Below are positions 1 through 44,922 of a stretch of DNA of 44,922 bases, in pieces. The stretch covers positions 1 to 44,922 of the forward strand of contig JAAEOP010001081.1 in the NCBI GenBank assembly GCA_024223125.1, written 5' to 3'. The notes under the pieces are model-generated. The model ran no database searches. It was given only the letters and a program-made list of their open reading frames with translations, and was not told the origin of the DNA. Made by a program: the position numbers and the translations under genes. Each line of letters opens with the position of its first letter. Position 1 is the stretch's first letter. Source of the stretch: Chloroflexota bacterium (GTDB lineage Bacteria; Chloroflexota; Anaerolineae; Promineifilales; Promineifilaceae).

Positions 1-497
1 GGGTTGCCGATTTTGACATTGTTTAATGGTTCCATGGCTACGCCAAGCTGCTCAGGCATAAATGGCTCGGCTGGCAATGATAAGGTTTCTCCAGGCGTCA
101 ATGGCAGCGTCCACAAATGGCCGGCCCCAAAATTCCCCAGATATAATGTCGTTCCATCGGGGGCAATGTTCACGAACGGTACGCCAGACAAATCGCCTGA
201 GTCCCGACTGCTGGGCAAACCGGAAATGAGGCGGCCAATACGGCCGTCTGGCGTCATTAAACTCACGCCGGCGCTTAAATCGTTGTTGCCCGTCCCTTCT
301 TCGGCAATGAGCAGCGACCCATCTGGCAACGCTGCCAGCCCGACCGGATTGAGCAACCCTTCGGCTATAACGGCCGTATGGGGCACAATCTCAACTGGCT
401 CTTTTTGGCAGGCGGTAATGAGGAGGATGAGGATGGTAACGGCCGTTAAGCCAACCATTCTTAAATTGCTATTGTGTGTTCTTCGTTTAATTAACAT
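1..497 (-). CDS. Secreted lipoprotein, ScyD/ScyE-like beta-propeller (5' part only)
   Basis: The gene runs off the left edge; about 165 N-terminal residues are visible. The ATG at 497 opens a basic N-terminus (MLIKRR), a hydrophobic stretch (about residues 14-29) and a lipobox ending LITAC (Cys30), so it should be a lipid-anchored exported protein. After the anchor come NPVGLAALPDG, LLIAEEGTG and later FVNIAPDGTTLYLGNFG. Such G-x-PDG-x-L-x-hA repeats suit a six-bladed propeller of the ScyD/ScyE or NHL/SMP-30 kind. The substrate is unknown. It is divergent from the toxin-antitoxin pair, with only about 50 bases between the starts, so the TA operator could also affect it. The lipoprotein call is firm; the family call is moderate because the C-terminal blades are missing. 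Confidence 0.7.
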   Translation of the reverse strand, partial: MLIKRRTHNSNLRMVGLTAVTILILLITACQKEPVEIVPHTAVIAEGLLNPVGLAALPDGSLLIAEEGTGNNDLSAGVSLMTPDGRIGRLISGLPSSRDSGDLSGVPFVNIAPDGTTLYLGNFGAGHLWTLPLTPGETLSLPAEPFMPEQLGVAMEPLNNVKIGN

Positions 498-511
498 AGG
501 AATTCAATTAG

Positions 512-542
512 GTTTACAAATAGTAAACATTCGTGTTAAAAT
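512..542 (+). promoter_or_regulatory. Promoter with inverted-repeat operator for the RelE/XRE operon
   Basis: TTTACA (513-518) and TAAAAT (537-542) are separated by 18 bases, each one mismatch from the sigma-70 consensus. A perfect inverted repeat GTTTAC-AAATA-GTAAAC (512-528) covers the -35 box and is a natural site for autorepression by the XRE antitoxin. The expected transcription start is at or beside the toxin ATG (549), so the toxin mRNA may be leaderless. No Shine-Dalgarno sequence precedes that ATG. Confidence 0.5.
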
Positions 543-548
543 ATTGCA

Positions 549-806
549 ATGTATGCAGTTGAATATAGCAAATCATCTCAAAAAGTATTGCGTCGTCTAC
601 CACGTAATCTAACAAATCGAATATTCAACAAAATGGATAATATTGCACGTAATCCATACACCCACCACAATAATGTCAAATCATTAAAAGGTTCGCAATA
701 TTATCGTCTGAGGATCGGAGATTGGCGAGTTATTTATGAAATTCAGGATGATCAGATACTTATCGTTGTCCTGAAAGTTGCTTCGCGTGGAGAGGTATAT
801 AAATGA
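549..806 (+). CDS. RelE/ParE-family toxin of a type II toxin-antitoxin system
   Basis: This 85-residue basic protein has the RelE fold signature: an N-terminal YAVEYSKSSQKVLRRLP segment (strand then helix), a middle LKGSQYYRLRIGDWRVIY core and a C-terminal VVLKVASRGEVYK. RelE-family toxins cleave mRNA in the ribosomal A site; the conserved basic and aromatic residues (RLR, RVIY, R near the end) are present. It overlaps the next gene by 4 bases (ATGA), so translation is coupled. The toxin-first order is that of HigBA-type pairs. Local composition is more AT-rich than the neighbours, as expected of a mobile TA module. No good ribosome-binding site is seen; see the promoter entry. Confidence 0.88.
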   Translation: MYAVEYSKSSQKVLRRLPRNLTNRIFNKMDNIARNPYTHHNNVKSLKGSQYYRLRIGDWRVIYEIQDDQILIVVLKVASRGEVYK

Positions 807-1183
807 AAGAAATGAATGTTGAGATCATTAAAGAGGGCGGCTCCCCTGCATATGCTGTACTTCCGTATGATGACTATATCCAACTCACAGAGAAACTTGA
901 GGACCTGGAAGATATTCAAGCCGCTGATGAGGTTAGTTATCGTATCAAATCTGGTCAGGAAGAAACGATTCCAGCGCATGTGGTGCGGGAGTTGGTGGAT
1001 AGTGAACGGCCGTTACGCATTTGGCGCAAATATCGTGGATTAACTCAACAAAATTTGGCCGACCAAATCGGCATCAGCAAATCCTACTACTCCCAAATCG
1101 AGTCCGGTAATCGCTCAGGGTCTATCGCCGCGCTAAAGCGAATTGCAACAGCTTTGAATATATCGTTGGATGACATCGTTTAA
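803..1183 (+). CDS. Antitoxin with Phd-like N-terminus and XRE-family HTH C-terminus
   Basis: 126 residues in two parts. The N-terminal half (about 1-45) contains YAVLPYDDYIQLTEKLEDLED, which resembles the Phd/YefM core (YxVLPYEEY). The C-terminal half (about 72-126) is a classic XRE helix-turn-helix: IWRKYRGLTQQNLADQIG, SKSYYSQIESG, then an IAALKRIATALNISLDDIV tail typical of HigA/HipB proteins. It probably neutralises the upstream RelE-type toxin and represses the operon through the inverted repeat at 512-528. It starts inside the toxin stop codon (ATGA overlap). The mix of a Phd-like part with an XRE part in one small protein is noteworthy but not unique. Confidence 0.85.
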   Translation: MKEMNVEIIKEGGSPAYAVLPYDDYIQLTEKLEDLEDIQAADEVSYRIKSGQEETIPAHVVRELVDSERPLRIWRKYRGLTQQNLADQIGISKSYYSQIESGNRSGSIAALKRIATALNISLDDIV

Positions 1184-1186
1184 GCA

Positions 1187-1223
1187 TTATTATCCCGAAA
1201 ACTGCCAGTTTCTGGGATAATAA
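1187..1223. terminator. Bidirectional hairpin between convergent genes
   Basis: TTATTATCCC (1187-1196) and GGGATAATAA (1214-1223) are perfectly complementary. An inner AAACT/AGTTT pair extends the stem around a GCC loop. It lies between the antitoxin stop and the phosphodiesterase stop, which face each other. There is no long T-run on either side, so it may be a weak terminator or an mRNA-end stabiliser. Confidence 0.6.
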
Positions 1224-1226
1224 AGT

Positions 1227-2252
1227 CTACGGCTCTAAGTTCAACAAAATGTCTGGTCTATCGCTGATAATGCCATCAACCCCCATCTCGATGAGGTCTT
1301 GCATATCCGCAGTCTCATTGACCGTCCAGGGGATAACAAGCAGTCCAACTTTGTGTGCTTTACTTACCAATTCTGGTGTCAATGCATTGTGATTCATAGA
1401 CCAGATATTGGCTCCGGCCGCCACCATTCCGGTGATGTCGGCGCTCTCGCGGGAGGTGAGCGCGGCCAACCGAATTGTTTCATTTACCGAGCGGATAGCC
1501 CACAATGAACGATGATCAAAGCTTTGCACAACAACCCGATCTTCAACGTTAAATTCACCTATAATTTGCAAGATGTCTAGCTCAAACGAGCCGGGATTTT
1601 CGCCGTCAAAACTATCTCCAATAGCCTTATCTAAATCTGGTTTGCGCTTTGTTTCGATGTTGAACATCACCCGTTGGGCGTTGGCGCGTTGGGCGTCGCT
1701 CTTTAGCTCAGATTGGCTGTAGGTTTCTACAAATTGGAACAGTTCTTCCAGGCTGATAATTTGGTATGCGTCACCGGCAAGCGGTGTGGGGGCGCTGCTT
1801 TGGTCTGGATATTTGTCAGGGTTGGGGTTACGGCCGCAGCGGTATGATTGCAATTGTTGGTGGGTCAATTGGCTAATGAGCAGCGCTTCGCCCCATTTAA
1901 CCAGGCTGTCTGGGTCTGGCGTATCAACGGCCGCATCTGGGTCTAAGCCGCATTTATCGCCGTCAATTTTGTCGTCATGCCAAACGACTACAACGTTATC
2001 GGCCGAATAATGCAAATCAAGTTCCAGGGTTGTAACCCCTAAATCGAGGGCGGTTTCAAAGGCTGGCAATGTGTTTTCTGGCTTGAGACCGCGTGCGCCG
2101 CGATGACCCTGGGCATCAAACCCATCAGGGAGTTGGTTATTAATGATGTCGGGGATGGAAACGGAAGCGGCCGTTTCTCCCTTCCCAGACCCTTCTCTAC
2201 CACAAGCAACCAAAAACAATAAAAGCAACAACCAAATTATATAATTTCTCAC
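1227..2252 (-). CDS. Glycerophosphodiester phosphodiesterase, secreted lipoprotein
   Basis: GDPD-family enzymes hydrolyse glycerophosphodiesters to glycerol-3-phosphate and an alcohol. The signature residues are present: GHRGARGLKPENT (catalytic His and the PENT motif), LELDLHYSADN (metal-binding E-x-D), VVVWHDD (second catalytic His), later FNIETK, and a C-terminal WTVNE...GVDGIISDRPD. I choose the GTG at 2252: it is preceded by GAGAGGGA at good spacing and gives a compact signal peptide MRNYIIWLLLLLFLVAC (lipobox Cys17), against a TTG 18 bases upstream with no such site. The product is about 341 residues. It follows a UgpB-like binding protein, fitting a glycerophosphodiester uptake or scavenging role, but two hairpins separate them, so it may be partly independent in transcription. 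Confidence 0.9.
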   Translation of the reverse strand: MRNYIIWLLLLLFLVACGREGSGKGETAASVSIPDIINNQLPDGFDAQGHRGARGLKPENTLPAFETALDLGVTTLELDLHYSADNVVVVWHDDKIDGDKCGLDPDAAVDTPDPDSLVKWGEALLISQLTHQQLQSYRCGRNPNPDKYPDQSSAPTPLAGDAYQIISLEELFQFVETYSQSELKSDAQRANAQRVMFNIETKRKPDLDKAIGDSFDGENPGSFELDILQIIGEFNVEDRVVVQSFDHRSLWAIRSVNETIRLAALTSRESADITGMVAAGANIWSMNHNALTPELVSKAHKVGLLVIPWTVNETADMQDLIEMGVDGIISDRPDILLNLEP

Positions 2253-2277
2253 ATCTTCCCTCTCGCACAAACAGAAA

Positions 2278-2313
2278 CAGCCGGGATTAAGTATAAAAAC
2301 CTAATTCCGGCTG
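2278..2313 (-). terminator. Strong hairpin upstream of the phosphodiesterase gene
   Basis: CAGCCGGGATTA and TAATTCCGGCTG form a 12-bp stem with one mismatch around an A/T-rich loop. On the minus strand the stem is followed by a T-rich tract. It lies 25 bases before the GTG start, so it could end read-through from the binding-protein gene or act as a leader structure. Confidence 0.5.
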
Positions 2314-2319
2314 CTTGAA

Positions 2320-2352
2320 AAACCTCAAAGGTATGAGAGACCTTCAAGGTTT
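2320..2352 (-). terminator. Rho-independent terminator after the binding-protein gene
   Basis: On the minus strand AAACCTTGAAGGT pairs with ACCTTTGAGGTTT, with a two-base internal mismatch and a short loop. It is followed directly by a T-run, 12 bases past the ugpB stop codon. This is the textbook position and form, and it suggests the abundant binding-protein message ends here. Confidence 0.65.
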
Positions 2353-2363
2353 AAGTGAAGTAA

Positions 2364-3794
2364 TTAGTCGCCAAAGAACTCGTTATAGTCAGACAGTTCC
2401 TGATTTGCCTTTTCGGCCGCTTCGTCCAACGCTTCTTGAGGACTCATGCCATCATCTAAAACACGGCTGTACGCATCCACGATGAACTGTCGGATGGCCG
2501 GGAATGGACCTGCTTTACCGCCCAAAACGGCATAGTTCGGAGAACCATCAGCCATGGTGGTGTTGGTGCTGGCAAGCTGGTCAATTGCGGTACGGAAGTT
2601 CGGATTTTCTTCCCAGAAAGTCATCAGGTCAGCATTGTCATCCAAATCTGTACGGACTGGGAAGTAGCCTGTTTCACTGTGCCAGGTCACCTGCTGGGCT
2701 GGTTCAGCCATGAACTTCATCACTTCCCAAGCGGCGGCATTCACTGCATCATCGTCAGAGTCGATGAGCCATAAAGCGGCGCCACCAATGACAACACCAT
2801 TCCGGTCGCTGCTGTCGCTGTGGGGGATGTAGGTAGTGCTAACGGTGAAGTCAGCCCCTTCCTGCATGCTCAATGCACCAGAGGTGGAGTCAAAAATCAT
2901 GGCTGTTTGTCCAGCTTGGAAAGCAGCATCGGTGTCGGTCCAGGTTTTACCCAAGTTTGGTGCATACCCGTCAGCCAACAAGCCAGAGAGGAAGGTGAAT
3001 ACGTTGACAGCTTCGCCTTGGTTGAAAACGGCTTCGGTTGCGCGAGCGGTACGGCCGTTATCATTGTTGAAGTAAAGACCACCACTGTTTGCAGTGATTT
3101 GCTCGAAGTACCAGCCTACTTGGCCAAAGGTGACACAGAATTCTACGTCAGCGCCCTGCAACTCATCACAAAGGGCGATAAAGTCAGAGAATGTCCAATC
3201 CAGCGGCGGTGGCTCAATACCTAGCTCTTCAAACATGTCTGCATTGTAGTAAACAATGGGTGTACTGCTGTTGAATGCCATACCAACCATACCTTCATCA
3301 TCTGAATAGTAATCGCGAACGGCGGGAACAAAGATGTCGGCGTCGAAGCCTTCAAAAGAGTGGGCTGAAACCAAACGACCCGTATCAAACATCGTTTGAG
3401 CGGCAAGGTCAAAGTTCTGGGTGATGTTTGGCTCTGTGCCGGTTTCAAACGAAGCTAAAAGTGCGTTGTAGGTGTCGTCATAGGTGCCTTGGAAGGTAAC
3501 GTTTACCTGGATGTCATCATGGCTATCATTGAAACGACCAGCCAATTCCTCAACTGTCTCACCTAATTCGTTGCTCATTGCGTGCCAGAATTCGACGGTG
3601 ATGACTTCATGTTCCATCTCTTCTTCTGCCATTTCTTCTTCTTCGGCAGCGGGTTCTTCCGCCGATTCTTCAGCGGCTGGTTCTTCGGCAGCTGGCTCTT
3701 CTGCGACCGGTTCATCGGCCGCACCACCGCCACAAGCTGCAAGAACAAGGGTCAATACTGCTAACAGTGCAATCAACTTCAATAAATCTTTCAT
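2364..3794 (-). CDS. ugpB: ABC transporter substrate-binding lipoprotein, UgpB-like
   Basis: 476 residues. A lipoprotein signal peptide ends LVLAACG (Cys21), followed by a Glu/Ala/Pro-rich linker (about residues 25-62) that lifts the domain off the membrane. The mature domain begins VEFWHAMSNELGETVEELAGRFN and continues DIQVNVTFQGTYDDTYNALLASF and GTEPNITQ. This is the type I (MalE/UgpB) solute-binding family, and the FWHxM...LGE start is especially UgpB-like. The ligand is probably glycerol-3-phosphate or a glycerophosphodiester, supported by the phosphodiesterase next door; another sugar is possible. A GGAGG ribosome-binding site stands 9 bases before the ATG. It follows the two permease genes, and a good terminator follows it. 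No ATPase gene is in the cluster. Confidence 0.85.
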   Translation of the reverse strand: MKDLLKLIALLAVLTLVLAACGGGAADEPVAEEPAAEEPAAEESAEEPAAEEEEMAEEEMEHEVITVEFWHAMSNELGETVEELAGRFNDSHDDIQVNVTFQGTYDDTYNALLASFETGTEPNITQNFDLAAQTMFDTGRLVSAHSFEGFDADIFVPAVRDYYSDDEGMVGMAFNSSTPIVYYNADMFEELGIEPPPLDWTFSDFIALCDELQGADVEFCVTFGQVGWYFEQITANSGGLYFNNDNGRTARATEAVFNQGEAVNVFTFLSGLLADGYAPNLGKTWTDTDAAFQAGQTAMIFDSTSGALSMQEGADFTVSTTYIPHSDSSDRNGVVIGGAALWLIDSDDDAVNAAAWEVMKFMAEPAQQVTWHSETGYFPVRTDLDDNADLMTFWEENPNFRTAIDQLASTNTTMADGSPNYAVLGGKAGPFPAIRQFIVDAYSRVLDDGMSPQEALDEAAEKANQELSDYNEFFGD

Positions 3795-3922
3795 AATCTT
3801 CTACCTCCATAGTGAAGATACAAACACCTGTCTCCATTAGAATTTTTTGAGAGTAGGTGGGAAACAAAACGGCCGTTTGCTTTCACATGCAGCCGCTGAA
3901 AACAAAATAAAACTTCAAGAAA

Positions 3923-4777
3923 TTATCCCTTCAACCCGGTCATGGCAATCCCTTTTACCAATTGTCGTTGAGCAATCAAAAAAAGTATCAATGTTGGCAA
4001 AAGGGCAATAACGGCCGCTGCCATCACAGCGCCCCAATCGGCGCCGCGTTCCTGGTCAAACAAAAAGAAACGAATGCCAATTTGAATGGTACGCATATTT
4101 TCGTCATTTGTAATAATCAGTGGCCACAAATATTGGCTCCAGGCGCTTAAAAATGCAAAAATACCAAATGCACTGATTGACCCCTTGCTTAACGGAACCA
4201 AAATTTGCCATAAAAACCGCCAGTTGCCGGCGCCATCAATTTTGGCAGAATCATGTAACTCTTTTGGAATGGTGAGAAAGAATTGGCGTAACAAAAACAC
4301 CCCAAAAGCGCTTGCCAAAAAGGGAACGGCCAGACCGGCATATGTATTCGCCCAGCCCCATTTTGAAACCATAATAAAGTTTGGAATGAAGGTTAGTTGG
4401 AAGGGAACCATTAAGCTGCCTAGGATCAAATAGAACAATATGTCACGTCCAGGAAACTCCAAAATAGAAAAAGCATAAGCAGCTAGAATACTAAAAAACA
4501 ATTGGCAAACAACAATAATACCCGTTTGAATAAGACTGTTGCCAAAAAATCGCCACAGCGGTGTAGATGTCCAGGCTGTAATATAATTTTCAACAGTCCA
4601 CACTTCAGGCAGCATCGTAGGTGGATAATTGGTCACATCTTCCGGAAGCTTAAAACTGGTAAAGATAGCCAGGAAAATCGGCGATGCTACCAATAACCCC
4701 AAACTAATCAATAAAATTTGTAACAATATTTCATTTGTTTTCAAACCGGATCTGCTTGATTTTTTAGGGGATACCAT
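3923..4777 (-). CDS. ugpE: ABC transporter permease, UgpE/MalG type
   Basis: 284 residues with about six membrane segments. It belongs to the binding-protein-dependent permease family (MalG/UgpE). The cytoplasmic EAA loop is visible as ELHDSAKIDGAGNWRFLWQI followed by LVPLSKG, which contacts the ATPase. The C-terminal GIAMTGLKG is typical of MalG-type proteins. Its ATG overlaps the stop of the preceding permease by one base (TAATG), so the two are translationally coupled and probably form a heterodimeric channel. Confidence 0.9.
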   Translation of the reverse strand: MVSPKKSSRSGLKTNEILLQILLISLGLLVASPIFLAIFTSFKLPEDVTNYPPTMLPEVWTVENYITAWTSTPLWRFFGNSLIQTGIIVVCQLFFSILAAYAFSILEFPGRDILFYLILGSLMVPFQLTFIPNFIMVSKWGWANTYAGLAVPFLASAFGVFLLRQFFLTIPKELHDSAKIDGAGNWRFLWQILVPLSKGSISAFGIFAFLSAWSQYLWPLIITNDENMRTIQIGIRFFLFDQERGADWGAVMAAAVIALLPTLILFLIAQRQLVKGIAMTGLKG

Positions 4778-5730
4778 TAGTAATGCACCTTTCGACCAAA
4801 GCCTCTAAACTGAATAAAGGAAATGAGAAGTATTAGCAAAAATAGCAGATATGCCTGGGCGGAAGCGTAGCCGCGAAACGGCGTACCCACAAAGGCGTCA
4901 TAATAAATTGAATAGAGCAAGGTGTTGGTGGCACCACCGGGGCCACCCTGAGTCAAGATATTGATCTCGCCAAAAACCTGCATACCGTTTATCACATTAA
5001 TAATCATCAAAAAGAAAAGTGTGGGAGAGAGCAGTGGCAACGTAATGTGGCGTATCCGATGCCACAGGTTAGCGCCGTCTACTTTGGCCGCCTCATAATA
5101 AGTGCCATCAATATTCTGAATACCGGCCAATGCAATAATGACGTTAAACCCTAACTGCCGCCAAATAACAGCCAAAATAACGGCGATTAAGGCCCATTGT
5201 TTTGAAGAGAGCCAATTGGGGCCAGGATCAACGCCAACAAAGCTTAATAGATAATTGATGTAGCCCACGATTGGATGGTAAATCCATCTGAACAATACGC
5301 CTGTGACCGCGCTACTAATCACAATCGGTACAAATATTAACAGCCGATGAAACCATGTCAGACGTTTAAGTGGATAGGAAAGAGCGATAGCCAGGATAAC
5401 TGCTATGGCAATTCCCCCGGGAACAACGCCCAAAATAAACAGCAACGTTACTTTTAAGCTGTTAAGATACTCTGGATCGTTTAATAGGCGTATATAGTTA
5501 CCCAAACCTACATCAATTGTTTGGCTGCCAAATGGGGCTACACGAGTTAAGCTCAGGCGAAATGAGGTGAAGATAGGAATAAAAACAAAGATGGTTAAGA
5601 TGATAAGCGTTGGCGCCAAATAAAGATACCCTTCAATGGCAGATTTAAGTTTGTTTTTTCTTCTGGTACGCACTTTTTCGGCAGATGCAGAAACAGTCTG
5701 ACTACTATTTGCAGGCATTGATTGACTCAT
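4777..5730 (-). CDS. ugpA: ABC transporter permease, UgpA/MalF type
   Basis: 317 residues: a Ser/Lys/Arg-rich cytoplasmic N-terminus (about 1-35), then about six membrane helices beginning GYLYLAPTLIILTIFVFIP. The EAA motif is present as YYEAAKVDGANLWHRIRHI followed by TLPLLSPT. This is the partner permease of UgpE and the first gene of the minus-strand transporter operon. No ATPase (UgpC/MsmK type) is encoded nearby, so a shared multitask ATPase elsewhere is likely, as known for several CUT1 transporters. The ribosome-binding site before the ATG is weak. Confidence 0.9.
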   Translation of the reverse strand: MSQSMPANSSQTVSASAEKVRTRRKNKLKSAIEGYLYLAPTLIILTIFVFIPIFTSFRLSLTRVAPFGSQTIDVGLGNYIRLLNDPEYLNSLKVTLLFILGVVPGGIAIAVILAIALSYPLKRLTWFHRLLIFVPIVISSAVTGVLFRWIYHPIVGYINYLLSFVGVDPGPNWLSSKQWALIAVILAVIWRQLGFNVIIALAGIQNIDGTYYEAAKVDGANLWHRIRHITLPLLSPTLFFLMIINVINGMQVFGEINILTQGGPGGATNTLLYSIYYDAFVGTPFRGYASAQAYLLFLLILLISFIQFRGFGRKVHY

Positions 5731-6081
5731 AATTAACTCGTTGCTTGATTTGTAGCTTTGTAGTTTTATACCGTCAATTAACGGCCGTTAAATATAACAA
5801 ACGCTAGTATAACACGAATAAAACTGTCGCCAAAGTGGGCTGTGGGGTGCGCTTCGATACAGAATTATCTTTTATTCCACCCATATTTTGGATGATGTAC
5901 AGTGGGTGAGTGATACGGCCGCTATAAGGTGACAAAATTCCCCAACTTCCCCTCATATAATATTCTCGTGGAAGTATTATTGCTGAAAACCAAACTGCAT
6001 AAGCCGCTATTACGGCCGTCCCTCTTCGTCCCCCGCCCCCATCTCATTGGCATTTGTGGGACGTTGGGTTAAGGTTCAACA
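5731..6081. other. Divergent intergenic region (351 bases)
   Basis: This region separates the transporter operon (minus) from the methyltransferase gene (plus). It carries two ACGGCCGT octamers (5790s and 6010s), a candidate minus-strand promoter (separate entry) and a TATAAT at 5956-5961 that could serve the plus strand but lacks a good -35 box at proper spacing. I see no small gene, riboswitch or strong hairpin here. Confidence 0.4.
5806..5833 (-). promoter_or_regulatory. Candidate promoter of the ugp-type transporter operon
   Basis: On the minus strand TTGGCG (5833-5828) and TATACT (5811-5806) are 16 bases apart. The predicted transcription start near 5799 gives a leader of about 70 bases before the ugpA ATG at 5730. 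The match to the sigma-70 consensus is partial, so this is only a candidate. Confidence 0.35.
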
Positions 6082-6816
6082 ATGAATATTTTTGAACAAA
6101 CATTAAACAACATTTCTGGTGGGCAGGTTCTTGATGTTGCCACATCGCGCGGCGGTTTTGTTGAGCGGTTGAAAGAACATCTACAAAACTACACATCCAT
6201 AATCGGTATTGACGTTGACGCACAAATTTTGGAAATAGCGCGAGACAATTTTGATGACGAGAACATCCGATTTATGCTGATGGATGCGGGGCGATTGGAA
6301 TTTGAAAACGGCCGTTTTGACACCGTTACCGCCTCCGCATCCCTGCACCATCTACCCGACATCCCCCAAGCGCTTGCAGAAATAAACCGCGTCCTAAAAC
6401 CAGGTGGAACCTTCATCTTCATTGAAATGCACCGGGACGCGCAAACAGAAGCACAGCGTACCCTCGTCCAAATGCACCACTGGGCGGCAGACGTAGACAC
6501 CATGCGCGGCGTCTACCATAATAAAACCTTTACCCGCCAAGAATTGGTAGATTTCATCGAAAGCATGAGGTTGCAAAACGTTGTCATGCACGATTTTTTG
6601 GAAACAGATTCAGATCCAAATGATGAAGAATCAATCAAGCATTGTGAAAACGTGATTGATAAAGTTTTGCAGCGTGCCATCGGTTTTCCTGAATACGAAT
6701 CGCTCAAAGCACGCAGCAAAGAATTGCGAAAACGATTACATGATAGTGGCGTTCATTGGGAACCCGCACTCTTTATTATTGGTCAGAAACCGTTTACAAA
6801 CAAGACAATATTCTGA
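6082..6816 (+). CDS. Class I SAM-dependent methyltransferase
   Basis: 244 residues with a Methyltransf_11/25 core. Motif I is GGQVLDVATSRGGFVERL, with the acidic residue ending strand 2 in IGIDVDAQILEIA. Motif II is FMLMDAGRLEFENGRFDTVTA, then SASLHHLPDIPQALAEINRVLKPGG (the typical LHHL...RVLKPGG post-motif). The C-terminal part (about 145-240) is helical and charged and probably recognises the substrate, which cannot be named. The glycine-rich loop is degenerate (VATSRGG instead of DxGxGxG). It is convergent with the GntR gene and separated from it by 3 bases. Confidence 0.85.
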   Translation: MNIFEQTLNNISGGQVLDVATSRGGFVERLKEHLQNYTSIIGIDVDAQILEIARDNFDDENIRFMLMDAGRLEFENGRFDTVTASASLHHLPDIPQALAEINRVLKPGGTFIFIEMHRDAQTEAQRTLVQMHHWAADVDTMRGVYHNKTFTRQELVDFIESMRLQNVVMHDFLETDSDPNDEESIKHCENVIDKVLQRAIGFPEYESLKARSKELRKRLHDSGVHWEPALFIIGQKPFTNKTIF

Positions 6817-6819
6817 TTC

Positions 6820-7557
6820 TTAACCCCACGCCTGGACTAATCTCAAACGGAGAATGGCTTGATCAAAATAGCTAATTCCGAAGACAAGTGGTTGGTTCAC
6901 CTTATCATAAAACGTTTCTGTTAACTGCAAAAGAGGGGTGTCTGCGCTGCGGCGCAGAACAGCGTTTATCGGGGCAGCGGCCGATTTTGCTTCAATATCG
7001 GTGATGGCATAAGCAATATCCTGATGACAATATTCTTGTAGTAGTTTGTGGATTGGCAGTTGGCTATTAAATTGGGTGAGATCTATGTTCACATCAATGA
7101 ATGAACGAGATATGGCATTGTTCGTGCAAATAGCCGGTTGATTATTGGCCATGAAGAGACGTTGTAAGTTGATCACGGCCGTATTTCCATCCAGCCCCAA
7201 CGCCTGAGCTTCTTGTTGAGTTGGGTTTCGCTCCTCTACTAACAGCGTCTTAATCGAATGGGTATACCCATTGTCTTCTATCAAGCGAGAAAAATCCCAA
7301 ATACCTCCATAACGAAAATCTACATCCCGTATACGTTCATTGACATACGTTCCATCCCCCTGTTTACGCAAAATCAAACCTTCAGTGGCAAATTTTGCCA
7401 TAACTGTGCGCACAGTTGCCCGGCTGACCCCTAACTCCAACGCCAATTCGCTTTCCGATGGCATCCGGCTGCCGGGTGGGTATTCACGGTTGCGAAGACG
7501 CTGCCGCAGAATATCGCTGACTTGTTCTGTAATTGGTTTGGGACGTTGTACACGCAT
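6820..7557 (-). CDS. GntR-family transcriptional regulator (HutC subfamily, UTRA domain)
   Basis: 245 residues. The winged-helix domain occupies about 1-75: the QVSDILRQRLRNREYPPGSRMPSESELALELGVSRATVRTVM stretch is the canonical GntR signature, ending in LILRKQGDGTYV. The remainder (about 90-240) matches a UTRA effector domain, with R-x-P-L-x-Q and QPLVFGISYFD-type strands. It is divergent from the molybdo-hydroxylase operon, about 190 bases away, so it is the best candidate regulator of the purine supercluster and probably responds to a purine or its breakdown product. That role is inferred from position only. I could not define an operator with confidence. Confidence 0.9.
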   Translation of the reverse strand: MRVQRPKPITEQVSDILRQRLRNREYPPGSRMPSESELALELGVSRATVRTVMAKFATEGLILRKQGDGTYVNERIRDVDFRYGGIWDFSRLIEDNGYTHSIKTLLVEERNPTQQEAQALGLDGNTAVINLQRLFMANNQPAICTNNAISRSFIDVNIDLTQFNSQLPIHKLLQEYCHQDIAYAITDIEAKSAAAPINAVLRRSADTPLLQLTETFYDKVNQPLVFGISYFDQAILRLRLVQAWG

Positions 7558-7744
7558 GAGTTTGATTGTTTGTCAAAGCATAAATGATATGTTATAAAAG
7601 GTCTGACGATTGCCGACTAACCATTGGTAGTTTAGGGAATGACTACAAGATTGTCAAATTTGTTCTTTGGGATTTTGGCATAAAACGTAATGAGTATAAC
7701 GTGATAACTCTCTTGTTGCGTTTCACGTTTCACCTATATGAACC

Positions 7745-9196
7745 ATGCACGACTTACAAAAAGCTGGACAGCGAATAACACGCTACGAAACCCCAAGTTC
7801 AATTGATTCTGCGTTGTCATTGCTGGCAGAATATGGGGACAGCGCTCGTTTGGTAGCCGGTGGATCAGATCTGCTGTTAGAGTTGGCTCGTCGTGAACGG
7901 CCGCATGTACAAACCCTTATTGACATCACCCGCATTCCAGGATTGGATGAGATACGGTCAGATGATGATGGCCGACTCCATCTTGGCCCCCTCGTTACTC
8001 ACAATCAAGTTGTAGCCTCTTCCTTATTAAGAGAGAGAGCCTTGCCTCTGGCCCAGGCGTGTTGGGAAATTGGCTCGCCGCAGTTGCGTAACCGGGCGAC
8101 TGTGGCTGGCAATCTCATCACTGCCAGCCCAGCGAATGATACGATTTCTCCGCTGTGGGCTTTAGGCGCGGAAGTGAAACTGGCATCGTTGCAGGGCGAA
8201 CGAATGATTCCCCTGAACCAGTTTTACACCGGTGTGCGTCGCACGGTTATGCAACCAGATGAGATGTTGGTAGATATCTCCTTCCCCACTATGAAACCGG
8301 AAGCTCAGGGCTTGTTTGTCAAATTGGGACTGCGCCGGGCACAGGCGATTTCGGTGGTTCATCTGGCGGTGATTTTGGAATTTGATGGGGATGTGGTCAC
8401 GGCCGCAATTCTAACCCTCGGCTCTGTAGCCCCCACCATTATTGAAGCCCCCGCAGCAGCAAACTATCTCATCGGTAAGCCACTGACAGACGAGACAATT
8501 CAGGAAACAGCACAGTTGACAGCAGCCGTGCCAAAACCGATTGATGATATTCGGGGCACGGCCGTCTATCGAACCGAAATGTTGCGGGTGATGGTGCAAC
8601 GCGCCCTGACAACGTTACGCGATGGACAGGAACGCAGCCAATGGCCGGCCGATCCGCCCTTGTTGTGGGGAGATGTTGCCCACGGCCAACACCCCACCGG
8701 CCACAAATTCCAATCCAGCCATAATGATCAAACGCCCATTAAAGCAACAGTGAACGGCCGTGCCCTTTCTGCGGCCAATGGAACCGATAAAACCTTACTC
8801 CGTTGGCTGCGTGATGAAGGATTGTTGACCGGTACAAAAGAAGGGTGCGCTGAAGGAGAATGTGGTGCCTGTACCGTTTATCTGGATGGGATGGCGGTGA
8901 TGGCTTGTTTGGTTCCGGCCGCGCGGGCGCATGAGGCCAACATTGTAACAATTGAAGGTCTGACGCAAAACGGCAATCTGCACCCGTTGCAACAAACTTT
9001 TATTGAACAAGGCGCGGTGCAGTGTGGGTACTGTACCCCCGGATTTATTATGGCCGGGGCTAAGTTGTTAGAGGAACGGCCGTTGCCCACACCAGAACAA
9101 ATCAAACAAGGTTTAAGTGGCAATCTGTGTCGCTGTACTGGCTATTACAAAATTATTGAAGCAGTGGAACGAACAGTTATAGAGATTGGAGATTGA
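7745..9196 (+). CDS. Molybdo-hydroxylase FAD subunit fused to 2Fe-2S subunit (XdhB-XdhC/CoxM-CoxS fusion)
   Basis: 483 residues. The N-terminal part (about 1-285) is the FAD-binding subunit: [14 protein letters not shown] (the AGGT/S flavin loop), then [24 protein letters not shown] and a C-terminal [15 protein letters not shown]. The C-terminal part (about 333-483) is the two-cluster ferredoxin-like subunit: [12 protein letters not shown] plus a distal Cys (first cluster), then VQCGYCTPG and [10 protein letters not shown] (second cluster); all eight cysteines are present. Such subunits pass electrons from the molybdenum centre to FAD. The ATG at 7745 has an in-frame stop just upstream, so it cannot start earlier, yet it lacks a clear Shine-Dalgarno. 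The C-terminal EIGD comes from a repeat (see 9185-9230). It forms one enzyme with the next gene. Confidence 0.92.
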
Positions 9197-9230
9197 GAGA
9201 TTGGAGATTTGGGTTTTCCTAATCTCTCCC
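9185..9230. repeat. GAGATTGG-family repeat over the stop codon, able to form a hairpin
   Basis: Direct repeats of GAGATTGGAGATT overlap the stop codon of the FAD/2Fe-2S gene and are followed by AATCTCTCC. GAGAGATT and AATCTCTC can form a stem of 8-10 bp. Related copies lie at 11486-11526, 12747-12760 and 35900-35938. Three of the genes concerned end in EIGD because of it. Confidence 0.7.
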
Positions 9231-9238
9231 CTTTTATC

Positions 9239-11500
9239 ATGGCAATTGGAAAATCAGAATTCCGAATTGATGCACCAGGTAAGGTGACAGGTGAAACGCT
9301 ATATCCGGGTGACTTGAGTCATAAAAATATGCTCTATGCGAAGGTGTTGTTTAGCGGCAAACCTCATGCTCGTATGGTAAGCATGGACACGCAGGCGGCC
9401 GCAGCGGTTCCGGGCGTGATTGCTATTTTTACGGCCGCGGATGTCCCCGTTAATGAATATGGCCTGACGATGTTTGATCAGCCGGTTTTTGTAGGGGTGA
9501 ATGATACGAGACGTGGCCGGGTTCCGGCCAATGTCAGCCGTTGGGAAGGCGATCAGGTGGCTCTCATTGTGGCTGAAACGGAAGCGTCTGCCGCCCGGGC
9601 ACGTGAACTTATTCAGATTGAGTGGCAAGATTTGCCCATACTTTCCGATTGGCAAACGGCCGTGCGCGACGAGATCCTCATCCACCCCGAAAACAAACAT
9701 AACAGCAATGTTTACCATCATTACAAAATACGCAAAGGGAATATGCAAGCAGGCTGGGCAGCGGCCGATGTGATTGTGGAAGGTGAATACTGCCTCCCCT
9801 GCCAGGAACACGCCTTTTTGCAGCCAGAAGCGGCGCTGAGTTATGTGGATGATGACGGCCGTGTTACTGTAGAAATCGGTGGGCAATGGACACATGAGGA
9901 TCAAGAACAGATTGCCCATGCGCTTGATTTACCGTTAGACAAAGTGCGGGTCATTTATCCGGCTATTGGGGGCGCGTTTGGCGGCCGTGAAGATATGTCC
10001 TTGCAAATTGTGATGGCGCTGGCTGTCTGGAAGCTGCATGAGCAGGGCGAAAGCAGGCCGATACGCTGTGTTTGGTCTCGTGAGGAAAGCATTATCGGCC
10101 ACCACAAACGGCATCAAGGCACAATCAAAACGAAATGGGGCGCTACGATGGAAGGGTTGATTACGGCCGTATCTGCCGCAGTTTATCTGGATGCCGGAGC
10201 GTATAATTACACCAGTAATAAAGTGTTGGGCAACGCTCATTTATCTGTAGCTGGCCCTTATGAGATTCCTTGTGTTTTTGTAGATAGCTATACTGTCTAT
10301 ACGAATAATGTACCCGGTGGTGCATTTCGTGGATTTGGTTCGCCACAAGCTGTTTTTGCGGCCGAAAACCAGATGAACAAATTAGCCGAAACCCTTAACA
10401 TAGACCCCGTGGAAATCCGTCTAAAAAACGGGTTGCGCGAAGGCAGCGAAGGTATTACCCAAACCGTCATGCCCGCCGGAGTCAGCCTACCAGAAGTGAT
10501 TAAACGATGCGAAGCTGAGTGGCAAGTTGCAAGTGGGCAGGCAGATCGATCCGCAATTCGCAATCTGCAATCCGCAATTCCCTACTCTCCTTTCCAATCG
10601 CTTCCGCCCAATTCAGCTGCTTTACGTTACGGCCGTGGCTTTGCCTGCGCCTATAAAAATATCGGTTTTTCCTTTGGCTTTCCAGAACGATGTGAAGCGA
10701 CAATTGAGTTACACGGGAAGGAGGAAATTGAACGAGCGGTTTTGTATCATGCAGCGGCCGAAGTGGGTCAGGGAACACATACAGCGCTGCGGCAAATGAC
10801 GGCCGAGGCGTTAGGCATACCACTGGAAAAAGTAGAAATGGTGGTTTCAGACACGGCCGTGACCGGTGATTCTGGTTCTGTTTCTGCTTCTCGTATGACC
10901 TGGATGGCTGGTAATGCAATTCGACAGGCGGCCGAAAAAGCGCTGGCCGATTGGACAGATGAAGATCGACCGGCCATAGGCCAGGCTCGTTTTGTACCTC
11001 CGGCAACCCAGCCATTGGACCCCGACACAGGCAAATCTGTACCCAACTTTGCGTATGGGTACGTGGCCGAATCTGTTGATCTGGCCGTAGATATTGAAAC
11101 CGGCCATATTTTTATTGAACGCATCATTTGTACAACTGATGTAGGCAAAGCAATAAACCCCAATTTGATTGAAGGCCAAATTGAAGGCGCCGTTGTACAG
11201 GCGCAAGGGTATGCGGTAACAGAAAATTTGCAGGTGGTTGACGGCCGTATTCTCAACCCCCGCCTCAGTACCTATCTCATCCCCGGCATATTAGACATCC
11301 CCACCCAGGTTAAATCCGTCATCATGGAAATTCCCGACCCGCGCGGCCCCTGGGGAGCGCGTGGCATGGCTGAAATGCCTTTTATCCCCTTAGCGCCGGC
11401 GATTACGGCCGCATTACACGATGCCACCGGCGTTTGGTTCGATGAAATACCGTTAACGCCAGGAAAAGTATCAGAAAAATTGAAGGAGATTGGAGATTAG
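9239..11500 (+). CDS. Xanthine-dehydrogenase-type molybdopterin-binding subunit
   Basis: About 753 residues from the ATG at 9239 (MAIGKSEFRIDAPGKVTGE). An upstream in-frame start at 9209 lies inside the repeat and adds an atypical leader, so I reject it. Molybdenum-cofactor contacts are clear: GGAFGGREDMSLQ, GGAFRGFGSPQ, AEVGQGTHTALRQ and the C-terminal GARGMAEMP carrying the catalytic Glu. The family hydroxylates purines or aldehydes; the substrate is not provable from sequence. Around residues 428-448 an insertion encoded by two simple repeats (GCAAGT type and GCAATCC type) gives SAIRNLQSAI, sitting just before the conserved GRGFACAYKNIGFSFG block. The C-terminus KEIGD is repeat-derived. 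Confidence 0.92.
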   Translation: MAIGKSEFRIDAPGKVTGETLYPGDLSHKNMLYAKVLFSGKPHARMVSMDTQAAAAVPGVIAIFTAADVPVNEYGLTMFDQPVFVGVNDTRRGRVPANVSRWEGDQVALIVAETEASAARARELIQIEWQDLPILSDWQTAVRDEILIHPENKHNSNVYHHYKIRKGNMQAGWAAADVIVEGEYCLPCQEHAFLQPEAALSYVDDDGRVTVEIGGQWTHEDQEQIAHALDLPLDKVRVIYPAIGGAFGGREDMSLQIVMALAVWKLHEQGESRPIRCVWSREESIIGHHKRHQGTIKTKWGATMEGLITAVSAAVYLDAGAYNYTSNKVLGNAHLSVAGPYEIPCVFVDSYTVYTNNVPGGAFRGFGSPQAVFAAENQMNKLAETLNIDPVEIRLKNGLREGSEGITQTVMPAGVSLPEVIKRCEAEWQVASGQADRSAIRNLQSAIPYSPFQSLPPNSAALRYGRGFACAYKNIGFSFGFPERCEATIELHGKEEIERAVLYHAAAEVGQGTHTALRQMTAEALGIPLEKVEMVVSDTAVTGDSGSVSASRMTWMAGNAIRQAAEKALADWTDEDRPAIGQARFVPPATQPLDPDTGKSVPNFAYGYVAESVDLAVDIETGHIFIERIICTTDVGKAINPNLIEGQIEGAVVQAQGYAVTENLQVVDGRILNPRLSTYLIPGILDIPTQVKSVIMEIPDPRGPWGARGMAEMPFIPLAPAITAALHDATGVWFDEIPLTPGKVSEKLKEIGD
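10519..10582. repeat. Simple-repeat insertion inside the molybdenum-subunit gene
   Basis: GGCAAGTTGCAAGT is followed by four GCAAT(C/T)-type units (10551-10581). The same unit family lies inside the threonine-synthase-like gene at 14925-14954. The reading frame stays open and encodes a loop ending SAIRNLQSAI. Confidence 0.7.
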
Positions 11501-11526
11501 AGATTGGAGATTGTTGTAATCTCCTC
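11486..11526. repeat. GAGATTGG-family repeat over the stop codon
   Basis: Three tandem copies of GAGATT(G/A)GAGATT run across the stop of the molybdenum-subunit gene. The last GGAGATT can pair with AATCTCC after a GTTGT loop. It is the same family as at 9185-9230. Confidence 0.7.
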
Positions 11527-11539
11527 TCAGGAAAAACCA

Positions 11540-12760
11540 ATGCAAGAAATAATTCAACAAATCAACCAAAAAGTGTCCGAAGCACACGACGACATCCTTA
11601 CATTTTTCCGTGAAATTGTAGCTATCCCCAGTATGGACAGCGATATTGAAACAGTAGGCAAACGGATTGGCGCAGAGATGGAAAAGCTGGGCTACGATAA
11701 AGTGTATGTAGATAAATATGGCTCTATCGTGGGTAAAATTGGCAGCGGCCCTAAAATTTTGCTGTACGACACCCACATTGACACAGTGGGCATCGGCGAC
11801 CCCGATCAGTGGGAGTGGGATCCGTTTGAGGGCAAAGTGGAAGATGGCCTGTTGTATGCTCGCGGGGCGCTGGACGAGAAGAACAGTACACCGGGCATGG
11901 TTTACGGTCTGGCCTTTGCCCGTGATTTGGGACTGCTAGATGGCTTTACCTGTTACGTCTTGGGCAACATCGAAGAGTGGTGTGACGGCGTCGGCTGTGC
12001 AGCGTTCCATGATTGGGAAGGTGTCCAGCCTGATTTTGTAGTCATTGGCGAACCGACGAATATGAAGGTGTATCGCGGCCACAAAGGGCGTTATGAATTG
12101 GAAGTGACCTGCAAAGGGAAAAGCGCCCACGCTGCCAGCAATTACATGGGCGACAATGCTGTTTACAAGATGATGCCGGTGATTGAAGCTATTTCTAAAC
12201 TGGAAGAGACATTTACGCCGGATGAGTTTTTGGGTATCGGCCGTATCAGTGTCACCAAAGTCAGCAGCGTCAGCCCCAGCAACAATGCCGTCCCCGATGA
12301 ATGTACCATCTTCATTGATCGTCGCATCACTTTTGGCGAAACAAAGGCCCTGGTACGGCAGCAAATTGAAGCCATCATCCCCGCTGCCACGAAAGGCGAT
12401 TTTGAAATACGGGGGCTAACTTACACCGAACCAAGCCACACCGGCGCCGTCTACGAATACGAACAATATTTCCCCTCCTGGGCTTTCCCAGAAGATCATC
12501 CGTTTGTAACGACCGGCCGAGAAACAATGAAAGCACTTTGGCCAAATATTGATGATTTACATGGCCAAGGAAAATGGGATTTTTCTACGAATGGTAACTA
12601 TTGGGCCGGCAAATTGGACATTCCCTGCATCGGGTTTGGCCCCGGCAATGAAATTTATGCCCACGCAGTTAATGAGCATGTACCCCTGGCGGATGTGGTG
12701 GAGGCGACAAAGTTTTATGCGTTGTTACCGGTGATGGTGAAAAAAGAGATTGGGGATTAG
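11540..12760 (+). CDS. ygeY: M20-family metallohydrolase, YgeY type
   Basis: About 406 residues from the ATG at 11540, which has CAGGAAA upstream; a TTG at 11504 lies within the repeat and is rejected. The di-zinc M20 motifs are DTHIDTV (His79, Asp81), GALDEKNSTPG (bridging Asp112), GNIEEW (Glu145/146) and VIGEPTN, with a terminal EIYAHAVNEHV carrying the last metal His. Length and the WEWDPFEG and RGALDEKN blocks match YgeY, the hydrolase coded beside ygeW and ygeX in E. coli and in gut anaerobes with purine-degrading loci. It probably hydrolyses an N-acyl or carbamoyl intermediate; the exact substrate is not established here. It ends in repeat-derived EIGD. Confidence 0.88.
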   Translation: MQEIIQQINQKVSEAHDDILTFFREIVAIPSMDSDIETVGKRIGAEMEKLGYDKVYVDKYGSIVGKIGSGPKILLYDTHIDTVGIGDPDQWEWDPFEGKVEDGLLYARGALDEKNSTPGMVYGLAFARDLGLLDGFTCYVLGNIEEWCDGVGCAAFHDWEGVQPDFVVIGEPTNMKVYRGHKGRYELEVTCKGKSAHAASNYMGDNAVYKMMPVIEAISKLEETFTPDEFLGIGRISVTKVSSVSPSNNAVPDECTIFIDRRITFGETKALVRQQIEAIIPAATKGDFEIRGLTYTEPSHTGAVYEYEQYFPSWAFPEDHPFVTTGRETMKALWPNIDDLHGQGKWDFSTNGNYWAGKLDIPCIGFGPGNEIYAHAVNEHVPLADVVEATKFYALLPVMVKKEIGD

Positions 12761-12772
12761 ACGGCCTGTCCT

Positions 12773-12931
12773 AGTTGTATAGGAATGAGGAGGATTAACA
12801 GTTACTTTTTCAACCAGGAAGCCTTCCAAAAGTTCAAGGCGATCATTTTCAGTGAGCAGACCGACTTAAATCATTCTGTGATAGCGTTCAACGCTGATCT
12901 GCCAGATCTGCCAGAGTTGAGGCTGATACAT
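12773..12931 (-). pseudogene. Remnant of a Uma2-family (PD-(D/E)XK-like) gene
   Basis: Reading the minus strand from the ATG at 12931 gives ISVERYHRMI, then an in-frame TAA (12868-12866), then VGLLTENDRLELLEGFLVEK and a PPHSYT segment. This is the N-terminal signature of Uma2 proteins (Y-x-x-M-x-x-x-G-x-L-x-E-x-D-R-x-E-L-x-x-G, then M/P-x-PxH). One nonsense codon interrupts it, in place of the Glu or similar residue usually found there, and homology stops soon after the H. It is a short dead fragment in the otherwise unexplained gap between ygeY and the Nudix gene. Confidence 0.65.
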
Positions 12932-13015
12932 CACTTTGTTTGTAGAGGGATTCAAAAGGAATGTCATTTTTCTGCTCCACAAGTGTAACTCATCCTTGTT
13001 GGGGACCATTATACC

Positions 13016-13504
13016 ATGATTGATTATATTGAATGCCGGTCAATTTATGGTGACACCAGACAAATTCCCAGAGAAAAGTTGGTGTTCCGGCCATCAGTCT
13101 ATGGAGTTATTGTTCATCAGGGTAGAATCTTATTGCTCAATTCTCGTTCTGCCAATCTACTGGCGCTTCCGGGTGGAGGGATTGATATTGGGGAGCCGAT
13201 GGAACAAGCATTGAAACGCGAAGTACGGGAAGAAACTGGACTTGATGTAAAGATTATTCGATTTTTGCATTTTGAAGAGAGTTTTTTCTACTATGATCCG
13301 GAGGACTTAGCTTTTCATAGTTTTCTATTTATTTTTGAATGCACCCCTCTTACATTTGAACTGGTAAAGGATGATGAGGTGGATGATGTGGAAGTGGAGA
13401 AGCCTCGTTGGTATAACATCGAAGGATTAAATAAAATTGACTTTCAGATCTTTGGTAAATTTATCATAGATTATCTAAATCAAATTGAGTTGGAGGAAAG
13501 ATAA
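13016..13504 (+). CDS. Nudix hydrolase
   Basis: 162 residues with a complete Nudix box: Gly54-x5-Glu60-x7-Arg68-Glu69-Val70-x-Glu72-Glu73-x-Gly75-Leu76 (LPGGGIDIGEPMEQ, then REVREETGL). The family hydrolyses nucleoside diphosphates linked to another group; specificity cannot be read. The gene is visibly more AT-rich than its neighbours and sits directly after a dead Uma2 fragment, so it looks like an insertion into the ygeY-ygeW spacing. Its last codons contain the GGAGG ribosome-binding site (13492-13496) of ygeW, which starts one base after its stop codon. A nucleotide-sanitising or housekeeping role unrelated to the cluster is possible. Confidence 0.88.
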   Translation: MIDYIECRSIYGDTRQIPREKLVFRPSVYGVIVHQGRILLLNSRSANLLALPGGGIDIGEPMEQALKREVREETGLDVKIIRFLHFEESFFYYDPEDLAFHSFLFIFECTPLTFELVKDDEVDDVEVEKPRWYNIEGLNKIDFQIFGKFIIDYLNQIELEER

Positions 13505-14479
13505 ATGCAAACATATTTACGTGGTCGAGACATGATCACAACCCAGGAATGGACGAAGGATGAAATTGATACCATTATTGATGTCGCCTTGGATTTGAAG
13601 CGGAAGCGGGCGCTGGGGGTTTCCCATGCTTCTTTGCGCGATAAGGTGCTTTCTATGCTGTTCTTTTTTACCAGCACCCGCACCCGCAATAGCTTTGAAG
13701 CGGGGATGGCTCAGTTGGGCGGTCACGCTCAATTTATTGACAGCACCACTACCCAAATCAGCCACGGCGATACGGCTAAGGAGATTGGGGAGATTTTGGG
13801 ACGTTACAATGATGGCATCGCTATTCGCCAATGTGATTGGGGCGTGGGCAACAAGTACATTCGGGACGTTGCGGCCGCCAGCCGGGTTCCAATTCTAAAT
13901 ATGCAGTGCGATCATTTTCACCCCTTCCAAATTTTGGCCGATTTACTAACCATCATTGAAAAGAAGGGCGATCCGCGCGGTTTGACGATGAATGTGAGCT
14001 ACGCTTATGCTGCCAGCTACCAAAAACCGATGAGTGTACCCATCAGCCTGATTTTGTTGATGACCCGTTTTGGTATGAATGTGCGTTTGACACGGCCGCC
14101 AGAATTCAAGCTCATCCCAGAATACATAGAACAGGCAAAGGAAAATGCCCGCCAATCACGCGGCTCGTTTGAGATTTTGGATGATTTTGATGCCGGTTTT
14201 CAAAATGCTGATGTGGTTTATCCCAAAGCGTGGGGCTGTATGTTGACAACGGAAGATTTGGAAGCATCGGCCGAAATTAGCAAGCAGTATACCGATTGGA
14301 TCACGGATGAGCGACGTATGTCCCTGGCCAAAGAGGACGCCATCTACATGCACTGTCTGCCAGCTGACCGCAATATCGAGGTGACAGATGGGGTCATTGA
14401 TGGGCCACAGAGCGTTGTTTACGATGAAGCGGAAAACCGCCTACATGTGCAGAAAGCGGTGATGGCGTTGACGATGTAG
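13505..14479 (+). CDS. ygeW: Knotted carbamoyltransferase YgeW
   Basis: 324 residues of the aspartate/ornithine carbamoyltransferase superfamily. The carbamoyl-phosphate motif is Ser57-Thr-Arg-Thr-Arg61 (FTSTRTRNSFE), followed by the DHFHPFQILAD (HPxQ) block and His283-Cys-Leu-Pro286. The long TTTQISHGDTAKEIGEILGRYNDGIAIR block and the extended second domain fit the YgeW family, a knotted homologue of N-acetyl- and N-succinylornithine transcarbamylases. Its cellular substrate is not settled; in purine-degrading bacteria it occurs with ygeX, ygeY, ssnA and xdhD. It is translated from a strong GGAGG inside the Nudix gene. No carbamate kinase is visible in this window. Confidence 0.9.
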   Translation: MQTYLRGRDMITTQEWTKDEIDTIIDVALDLKRKRALGVSHASLRDKVLSMLFFFTSTRTRNSFEAGMAQLGGHAQFIDSTTTQISHGDTAKEIGEILGRYNDGIAIRQCDWGVGNKYIRDVAAASRVPILNMQCDHFHPFQILADLLTIIEKKGDPRGLTMNVSYAYAASYQKPMSVPISLILLMTRFGMNVRLTRPPEFKLIPEYIEQAKENARQSRGSFEILDDFDAGFQNADVVYPKAWGCMLTTEDLEASAEISKQYTDWITDERRMSLAKEDAIYMHCLPADRNIEVTDGVIDGPQSVVYDEAENRLHVQKAVMALTM

Positions 14480-14531
14480 ATACCAGTTTTCAATAAACAG
14501 CAACTTTGAACTGAACACTGAACACCAATTT

Positions 14532-15818
14532 ATGGAACATATAACGTCTTTGAAATGCCTGATTTGCGGTAAGGAGTACCAGCCGGATACAGTTGCGTAT
14601 GTGTGCCCGGATCATGGGAATGAGGGGATTTTGGATGTGCGGTATGATTACGACCGTATCGCCCAAACCATCTCTCGCACATCCTTAGCAACTAATCAAG
14701 AGAACACAATCTGGCGTTACAAACCACTACTGCCAGTAGTTCCCGGCGCCGAAACGCCGCCGTTGGCCGTTGGCTGGACGCCCCTCTACAAAACAGACCG
14801 CCTGGCTAATGAGTTGGGTTTGCACAGTTTATGGGTGAAGGATGACGGCCGTAACCCCACCGCCTCCTTCAAAGACCGTGCCAGCGCCATTGCCATCGTT
14901 AAAGCGAGAGAAGTGGCAACGGATCCCGCAATCCGCAATCCACAATCCGCAATCATCACCACCGCCAGCACGGGGAACGCGGCCGCTGCTTTGGCCGGAC
15001 TGTGTGCCAGCGTGGGGCAGCCAAATGTGATTTTTGTGCCTGCGGCCGCTCCGCAAGCCAAGATTGCCCAACTGTTAGCTTTTGGGGCAACGGTGCTATT
15101 GGTGGATGGGACGTATGATGATGCTTTTGATTTGTGTTTGCAAGCGGCCGCGGAATTTGGCTGGTACAATCGCAACACTGGCTACAATCCATACATGACA
15201 GAAGGGAAGAAAACAGTCAGTCTTGAAATTGCCGAGCAGTTAAATTGGCAAGCGCCGGATGTCGTTTTTGTTAGTGTGGGGGATGGCTGTATTATTGGCG
15301 GGGTACATAAAGGGTTTAAGGATTTACTGGCGTTGGGTTGGATTGAGCAGATGCCGCGCATCATCGGGGTACAGGCGGCAGGCAGTAATTATTTGGCCGA
15401 AGCATGGAAAAATAGAGAGGATGTGCTGACAAAACCACCTATCCAGGCAGAGACGATTGCGGACAGTATTAGCGCCGGTTTACCCAGAGACCGGATTAAA
15501 GCGATGACGGCCGTAACCCAAACCAACGGCGCATTTATTACAGTCAGTGATGAAGAAATTCTGGCAGCCATCCCCAAATTAGCGTGGGGCTGTGGCGTTT
15601 TTGCCGAACCGGCCGGCGCAACTGCCTATGCAGGATTGGTAAAGGCAGTAGATCAAAATCTCGTCTGGCCCAGGGACCGGATTGTGGTGATTAACACCGG
15701 AAATGGGTTGAAGGATGTGCAGTCGGCTATGAAAGCGGTGGCAGGTGTGGGGATACGGCCGTATCACATCCAACCCACCTTAACTGATGTAAAACAAGCC
15801 TTAAAGGGGTCATTATGA
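14532..15818 (+). CDS. Threonine-synthase-like PLP enzyme (fold type II)
   Basis: 428 residues. The N-terminus carries a small zinc-ribbon-like motif (Cys9-x2-Cys12 ... Cys25-x2-His28) seen in many ThrC proteins. The PLP lysine is Lys114 in GRNPTASFKDRASA, followed by TTASTGNAAAALAGL (phosphate-binding and substrate loop) and TNGAFITVSDEEI near the C-terminal domain. By family it would convert phosphohomoserine to threonine. In this cluster it may act on another beta- or gamma-substituted amino acid, in the place where E. coli has YgeX (diaminopropionate ammonia-lyase). Residues 131-140 (DPAIRNPQSA) come from an inserted GCAATCC repeat placed just before the TTASTGN strand. It overlaps the next gene by 4 bases. 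Confidence 0.85.
   Translation: MEHITSLKCLICGKEYQPDTVAYVCPDHGNEGILDVRYDYDRIAQTISRTSLATNQENTIWRYKPLLPVVPGAETPPLAVGWTPLYKTDRLANELGLHSLWVKDDGRNPTASFKDRASAIAIVKAREVATDPAIRNPQSAIITTASTGNAAAALAGLCASVGQPNVIFVPAAAPQAKIAQLLAFGATVLLVDGTYDDAFDLCLQAAAEFGWYNRNTGYNPYMTEGKKTVSLEIAEQLNWQAPDVVFVSVGDGCIIGGVHKGFKDLLALGWIEQMPRIIGVQAAGSNYLAEAWKNREDVLTKPPIQAETIADSISAGLPRDRIKAMTAVTQTNGAFITVSDEEILAAIPKLAWGCGVFAEPAGATAYAGLVKAVDQNLVWPRDRIVVINTGNGLKDVQSAMKAVAGVGIRPYHIQPTLTDVKQALKGSL
14922..14956. repeat. GCAATCC repeat inserted in the threonine-synthase-like gene
   Basis: Four units of (C/A)GCAATCC-type sequence lie in frame and encode DPAIRNPQSAI. The same unit is present in the molybdenum-subunit gene at 10551-10581 and gives nearly the same peptide in an unrelated fold. 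Confidence 0.75.
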
Positions 15819-17275
15819 TTGACTTAACAACTCGAAACGAAGCAGCATTGGAAAGAGCCATACAACGTGCCCGTGAACGAAACATTATTATTCCCACCAT
15901 CAAACAGATGCGGAATCCAGATTTAATACCGGAGACGATAAAGGCAGAACTAACCGATGTTGGCTTGTGGGATTTGAACCCTCGTAATCTATTCCGCATT
16001 AGCTGGAAAAATGAACCCCAATCCCAGGGCGGCCAATTTGGCGGCGTCAATTATCTGGAATTTCCACCTGAGCTAACCGGCGTACCGGCCCGGATTGTTA
16101 TATTAGTGGGCAAATGGTTTCCCACTGGGGCGCATAAAGTTGGAGCTGCCTTTGGTTGTTTGGCGCCCACACTCGTTACCGGACAATTTGACCCCACCAG
16201 CCAAAAAGCAGTTTGGCCCAGCACTGGTAACTACTGTCGCGGTGGGGCGTATGACTCCAATTTACTAGCCTGTGATTCTATTGCCATTTTGCCTGAGGGG
16301 ATGAGTCAAGAGCGATTCGATTGGCTGGCAAACGTGGCTGGCGAAACGATAAAGACTCCTGGCTCAGAGAGTAACGTTAAAGAAATCTTTGATAAATGTT
16401 GGGAATTAATGGCCTCCGGTGATGATCTGATTATCTTCAACCAGTTTGACCAGATGGGTAATTATCTCTGGCATCATGAAGTCACCGGCTCGGCAATGGC
16501 TGAAGTGTTGGAACAGGTGATGCGGCCGCAAGACAATTATCGCGGCGTGGTCTTGACGACCGGCTCGGCGGGAACCATTGCCAGCGGCGACTATCTCAAA
16601 AAGCTATTCCCGATGAGTAAAATAGCAGCCAGCGAAGCGTTGCAATGCCCTACCCTGCTCAACAACGGTTTCGGCGCTCATCGAATTGAGGGTATTGGCG
16701 ATAAGCATGTGCCCTGGATTCATAATGTTAAAAATACAGATATGGTAGTGGCAATTGACGATGCGGCCGCGGTAGGATTAATTCGTCTGTTTAATGAAAC
16801 GGCCGGACAAGAATATTTACTCAGACAAGGCGTTGCGGCCGAGATTGTGGAACAGCTTGATCTGTTGGGTATTTCTGGCTGCGCCAATTTGTTGTCGGCC
16901 GTTAAGTTTGCCAAATATTATGAGTTAGGCAAAAACGACATTGTGTTGACAGTAGCCACCGATTCAATGGAAATGTACGGCAGCCGTCTGCGCGAATTAA
17001 ATGATGAAGAAGGTGAATTCACACCTTTAGATGCGGCCGGGGTTTTCCAGCGCCATTTGTTGGGGCAGAGTATTGATTACGTGGAGGAGTTGACGTATAT
17101 CGGCCGTCAACGTATTCACAATCTCAAATATTACACCTGGGTCGAACAGCAAGGTAAAACCTATGAAGAAATCCAGGCTCAATGGTACGACGACGATTAT
17201 TGGGCGAACATCCCCGCCAAAGCAGATGAAATTGACACCCTGATTGAAGCATTTAATGCCAGGGTGGGTTTGTAA
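15815..17275 (+). CDS. PLP-dependent enzyme, cysteine-synthase/TrpB superfamily (function unknown)
   Basis: 486 residues, fold type II. The cofactor lysine is probably Lys108 in FPTGAHKVGAAFG, a motif reminiscent of the TrpB GAHK loop. The substrate loop is PSTGNYCRGGAYDS and the glycine-rich phosphate loop is TTGSAGTIASGDYLKKLFP. The long C-terminal extension (about 400-486), rich in aromatic and acidic residues, is not typical of cysteine synthase (about 310 residues). It starts inside the stop codon of the threonine-synthase-like gene (ATGA), so the two are coupled and may form one pathway or a complex. A lyase or beta-replacement role on an amino-acid product of purine breakdown is a reasonable guess, not shown. 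Confidence 0.8.
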   Translation: MIDLTTRNEAALERAIQRARERNIIIPTIKQMRNPDLIPETIKAELTDVGLWDLNPRNLFRISWKNEPQSQGGQFGGVNYLEFPPELTGVPARIVILVGKWFPTGAHKVGAAFGCLAPTLVTGQFDPTSQKAVWPSTGNYCRGGAYDSNLLACDSIAILPEGMSQERFDWLANVAGETIKTPGSESNVKEIFDKCWELMASGDDLIIFNQFDQMGNYLWHHEVTGSAMAEVLEQVMRPQDNYRGVVLTTGSAGTIASGDYLKKLFPMSKIAASEALQCPTLLNNGFGAHRIEGIGDKHVPWIHNVKNTDMVVAIDDAAAVGLIRLFNETAGQEYLLRQGVAAEIVEQLDLLGISGCANLLSAVKFAKYYELGKNDIVLTVATDSMEMYGSRLRELNDEEGEFTPLDAAGVFQRHLLGQSIDYVEELTYIGRQRIHNLKYYTWVEQQGKTYEEIQAQWYDDDYWANIPAKADEIDTLIEAFNARVGL

Positions 17276-17302
17276 GTAGAGCGAATTGCAAATTCGCCCT
17301 AC
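17276..17302. terminator. Hairpin directly after the PLP-enzyme stop codon
   Basis: GTAGAGCGAATT and AATTCGCCCTAC form a 12-bp stem with one mismatch around GCA. It starts at the base after the stop codon. There is no T-run, so it may be an mRNA processing or attenuation structure, or a dispersed palindromic repeat. The importer genes follow with their own ribosome-binding site. Confidence 0.5.
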
Positions 17303-17328
17303 ATAGTGAGAAAGGAGAAAGGAGGAAT

Positions 17329-18570
17329 GTGAATAGAAAATCGAACCGGCAGTTTAACTGGATCATAGATAACCTTTTGCTGCCTTTTACGGCCGTTTTA
17401 CTAGCCTTTTTGGTTGGTGCAATCATCCTCCTGCTGCAAGGGGAAAACCCGATTGAGGCATACACAGCCATGGTAGTGGGCGCTTTTGGCAGCAAAAACG
17501 GGTTGTCTGACACGTTGGTTAAAGCCGTCCCCTTAATATTGGTTGGCCTGGGAATCGCCATCGCTTTTCGCGGAGGCATGATCAACATTGGCGCCGAAGG
17601 TCAACTAATCATGGGGGCGTTGATTACAACCTTTGTCGGTGTGCAATTGGGCGAACAATTACCCGGTTTCTTGGCTATCATTTTAGGCTTGATTGCCGGA
17701 GCGGCCGCGGGGGCGGCCTGGGGCGTTGTTCCCGGCTACTTAAAAGCCAAAATGGATGTCAATGAAATCCTCAGCACCATCATGATGAATGCAATTGCCA
17801 TTCAGTTTGCTTTTTTCATGCTGCGCGGACCGATGATTGATCCGGCCGAAGTGGAGGCGGGAACCAACATTCCCCATTCAGCCCGGCTACCCAAACCGGT
17901 AGATATGCCCCGCTTTACAGACATCGCCGAGTGGCTTGGCTTTTCACAATCAGCCAAAGAGTTGGGGTTAGAAGGGTATCTTGGAGAATTGTATGGGGTT
18001 TTGGTGGAACCATCCCGACTGCACAGCGGCCTGATTTTCGCCATCCTCATGGCAATTCTGGTGTACATCTTTTTATGGCGCACGACGATTGGTTTTCGTA
18101 TTCGGGCGGTAGGCTTGAACCGGCACGCTTCCCGGTATGCTGGTATGAATGTGCAACGCACAATGGTGCTTTCGATGACCCTCAGCGGTATGTTTGCCGG
18201 GCTGGCTGGCGCAGTGGAAATCTTGGGCTTGCACCATCGTATGTTTGAACCAACGGCCGTGTCCGCTGGCTATGGTTTTTCTGGCATTGTGGTGGCTTTG
18301 TTCGGCAAGCTGCACCCGCTGGGCATTATCCCCTCGGCCATTTTATTTGGGGGGCTGCTGGTGGGCGGCGACAAAATGCAACGAGCGATACAAGTACCCC
18401 AAGTTTTAACGGTAGCGATGTTGGGGCTGGTCATTCTCTTTGTGGTCAGCACCGATTATTTTGTACGCAAACGGCACAATCGGCGGAGTTCGGTGGAAAA
18501 AGATAATGATGAGGATACGGCCGTGCCCCACAAACCAGACACACCTATGGCGACGGAGGCCAGCGCATGA
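17329..18570 (+). CDS. Nucleoside/purine ABC importer permease 1 (NupB/YufP-like, BPD_transp_2)
   Basis: 413 residues with about 8-10 membrane helices. The family block FRGGMINIGAEGQLIMGA is intact, as are IRAVGLNRHASRYAGMN (cytoplasmic coupling loop) and GYGFSGIVVALFGKLHPLG. These are hallmarks of the branched-chain/ribose/BMP-type permeases that import nucleosides. The GTG start at 17329 is supported by AAGGAG and GGAGG upstream; the overlapping ATG leads at once to a stop. A charged tail of about 35 residues follows the last helix. It overlaps permease 2 by 4 bases. With that permease, the double-domain binding protein and the ATPase it forms a complete importer in the middle of purine genes. 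Confidence 0.92.
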   Translation: MNRKSNRQFNWIIDNLLLPFTAVLLAFLVGAIILLLQGENPIEAYTAMVVGAFGSKNGLSDTLVKAVPLILVGLGIAIAFRGGMINIGAEGQLIMGALITTFVGVQLGEQLPGFLAIILGLIAGAAAGAAWGVVPGYLKAKMDVNEILSTIMMNAIAIQFAFFMLRGPMIDPAEVEAGTNIPHSARLPKPVDMPRFTDIAEWLGFSQSAKELGLEGYLGELYGVLVEPSRLHSGLIFAILMAILVYIFLWRTTIGFRIRAVGLNRHASRYAGMNVQRTMVLSMTLSGMFAGLAGAVEILGLHHRMFEPTAVSAGYGFSGIVVALFGKLHPLGIIPSAILFGGLLVGGDKMQRAIQVPQVLTVAMLGLVILFVVSTDYFVRKRHNRRSSVEKDNDEDTAVPHKPDTPMATEASA

Positions 18571-19517
18571 ACGAAGAATTAACCGCAGCCGCAATTATTC
18601 TGGGCATTCTACATTCCGGTATTCGCCTGGCTACCCCTTACCTTTATGCAGCCATCGGCGAGACTTTTTCCCAACGTTCCGGCGTCCTCAACCTGGGTGT
18701 AGAAGGGGTCATGCTCATGGGCGCCTTCTTTAGCTTTTTTGTTGTCTCTGAAACGGGTAGTCCCTGGTTGGGAGTGGGGGCGGCCGTTGTTGTGGGTATC
18801 TTAATGGGATTATTCATGTCTGTTGTTAGCATCACCTTCAAGGCAGAACAAGGTATCAGTGGCATTGGTCTTTTCCTGTTTGGTTTAGGTATGTCCAGTC
18901 TACTGTTCAAAACAATAATTGGGACTGTAGAAGGGGTAGACGGCTTTTCTGAATTGCAATTTTGCCTCACCGATAGTTTTTGTCTGGCCGATATTCCCGT
19001 TCTCGGTGATATTTTCTTTAGCCACAGCGTTCTAACTTATGGCGCCTTTCTGATGGTGCCGGTAGCTACCTGGATCTTAAATAAAACAACCTGGGGTTTA
19101 AAAGTACGCGCTGTGGGTCAAAACCCGGAAGCGGCCGATTCAGTAGGTGTCAGTGTTGATTGGTCTCGTTACGCTTCGGTCATGCTTGGTTCAGCTTTGG
19201 CTGGTGTAGCTGGGGCTTCCCTTTCCATTTCCCTACTCAATATATTCCAAGAAAATATGATTAACGGTATCGGCTTTATTGCTGTGGCCCTGGTTTATTT
19301 TGGCGGCTGGTCGCCAGTGGGGGTTATGGTGGGCGCTTTGTTGTTTAGCACGGTGAATGCTTTGCAATTGTGGGTGCAGGTATTGGGCTTAAACATCCCT
19401 TCAGATGTGGCTGTGATGATGCCCTACTTGCTTACAATTATTGCTTTAGCTATTCCCTTTCGCCGGGCCGCACAGCCGGCAGCGCTAACGAAGCCATTTG
19501 AGCGCGGAGAAAATTAG
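18567..19517 (+). CDS. Nucleoside/purine ABC importer permease 2 (NupC/YufQ-like, BPD_transp_2)
   Basis: 316 residues with about 8 membrane helices. Family signatures are GIRLATPYLYAAIGETFSQRSGVLNLGVEGVMLMGAFF and LKVRAVGQNPEAADSVGVSVDWSRY (coupling loop), then GIGFIAVALVYFGGWSPVGV. It is the second half of the heterodimeric channel, translated from the ATGA overlap with permease 1. The motifs match the BMP/Nup nucleoside importers rather than amino-acid importers (LivH/LivM). Confidence 0.92.
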   Translation: MNEELTAAAIILGILHSGIRLATPYLYAAIGETFSQRSGVLNLGVEGVMLMGAFFSFFVVSETGSPWLGVGAAVVVGILMGLFMSVVSITFKAEQGISGIGLFLFGLGMSSLLFKTIIGTVEGVDGFSELQFCLTDSFCLADIPVLGDIFFSHSVLTYGAFLMVPVATWILNKTTWGLKVRAVGQNPEAADSVGVSVDWSRYASVMLGSALAGVAGASLSISLLNIFQENMINGIGFIAVALVYFGGWSPVGVMVGALLFSTVNALQLWVQVLGLNIPSDVAVMMPYLLTIIALAIPFRRAAQPAALTKPFERGEN

Positions 19518-19524
19518 ACCGATT

Positions 19525-19582
19525 GTCACCCCCGTGAAGACGGGTATCCAGGTGTGTGAATTCCTGCCTTCGCAGGAATGAC
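19525..19582. repeat. Paired ATTCCTGC-type palindromes
   Basis: A GTCACCCCCGTGAAGACGGG half and an ATTCCTGCCTTCGCAGGAAT half lie back to back, each a short hairpin. The same paired arrangement occurs at 40122-40179 and 44726-44783. It is a dispersed intergenic repeat of a type common in bacterial genomes. It sits between permease 2 and the binding protein and may cap the upstream message. Confidence 0.65.
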
Positions 19583-19662
19583 CTGTATAGTCACATCAGT
19601 TTTTTTAAAGCGCACTGGTAATAAACATTGTACCGTTCGCACGATCTATAGGAGGATCGAAA

Positions 19663-21765
19663 ATGAAGAGAAAGTGGTTTGTATTATTGTTATTGGTTTT
19701 AGGTTTGACATTGGCAAGTTGTGGTGGCGATTCGGGGGAGGGCACGGCAGTGTCTGAGCCTGACATAGGCGCCGAGACAGAAACAACAGAAGAGGAAGCG
19801 GCCGAACCCGAAGCAGAAGAAGTTGAAGAAGCGGCCGAAGTGGTCGAAGATGTAGCCGCCGATGCAGACGCATCCGGTATTGAATCAGTTCGCATCGCTA
19901 TCGTCATGCCCAGCACTATCACTGATTTAGCCTGGAGCCAGGCTCTTTATGATGCCCTCGTGCAAATCCAGGAAGAAGCTGGTGGTGAAGATGTAGTCGA
20001 GATAGCGTTTACGGAAAATATGTTCAACGTGACCGATGCCGCGGCCGCTATTCGAGACTACGCCGCCGATGATTACAATCTGGTTATCGCCCACGGCACT
20101 CAGTACGGGACATCCCTATTTGAAATTGCGCCTGACTTTCCAGAGACAAGTTTTGCCTGGGGCACGGCCGTAGACACCGGACAAGAAGCCGGTCTGGAAA
20201 ACATCTTCGCCTACGAAGCTCGCGCCGAAGAAGGCGGCTTTGTCAATGGCGTTCTGGCGGCCAATTTGAGTGATTCTGGCGTGATTGGCGTTGTGGGTCC
20301 AGTTGAAGCGGGTGACGCCAAACTGTACATTGATGGCTTCGTAGCCGGCGCCCAATTTGCTAACCCAGACGCTCATGTCAACGTTTCTTACACTGGTTCT
20401 TTTGGCGACACAGCTTTGGCGGCCGAAGCGGCAAACACCCATCTGCAAGCAGGCGCCGACGTGCTGACCGGTTCTGCCCAGCAAGTTGTGGGCGCTGTCG
20501 GCATTGCCAAAGAGCAGGGTATTCCCTGGCTTGGCACCCAATCTGACCAAAGTTCGCTGGCTCCAGAAATTGTCGCTGCCTCCCAGTTGTATGATTGGCA
20601 GGGGATTTTCACGGACATTATCAACAAACATCAGGCTGGTGAATATGGCGGCACGGCTTATGCCCTGACCCTGAAGAATGGCGGGCTGGTCATGAACTAT
20701 GCCGATGGCTTGGATGCTGCTGCTGTAGCGGCCGCTGAAGCGGCTGCCGCCCAAATTGCCGCTGGTGATCTTGATGTCTACAGCATCATCGAAAGCGGCG
20801 TTATGGCTGAGGATGATGGCGCGATGATGGACTACCCAGAACTTGAACCGGTACGGATTGCCATTGTCATGCCCAGCACCACCACCGACCTGGCCTGGAG
20901 TCAGGCCATTTATGATGCGTTGGTGGATATTCAAGAAAACAGCGGCGGCGAAGATGTGGTCGAGATAGCCTTCACGGAAAATATGTTCAATGTGACGGAC
21001 GCGGCCGCTGCTATTCGGGATTATGCGGCTGACGGCTACAATCTGGTTATCGCGCATGGCACTCAATACGGTACGTCTTTGTTTGAGATTGCACCGGATT
21101 TCCCAGAGACAAGTTTTGCCTGGGGCACGGCCATAGACACTGGCGCTGATGAAGGGTTAGAAAACATCTTTGCCTATGAAGCCCGTGCCGAAGAAGGTGG
21201 CTATGTTAATGGCGTATTGGCCGCCAATTTAAGTGAATCTGGTGTAATTGGAGTGGTTGGTCCTGTAGAAGCTGGCGACGCCAAATTGTACATTGACGGT
21301 TTTGTGGCTGGTGTGACAGCCGCTAATCCAGATGCTCAGGTCAATATTTCTTACACTGGTTCCTTTGGCGATACCGCGCTGGCGGCCGAAGCAGCCAACA
21401 CCCACATTCAAGCTGGGGCCGACGTGTTAACCGGTTCGGCGCAGCAAGTTGTGGGCGCCATTGGCGTGGCCGAAGAACAGGGCGTTCCCTGGATGGGAAC
21501 CCAATCTGACCAAAGCCCGTTGGCTCCAGACACCGTTATCGCTTCCCAATTGTATGATTGGCGGGCGGCGCTGCTGGACATGATTGTCAAACATCAGGCC
21601 GGTGAAATGGGCGGTACGGCATATGCTCTGACTTTGGACAACAACGGTTTGACAATGGATTATGCTGATGGTTTAGATGCGGATGCAGTTACGGCCGCTC
21701 AAGAAGCTGAAGCAGCCATCGTCAACGGTGATATTAATGTGATGGACACCCTCGGCGGCGAATAA
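19663..21765 (+). CDS. BMP/PnrA-family nucleoside-binding lipoprotein with two tandem ligand-binding domains
   Basis: 700 residues, about twice the usual length of this family (around 330-360). A lipoprotein signal ends LTLASCG (Cys19) and an acidic Glu/Ala linker fills about 25-73. Two complete BMP domains follow: domain 1 starts near Val76 (VRIAIVMPS) and domain 2 near Val397, a period of 321 residues. By eye the domains are about 80-85% identical in protein, yet many synonymous codons differ, so the duplication is not recent and both copies look constrained. Shared blocks include ENMFNVTDAAAAIRDYAAD, AHGTQYGTSLFEIAPDFPE and AGADVLTGSAQQVVGA. It has a clear AGGAGG ribosome-binding site. It should deliver a purine or nucleoside to the two permeases. 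Confidence 0.93.
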   Translation: MKRKWFVLLLLVLGLTLASCGGDSGEGTAVSEPDIGAETETTEEEAAEPEAEEVEEAAEVVEDVAADADASGIESVRIAIVMPSTITDLAWSQALYDALVQIQEEAGGEDVVEIAFTENMFNVTDAAAAIRDYAADDYNLVIAHGTQYGTSLFEIAPDFPETSFAWGTAVDTGQEAGLENIFAYEARAEEGGFVNGVLAANLSDSGVIGVVGPVEAGDAKLYIDGFVAGAQFANPDAHVNVSYTGSFGDTALAAEAANTHLQAGADVLTGSAQQVVGAVGIAKEQGIPWLGTQSDQSSLAPEIVAASQLYDWQGIFTDIINKHQAGEYGGTAYALTLKNGGLVMNYADGLDAAAVAAAEAAAAQIAAGDLDVYSIIESGVMAEDDGAMMDYPELEPVRIAIVMPSTTTDLAWSQAIYDALVDIQENSGGEDVVEIAFTENMFNVTDAAAAIRDYAADGYNLVIAHGTQYGTSLFEIAPDFPETSFAWGTAIDTGADEGLENIFAYEARAEEGGYVNGVLAANLSESGVIGVVGPVEAGDAKLYIDGFVAGVTAANPDAQVNISYTGSFGDTALAAEAANTHIQAGADVLTGSAQQVVGAIGVAEEQGVPWMGTQSDQSPLAPDTVIASQLYDWRAALLDMIVKHQAGEMGGTAYALTLDNNGLTMDYADGLDADAVTAAQEAEAAIVNGDINVMDTLGGE

Positions 21766-21863
21766 AACAAGAATGTAAACACGGATAGGGAAGACACGGA
21801 TAAAAAAGATACTCTTGTGTTCTTCCCATCCGTGTTTGCAAAAAATGTAGTAAAGCGAGTTGG

Positions 21864-23414
21864 ATGATGGTAAAAGAAAACAATCTTCTCCCTTCTGGAT
21901 TACCACGGATTGAATCGTTGGAAATGCGGGGCATTGTCAAGCGTTTTCCGGGCGTGCTGGCCTCTGATCATGTCAATTTTGATGTGAAGGCAGGTGAAAT
22001 TCATGCCCTACTGGGTGAAAATGGGGCTGGCAAAAGTACGCTGATGAAAATTCTATATGGCCTTTATCAGCCGGAAGAGGGGGAGGTTTTTTTGAACGGC
22101 AGTGCCATTCAAATCCAATCTCCCACCGATTCGCTCGATTACGGAATTGGTATGATCCACCAACATTTTATGCTGGTAGATAATTTGACGGTGGCTGAAA
22201 ATATAGCCCTGGGGCTGAAATCATCGCGGGGAATGCGATTGGATTTAGATGTGGTTTCGGCGCGGATTCGAGAACTGGCCGACAAATATGGTTTGCAAGT
22301 AGACCCCAATATCACCATTTCTAAATTGGCTGTGGGGCAGCAGCAGCGAGTAGAAATTATCAAAGCGTTGTACCGAGGGGCGGCGTTGCTGGTGTTAGAT
22401 GAGCCAACGGCCGTACTCACCCCGCAAGAAGTGGATGATGTGTTTGTCATCTTCAAACAGATGGCCGCCGATGGTCATGCCCTTATTTTTATCTCCCACA
22501 AGTTGGATGAAATTTTTGCTCTGACAGATCGGGTGACAGTACTGCGTGACGGCCGTGTTGTAGGCACAGTCCTCACCTCAGAAGTCACTAAAACTGACCT
22601 GGCTAACTTAATGGTGGGACGGGAAGTGCTATTGGAACGAGTGCGCCCCCCTAGTGAATTGGGTGATGTACGTTTGAAACTGGACAATGTGAATGCGATC
22701 AACGAAGATGGGCAAACCATCCTAAAAAATGCCAGCCTTGAAGTACACGGTGGTGAAATTGTGGGTGTGGCTGGTGTGTCTGGAAATGGGCAGCGGCCGT
22801 TGGCCCGCACCATTGCCGGACTGCACAATGTTGCCAGCGGCACAATTACCTTAGAAGGGCTAGATGTAACCAATCTGTCTCCGGCCGATATGTTCAATGC
22901 CGGGCTGTCCTATATTCCTGAAGAGCGAATGCACGATGGCATCATCAAAGATTTTAGCGTGGCTGAAAACTTTATCCTGCAAGATTACATCCGCCAGCCT
23001 TACAGCAAAGGCATCTTCCTCAATTTTAAACAAATTGAAAATCATGCCGATCAATTGATTCAAGATTTCAATGTCAAAACACCCACTCAAGAGACACCGA
23101 CCAAGAATTTATCGGGCGGTAACATTCAGAAGTTGATTCTGGCGCGGGAATTGGCCCGCAAACCACGATTTCTCATCGCTGCCCAACCGACGCGCGGGGT
23201 TGATATTGGGGCTACCGAATACATCCACAATCAGCTTTTGCAAAATCGGGCCGACGGTTTGGCCACGCTGCTTATCTCTGAAGATTTAGATGAAGTGAAG
23301 GCGTTGTCTGATCGCATCGTGGTGCTGTTTGGCGGTGAGATTATGGGTATTGTCAACAGCGATGAAATTAGTACGGAAGAGTTGGGACTGATGATGGCCG
23401 GAGAAAGATTATGA
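21864..23414 (+). CDS. Nucleoside/purine ABC importer ATPase (double-domain, NupA/YufO-like)
   Basis: 516 residues with two fused ABC domains, as in RbsA/YufO. In domain 1, Walker A is GENGAGKST, the signature is LAVGQQQRVEI and Walker B is LLVLDEPTAVL. In domain 2 the Walker A is degenerate (GVSGNGQRPLA), the signature is LSGGNIQKLIL and Walker B is FLIAAQPTRGVD, so domain 2 has lost the usual Walker A lysine context, which is normal for this family. Its last four bases overlap the start of the next molybdo-hydroxylase (ATGA), tying importer and enzyme translation together. Confidence 0.92.
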   Translation: MMVKENNLLPSGLPRIESLEMRGIVKRFPGVLASDHVNFDVKAGEIHALLGENGAGKSTLMKILYGLYQPEEGEVFLNGSAIQIQSPTDSLDYGIGMIHQHFMLVDNLTVAENIALGLKSSRGMRLDLDVVSARIRELADKYGLQVDPNITISKLAVGQQQRVEIIKALYRGAALLVLDEPTAVLTPQEVDDVFVIFKQMAADGHALIFISHKLDEIFALTDRVTVLRDGRVVGTVLTSEVTKTDLANLMVGREVLLERVRPPSELGDVRLKLDNVNAINEDGQTILKNASLEVHGGEIVGVAGVSGNGQRPLARTIAGLHNVASGTITLEGLDVTNLSPADMFNAGLSYIPEERMHDGIIKDFSVAENFILQDYIRQPYSKGIFLNFKQIENHADQLIQDFNVKTPTQETPTKNLSGGNIQKLILARELARKPRFLIAAQPTRGVDIGATEYIHNQLLQNRADGLATLLISEDLDEVKALSDRIVVLFGGEIMGIVNSDEISTEELGLMMAGERL

Positions 23415-25990
23415 AATTTCTACTCAATGGACAATCAAGAGAGTACAATGGCAATCCCGATTTGCTTTTGTTAAATTATTTGCGGGACCATGAAGGCATT
23501 CTTTCGCCCAAAGATGGTTGTGCGCCGCAAGCGGCCTGTGGCTGCTGTGCAGTACAATTAAATGATAAAGCGGTGTTGGGTTGCGCTACTAAAATGAGCC
23601 GGGTGGCTGATGGTGAAGTAACGACGATTGAAGGATTGGGCGAGTACCGTCAAAAAGTTTTTGCCAATTCGTTTGTCTTACGTGGTGGGGTGCAATGTGG
23701 CTTCTGTATTCCGGGCATTGTTATGCAGTCGAATGTGCTGATCAACAAGAATTCTGACCCCAGCCGGGCTGATGTGGAAAAAGCGTTGACCCCCCATCTT
23801 TGCCGTTGTACAGGTTATAAAAAGATTGTGGATGCGGTGACAACAGCCGCCGCGGCCATCCGCAATGAGGAAAATGTGGAACTACCAGAGGGTAACGGCC
23901 GTGTCGGAACCCGCCAGCCCAAATATCAAGCCGCCAAATTGGTGTTGGGACAACATGAATATGTTGATGATATTCGTATTCCCGGTATGAAACATGGCGC
24001 ATTGAAATTCAGTGATCATCCACGAGCGAAGGTGTTGAGCATTGACACGAAGGCAGCGGCGTCTGTGGAAGGAGTGATTCGAGTTTTTACGGCCGTAGAC
24101 TACCCCGGCGAACGGTATGTTGGCCTTATCAAACAGGATTGGCCGCAGATGATTGCGGAAGGGGAGATCACTCGTTATGTGGGGGATGTGCTGGCTTTGG
24201 TTGTGGCCGAATCGGAGGTGGTTGCGCGTGCGGCCGTGAGCCAAATTGTGGTTGAATACGACATCCTCGAACCCATCACCGATATGCACGAAGCCATTAA
24301 AGAAAGCAGTCCTTCCGTTCATGGCAACGGCCGTAATATCCTCTCCAAAACTGTCACCCATCGCGGGGATATGGGAGAATCACAAGCTGAATCCACTTAC
24401 ACAGCCCAGGGCATCTTCCAAACGCAGATGATTGAGCATGGCTATATGGAGACGGAAGCGGCCGTTGCTTATACGGTAGACAATGGTATTGAAGTGTTGT
24501 CGCAAGGACAGGGCATTTACGAAGATCGGATACAGATCGCTAAATTGTTGGGGCTGCCATTGGAGAAAGTACGCATTAAGATGGTTCCTAACGGCGGTGG
24601 TTTTGGCGGTAAGGAAGATTTAAGCGCCCAAGGTCACGCCGCTTTAGCCGCCTTTTTATTGCAGCAACCGGTCAAGGTACGCCTGACCCGTGCTGAGTCC
24701 ATTGCTTTCCATCCCAAACGACACCCCATCTGGATGGATTATAAAATTGGCTGCGATGAGAACGGCAAATTAACGTTCTGTAAAGTGAAATTTGTGGGGG
24801 ATACGGGAGCTTACGCTTCGGTTGGAATGAAGGTTCTGGAACGGTCGGCCGGACACGCAACCGGAGCTTACAATTTCCCGGTGACTGATGTGCAGGCTAC
24901 GGCCGTATACACCAACAATATTCCCTGCGGCGCCATGCGCGGCTTTGGCGTTAACCAGGCTGCCTTCGGTTTAGAAAGCCTCATTGATGAATTGTGCGAA
25001 CAAGGAAACTTCGACCGCTGGCAGTTCCGCTATGACAATGCCCTTGACGATGGCGACATGACTGCCACCGGTCAGGTAATTGAAGCTGGCTGTGGTGCAA
25101 AAGCAACCTTGACGGCCGTGAAAGATGAATTCTACAACGCCAAATATGCCGGGCTGGCTTGCGGCATAAAAAACACCGGCATCGGCAACGGTATGCCCGA
25201 TGCAGCCTCAGCTCAAATAAGCATCATCGCCCCGAATAAGGTCATTGTAGACCACGGCTGGACGGAGATGGGACAGGGTGTGAATACGGTGGCATTGCAA
25301 GTTGTGTGCCATGAAACAGGCATTGATCCTGACTTGATTGAGGTACACATTGAAACGGCCGCCGAGCAGGAAGCGGGCATGACAACCGCTTCCCGCGCTA
25401 CCTCTTTAGTGGGCAATGCTCTGATTGACGCTTGCAAACAGTTGCAGACCGATTTACAAACGCATGAGTTGGCCGACCTGGTCGGCCGTACCTATCGTGG
25501 CGAATTTGTGGTGGATTGGACGACAAAACCAGGGGCAATGGTGGAAAAAGTGTATACTCATTACTCATACAGCTATGCCACGCAGCTTGTCATTTTGGAT
25601 GAAGAAAAAGGCTTCGTGCAAAAGGTTGTGGCGGCACATGATGCGGGCAAAATTTTTAATCCCACCCTGTTTGAAGGGCAATTGGAAGGCTCCATTCATA
25701 TGGGGTTAGGGTATGCGCTTAGCGAGGAGGTGGTGATGGTTGACGGCCGTCCCAAATCCACCATGTTACGCCAGATGGGCATCCTCCGTGCTAAAGAAAT
25801 GCCCGAAGTTGAGGTCATAGGCGTAGAAGTTCCTGACCCGTATGGGCCATATGGGGCAAAAGGAGTTGGCGAGATTGGACTGGTTCCGACGGCCGGAGCG
25901 ATAGCTAATGCCTTGTATCAGTTTGATGGTGTACGCCGCACCCAACTGCCTATGCGAATACCAAAGCGTGGGTTGAAGAAACGAGAATAA
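23411..25990 (+). CDS. 2Fe-2S/molybdopterin fusion, selenium-dependent xanthine dehydrogenase-like
   Basis: 859 residues. The N-terminal ferredoxin-like part (about 1-155) begins MKFLLNG, with LSPKDGCAPQAACGCCAV, VQCGFCIPG and LCRCTGYKKI. All cluster cysteines are present, but the first loop is Cys-x5-Cys rather than the usual Cys-x4-Cys. The molybdenum part (about 170-859) has GGGFGGKEDLSAQ, GAMRGFGVNQ, EMGQGVNTVALQ and the catalytic Glu in GAKGVGEIG. The fusion order, length and SPKDGC start match the family described as selenium-dependent xanthine dehydrogenases of purinolytic clostridia. In those the selenium is a labile cofactor, so no selenocysteine codon is expected and none is seen. 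No FAD domain is included; the nearest FAD subunits are at 7745 and 28774. Confidence 0.88.
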   Translation: MKFLLNGQSREYNGNPDLLLLNYLRDHEGILSPKDGCAPQAACGCCAVQLNDKAVLGCATKMSRVADGEVTTIEGLGEYRQKVFANSFVLRGGVQCGFCIPGIVMQSNVLINKNSDPSRADVEKALTPHLCRCTGYKKIVDAVTTAAAAIRNEENVELPEGNGRVGTRQPKYQAAKLVLGQHEYVDDIRIPGMKHGALKFSDHPRAKVLSIDTKAAASVEGVIRVFTAVDYPGERYVGLIKQDWPQMIAEGEITRYVGDVLALVVAESEVVARAAVSQIVVEYDILEPITDMHEAIKESSPSVHGNGRNILSKTVTHRGDMGESQAESTYTAQGIFQTQMIEHGYMETEAAVAYTVDNGIEVLSQGQGIYEDRIQIAKLLGLPLEKVRIKMVPNGGGFGGKEDLSAQGHAALAAFLLQQPVKVRLTRAESIAFHPKRHPIWMDYKIGCDENGKLTFCKVKFVGDTGAYASVGMKVLERSAGHATGAYNFPVTDVQATAVYTNNIPCGAMRGFGVNQAAFGLESLIDELCEQGNFDRWQFRYDNALDDGDMTATGQVIEAGCGAKATLTAVKDEFYNAKYAGLACGIKNTGIGNGMPDAASAQISIIAPNKVIVDHGWTEMGQGVNTVALQVVCHETGIDPDLIEVHIETAAEQEAGMTTASRATSLVGNALIDACKQLQTDLQTHELADLVGRTYRGEFVVDWTTKPGAMVEKVYTHYSYSYATQLVILDEEKGFVQKVVAAHDAGKIFNPTLFEGQLEGSIHMGLGYALSEEVVMVDGRPKSTMLRQMGILRAKEMPEVEVIGVEVPDPYGPYGAKGVGEIGLVPTAGAIANALYQFDGVRRTQLPMRIPKRGLKKRE

Positions 25991-25993
25991 AGA

Positions 25994-26020
25994 GTTGCCA
26001 ACTTTTAAAAAGTTGGCAAC
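25994..26020. repeat. 27-base palindrome (13+1+13) before ssnA
   Basis: GTTGCCAACTTTT and AAAAGTTGGCAAC are perfect inverted repeats around a single A, followed by CTTTCAGGAG, which includes the ssnA ribosome-binding site. A copy of the same architecture and core lies inside ygfM at 29177-29203. It may act as a terminator or attenuator between the hydroxylase and ssnA. Confidence 0.7.
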
Positions 26021-26037
26021 TTTCAGGAGACCAGATC

Positions 26038-27384
26038 ATGAGCTTCCTTATTCATAACGTGACGATTTTTACAAATGACAAAAACAACACCGTTTTGCAT
26101 GATCATGGGGTGTTGGTTGAGGGAACGCGAATCACGGCCGTTGCCCCCACCACCCATCTCATTGCCCAACACCCTGATGTAGAACAGATTGATGGTCACG
26201 GCCGTTTGCTGATGCCCGGTTTAACCAATGTTCACATGCACTTTTATGGGATGTATGCGCGGGGAATGTCACTCAATCAGACGCCATACAATTTTCATGA
26301 AATTCTGCAATATTTGTGGTGGGCATTGGACAAAGTGTTGGACGAAGAAGCCGTCTATTACAGCGCCTTAATTCCGGCAATTACGGCCGTGCGTTACGGC
26401 GTTACCAGCATGATAGACCACCACGCCAGCCCTAATGCCTGCACTGGCAGCCTGGACCAGATCGAAGATGCGTTGGCTCAAGTAGGTGTGCGCGGTCTGC
26501 TTTGTTACGAGGTTTCTGACCGGGATGGCAAAGATATTCGTGATGCTGGTTTGATGGAAAACGAACGGTACATTCGCAAATGCCAGGCCGCCAAAGCAAA
26601 AAAACCAGCCCATTTGTTTGATGGCATGATGGGGTTGCACGCTTCCTTTACATTGGATGATGATTCGCTGGAAATGGCAGCCGCCATCTCCCAAAAACTG
26701 AACCGGGGCTGCCACATTCACATGCTGGAAGATTTTGTAGACGAGGAGTTGACCCAGCGAAAATACAGCCTGGGCGTCGTGCAGAGGCTGGATCGGTTTG
26801 GTATTCTGAGTAACCGGAGTATTGCTGCGCATGGTATCTTTTTGGATGATGACGGCCGTGATCGTCTCGCGTTCACCGACACCATCGTCGTCCACCAGGC
26901 CCAATCGAACATGAACAATGCCGTCGGCCGCGCCGACATATTTGCCTTGTTGGAAAGAGGCATTACCGTCGGCATCGGCACCGATGGCATGACCCCCGAC
27001 CTGCGCCGCGAAATCATGACCGGCTACCTGATGCACAAACATCACGTCAGCGACAATAATCTGGGCTGGGTAGAATATGAACAGATGGCGCTGAAAAACA
27101 ATCCCGCCATTTACCAACGATTGACCGGTCAGAAGGTCGGCCGTATTGAAACGGGTTGGCTGGCAGATATGATTCTAGTAGATTACTATCCGCCTACCCC
27201 GCTTGATGGCGCTAATTTTTGGGGGCATTTCTTGTTTGGGTTGGTTGACGCTGCTGTGGATACAACGATTGTTAACGGCCGTGTTCTCATGCAAAATAAA
27301 CAAATTCCTCACCTGAACGAAGCCCAAATTGCGGCCGACTCTCGCGCCGTGGCTGAACGTATGTGGCAACAGTACCACCGTTGA
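26038..27384 (+). CDS. ssnA: Amidohydrolase SsnA
   Basis: 448 residues of the amidohydrolase superfamily (TIM barrel, one metal). The metal-binding residues are visible in NVHMHFYG (H-x-H), HIHMLED, AAHGIFL and GTDGMTPD. The blocks LWWALDKVLDEEAVYYSALI, SMIDHHASPNA and QSNMNNAVGR agree closely with E. coli SsnA as I recall it, the aminohydrolase coded beside ygfK, ygfM and xdhD. Its probable reaction is deamination or ring opening of a purine or related heterocycle; the natural substrate is not firmly known. AGGAG lies upstream of the ATG. The next deaminase gene follows after 11 bases. Confidence 0.9.
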   Translation: MSFLIHNVTIFTNDKNNTVLHDHGVLVEGTRITAVAPTTHLIAQHPDVEQIDGHGRLLMPGLTNVHMHFYGMYARGMSLNQTPYNFHEILQYLWWALDKVLDEEAVYYSALIPAITAVRYGVTSMIDHHASPNACTGSLDQIEDALAQVGVRGLLCYEVSDRDGKDIRDAGLMENERYIRKCQAAKAKKPAHLFDGMMGLHASFTLDDDSLEMAAAISQKLNRGCHIHMLEDFVDEELTQRKYSLGVVQRLDRFGILSNRSIAAHGIFLDDDGRDRLAFTDTIVVHQAQSNMNNAVGRADIFALLERGITVGIGTDGMTPDLRREIMTGYLMHKHHVSDNNLGWVEYEQMALKNNPAIYQRLTGQKVGRIETGWLADMILVDYYPPTPLDGANFWGHFLFGLVDAAVDTTIVNGRVLMQNKQIPHLNEAQIAADSRAVAERMWQQYHR

Positions 27385-27395
27385 AAGGAAACAGC

Positions 27396-28751
27396 ATGTC
27401 CACGATTCTCCTAAAAAATTCCCGCTTGCTCATCACCATGAACGACGCCGGGGAAACGATTCCCAATGGGGCGCTGTTTGTACGTGATAACGTCATTGTC
27501 TGGGTGGGCGTCACAGATGATCTACCAGATGAGTATCAAACAGCCGACCGTATCATTGACGCCTCTGACAAAGTCGTTTTACCCGGTCTCATCAACACCC
27601 ATCACCACCTGTACCAGACGTTGACCCGCGCTCTGGCTCCAGATAGCGGTCTGTTTGATTGGCTAAAAACCCTCTATCCCATTTGGGCACGGATGGATGG
27701 CGAAGCAGTGTATGTCAGCGCCTTGGTGGGTATGGCCGAACTCATCCTCAGTGGCTGCACCACCGCCAGCGATCATCTCTATCTTTTCCCGAATGGGTCA
27801 AAGCTGGATGATGAAATTCGAGCCGCGCAAGAGTTAGGCTTCCGCTTCCATGCCGCTCGCGGCTCCATGTCATTGGGCGAAAGTGATGGCGGTCTGCCGC
27901 CGGACAGCGTTGTGGAAAGTGAAGAAGCGATTTTGCAAGACAGCCGTCGCGTCATTGAACAATTTCATGATCCGGAACCATTCGCCATGACCCGCGTAGT
28001 GGTCGCCCCTTGTTCGCCATTTTCGGTAACGGCCGATTTAATGCGTGAATCGGCACGGTTGGCGCGGGCTTATGGGGTCACGCTGCATACCCATCTGGCG
28101 GAAACGAAGGATGAAGAGGATTTTTGTCTGGAGACGTTTGGCTACCGGCCGGCCGTCTATGCAGAACAGTTGGAATGGGTAGGCGACGATGTGTGGTGGG
28201 CACATTCCGTTCATGTGAATGACGAGGAAATCGGCTTGATGTCCAGAACAGGTACGGGGGCGGCGCACTGTCCTTGCAGCAATATGCGGCTGGCCAGCGG
28301 CATTGCCCCAGTACGGCAATGGTTGGACAACGGTGTGCGGGTGGGATTAGGCGTGGATGGTTCGGCCAGTAATGATGGCAGCCACATGTTGAATGAGGCG
28401 CGGCAGGCATTGCTCTTGCAACGGGTGTTGAACCAGGCCACGACATTAACGACGCAAGAGGCATTGTGGCTGGGCACACGCGGCGGGGCACAGGTATTGA
28501 AGCGGGATGATATTGGGCAGCTTGCTCCAGGGAAAGCGGCCGATTTTATTGCCTTTGATCTGAACCAACTGGCCTACGCCGGGGCACAGCATGACCCGAT
28601 GGCGGCCCTCATTTTTTGTGCGCCGCAGCAGGTAGATTTGAGTGTGATTAACGGCCGTGTCATTGTCGAAGACGGCCGTTTGCAAACCTTAGACTTACGG
28701 CCGATCATCGAGCGGCACAATGCAATCAGCAAACAACTCATCAATGGGTAA
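27396..28751 (+). CDS. 8-oxoguanine deaminase-like amidohydrolase
   Basis: About 451 residues from the ATG at 27396 (GAAAGGAAA upstream); an earlier in-frame start would overlap ssnA. Metal and substrate motifs are GLINTHHHLYQTLTRAL, HTHLAETKDEEDF, WWAHSVH and GLGVDGSASNDGSHM. The ARGSMSLGESDGGLPPDSVVE and APCSPFSVTADLMRESA blocks are those of the bacterial 8-oxoguanine deaminases (8-oxoguanine to urate plus ammonia) rather than plain guanine or cytosine deaminases; the AtzB-type group is close. Its product urate would feed a urate-degrading pathway directly. It lies between ssnA and ygfM on the same strand. Confidence 0.88.
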   Translation: MSTILLKNSRLLITMNDAGETIPNGALFVRDNVIVWVGVTDDLPDEYQTADRIIDASDKVVLPGLINTHHHLYQTLTRALAPDSGLFDWLKTLYPIWARMDGEAVYVSALVGMAELILSGCTTASDHLYLFPNGSKLDDEIRAAQELGFRFHAARGSMSLGESDGGLPPDSVVESEEAILQDSRRVIEQFHDPEPFAMTRVVVAPCSPFSVTADLMRESARLARAYGVTLHTHLAETKDEEDFCLETFGYRPAVYAEQLEWVGDDVWWAHSVHVNDEEIGLMSRTGTGAAHCPCSNMRLASGIAPVRQWLDNGVRVGLGVDGSASNDGSHMLNEARQALLLQRVLNQATTLTTQEALWLGTRGGAQVLKRDDIGQLAPGKAADFIAFDLNQLAYAGAQHDPMAALIFCAPQQVDLSVINGRVIVEDGRLQTLDLRPIIERHNAISKQLING

Positions 28752-28773
28752 ATAGGTATACAGGAAAATTCTT

Positions 28774-29502
28774 ATGGCTAAAGTGAATAAGTATCATCGA
28801 CCGCAAACGATAGATGAGACAGTTATTTTATTGAGAGAATCGGGAACGGCCGTACTCGCCGGCGGCACACAACTCATCCCTAATAGTCAGGAAATTGGGG
28901 CGATTGTGGATTTACAGTCGGTGGGCTTGAATCAGATTGAAAGAGAAGCCGATACCGTCACATTTGGCGCTATGATCCGTTTGCAGGAAATTGTGGATCA
29001 TCTCGATGTACCTGAACTTATACGGCAGATGGCACACCGGGAAGGGTCAAATACTTTCCGCAATGTAGGCACAATTGGCGGCGTCATCGCCCTAGCCGAT
29101 TGGGAAAGTGAGTTGTACGCGGCGCTGCTGCTGTTTGAGGCAGCGGTAACGACGCAATCGGCAACGGGTGAGCAAAGATACCAACTTTCTGAAAGTTGGC
29201 ATCTTTCAGAGGGCGAATTGATCACGGCCGTCACCATCCAAACAACCGGCATAACCGCATCTGAACGGGTAGCCCGCACCCCGGCCGACAAACCTATTGT
29301 GGCCGTGCTGGGCCGACAAACAGAAAAGGGAACATTGTTGGCAGCCTGTGGTCTGGCTGACAAACCAATCCTCATTACAGAATCTGATCTAGACAGTTTA
29401 CGGCCGCCGGCTGATTTTCGCGGTTCGGCCGTATACCGGCAAGAAATGGCAAAGGTGTTGACCAACCGAGTTCGTCGCCGAATACAATCCCAGATAAGGT
29501 AA
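28774..29502 (+). CDS. ygfM: FAD-binding subunit of the XdhD-type enzyme (YgfM-like)
   Basis: 242 residues, short for a CoxM-type FAD subunit (usually about 280-290) but close to E. coli YgfM (about 259). The flavin loops are LAGGTQLIP and FRNVGTIGGVIA, and the C-terminal RGSAVYRQEMAKVL is typical. It is followed after two bases by xdhD, so the two are one enzyme. In E. coli the corresponding pair was proposed as selenate-reductase or purine-hydroxylase subunits. Residues about 135-148 (RYQLSESWHLSEG) are coded by a palindrome also found before ssnA; see the repeat entry. Confidence 0.85.
   Translation: MAKVNKYHRPQTIDETVILLRESGTAVLAGGTQLIPNSQEIGAIVDLQSVGLNQIEREADTVTFGAMIRLQEIVDHLDVPELIRQMAHREGSNTFRNVGTIGGVIALADWESELYAALLLFEAAVTTQSATGEQRYQLSESWHLSEGELITAVTIQTTGITASERVARTPADKPIVAVLGRQTEKGTLLAACGLADKPILITESDLDSLRPPADFRGSAVYRQEMAKVLTNRVRRRIQSQIR
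29177..29203. repeat. 27-base palindrome inside ygfM coding sequence
   Basis: GATACCAACTTTC and GAAAGTTGGCATC flank one T (13+1+13, one mismatch), followed by TTTCAGAG. Core and flank match the palindrome at 25994-26020. It keeps the ygfM frame open and codes for part of a variable loop. Confidence 0.7.
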
Positions 29503-29504
29503 TT

Positions 29505-32459
29505 ATGAACATTCACATAACCATCAACGGAAAAGAAAAAACAATCCCCTGCCAACCCGGCGACACCTTGCTGCGGGCATTGCGGCGAGAAGGATATTTC
29601 AGTGTGCGTTTTGGCAGCGATACAGGGGAAACGGGAGCGGCGGCCGTGCTGCTAAACGGCCGTCTCGTCAGCGCAGATATTTTATTGGCGGCTCAGGCAG
29701 ATGGACATGAACTGGAAACCGTTGAGGGGCTGGCTTTTGGCCTTGATTTACACCCCATTCAACGTGCTTTCATGCAAACCGGCGCGATCCAGTCTGGCTA
29801 CAACACACCGGCGATGGTGTTAGCCGCCAAAGCTTTGTTAGAAAATAATCCTAATCCAACCGAAGCCGAAATCCGGGACGCGCTTTCCGGCATTTTAGAT
29901 CGGGAAACGGGGTATGTGAAACCGGTGCAGGCAATCCAGGCTGCGGCCGCCATGCTGCGTGGCGAGGAACCAGACACACCAGAGCCGAATGTACTGACGC
30001 CACTCGATTATGATTCTGGTTTGTTTGGTGATTTAGGGAAGGATGAGCGATCTGATCCTACGCCTGATTTTGATGATGGCAACACAGCCACAAAAACCAT
30101 AGCCCCTACCAAACCGAAAGTGACGACGACAATTCCAGACACGGCCGTTGTCGGTAAACCAGAGATGAAAGTAGATGCAGTCAAACTGGCCAAAGGGAAT
30201 GCTGCTTTTGTGGACGATGTAGAAATGCGGGGCATGTTGTACGCCAAACTGCTGACCAGCCCTCATGCCCACGCCCGCATTCTGGATATTGATGATAGGG
30301 AAGCATTGGCTCTGCCGGGAGTCCAGGCCGTCATCCATTACAAAAATGTACCGCGTGTCATTTATGCCTCCGGTGGGCAGTCGTACCCTAACCCGCCACC
30401 GTATGATCAAGTCAGTTTTGATAATAAAGTGCGTCATGTGGGCGACCGGGTAGCGGCCGTAGCGGCCGAATCGTTAGCCATTGCCGAAGAAGCATTGAAG
30501 CTGATAAAAGTGGAGTATGAGGTGTTGACGGCCGTGTTCGACGAACGTGAAGCCATGGCCGCGAACACCCCCATCATCCACGACGAGCCAGACGCCGTTG
30601 ATATTCACGATGCCGGACGCAACATCGTCCACCATATTGAAGCAGAAGCGGGTAATGTGGCTAAAGCATTTGCGGAAGCTGATTTTGTGTACGAGCGAAT
30701 CTACCGTGTGCATCAGGTGCAACAGTGCCCTATCGAACCGCATATCGCTATCGCTTATTGGGACCCGGATGAACGGTTGACTATTCGCAGCAGCACTCAG
30801 GTTCCCTTCCACGCCCGGCGCATGATTGCTCCCTTATTAGACCTGCCACTAAAACGCATCCGGGTAATTAAACCACGCATCGGCGGCGGTTTCGGGGTCA
30901 AGCAGGAAGTGTTGATTGAAGATATTGTCGGCCATCTAACGATAAGGACGGGACGACCAGTACGCCTTGAATTGACCCGAGAAGAGGAGTTCGTATCTAG
31001 TCGCACTCGCCATCCACAGACGATTACGTATAAAACGGCCGTAGACAAAAACGGCAAACTCACGGCCCAAGAATTGAAAATTTTGGCTAACACCGGCGCC
31101 TACGGCACACACGGTTTAACTGTACAAACTGTGTCCGGTTTGCGCGGTTTGAGTACCTATAATTGTGGTAATAAACGATTTGATTGTCATGTTGTCTACA
31201 CGAATATCCCCGTTCCTGGCGCTTATCGTGGGTATGGCGCGCCGCAAGCTCTGTTTGCTTTGGAAGTGCATATGGATGAAATTGCTGCTGAACTGGGACT
31301 GGATGTAATCGAATTTCGCCGCCAAAATTGGGTCAACGTGGGGGATGGCCTGAACATCGCCCCCCACTTGGGTGAAGGTGAAAAGGAAACTGTCATAGAA
31401 ATTCCCATCATCCTTTCCAGCGGCTTGAATGAATGTGTGGCTCTGGGACAGCAGGCGATTGGTTGGCAACGGCACAATGATCCGGATTGGCATTTAGTCC
31501 CTGGAAAGCCTCATTTGCGGCGGGGATTGGGAATGGCAGTTTGTATGCACGGCACAGCCATTCCAGGACTGGATATGGGTGGGGCCAGTATCAAAATCAA
31601 TGATGATGGTTCTTTTAATTTACAGGTGGGGGCCACAGATTTGGGTACAGGTTCAGACACAGTATTAGGCCAGATGGCGGCCGAGGTGCTAGGCGTTCCA
31701 TTAGAAGACATCATTGTTTACAGCAGCGATACGGACATGACGCCATTTGACACGGGAGCCTATGCCAGCAGCACGACGTATATTTCAGGCACGGCCGTTA
31801 AACTAGCGGCCGAAGGTGTGCGCGAACAAATCAAAGAGCGCGTGGGTCTCATGTTAGGGTTAGACGATTGGTCTGATGTGCTGTTGAGAGAGAGGAGAGC
31901 CTGGGCAGGGGACGGCCGTTCCGTCACCTTAGAAGCCCTGGCTCTACATTCGCTGCATCAAGACCAGCAGCGGCAAATTATGCACACCGCTTCTTTTGTA
32001 TCCTATGAATCGCCGCCACCTTTTGCCGGACAGTTTGTGGAAGTGTTGGTAGACATTGAAACGGGACAGGTGACAGTGGAGAAAATGGTGATGGCGGTGG
32101 ATGCGGGCGTGGTCATCAACCCATTGACAGCCAGCGGGCAGGTAGAAGGAGGCATGGTGCAGGCATTGGGGTACGCTCATTGTGAAGAGATGGCTTATGA
32201 TGGAGACGGCCGTATGCTCAACCCCCAATTCGGCCCCTACAAAATCTACCGCGCCGACGAAATGCCAGAGATGGAAGTCATTCTGGTGCAAACCCACGAA
32301 CCCAGCGGCCCCTTCGGCGCTAAAGCTATCGCCGAAATTCCCAAAGACGGCGTCGCCCCTGCCCTTTCCAACGCTATCTTCAACGCCACCGGTGTCCGCA
32401 TCCGCCAAATTCCGTTCACTCCGGAACGAGTGTGGAACGCCTTGCAACAAGCTTTCTAA
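29505..32459 (+). CDS. xdhD: XdhD-type molybdopterin subunit with a cysteine-less 2Fe-2S-like domain
   Basis: 984 residues. The N-terminus (1-150) has the full length and fold pattern of a two-cluster ferredoxin subunit, yet every cluster cysteine is replaced: Ser38, Thr43, Ala46, Ala57, Ser97, Asn100, Asp132 and Glu134 (FGSDTGETGAAAVLL, IQSGYNTPAM, ILDRETGYVK). A Pro/Asp/Thr-rich linker (about 155-215) leads to the molybdenum domains: GGQSYPNPPPYDQ, HVGDRVAAVAAES, GGGFGVKQEVLIED, GAYRGYGAPQ, DLGTGSDTVLGQ and the catalytic Glu in GAKAIAEIP. As I recall, E. coli XdhD has the same loss, so it appears to be a family trait. The protein must use another electron route, in E. coli probably YgfK; no ygfK is in this window. 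Confidence 0.9.
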   Translation: MNIHITINGKEKTIPCQPGDTLLRALRREGYFSVRFGSDTGETGAAAVLLNGRLVSADILLAAQADGHELETVEGLAFGLDLHPIQRAFMQTGAIQSGYNTPAMVLAAKALLENNPNPTEAEIRDALSGILDRETGYVKPVQAIQAAAAMLRGEEPDTPEPNVLTPLDYDSGLFGDLGKDERSDPTPDFDDGNTATKTIAPTKPKVTTTIPDTAVVGKPEMKVDAVKLAKGNAAFVDDVEMRGMLYAKLLTSPHAHARILDIDDREALALPGVQAVIHYKNVPRVIYASGGQSYPNPPPYDQVSFDNKVRHVGDRVAAVAAESLAIAEEALKLIKVEYEVLTAVFDEREAMAANTPIIHDEPDAVDIHDAGRNIVHHIEAEAGNVAKAFAEADFVYERIYRVHQVQQCPIEPHIAIAYWDPDERLTIRSSTQVPFHARRMIAPLLDLPLKRIRVIKPRIGGGFGVKQEVLIEDIVGHLTIRTGRPVRLELTREEEFVSSRTRHPQTITYKTAVDKNGKLTAQELKILANTGAYGTHGLTVQTVSGLRGLSTYNCGNKRFDCHVVYTNIPVPGAYRGYGAPQALFALEVHMDEIAAELGLDVIEFRRQNWVNVGDGLNIAPHLGEGEKETVIEIPIILSSGLNECVALGQQAIGWQRHNDPDWHLVPGKPHLRRGLGMAVCMHGTAIPGLDMGGASIKINDDGSFNLQVGATDLGTGSDTVLGQMAAEVLGVPLEDIIVYSSDTDMTPFDTGAYASSTTYISGTAVKLAAEGVREQIKERVGLMLGLDDWSDVLLRERRAWAGDGRSVTLEALALHSLHQDQQRQIMHTASFVSYESPPPFAGQFVEVLVDIETGQVTVEKMVMAVDAGVVINPLTASGQVEGGMVQALGYAHCEEMAYDGDGRMLNPQFGPYKIYRADEMPEMEVILVQTHEPSGPFGAKAIAEIPKDGVAPALSNAIFNATGVRIRQIPFTPERVWNALQQAF

Positions 32460-32579
32460 CGGATATTGGTGTGCGTGTGTCAAAGGTTTGATAAGAGGTT
32501 GTTAGGAACTATTGATAGCGGCATTGTTTATTTTTACTAACTCATAAGTCCAACATGCTATCGCTTGGAAATTTGCCAA

Positions 32580-33032
32580 ATGGGAAACATCAGAAAATGG
32601 TCATTATTGCGTAAAATTACAGTTTCATTACTCGTTTTTGTTATGATTGCATGTTGCTCGTTGATGGTTTGGCTTCAACTTGATCTGTTCGATCCTGATT
32701 TGTTAGCAACTAATGCAGATTTTATACTTCCAGAATCAGCTCGGAATACGCGAGGTCATTTCGTTGGGATTAGTAGTTTTTCGATGCACGGGAAGTTCGA
32801 TATGGATGCTACCGATTTTGACGACTTTGAGGAAAATGCAAACTGTATTACACCATTCCAACCAATCGATCCCCATAGCAGCGATTTAAAGAATTCTCCA
32901 TTTTGGTGGTGGACACCAAGTTCTAATAGCTTGATTTGCTCTGGTGGGGGTGATGGGTGTCGTAAATCCCTTACTGTAGATATTGCGGATCCTGAGACTT
33001 ATACTGTTTATGTGTATGCAGGATGCGGTTAA
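32580..33032 (+). CDS. Hypothetical membrane-anchored or secreted protein
   Basis: About 150 residues from the ATG at 32580 (GGAA upstream; a TTG 15 bases earlier is less likely). A basic start (NIRKWSLLRK) and one hydrophobic segment (about 10-33, containing MIACCS) point to a signal anchor or lipoprotein. The rest is acidic and Ser/Trp-rich with PFWWWTPSSNSLICSGG and four Cys in the C-terminal half, suggesting an extracytoplasmic disulfide protein. I do not recognise a family. The gene lies in AT-rich DNA between xdhD and VapBC and has no ACGGCCGT octamer, unlike most of the region. Confidence 0.55.
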   Translation: MGNIRKWSLLRKITVSLLVFVMIACCSLMVWLQLDLFDPDLLATNADFILPESARNTRGHFVGISSFSMHGKFDMDATDFDDFEENANCITPFQPIDPHSSDLKNSPFWWWTPSSNSLICSGGGDGCRKSLTVDIADPETYTVYVYAGCG

Positions 33033-33305
33033 TTAAATTTATGTCTAGGACTTTCGGTATTTTGACCAGATACCGTGTCAAAACTTCGCAGGCCTCTCCT
33101 GAATATTGAGAAGATACCAAAAATGTACAATAAGGATAGTGTAAGCACAAAGCCATACTAACAAATTGGATAGGCATGATGAATACGGCCGACGGTAACA
33201 AATTGACCTTGTGATAGAATGGAAAGGGAAATCGACACAAGTACGCAGCGGTTTGATTATTAAATATGATCGTATTGAGTCTTAGCTAACGGAAGGAGGC
33301 AAAAT

Positions 33306-33545
33306 ATGCTAACCGTGACAGTAGATGATGAATTGGTAAATAAAGCGCGTCAAGTTGGCAGGCATCAAAATGAAGTTGACGCAGTGATAGCTGCTTTACA
33401 AGAATATATCGCTCGTCGAGATAGTAAATTATTGCCAGCCTCCTCTTTACAGGATTGGGTTGATGATCTCTATGGATCGAAAAAACCCGAAAATGTAGTT
33501 GAAACACTTATCGCTGAGAGACGCGAAGAGGCTTATAAAGCATGA
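33306..33545 (+). CDS. vapB: VapB-type antitoxin
   Basis: 79 residues starting TVTVDDELVNKARQVG, then a helix AVIAALQEYIARRD. This ribbon-helix-helix-like layout is that of VapB antitoxins (DxxL, then ALxEYIxRR). The C-terminal part (about 45-79, DWVDDLYGSKK) should wrap the toxin. A strong GGAAGGAGG precedes the ATG. It overlaps VapC by 4 bases, which fixes the pair. The preceding 273 bases (33033-33305) hold no gene I can support. Confidence 0.82.
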   Translation: MLTVTVDDELVNKARQVGRHQNEVDAVIAALQEYIARRDSKLLPASSLQDWVDDLYGSKKPENVVETLIAERREEAYKA

Positions 33546-33919
33546 TTGCTTTAGATGCATCTGCACTTCTAGCTTACTTATTTAAGGAAGTTGGACATAC
33601 ACAAATTGACGAGTACATTGATGAGTGTTGCCTTTCAACCGTGAATTTGAGTGAAGTTATCGGTCGTTTTGCTCGTGACGGCCATGATTCCCAGAAAGTT
33701 TTGAAACGCATTCTGTCTACAAATATTGAAGTCGTCTCGTTTACGGCCGCTCAAGCCGCATTAGCCGCATCACTTTTACCTCCTACTAAACCATTCGGGC
33801 TTTCTTTAGCAGACCGGGCTTGTTTATCATTGGCTCTAGACAGAGATATTCCAGTTGTAACGGCCGATCAAGTCTGGCATCAAACAAACTTCGGTCTCCA
33901 AATCATTGTCATACGCTAA
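33542..33919 (+). CDS. vapC: VapC toxin, PIN-domain ribonuclease
   Basis: 125 residues. The four acidic PIN-domain residues that bind Mg2+ are Asp5 (ALDASALLAYL), Glu38 (NLSEV), Asp91 (SLADRACLSLA) and Asp109 (VVTADQ). VapC toxins cleave initiator tRNA or rRNA loops. The toxin is intact, so the system may be active. Its stop is only 3 bases before the start of the XdhC-type maturation factor, so TA and metabolic gene are probably on one transcript. Confidence 0.9.
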   Translation: MIALDASALLAYLFKEVGHTQIDEYIDECCLSTVNLSEVIGRFARDGHDSQKVLKRILSTNIEVVSFTAAQAALAASLLPPTKPFGLSLADRACLSLALDRDIPVVTADQVWHQTNFGLQIIVIR

Positions 33920-33922
33920 ATT

Positions 33923-34729
33923 ATGGATGCAAATCATACGATCTTACAAGATTTATTAGCCGCACAGGATTCGGGTGAAAGCGTTGTTTTAGCAACAGTG
34001 GTGAAGGCGCGAGGGTCTGTGCCCCGTCATGCGGGGAGTAAGATGTTGGTGTATGGTGACGGCCGTACCACAGGAACCATCGGCGGCGGTGAAATGGAGG
34101 CGCGGGTAGTTGAAGAAGCTCAAGCTGCTTTAGCTGAGGGCAAGCCGCGTACCATTCCTTATACATTGGTAGATCCCAAAGCGGGCGATCCCGGCATCTG
34201 CGGCGGCGAAATGGAGATTTATGTGGAACCTTATTTACCTCCACCTACCGTTTTTGTCATTGGCTGTGGACATGTGGGGCAGGCAGTTGCCGATCTGGCG
34301 CATTGGCTGGGATACCGTGTCGTCGTTACCGATGACCGGGTAGAATTAGCCACACCAGAGATTATTCCCCAGGCAGATATTTATTTGCCGGGCGATTTTG
34401 AGGATGGGCTGGCAAAATTCAAGATCACGTCAAACACCTTCATTTGCGTCGTCACGCGCAATGTGGCCTTAGACAGACAAATTCTACCCCAACTGCTTGC
34501 ATCTCCGTCCCCGTTCATTGGCGTGATGGGCAGTAAACGACGCTGGGAACATACCTGCAAGCTGCTGCGGGAAGATGGCTTAAGTGAAACCGATTTAGCC
34601 CGCTTCCATTCACCATTGGGCCTGGAACTAAATGCCGAAACGCCCCAAGAAATTGCCATCAGTGTGCTGGCAGAAGCGATGATGTTGAGACGAGGGGGGG
34701 ACGGCCGTCGGATGTCCGGTAGCCGGTAG
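33923..34729 (+). CDS. xdhC: XdhC/CoxI-family molybdo-hydroxylase maturation factor
   Basis: 268 residues. The N-terminal XdhC/CoxI domain has VVLATVVKARGSVPRHAGSKMLV (substrate/cofactor loop RGSxPRxxG) and TIGGGEMEARVV. The C-terminal Rossmann-type domain begins VFVIGCGHVGQAVADLAHWLGY and contains GVMGSKRRWE and SPLGLELNAETPQEIAISVLAE. XdhC proteins bind the molybdenum cofactor, help its sulfuration and insert it into xanthine dehydrogenases, so it should serve one or more of the three hydroxylases upstream. It has no visible ribosome-binding site and starts 3 bases after vapC, suggesting coupling to that gene. Confidence 0.92.
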   Translation: MDANHTILQDLLAAQDSGESVVLATVVKARGSVPRHAGSKMLVYGDGRTTGTIGGGEMEARVVEEAQAALAEGKPRTIPYTLVDPKAGDPGICGGEMEIYVEPYLPPPTVFVIGCGHVGQAVADLAHWLGYRVVVTDDRVELATPEIIPQADIYLPGDFEDGLAKFKITSNTFICVVTRNVALDRQILPQLLASPSPFIGVMGSKRRWEHTCKLLREDGLSETDLARFHSPLGLELNAETPQEIAISVLAEAMMLRRGGDGRRMSGSR

Positions 34730-34752
34730 TCAGTATTCAGTTCGGTTCAGTT

Positions 34753-34791
34753 ACTTGCAAACTTGCAACTTGCAACTTGCAACTTGCAAAC
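34753..34791. repeat. Tandem ACTTGCA heptamer array
   Basis: Five near-perfect copies of ACTTGCA (some with an extra A) fill the 78-base gap between xdhC and the LLM gene, next to CAGTTCGGTTCAGTT. The reverse-complement unit (TGCAAGT) also occurs in the insertion at 10519-10533. Confidence 0.8.
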
Positions 34792-34807
34792 TCATTAGGA
34801 GAAAATC

Positions 34808-35815
34808 ATGTCCAAAGATAGAGTTGCTTTATATTTACAAGATGCCCATTCGCTGCAAGAAGGGATTGAATTAGCCAAATATGCGGAGGCCAATGGGTTT
34901 GAGGCAGTGTGGCAGGCCGAAAGCCGGTTGGTGCGGGATTGCATTGTGCCTATGGCCGCTTTTGCCAGCCACACGACAACGTTGAAAGTAGCCAGCGGCG
35001 TCACCAATAATTGGACGCGCAATATTGGTTTATTGGCGGCCACCTTTTTAACGTTGGATGATTTGGCCGAGGATCGCATTATATGCGGCATTGGGGCCTG
35101 GTGGGATCCGTTAGCCAGCAAAGTAGGCATTAAACGGCGCAAACCATTGTCGGCGATGCGGGAAACGGTAGAAGTGCTGCGCCGTTTGCTGGCGATGGAA
35201 AATGTGACCTTTGAGGGTGAGTTTCATCATGTGGATGGCATTCAGTTGGATGTGGTTCACGGCCGTAAAACCCCCCGCAACGTCCCCATCTACATCGGCG
35301 CCACCGGCATGAAAATGATGGAATTGACCGGAGAAATCGCTGATGGAGCCTGTCTCAACTATCTGGTCAACCCCAAATACAATTTGCGAGCCATGGATGC
35401 GCTAGAACGAGGCGCTAAGAAAGCGGGCAAAACGATTGACGACATTGATCGGCCGCAGTTAATGATTTGCTCGGTAGATAATGATCGTCAAAAGGCATTG
35501 GATGGGGCACGGAAGATGATTACCCAATATTTAGGCCAGCAACCCCATCTGATGAAAGCCAGCGGCGTTAGCCAGGATTTGCTAGATGAGATTCACCAGG
35601 TACTCACCTGGCCGGCGACCGATGAGCAGATTGAAGCCGCTATGCACATTGTGCCAGATGATGTGGTGCAAATGTGTACGGCCGCCGGTTCTCCCGAAGA
35701 AGTCAAAGCCAAAGTGCGTGAATATGTAGACAATGGCTGCACCTGCCCTATTCTCTATCCGCTGGGTGACGCCAAGTTAATGATTGATATTTTTGCCAAT
35801 GGGTACAGCAGCTAA
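34808..35815 (+). CDS. LLM-class flavin/F420-dependent oxidoreductase
   Basis: 335 residues of the luciferase-like monooxygenase superfamily (TIM barrel), nearest in style to methylene-tetrahydromethanopterin reductase-like (Mer) proteins. Visible blocks are [70 protein letters not shown] and [19 protein letters not shown]. It is preceded by AGGAG. The cofactor (F420 or FMN) and substrate cannot be told apart from this sequence. As the last gene of the plus-strand run it may perform a redox step of the purine pathway or be an independent gene. Confidence 0.88.
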
Positions 35816-35899
35816 TGGGTAAAACGTCTGCCGATGAAAAAGTCTTAACCCCGGCAAGTAAAACGAAAGCAGTGCGGCCGTTAGAAGGAATTGTTCTGA

Positions 35900-35938
35900 G
35901 ATTGGGAGATTGGAGCCTAAGTCTCTCAATCTCTAATC
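35900..35938. repeat. GAGATTGG-family repeat between convergent genes
   Basis: AGATTGGGAGATTGGAG and TCTCTCAATCTCTAATCC can pair through about 11 bp. The right arm includes the stop codon and last codons (IRD) of the flippase gene on the minus strand. It belongs to the family at 9185, 11486 and 12747. Confidence 0.65.
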
Positions 35939-37179
35939 CTTATCGGCCGCAGCAGCATTAAACCGGCCGCGTTACCGGCTAACCCAGCTATAACCATCAT
36001 CAGGGCGATAGTTTGTAGGGAATCTGCCAGAAATAAAAACCCTATAATTTGCAAAAAGGCGATGGTTGCTAAGATGAAGATGTACGGCCGTCGCTCGGCC
36101 GCCAGCGCATAATTGAGCCAGATATTAACTCCGGCAAATAACGTTGTTGCCAACCCTAACCAGGCCAACAAACGGCCGGGGTCTGCATATTGTCCCCGAA
36201 ATACCAAAGCCACAATTGGAGCAGGAAACAGAAAGTAAAGCACAGTCAACAGTAAACCGGGCAGGAGCGTGGCCGCTAATGCCAGCAGCAAATACGGCCG
36301 CGCGTCCAATCCCTGGGCATGACGCTGTGTCGCTTTGGGGAACAACACCATGCCAATAGCGATGGGGACAAATAAATTGAGTCGGGCCAGAATATTGGCC
36401 GGAGTGTATTGGGCGGCTACATCGGCCGCAAACAGACGATTCACTAAAATGGCGTCACTGTAAACCAGCACGGCAAATGAGAGCAGTCCCACCAATGTCA
36501 ACATTGAATAGCGCAGACTGACTTGTTGACCATTTTTAACTGGTAGGGCGCGGAAATACGACCGTAACAACCACACTCCCACCCCCAAAGCTACACTGCT
36601 GGCAATGGGTAACGCCAGCACCGCTCCCGCCAGATTTAGTCCCCCCAAAATCAGAAGCATGGTCAGGCCAAAACGCAAAACCTCTTGCAAAACAGTGACG
36701 CCGCCCAAACCCCAAAAGTTTTGGCTGCCTTGCAACGTCCCATCCGTTACCGGGCGAGTGAATAGCAGCAACAAGGCCAATGCGGCCGCCAACAAAGCGC
36801 CTGTTGAATTGACGTTGATGAGACGGCCGATAAAAGGAGAAAGGAGGGCAAAGATGACGGCCGTCACCCCTCCCCACAGCCACGCCCACCGCCACCGGTC
36901 ACGCAAAAACGCGCCGATTTGGAGCCTGGATTCTGGCACGATAGCCAGTTCGGCCGTGTAATAAGCCACCACATTACGAATAACCCAGGTGATTTGCTCC
37001 CCAATTTTAAGCAAGTTCATGACGGCTAGAAAAGCGATTGCGGCCGCGTTATCCAATAGTAGCCCGGCCGCTACCAACACCAGGTAAGCAAAGCCGCCAG
37101 AGACAAGCGACGCCCCGGCCATGACAACGCCATCCAGCGCATCGCGGGAACGGATAAGAGTTTTCACGCGGGTAATCAC
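35926..37179 (-). CDS. Polysaccharide-flippase-like multi-spanning membrane protein
   Basis: About 417 residues from the GTG at 37179, which overlaps the kinase stop codon by 4 bases (GTGA); a longer frame would run deep into the kinase gene. About 12 hydrophobic helices with short loops are visible, with a GSQNFWGLGG and TDGTLQG region and an MVLFPKATQRHAQG loop. This matches the MATE/Wzx (polysaccharide biosynthesis, MVF-like) architecture. It may move a lipid-linked glycan or another lipid across the membrane. The substrate is unknown. Coupling to a sensor kinase suggests a shared cell-envelope role. Confidence 0.75.
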   Translation of the reverse strand: MITRVKTLIRSRDALDGVVMAGASLVSGGFAYLVLVAAGLLLDNAAAIAFLAVMNLLKIGEQITWVIRNVVAYYTAELAIVPESRLQIGAFLRDRWRWAWLWGGVTAVIFALLSPFIGRLINVNSTGALLAAALALLLLFTRPVTDGTLQGSQNFWGLGGVTVLQEVLRFGLTMLLILGGLNLAGAVLALPIASSVALGVGVWLLRSYFRALPVKNGQQVSLRYSMLTLVGLLSFAVLVYSDAILVNRLFAADVAAQYTPANILARLNLFVPIAIGMVLFPKATQRHAQGLDARPYLLLALAATLLPGLLLTVLYFLFPAPIVALVFRGQYADPGRLLAWLGLATTLFAGVNIWLNYALAAERRPYIFILATIAFLQIIGFLFLADSLQTIALMMVIAGLAGNAAGLMLLRPIRIRD

Positions 37180-38705
37180 GATCTGCTCAAAGACGCAGCG
37201 GGCAATCGAATTTGAGCCTTGCAACCCTTGTTTTCATTCTCAATAGTCACATGCCCATCATGATTGATAATAATTGCTTTAACAATAGCCAGCCCCAGCC
37301 CATTACCCGCGTAATTGGCGGTGTTTACTCCACGATGAAAACGTCCGAATAATTTTGGCAAATCTTCTGGCGGGATACCGATGCCGCTATCACGCACAGT
37401 GACAACGGCCGTTTCCCCCTCAACTTCCAATGCAAGCCAAACATTACCTGGCGATGATGTAAATTTCAAACTGTTTTCTAGCAAATTACCTATCGCCTGT
37501 TGTAATCGTCCGTCGTCACCATGTACAAAAATGGCCGTTTCCGGTAAATCCAGCCCGAATTCTAATCCAGCCTGCTCAGCTTGGGAGGCGACCGGTTCAG
37601 CTACTATTTGTAACAGTTGGTTCAGATTGAGTAACGGCCGTTTCCCCACCATCGGTTCCGCCTCCAACCGCGATAAATCGAGCAAGCTATCGGCCAAAGA
37701 TTGCAAGCGCGCCGCCTGACTTTCGGCGCGTTGCGCTCGCTGTTGTTGTGTTGGATCAGCGTTATCGGCAAGAAGCTGCAAGTCGGTTTGTAATGCTGTC
37801 AGCGGCGTATTCAGTTCGTGGGCGGCGTCGGCGGCAAATTGGCGTAAGGCAGTCACAGTATTTTCTACCTGCTCCGCCATCTGGTTAAACGATTGCCCCA
37901 GGGCTCCCAGTTCGTTTTTTTGACGAACGTCGGTACGGGCAGTTAAGTCGCCGTCTGCCATTTGCTCCGTAACGGCCGTCAGCGTCAACAATGGCTGTGT
38001 CAGACGACGACTAATCAGCCAGCCAACCAGAGCCGCCAGCAAAATGGCAATCGCGCCGGCAACCGCCCATTTCTGAGCCACGTCGCGCAAAATGACATTG
38101 CCATAAGCCGGGCCTTCAGACAACCGCACTAGCCCAATCTCATTGCCGAATTCGTCAATGATTGACATTTTTACAGCCAGAGTGGAGCGTTCGCCAACGG
38201 CCGTTTGTGTTTCCCCAAGCGTAAATCCATACAACGATCCTTGCGCCGATAGCTGACTGGTGCGCGTTACCACGCGCTGGCTGGATATGGCGCCGTCTTC
38301 ATTTTCCCGTTCCTCTTCGATTACTGTTGTCACCTCATCTACCATTACCCTGTCTTGATTGGGATTCACGGAAATTGCGGGCATGAAGCTGTCCAACTCG
38401 TCAGAATCAACCAGCACAGTTTGCCCATCTTTATCCAGCGCCTCGATTCGTGTTTGTGTCAGAAAGGAGAACTGGGCGATTTGGGTTTGTAATAACGGCC
38501 GTTCACCGTCCATCAACAGCGGTGCAATTTCATCGGCAATAGCAATGGCGTTTCCTTTCAGATACGCCAACTCTTGTTCGCGATAGAATGCACGCAACGC
38601 GCTAAGCAATGCAATGCCCAAAGCCAATACCGCCAGCAAGGCAATAGCGGCGTAGCTCAAAGGCAACTGCCAACGTAATGATCGAAATCGGGAAAGAGAA
38701 GTCAT
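37176..38705 (-). CDS. Membrane sensor histidine kinase
   Basis: 509 residues: helix 1 (about 17-39), an extracytoplasmic sensor region (40-212), helix 2 (about 214-232), a HAMP domain (about 232-285, RRLTQPLLTLTAVTEQMADGDL), a HisKA domain with His296 in AADAAHELNTPLTAL, and HATPase_c with GNLLENSLKF (N box), DSGIGIPPEDL (G1), FGRFHRG (F box) and GNGLGLAIVKAI (G2). All catalytic motifs are intact. The likely partner is the OmpR-type regulator at 44000-44698, although about 5 kb of other genes lies between them. An AAGG site precedes the ATG. A strong hairpin (38719-38760) separates it from the preceding gene. Confidence 0.93.
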   Translation of the reverse strand: MTSLSRFRSLRWQLPLSYAAIALLAVLALGIALLSALRAFYREQELAYLKGNAIAIADEIAPLLMDGERPLLQTQIAQFSFLTQTRIEALDKDGQTVLVDSDELDSFMPAISVNPNQDRVMVDEVTTVIEEERENEDGAISSQRVVTRTSQLSAQGSLYGFTLGETQTAVGERSTLAVKMSIIDEFGNEIGLVRLSEGPAYGNVILRDVAQKWAVAGAIAILLAALVGWLISRRLTQPLLTLTAVTEQMADGDLTARTDVRQKNELGALGQSFNQMAEQVENTVTALRQFAADAAHELNTPLTALQTDLQLLADNADPTQQQRAQRAESQAARLQSLADSLLDLSRLEAEPMVGKRPLLNLNQLLQIVAEPVASQAEQAGLEFGLDLPETAIFVHGDDGRLQQAIGNLLENSLKFTSSPGNVWLALEVEGETAVVTVRDSGIGIPPEDLPKLFGRFHRGVNTANYAGNGLGLAIVKAIIINHDGHVTIENENKGCKAQIRLPAASLSRS

Positions 38706-38718
38706 GGCCTTATTGTAG

Positions 38719-38760
38719 TGCAGACGCTTCGAGTTTTCATCCTCACTCGAAGCGTCTGCA
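38719..38760. terminator. Strong 16-bp hairpin upstream of the kinase gene
   Basis: TGCAGACGCTTCGAGT (38719-38734) and ACTCGAAGCGTCTGCA (38745-38760) are perfect inverted repeats around a 10-base loop. On the minus strand it follows the stop of the preceding small gene by a few bases and precedes the kinase start, a terminator or attenuator position. The T-run lies on the plus-strand side only. Confidence 0.6.
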
Positions 38761-38762
38761 TT

Positions 38763-39365
38763 TTATTCAAACGCGCCGCCGGCCAAGGGGCCAAAAACCA
38801 CAATATCGGCCACAATGCGGCCGCCGCGACGCTCGCCCCACACCTGAACTTCCATTTGTGTTTCAATTTGGCTGGAATCGGCAACGGGGCGGATTTCTTG
38901 CATGATGGTCACTTCACCGCTTTGATCCGGCATCTGTCCGGCAACATCGGTCACTTCCCGATATAGAAGCGTGTCGCGGGTTATCACAATCTCTAATTCA
39001 GGCCCGTTTGTGCTGGGCACAACGGCCGTCGTTTCCTGGCCTGTGCCTGGATCAACCTCTACATCCACAGACAGTTCCAGATCGCCTGTGCCAACCGTCA
39101 AGGTGTCATCTTGACGATCCAGCACAATGCCAAAGGCGGCGGCTTCTTCATCGGGCAGTTCGGCGGCGGGCAAGATGGTTGTTTGCACACTGACAGCCGC
39201 GCCATCATTGCCGATCTGAACGGATTGCATCACACGGCCGCCGCCGCTGCCGCCAACGGCCGTTTCCGTTTCTGGTTCTGCCAATAATTGCACGGCCGCG
39301 TACGCGCCGCCCGCTAACAAAAATAGAGTAACAACAATCGTTCCAATCATAATTATGCGTTTCAT
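38763..39365 (-). CDS. Membrane-anchored extracytoplasmic protein, paralogue 1 (unknown family)
   Basis: 200 residues: a signal anchor (about 4-30, MIGTIVVTLFLLAGGAYAAVQLL) and then an extracytoplasmic acidic domain. It shares order and motifs with the adjacent 39418-39984 product: VQTTILPAAELP, a TVGTG segment, TTAVV...GPELE, DTLLYREVTD, and a C-terminal VQVWGERRGGRIVADIVVF. I do not recognise the family. It has AGGAG before the ATG. Lying between an efflux operon and a sensor kinase, it may belong to an envelope-stress or export function, but that is only context. Confidence 0.7.
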   Translation of the reverse strand: MKRIIMIGTIVVTLFLLAGGAYAAVQLLAEPETETAVGGSGGGRVMQSVQIGNDGAAVSVQTTILPAAELPDEEAAAFGIVLDRQDDTLTVGTGDLELSVDVEVDPGTGQETTAVVPSTNGPELEIVITRDTLLYREVTDVAGQMPDQSGEVTIMQEIRPVADSSQIETQMEVQVWGERRGGRIVADIVVFGPLAGGAFE

Positions 39366-39378
39366 TTTTAACTCCTAA

Positions 39379-39411
39379 AGACCAGACAGGTTTTAAAAAC
39401 CTGTCTGGTCT
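39379..39411. terminator. 16-bp hairpin between the two paralogous genes
   Basis: AGACCAGACAGGTTTT and AAAACCTGTCTGGTCT are perfect inverted repeats around one base, with TAAAAG-type A/T-rich flanks. On the minus strand it follows the stop of the upstream paralogue and precedes the ribosome-binding site of the downstream one. Confidence 0.6.
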
Positions 39412-39417
39412 GGTCTT

Positions 39418-39984
39418 TTATTTTGGTTCTGAATAAACAATAATGTCAGCAATTATCCGATCACCGCTCTTGTTGCCCCAAACCTGGATGGTGGCGCCGT
39501 CAGGCATCTTCTCCGGTTGATCGACAAGAATAATTTCCTGACGAAAAGTTTGCTCTTTTGATTCTGCGGCGGTTAAACTGAAATCGGTCACGTCACGATA
39601 AAACAGGGTGTCGTGATTTGTCACGGCTTCAATCTCTGGGCCACTGTGGTCAACGGCCGTTGATGTTTCTCCATTCACCGTGCTGACATTGACAGAGATG
39701 GAGCCAGTGCCGACAAAGTAACTATTATCAACTTGCCGCACCAGTACGCCGCCCGCTTCAGACGGCCGTTTAGGCAACGCTTCCGCCGGTAAAATCACCG
39801 TTTTTACCGTTACTGGATTGCCGGTTCCATCATCCATCACATCCTCAAACACCATCGAACCGGCAGGTAAATCATCTTCTGGTTCATCTTGCGCGGCGGT
39901 GAGATTAACGGCCGTGTACGCCCCTGCCGCCAATACCATGACCAATACAATAATTCCTGCAATAGCTAAAATTTTTCTGTTCAT
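39418..39984 (-). CDS. Membrane-anchored extracytoplasmic protein, paralogue 2 (unknown family)
   Basis: 188 residues with an N-terminal hydrophobic anchor (about 5-30, IAGIIVLVMVLAAGAY) and an acidic extracytoplasmic part. Motifs shared with the neighbouring 38763-39365 product are VKTVILPAEALP, VGTGSISVNV, TSTAV...GPEIE, DTLFYRDVTD and IQVWGNKSGDRIIADIIVY. The pair clearly arose by tandem duplication and then diverged strongly. GGAGAA lies before the ATG. Function unknown. Confidence 0.7.
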   Translation of the reverse strand: MNRKILAIAGIIVLVMVLAAGAYTAVNLTAAQDEPEDDLPAGSMVFEDVMDDGTGNPVTVKTVILPAEALPKRPSEAGGVLVRQVDNSYFVGTGSISVNVSTVNGETSTAVDHSGPEIEAVTNHDTLFYRDVTDFSLTAAESKEQTFRQEIILVDQPEKMPDGATIQVWGNKSGDRIIADIIVYSEPK

Positions 39985-40020
39985 TTTGTGTTCTCCTTTA
40001 TTACAGTTAACTTCTAACTC

Positions 40021-40115
40021 GTAACCATTCAGGTGCCCGGCGCTTCATTACCAAGTCTACTGGAGTAGCACACTCGTTTATAAGTGCCGGGCACCTTGGG
40101 AGGGTGAATGGTTAC
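40021..40115. repeat. 95-bp compound palindromic element, solitary copy
   Basis: The ends GTAACCATTC and GAATGGTTAC are perfect 10-bp terminal inverted repeats. Inside lie GGTGCCCGGCGCTT / AAGTGCCGGGCACC arms and a central CTACTGGAGTAG hairpin. Three further copies lie at 43515-43847. No coding capacity and no clear target-site duplication. It is downstream of the MacB-like gene. Confidence 0.85.
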
Positions 40116-40121
40116 TCTAAT

Positions 40122-40179
40122 TCTCATACCTGCGAAGGCGGCGATCCACCAGATAGATACCTGCCTTCACAGGTATGAC
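40122..40179. repeat. Paired ATACCTGC-type palindromes
   Basis: TCATACCTGCGAAGGCGG and ATACCTGCCTTCACAGGTATGAC are arranged back to back with a short spacer, as at 19525-19582 and 44726-44783. It lies just after the 95-bp element and before the MacB-like stop. Confidence 0.6.
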
Positions 40180-40200
40180 AAGATAATAAAAACCTGCCTA

Positions 40201-41493
40201 TCACTCATAACGCAACGCTTCAATTGGGTCGAGACGAGAGGCGCGGATGGCTGGATACAGGCCAAAAACAAGACCAATCAGCAAGGCAACGCCAAACGCC
40301 ATCGGGATGCTGTTTGGTGCAAGCAAAGCAACGCCCTGATTCAAGTTTGCCACCAGCGGAATGGTCAGTACGCCAACGGCAATGCCCAACACACCACCCA
40401 ATCCGCTGATCAGCACCGCCTCCAGCAAGAATTGGGTAACGATGTCCTGCGGCCGCGCTCCCACAGCCAAACGCACCCCAATTTCCCGCGTGCGCTCCGT
40501 GACGCTGACCAGCATCACATTCATAATGCCAATGCCGCCGACCACCAGCGAGACGGCCGCCATCGCCGCCAGCAAAAAAGAGAAGGTGCGGGCGGCTTGT
40601 TGCTGCGCCCCCAAAATGTCTTGTCGCGTGGTCATGTCAAAGTCATCGTCCCATTCCCCAATTTCATCTTTGCCGACGGCGTGACGCTGGCGCAGATAAT
40701 CTTTGATTTGGCTGCGGGCTTCGGCCATGCGGCTTTCATCCGTGACGCGGGCGACAATTTGTACCGACGGCGGTTCGTCGAACAAATTGTGGATGGCGGT
40801 ACTGAGCGGCAAGTAAAACGACTCATTGGGGCGCATCTGATTACGCAGGGCCGGATTGATCACTTCCAATTCGGTCAGCACGCCAATGACCAAACATTTA
40901 CGCCGGTTGACCCATACAATCTCTTCTAATGGATCATCACCGCCAAACAACTGTTCGGCCGTTTTATGCCCCAGCACACAGATGTCGGCGTTGGACAGCA
41001 CTTCGGCGGGGGTGAAGAAACGGCCGTTTCCCACAAACGCCTCGCCCGTCAGCGGAACCCCGTCCGGCCAGCCCACCGGCTGCACATCTCCTTGCGCGGC
41101 CAGATTGTCCAACCCATCGGCCGTGCTGCCGGCAACCAACATATCCAAGACGTTAAATGCGCGCCTCACTTTGCCTTCGCCGTTGACAGACATTATCACC
41201 CGGCTTACCAGCGGCGCTTCCTGGGGCATATGCAGCCCATCTTCATAGGACAAAATCTCGCCGACGGGAACAAATTCACCCTGATCTATCTTTTCCTTCA
41301 CGCCAATTTGCACCATGTCTGCGCCCAGATTGCGGAAGTTGGCTTCTACAGCGGCGCGGGCGCCATTGCCCAGCGCCACCATGCTGATGACCGACGCCAC
41401 GCCGATAACAATGCCCAATGTGGTCAGCACAGCCCGCAGCGCATTGCTACTGATGCCTGTTAAAGCGGTGCGGATGGTTTTTAGGATGGTCAT
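40201..41493 (-). CDS. MacB-like ABC transporter permease (FtsX domain)
   Basis: 430 residues. One N-terminal helix (about 20-45, VLTTLGIVIGVASVISMVALGNGARAAVEAN), a large extracytoplasmic MacB_PCD domain (about 50-275) and three C-terminal helices of the FtsX domain (VGGIGIMNVMLVSVTERTREIGVRLAVGARPQDI, then the last two). This is the MacB topology with the ATPase split off as a separate protein. MacAB-type systems export peptides, siderophores or antibiotics by mechanotransmission. Overlaps the ATPase gene by 4 bases. The substrate is unknown. Confidence 0.92.
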   Translation of the reverse strand: MTILKTIRTALTGISSNALRAVLTTLGIVIGVASVISMVALGNGARAAVEANFRNLGADMVQIGVKEKIDQGEFVPVGEILSYEDGLHMPQEAPLVSRVIMSVNGEGKVRRAFNVLDMLVAGSTADGLDNLAAQGDVQPVGWPDGVPLTGEAFVGNGRFFTPAEVLSNADICVLGHKTAEQLFGGDDPLEEIVWVNRRKCLVIGVLTELEVINPALRNQMRPNESFYLPLSTAIHNLFDEPPSVQIVARVTDESRMAEARSQIKDYLRQRHAVGKDEIGEWDDDFDMTTRQDILGAQQQAARTFSFLLAAMAAVSLVVGGIGIMNVMLVSVTERTREIGVRLAVGARPQDIVTQFLLEAVLISGLGGVLGIAVGVLTIPLVANLNQGVALLAPNSIPMAFGVALLIGLVFGLYPAIRASRLDPIEALRYE

Positions 41494-42188
41494 GCGCCCT
41501 CCCGAAGGTTGACGATACGGCCGTCTTGCATATGCAGTACGCGCCGCGCCTGGTCGGCAACGTGCGCGTCATGGGTGACAAGGATGATGGTACGGCCGTT
41601 TCCGTTCAAATCTTCCAGCAGATTAAGAATGTCCGCGCCCGTGCGACTGTCCAGATTGCCGGTCGGTTCGTCAGCCAGAATCAGGGCCGGGTTTGTAACC
41701 AGTGCGCGGGCAATTGCCACCCGCTGCCGCTGCCCGCCAGATAATTCTGTCGGTTTATGGCCTAATCGATCCGCCAGCCCGACTTGCTGCAAGGCCAATG
41801 TTGCCAGCACTTTTTCGCTGCGCTTCTCGCCGTTGTGGCTGCGCTTGCGGTACAGCAAGGGCAAGGCGACGTTTTCTAGCGTGCTTAAACGGGGCAGCAA
41901 ATTGAACGATTGAAAGACAAAACCAATGTTTTGGTTGCGTACTTCGGCTCTGGCGCGGCGGGAAAGATGGCTGATGTCACAGTCGTTTAAGAGATAACGG
42001 CCGTTTGTGGGCGTGTCCAAACAACCCAACAAGTGCATCAGGGTTGATTTTCCGCTGCCGGACGGCCCCATCAAGGCCATAAACGCCCCCGATTGCACCT
42101 GAAAACTGACCTCGCGCAGGGCGTAGACAACTTCTTCGCCCATTTGGTATTCCTTGCTCAAACCTTCTACTTCGATGACAGGTTTCAT
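41490..42188 (-). CDS. ABC transporter ATPase, MacB/LolD type
   Basis: 232 residues with a single ABC domain: Walker A GPSGSGKST, Q-loop GFVFQSFNLLPRLSTLENVALPL, signature LSGGQRQRVAIARAL, Walker B LILADEPTGNLD and H-loop ILVTHD. The short length and LLPRLxxxxNVALPL block are those of the MacB/LolD/FtsE group. Starts 4 bases inside the preceding HlyD-type gene and ends 4 bases inside the permease gene, so all three are translationally coupled. Confidence 0.94.
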   Translation of the reverse strand: MKPVIEVEGLSKEYQMGEEVVYALREVSFQVQSGAFMALMGPSGSGKSTLMHLLGCLDTPTNGRYLLNDCDISHLSRRARAEVRNQNIGFVFQSFNLLPRLSTLENVALPLLYRKRSHNGEKRSEKVLATLALQQVGLADRLGHKPTELSGGQRQRVAIARALVTNPALILADEPTGNLDSRTGADILNLLEDLNGNGRTIILVTHDAHVADQARRVLHMQDGRIVNLREGA

Positions 42189-43507
42189 TCGCCCACCACC
42201 TCGTCCCCTTCATGCAGACCATCTAGCACCACAATGTACACGTCGCCGCGTAGTCCGATGGCGATGTCGCGGGGAACGGAACGGCCGTTTTCCCATACTT
42301 CCACCGTCGCCGTTCCATCCGAACGCGCCGCCACCAGCGCTCGCGGCAAGCGCAATTCGTCGTCGGCGCTGTCAATGAGCAAAGAGGCGTCGGCCGTCAT
42401 GCCGGGATAAACGCCGTCCGGCAAGGGATCATTGAGGGTGAGATAAACGTGGTATAACGGCCGTGCTTCGCCAGCCACCCGCTGTGGCACAATGCGGGAC
42501 ACTTCCCCCGCCACGACCACATCAGGCCGGGCGTCAAAGTAAATTTCGGCCGTCTGCCCAATGGCAATCATCGACAAATCCTCTTCGATGATGGTGACAC
42601 GCGCCTCGCCCTGTGCCGGATCGGTAAGCAGCAACAGATTCGCTCCGGCGGGCAATTGCTCGCCCGGCCGTGCTAGCACCTCTAGCACAACCCCGTCAAA
42701 AGGAGCGGCGATGATAGTTTTCGCCAGATTAGCTTCTGCCTCATCCACCGCCAATTGCAACAATGGGTTTACGCCGGATTCGGCCAGATATTGCACGTTC
42801 AGATTCGTTTGATCCACTGTCGCTGATAAGGCATTCACCTGCTGGCTGACCGACCATTGCTGGTTGAGCATTTGGTTGTATTCCGCTTCGGCGACCTCGA
42901 CAGCGCGTTGGGCAGCCACCCATTCCAGCCGGTAAGACTCGACGACTTCGGGCGGTTCCCACTCCCGATCCTGCGCTTTTTGATATTCGTAGGCGGTGTA
43001 GGTCTCGGCGTCGCGGGCGGTTTGCAGATTGATTTCAGCGGCCGTGAGCGAGGGGATTTGCGCTTGGGTACTTAGCACCTGCGCTTCGCCCGCCACCACA
43101 GATAGCTCGGCATCTGTCAATTGTTGTTGATAGGCGTCTTCAGCCAATTCCAGTTGAATCTGGGCTGCTTGCAAGGCGGCTTCGTAAGGTGTGGGGTCTA
43201 TTCGGGCGATGGTGTCGCCGGCGTGGACAATGCTGCCGGGGCGGACGGTGAGTTCTAGCAAACGGCCGTCTACATCCACCCCCAACAGCCTCTCTTGAAT
43301 GCCAACCAATTGGCCGGGCGCGGTCACAGTTTGGGCCACATCCCCCCGGCTAACGGGAACGGTGACGGGTTTAGCCAGCGGTGTGGCAACGCCTGCACTG
43401 AGCCAGGTCGAAGTGGCCGTTTGTCTGTTTTGATACCCCTGAAAAGCGGCGACAGTAACGGCCGTTGTTCCCAATATCAAAACAGCTATCAAAATAATTC
43501 TTCGCAT
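42185..43507 (-). CDS. MacA/HlyD-family periplasmic-adaptor-like protein
   Basis: About 440 residues from the ATG at 43507 (MRRIILIAVLILG, one anchor helix); an in-frame ATG at 43522 lies within the tandem repeat. Next come a lipoyl/barrel-sandwich start (VTVPVSRGDVAQTVTAPGQL, then DGRLLELTVRPGSIVHAGDTIARIDPTPYEAAL), a coiled-coil hairpin (about 120-235, Gln/Ala/Glu-rich), the second half-motif (IIAAPFDGVVLEVLARPGEQLPAGANLLLLTD) and a beta-barrel (about 300-380). This is the MacA layout for a single-membrane exporter. There is no clear ribosome-binding site: the 5' region has been remodelled by the 120-base repeat, whose extra copies contain second and third copies of the first codons. Confidence 0.9.
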   Translation of the reverse strand: MRRIILIAVLILGTTAVTVAAFQGYQNRQTATSTWLSAGVATPLAKPVTVPVSRGDVAQTVTAPGQLVGIQERLLGVDVDGRLLELTVRPGSIVHAGDTIARIDPTPYEAALQAAQIQLELAEDAYQQQLTDAELSVVAGEAQVLSTQAQIPSLTAAEINLQTARDAETYTAYEYQKAQDREWEPPEVVESYRLEWVAAQRAVEVAEAEYNQMLNQQWSVSQQVNALSATVDQTNLNVQYLAESGVNPLLQLAVDEAEANLAKTIIAAPFDGVVLEVLARPGEQLPAGANLLLLTDPAQGEARVTIIEEDLSMIAIGQTAEIYFDARPDVVVAGEVSRIVPQRVAGEARPLYHVYLTLNDPLPDGVYPGMTADASLLIDSADDELRLPRALVAARSDGTATVEVWENGRSVPRDIAIGLRGDVYIVVLDGLHEGDEVVGE

Positions 43508-43514
43508 AAAAAAA

Positions 43515-43847
43515 GTAACCATTTAGGTGCCCGGCACTTCATTACCAAGTCTACTGGAGTAGCACACTCGTTTATAAGTGCCGGGCACCTTGGGGGACAG
43601 AACGATTATCAAAATAATTCTTCGCATAAAAAAAGTAACCATTCAGGTGCCCGGCACTTCATTACCAAGTCTACTGGAGTAGCACACTCGTTTATAAGTG
43701 CCGAGCACCTTGGGGGACAGAACGATTATAAAAATAATTCTGCGCATAAAAAAGTAACCATTCAGGTGCCCGGCACTTCATTACCAAGTCTACTGGAGTA
43801 GCACACTCGTTTATAAGTGCCGGGCACCTTGGGGGAGTGAATGGTAC
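43515..43847. repeat. Three tandem copies of the 95-bp compound palindrome (period 120/119)
   Basis: Copies begin at 43515, 43635 and 43754. Each has GTAACCATT(C/T)AGGTGCCCGGCACTT, the CTACTGGAGTAG core and AAGTGCC(G)GGCACCT. The linkers between copies repeat the 24 bases around the start codon of the adaptor gene (AAAATAATTCTTCGCAT, then a poly-A run). The last copy ends GAATGGTAC, close to the terminal repeat of the solitary copy; the first two end in the diverged GAACGATTAT. The palindromic arms are 15 bp. Confidence 0.9.
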
Positions 43848-43852
43848 TAAAA

Positions 43853-43896
43853 AAACCTCCATATCGTATGATTCTGAGTATCACACATGGAGGTTT
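43853..43896. terminator. Hairpin beside the tandem repeats
   Basis: AAACCTCCAT (43853-43862) and ATGGAGGTTT (43887-43896) are perfect inverted repeats with a 24-base loop. It lies between the response-regulator stop and the adaptor gene; role uncertain (terminator or leader). Confidence 0.45.
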
Positions 43897-43956
43897 CGTT
43901 CAGGTTATGGGATGGTTACAAGCTGGCAAGAAGAGATTACAGTTTCGTAATCGGTA

Positions 43957-43989
43957 AGATTGGTTCAATCTTGAAGATTGAACCAATCT
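43957..43989 (-). terminator. Terminator hairpin after the response-regulator gene
   Basis: AGATTGGTTCAATCT and AGATTGAACCAATCT pair almost without fault around a 3-base loop, 11 bases past the stop codon of the response-regulator gene. It is A/T-rich and lacks a long T-run, but the position fits transcription ending before the repeat array. Confidence 0.6.
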
Positions 43990-43999
43990 AAATCAATCG

Positions 44000-44698
44000 T
44001 TACGCTACAAGCCGATACCCCACGCCGGGAACGGTCAGGATCAGCGCCGGTTTACTTGGCTCCAATTCAACTTTCTCTCGCAGACGGCGGATGTGGACGT
44101 TGACTGCCCGCTCGCTGCCGCTGTCGGCGGCCGTTCCCCACACAGCATCCAAAATTTGGCTGCGGCTGAGCGCCTGGCCGGGATGGCGGGCTAAGTAGGC
44201 GAGCAAGCGTAATTCGATGGGCGTTAATTCAATACGGCCGTTGCCCCGCCAGACAACGCCTTTATCCAGATCAATCACCAGATCGGCGGCATAAAGCTGG
44301 TTGCCGCCGCCGGTTGACAGTTCGCCGTATGCCCGTCGCAGTAAGGCCCGTATACGGGAAAGCAGTTCGCGCAGGCTGAATGGTTTAGTGACGTAATCAT
44401 CGGCGCCCATTTCCAGCCCCAGCACTTTGTCGGCCTCTTCGCGGCGGGCGGTGAGCATCAGAATCGGTTGGCGCAGGTTGAGTTGGCGCAACTTTCGACA
44501 AACATCGAACCCCATTTCGTCGGGCAGGCGCACATCGAGGATGATCAGGTGGGGATGATGGTCGCGGGCGTGGGCGATGCCGTCACGGCCGTTTGCTTTC
44601 CATTCAACCTGAAAATTGGCCTGCTCCAGCCCATCCATCAGGCTGTGGGCTACGGCCGGGTCGTCTTCAATTAGTAAGATGTTGCGGTAACTGTTCAT
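44000..44698 (-). CDS. OmpR/PhoB-family response regulator
   Basis: 232 residues. The receiver domain (1-118) has the acidic pocket Glu11-Asp12-Asp13, phospho-acceptor Asp55 (LIILDVRLPD), Thr83 and Lys105 (YVTKPFS). The C-terminal winged helix (about 135-231) has LTPIELRLLAYLARHPGQALSRSQILDAVWG, RAVNVHIRRLREKVE and the closing TVPGVGYRLVA. It probably pairs with the histidine kinase at 37176-38705 and could control the efflux operon in between. Start at the ATG 44698. Confidence 0.95.
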   Translation of the reverse strand: MNSYRNILLIEDDPAVAHSLMDGLEQANFQVEWKANGRDGIAHARDHHPHLIILDVRLPDEMGFDVCRKLRQLNLRQPILMLTARREEADKVLGLEMGADDYVTKPFSLRELLSRIRALLRRAYGELSTGGGNQLYAADLVIDLDKGVVWRGNGRIELTPIELRLLAYLARHPGQALSRSQILDAVWGTAADSGSERAVNVHIRRLREKVELEPSKPALILTVPGVGYRLVA

Positions 44699-44725
44699 TA
44701 TTTATTATCGTAAACTTGACGATCT

Positions 44726-44783
44726 GTCATTCCTGCACAGGCAGGAATCCATCTTCTTTTAGAGGAGTGGATTCCCGCCTTCG
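44726..44783. repeat. Paired ATTCCTGC-type palindromes
   Basis: GTCATTCCTGCACAGGCAGGAATCC and TGGATTCCCGCCTTCG flank a TCTTCTTTTAGAGGAG spacer. It is the third copy of the pair found at 19525 and 40122, lying between the response regulator and the right-end gene. Confidence 0.6.
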
Positions 44784-44803
44784 TTACAGTGAGTTAGCCT
44801 CAA

Positions 44804-44822
44804 ACAAGGTATAATACCTTGT
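44804..44822 (+). promoter_or_regulatory. Palindromic operator overlapping a -10 box
   Basis: ACAAGGTAT-A-ATACCTTGT is a perfect 9-bp inverted repeat that contains TATAAT (44810-44815). A protein bound here would block the promoter of the partial gene starting at 44838. No convincing -35 box is seen 17 bases upstream (TTACAG is 20 bases away). Confidence 0.5.
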
Positions 44823-44837
44823 ATAGGAAGGTTAACG

Positions 44838-44922
44838 ATGATAACACGAAGCAATAAAAGTTGGTTGTTGGCGTTCAAGAATTTTTTGAACAGAAAATAT
44901 CCAAAACGAAGTACGGCAACCC
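44838..44922 (+). CDS. Unidentified gene, 5' end only
   Basis: An ATG at 44838 with AGGAAGG six bases upstream opens a frame that continues to the window edge (28 codons). The visible N-terminus is basic (MITRSNKSWLLAFKNFLNRK). It is too short to assign. The start is supported by the ribosome-binding site and by the TATAAT/operator region just upstream. Confidence 0.5.
   Translation, partial: MITRSNKSWLLAFKNFLNRKYPKRSTAT

Follow-up and report, generated by a model that had tools for sequence, protein, structure and literature searches.

A Chloroflexota purine island that probably encodes an F420 variant of the reductive urate pathway

The window analyzed here is a 44,922-nucleotide stretch of Chloroflexota DNA, and between positions 7745 and 35815 its plus strand carries a series of long open reading frames with strong family matches, in agreement with the initial annotation, which had placed all its named genes on one strand. 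Family labels were judged against NCBI curated cut-offs, and the features are as follows.

6820..7557, minus: GntR/UTRA protein (Pfam GntR and UTRA), divergent from the island and its likely regulator
7745..9196, plus: molybdo-hydroxylase 1, fused FAD and 2x[2Fe-2S] subunit (family matches)
9209..11500, plus: molybdo-hydroxylase 1, Mo subunit (best model pucD, 534 bits; cut-off 784)
11504..12760, plus: YgeY-family hydrolase, proposed to act on ureido groups (TIGR03526, 457 bits; cut-off 321.5)
13016..13504, plus: NUDIX hydrolase (Pfam)
13505..14479, plus: carbamoyltransferase, 324 aa, with YgeW/AOTC-type signatures (below the TIGR03316 cut-off)
14532..15818, plus: threonine-synthase-like PLP enzyme (TIGR00260, 194; cut-off 167; matches threonine synthases in the PDB)
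15815..17275, plus: 486-aa PLP enzyme of cysteine-synthase/CBS fold, candidate YgeX replacement (family matches)
17329..18570, plus: ABC permease 1 (family matches)
18567..19517, plus: ABC permease 2 (family matches)
19663..21765, plus: substrate-binding protein with two Bmp domains (Pfam)
21864..23414, plus: ABC ATPase (family matches)
23411..25990, plus: selenium-dependent-type xanthine dehydrogenase (TIGR03311, 890 bits; cut-off 830)
26038..27384, plus: SsnA aminohydrolase (NF005540, 516; cut-off 444; TIGR03314 also over its cut-off)
27363..28751, plus: 8-oxoguanine deaminase (NF006055, 692; cut-off 532)
28774..29502, plus: YgfM-like FAD subunit (PF00941; alignment)
29505..32459, plus: XdhD-like Mo subunit (Glu606 kept, eight [2Fe-2S] cysteines gone)
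33306..33545, plus: small ORF, possibly the antitoxin of the PIN gene (a guess from position only)
33542..33919, plus: PIN-domain protein (Pfam)
33923..34729, plus: XdhC-family molybdo-hydroxylase maturation factor (family matches)
34808..35815, plus: luciferase-family (Mer-like) enzyme, LLM, proposed F420-dependent yanthine reductase (family match; PMC12507026)

No tRNAs were found in the window, and an Rfam scan at gathering scores returned no match. PADLOC gave no match for the PIN gene; a PIN gene (54% identity) occupies the equivalent position in genome G004. The importer is complete as annotated, with two permeases, an ATPase and the binding protein, whose two halves are 82% identical. 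The YgeY, SsnA and 8-oxoguanine deaminase labels all exceed curated cut-offs. The XdhD and YgfM labels fall below the E. coli-type models (734 against 1102 bits on TIGR03313, the best of 20 models listed, and 58 against 241 bits, respectively), but these genes are the best matches in the window of E. coli XdhD (37% identity) and YgfM (23%). The assignment of the hydroxylases to the purine type rather than to the aldehyde/CO type holds for two of the three systems, namely the selenium-type dehydrogenase, which passes its model, and the XdhD-like enzyme with its Glu606; the third, hydroxylase 1, falls below the cut-off of its best model, pucD. The selenium-type dehydrogenase has eight of eight cluster cysteines. 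As regards the labile selenium expected at the Mo site of such a dehydrogenase, E. coli YqeB matches only the XdhC gene in the window (38% over 244 residues), and yqeB matches lie near urate genes in relatives G003, G208 and G092.

The proposed kinship with the E. coli ygeW-xdhD locus is borne out, as the window holds a purine/urate catabolic island together with an importer and extra enzymes. Shared with E. coli are an XdhD that has Glu606 and whose N-terminal domain is cluster-less, a YgfM-like FAD protein, SsnA, YgeY, a YgeW-like carbamoyltransferase and a Mo-hydroxylase maturation factor. The window differs in having LLM rather than YgfK, other PLP enzymes rather than YgeX, an ABC importer where E. 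coli has symporters, an 8-oxoguanine deaminase where E. coli has a guanine deaminase, and a GntR regulator where E. coli has a sigma-54 activator. E. coli ygfK, hyuA, yqeA, yqeC, mocA, ygeV, xanQ, ghxQ and uacT found no match in the window at E 1e-5, confirming the annotated absence of ygfK and hyuA. Since hydantoinase (HyuA) and carbamate kinase are both missing from the window, the suggestion that the full chain is encoded there does not stand. The plasmid-borne urate cluster of Cetobacterium somerae (L164) likewise has XdhD, the FAD protein, SsnA, YgeY, hydantoinase and XdhC; unlike the window, it has an annotated YgeX and D-aminoacylase and an XdhD with all eight cluster cysteines. It also encodes a '4Fe-4S binding protein' that by eye appears to be of the UacX type.

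Gene order is conserved beyond the source strain in other Chloroflexota, with 15 window genes in identical order in G004, so that a lack of conserved order does not count against reading the locus as an island. GntR matches (26–57%) lie near carbamoyltransferase or PLP genes in G004, G006, G104, G374, G192, G019 and G184.

The gene at 34808..35815 lay inside the annotated range and had been left unnamed; it is the one most relevant to the missing ygfK. That absence is a known Chloroflexota feature: in PMC12507026, SsnA clusters of this phylum carry a PF00296 gene in place of YgfK/UacX. Here, too, a PF00296 gene lies near SsnA and YgfK/UacX are absent, and judged by gene content the locus is a member of this published variant. 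PF01180 had no match among the 38 ORFs scanned with Pfam. We propose that LLM is an F420-dependent yanthine reductase that would fill the ygfK gap, although LLM proteins may use FMN instead. Among 400 Chloroflexota genomes, SsnA and LLM (counted at ≥63% identity) occur together in 54, SsnA alone in 15, LLM alone in 3 and neither in 328; two of 59 LLM genomes were left out (G105, 49%; G172, a 188-residue fragment). The two genes lie within 10 kb in 28 of the 54 genomes carrying both. LLM is 90–93% identical in five of eight SsnA stretches (L001–L005), where SsnA is 73–77% identical; it was not found in the remaining three, and it stands away from the SsnA stretch in G006 (86%) and G007 (89%). 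Of 13 relatives, 11 have a match to CofD, an F420-synthesis protein, above its cut-off, and G006 narrowly misses it; in G104, G255, G374 and G036 the distance between CofD and SsnA is about 5 kb or less. In G008, which lacks CofD, no LLM is present in the stretches read and a YgfK-like half adjoins SsnA.

Glu606, for which a role in yanthine formation has been proposed, is present in the window XdhD by alignment, and the position is Glu in the best 120 homologues listed, the window protein included. The column lies in a gappy region: the window selenium-type dehydrogenase reads Glu there in one alignment and not in four others, and hydroxylase 1 in one and not in two others. A reading in which the XdhD/YgfM pair and its neighbors reduce selenate or another oxyanion, purines being incidental, draws on the label 'selenate reductase' that older sources, a 2008 table among them, give to ygfKMN of E. 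coli. We regard it as very improbable, as E. coli XdhD, together with a protein that co-purifies with it, turns urate into yanthine in vitro (PMC12507026), and SsnA, YgeY, 8-oxoguanine deaminase and the selenium-type dehydrogenase model all fit purines.

Although the [2Fe-2S] domain of the window XdhD is still there, none of its eight cluster cysteines remains, and the same is true of E. coli XdhD. We rejected the idea that the loss is a trait of every urate reductase, because the full set of eight is present in Cetobacterium XdhD, whose gene lies in a cluster annotated as urate-type. As judged from the sequences, the cluster ligands have been lost at least twice: for the first cluster, the window clade and a DSDG/GCCC clade do not form one clade (AU p 6e-6, lnL 260 lower), a result that holds under the model used, on a quick tree, with groups named after the tree was seen. 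Constraining the window and E. coli XdhD together was tolerated (AU p 0.195, lnL 20.95 lower). Left out were 27 of 83 XdhD genomes (best match ≤48% identity), two of 120 E. coli-type XdhD rows (<880 aa) and L135 (identical to L102); the 49 XdhD loci are a non-random sample, 30 from the best-scoring places and the others picked lower in the list. No mention of this ligand loss was found in PMC12990295 or in the available parts of PMC12507026, PMC2276186, PMC2997495 and PMC3958847, a sample that takes in little of the subscription literature; the term 2Fe-2S has no match in the available text of PMC12507026.

This loss in the proposed first enzyme of the pathway, in E. coli as well, conflicts with its name of 'Mo/Fe-S-binding subunit' and raises the question of how NADH can drive XdhD. 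Without ligands for either cluster in the window XdhD, electrons must reach the molybdenum by another route. Reductive dehydroxylation by a xanthine-oxidase-family enzyme is known from 4-hydroxybenzoyl-CoA reductase, which unlike XdhD acts on another substrate and has its own clusters; this enzyme (PDB 1rm6) shows 33% identity, more than any other of the 50 PDB chains that were listed with the XdhD model. It is conceivable, if improbable, that XdhD of the window lineage and of E. coli has no electron wire and is redox-neutral, one Mo center moving electrons from purine to purine; for example, oxidation of xanthine at C8 with reduction of urate at C6 would give net conversion of xanthine to yanthine. 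Were this so, yanthine would form without an external donor and FAD/NADH would merely prime the site. Rather unlikely, too, is that the cluster-less XdhD is fed in trans by the FAD and [2Fe-2S] subunit of hydroxylase 1 (7745–9196), which has all eight cysteines. The genes for XdhD and hydroxylase 1 share a locus both here and in G208, in which MoL1, FAD-FeS, XdhC, XdhD and YgfM adjoin. However, the place at which such a subunit should dock is still taken by the cluster-less domain of XdhD itself, and the divergence of this domain relative to the Mo domain (1.27) is near that in cysteine-complete Glu606 relatives (1.19). Furthermore, a YgfM gene is retained beside XdhD, and hydroxylase 1 was not found in the 40 kb read of G004.

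The carbamoyltransferase, annotated as YgeW, is well below the model for that family (180 against 500 bits on TIGR03316, 198 against a second cut-off of 453), but it carries YgeW signatures and is the best match in the window of E. coli YgeW (35% identity). Where ornithine carbamoyltransferases have VGDG..N and SMG, the aligned protein shows a long loop, SYAYAASYQKPMSVP, and YPKAW, which we take to be its knot and substrate motifs. A plain ornithine carbamoyltransferase was rejected: that model scores best yet below its cut-off (264 against 306), and the protein has the YgeW/AOTC loop and YPKAW and no OTC motifs. Some relatives lack YgeY and have an aspartate-type carbamoyltransferase in its place. 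Tabulating YgeY against this second carbamoyltransferase in 18 genomes gives a Fisher p of 0.002, in a test that takes no account of shared ancestry. Six of 24 genomes were left out of the table: G001, G255 and G036 (ornithine-type matches only), G019 (45%), G008 (YgeY 40%) and G063 (YgeY, a partial aspartate-type gene and no close carbamoyltransferase seen). Counting G063 among the genomes with both genes gives p 0.003, treating G008 as a YgeY-only genome gives 0.0007, and removing the four genomes without another aspartate-type gene gives 0.03. The swap bears on which enzyme cleaves which ureido group, an open question according to a 2025 commentary. Among 13 relatives, 12 have a TIGR02033 hydantoinase above cut-off, in a family that also serves other pathways; it was found beside LLM or the carbamoyltransferase only in G007 (about 0.2 kb from LLM) and G008 (0.5 kb from the carbamoyltransferase).

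Two PLP enzymes are present as annotated, and neither passes the YgeX model NF006058: the threonine-synthase-like gene scores 74 against 276 bits, and the 486-aa gene is not among the matches listed. The same model found nothing in any of 13 relatives at 1e-40, with a positive E. coli control. The 486-aa enzyme is not YgeX under another name, as only 46 residues align with E. coli YgeX (E 5e-5); it is a candidate replacement. The gene is common, with at least 8000 homologous matches. Of 400 genomes, 63 carry it, and SsnA is matched in 50 of these but not in the other 13. A figure legend in PMC12507026 scores YgeX by PF00291 and YgeW by PF00185, by which non-orthologous PLP enzymes and carbamoyltransferases would not be told apart.

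It is possible, though unlikely, that at least two separate pathways are mere neighbors here: a module of Bmp importer, carbamoyltransferase and PLP enzymes, whose substrate would be an amino acid of the carbamoyl or beta-substituted kind, and, next to it, one for purine hydroxylation and urate. G019 has the PLP gene, carbamoyltransferase (45%), importer and GntR gene without an SsnA or LLM match; the PLP pair is on another contig than SsnA in G003 and more than 40 kb off on the same contig in G002; and the 486-aa gene lies within 30 kb of SsnA in only 6 of the 50 genomes with both. Being common and partly apart from SsnA, and given G019, the PLP enzyme may serve another substrate. Against a separation, this gene is close to SsnA in G290 and G160 and shares a cluster with SsnA in G235, G008 and G124; a hydantoinase-like gene is nearby in G112, G374 and G063, and the PLP gene adjoins the carbamoyltransferase, SsnA or a hydantoinase depending on the relative. 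Additionally, YgeY-carbamoyltransferase is one gene away from LLM in G006, and the carbamoyltransferase/PLP module would be expected to act on what the urate arm produces.

On gene content, the locus probably carries a route from purines to pyruvate based on the Chloroflexota-type F420 variant of the reductive urate pathway, which is described in Li 2025 (PMC12507026) and, as summarized in a commentary, in Liu 2025 (PMC12666987). Beside the observed gene identities, linkage, conservation and cysteine loss, we infer all substrates and the direction of flow. The Bmp-type ABC importer would take up a purine base or nucleoside, and 8-oxoguanine deaminase, the selenium-type dehydrogenase and perhaps hydroxylase 1 would lead to urate. 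XdhD with YgfM would convert urate to yanthine (2,8-dioxopurine), LLM would reduce this with F420H2, and SsnA would then open the ring. A hydantoinase encoded elsewhere would yield 2,3-diureidopropionate, from which YgeY and the YgeW-like carbamoyltransferase would strip both ureido groups. The conversion of diaminopropionate to pyruvate and ammonia, done by YgeX in E. coli, may then fall to the PLP enzyme of cysteine-synthase fold, in some cases with the threonine-synthase-like one at its side. The roles of XdhD, SsnA, HyuA, YgeY and YgeX were assigned by assaying enzymes from E. coli or C. difficile (Li 2025).

Three points go beyond the published accounts, as far as these are available: the absence of YgeX together with a PLP candidate, the failure of the YgeW model together with the aspartate-type swap, and the cysteine loss in XdhD. 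The locus would represent a near-complete reductive urate route in Chloroflexota assembled from partly different enzymes, and it offers candidates for the F420 and YgeX steps.

The window seems to span an entire contig of 44,922 bases, and its placement in Chloroflexota is based on its relatives. About 20 genes called as open reading frames lie on the + strand of the window between 7745 and 35815, with a divergent regulator ahead of them.

Features of the locus (percentages, match to the E. coli K-12 protein)
6820–7557, divergent from the island and ahead of its genes: GntR/UTRA regulator (Pfam)
7745–9196 and 9209–11500, +: hydroxylase 1, fused FAD+[2Fe-2S] subunit and Mo subunit (NCBIfam/Pfam)
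+: YgeY (NCBIfam/Pfam; YgeY, 41%)
13016–13504, +: NUDIX hydrolase, abutting the carbamoyltransferase gene
+: carbamoyltransferase (NCBIfam/Pfam; YgeW, 35%)
+: threonine-synthase-like PLP enzyme (NCBIfam/Pfam; weak YgeX match over 173 residues)
15815–17275, +: 486-aa cysteine-synthase-like PLP enzyme (NCBIfam/Pfam)
+: two ABC permeases (NCBIfam/Pfam)
19663–21765, +: double-Bmp binding protein (NCBIfam/Pfam)
+: ABC ATPase (NCBIfam/Pfam)
+: Se-type xanthine dehydrogenase, Se-XDH (NCBIfam/Pfam)
+: SsnA (NCBIfam/Pfam; SsnA, 35%)
+: 8-oxoguanine deaminase (NCBIfam/Pfam)
+: YgfM-like FAD protein (NCBIfam/Pfam; YgfM, 23%)
+: XdhD-like Mo protein (NCBIfam/Pfam; XdhD, 37%)
+: PIN gene, between XdhD and XdhC (NCBIfam/Pfam)
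+: XdhC-family maturation factor (NCBIfam/Pfam)
34808–35815, +: luciferase-family (LLM, Mer-like) enzyme, last gene of the cluster as first delimited (NCBIfam/Pfam)

Part of E. coli K-12 YqeB also matches the window (38%), and K-12 queries for YgfK, HyuA, YqeA, YqeC, MocA, YgeV, XanQ, GhxQ and UacT give no window match at 1e-5, in agreement with the initial annotation that neither ygfK nor hyuA is present. The gap left by ygfK has a candidate occupant in the LLM gene. The two Bmp domains of the binding protein are 82% identical over 300 residues (78% over 859 columns of DNA); long versions occur in related genomes G001 (739 aa) and G005 (729 aa), and that of G004 has 379 aa. At 33306–33919, between XdhD and XdhC, a small open reading frame and the PIN-domain gene overlap by 4 bases, and G004 has a PIN gene (54%) in the matching position. 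The flanks seem unrelated, with a GDPD phosphodiesterase and SBP/permease set at 1227–5730, a kinase/regulator and MacB-type efflux set at 35926–44698, and a ParE-like gene at 549–806.

This gene content fits a Chloroflexota variant of the reductive urate pathway. According to Li et al. 2025 (PMC12507026), urate is converted to yanthine by XdhD and a co-purified protein, putatively YgfM, with NADH; yanthine is converted to ureidomethylhydantoin by YgfK or UacX with SsnA; and HyuA, YgeW or UacY, YgeY and YgeX lead on to pyruvate, all assignments resting on E. coli and C. difficile proteins. The same text describes Chloroflexota SsnA clusters without YgfK/UacX that carry instead a luciferase-family gene, proposed to encode an F420-dependent reductase. 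A commentary by Percudani (PMC12990295) summarises both this work and Liu et al. 2025.

An SsnA-based pattern scan of 84,980 species, one genome each, found eight loci, of which one belongs to KSB1 and the other seven to Chloroflexota. LLM is 90–93% identical in five of the eight stretches, where SsnA is 73–77% identical, and lies away from the SsnA stretch in G006 (86%) and G007 (89%). The supercluster described in the initial annotation keeps its gene order beyond this genome: on a single contig of G004 (stretches L083 and L084), fifteen window genes are collinear (carbamoyltransferase, both PLP genes, both permeases, Bmp protein, ATPase, Se-XDH, SsnA, 8-oxoguanine deaminase, YgfM, XdhD, PIN, XdhC and LLM), with hydroxylase 1, YgeY and NUDIX not seen within the 40 kb examined. 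G003 carries yqeB, a YqeA-like kinase, YgeY, carbamoyltransferase, Se-XDH, SsnA, deaminase, YgfM, XdhD, XdhC and LLM, and G208 packs hydroxylase 1, XdhC, XdhD, YgfM, LLM and SsnA into ~15 kb. In a phylum sample of 400 genomes, which shared handles indicate to be one draw, SsnA occurs in 69, LLM (at least 63% identity) in 57, both in 54 and neither in 328 (Fisher p 4e-49, shared ancestry ignored), and the two starts lie at most 10 kb apart in 28 of the 54, where a rough estimate of chance gives <1. XdhD (at least 49%) accompanies SsnA in 53 of the 400 genomes, with XdhD only in 3 and SsnA only in 16.

CofD (TIGR01819), an F420-synthesis protein, is above cut-off in 11 of 13 relatives, narrowly below it in G006 (254.9 vs 257.45) and without a match in the KSB1 genome, G008; only above-cut-off counts were used because six of 14 known control genomes, E. 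coli included, also match (three above cut-off). CofD lies within ~5 kb of SsnA in G104, G255, G374 and G036. On C252 of G007, a second LLM relative (58%) lies ~0.8 kb from CofD. A search for ygfK in the relatives found none of the 13 above the YgfK model cut-off; in G008 a YgfK-like N-terminal half adjoins SsnA, and the stretches examined contain no LLM. The hydantoinase model TIGR02033 is above cut-off in 12 of the 13 relatives (controls, 2 of 14, with some match in all 14), its gene being ~0.2 kb from LLM in G007 (C68) and, in G008, at a distance of 0.5 kb from the carbamoyltransferase gene; no such gene was seen beside SsnA or LLM in the remaining relatives.

The YgeX model NF006058 detects no protein in the 13 relatives at 1e-40 (E. 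coli control positive), and YgeX is probably replaced, with the 486-aa PLP enzyme as the candidate. This enzyme occurs in seven of the eight SsnA genomes (44–81% identity) and in 63 of the 400 phylum genomes, 50 of them with SsnA. The neighbours of its gene vary yet belong to the pathway: carbamoyltransferase in G002, G004, G005 and G235, and in G192 beyond a YqeA-like kinase; SsnA, nearby in G290 and G160 and clustered in G008, G124 and G235; and a hydantoinase-like gene in G112, G374 and G063. In G192, G019, G290 and G160 no gene next to it was labelled as threonine-synthase-like. Across 27 sequences K108, S136, T137, G138, N139, G250, S251, G253 and T254 are invariant. The structures nearest to its AlphaFold model (pLDDT 73, 27 rows) are those of cysteine synthases, beta-cyanoalanine synthase and cystathionine beta-synthases. 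Beta-elimination would be the obvious guess for its reaction, with either diaminopropionate or, more directly, a ureido-alanine as substrate. Against a YgeX role, the family is very large (at least 8000 matches), the gene is far from SsnA in most SsnA genomes, and G019 (stretch L152) combines it with a carbamoyltransferase, a full Bmp importer and a GntR gene, with no SsnA or LLM match in the phylum-sample searches. The G019 set may be a stand-alone import-and-cleave module.

Aspartate carbamoyltransferase (ATCase) carbamoylates an alpha-amino group and ornithine carbamoyltransferase an omega-amino group. The window carbamoyltransferase scores below the YgeW cut-off (TIGR03316, 180 vs 500) but shows both YPKAW and the loop typical of YgeW/AOTC; for its homologue in KSB1, the YgeW model gives the top score (275 vs 453). 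Nine relatives (G004, G104, G112, G147, G192, G235, G304, G374 and G379) have an extra ATCase-type gene, above the TIGR00670 cut-off, adjoining or at most ~2 kb from the carbamoyltransferase, which in G112, G147, G304 and G379 is seen only as a weaker match in the same search. Since another gene also passes the ATCase model in G004, G104, G235, G304 and G379, the extra one may there be something other than PyrB; no other was found in G112, G147, G192 and G374, where the extra gene could be PyrB or the genomes incomplete. YgeY (at least 50% identity) has no match in seven extra-gene genomes (G004, G374, G192, G235, G112, G147 and G379), occurs without the extra gene in nine (G002, G003, G005, G006, G007, G120, G124, G152 and G208) and with it in two (G104, G304) (18 of 24 genomes examined; Fisher p 0.002, shared ancestry ignored). 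The phylum-sample search gave no SsnA match for G192 or G147. The rest of G004 follows the gene order of the window, so the difference there is local. Should the extra gene stand in for YgeY, gene content would suggest that the 2-ureido group is removed by YgeY and the 3-ureido group by the YgeW-like enzyme. Liu et al., according to the commentary (PMC12990295), propose this assignment, whereas Li et al. (PMC12507026) report a direct LC-MS assay with albizziin from YgeW, the opposite regiochemistry, and place a C. difficile D-aminoacylase in YgeW's position.

Window XdhD retains an N-terminal [2Fe-2S]-type domain, in which the eight cysteine ligand positions of the two clusters read S,T,A,D and S,N,D,E; those of E. 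coli XdhD read D,A,D,S and S,N,S,D. Given the order of the centres, the usual FAD-to-Mo relay should be interrupted once either cluster is lost. Among the best 120 of 7966 relatives (self included), 110 have none of the ligands and 10 have one, and none occurs in 118 of the 120 E. coli-type rows listed (one row gapped at four positions). Glu606, proposed for yanthine formation, is E in all 238 rows, in a column that is gappy in non-XdhD enzymes (E in window Se-XDH in one of five alignments, in hydroxylase 1 in one of three). In a phylum survey of 49 loci, not a random set, those with Glu606 keep all eight ligands in 11 cases, have lost one or all first-cluster ligands, and that cluster only, in 13, the second only in 1 and both in 6, and miss the domain wholly or partly in 5; of those without Glu606, 12 keep all eight and 1 lacks the domain. 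In G024, G034 and G011 (stretches L131, L133 and L134) a homologue of 769–774 aa has no N-terminal domain, and FAD-FeS-subunit-like genes adjoin it in G024 and G034.

A Mo-domain tree (68 rows) needs a minimum of three changes per cluster; the window and first-cluster-loss clades as one group are rejected (p 6e-6), and window plus E. coli XdhD are not (p 0.195). On these trees each cluster would have been lost at least twice, counting the second-cluster loss of stretch L108. Divergence of the N-terminal domain relative to the Mo domain, on row subsets, is 1.27 in the window clade, 1.29 in the E. coli clade, 1.19 in cysteine-complete proteins with Glu606, 1.61 where first-cluster ligands are lost and 0.61 without Glu606; the domain is thus still conserved. 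The best match of the XdhD model (pLDDT 75, 30 rows) is Desulfovibrio aldehyde oxidoreductase (TM 0.77; 1028 columns for 984 residues).

Cetobacterium somerae, a fish gut isolate, carries a urate-type cluster (L164) on a 664-kb plasmid, with annotated YgeX, YgeY, D-aminoacylase, SsnA, XdhD-like, hydantoinase and XdhC genes. Unlike window XdhD, the XdhD of this cluster has all eight ligands. On a Haloarcula hispanica plasmid (L165), yqeB, yqeC and selD are accompanied by two pairs of genes, each for a Mo subunit and a [2Fe-2S] subunit; the Mo subunit of one pair is 45% identical to window XdhD over residues 220–982.

The simplest reading is that the wire was present in ancestral XdhD and has been lost in several lineages. 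The E. coli preparation (PMC12507026) reduced urate with NADH, so a cluster-free route should exist if the preparation was as it seemed. Electrons could pass directly from flavin to Mo or through a wire in trans, or the reaction could be redox-neutral, from purine to purine; sequence alone does not choose among these options. Three features, the probable YgeX replacement, the carbamoyltransferases and the XdhD cluster loss, were not found in the literature consulted; the locus itself is real and conserved, a member of the published variant.
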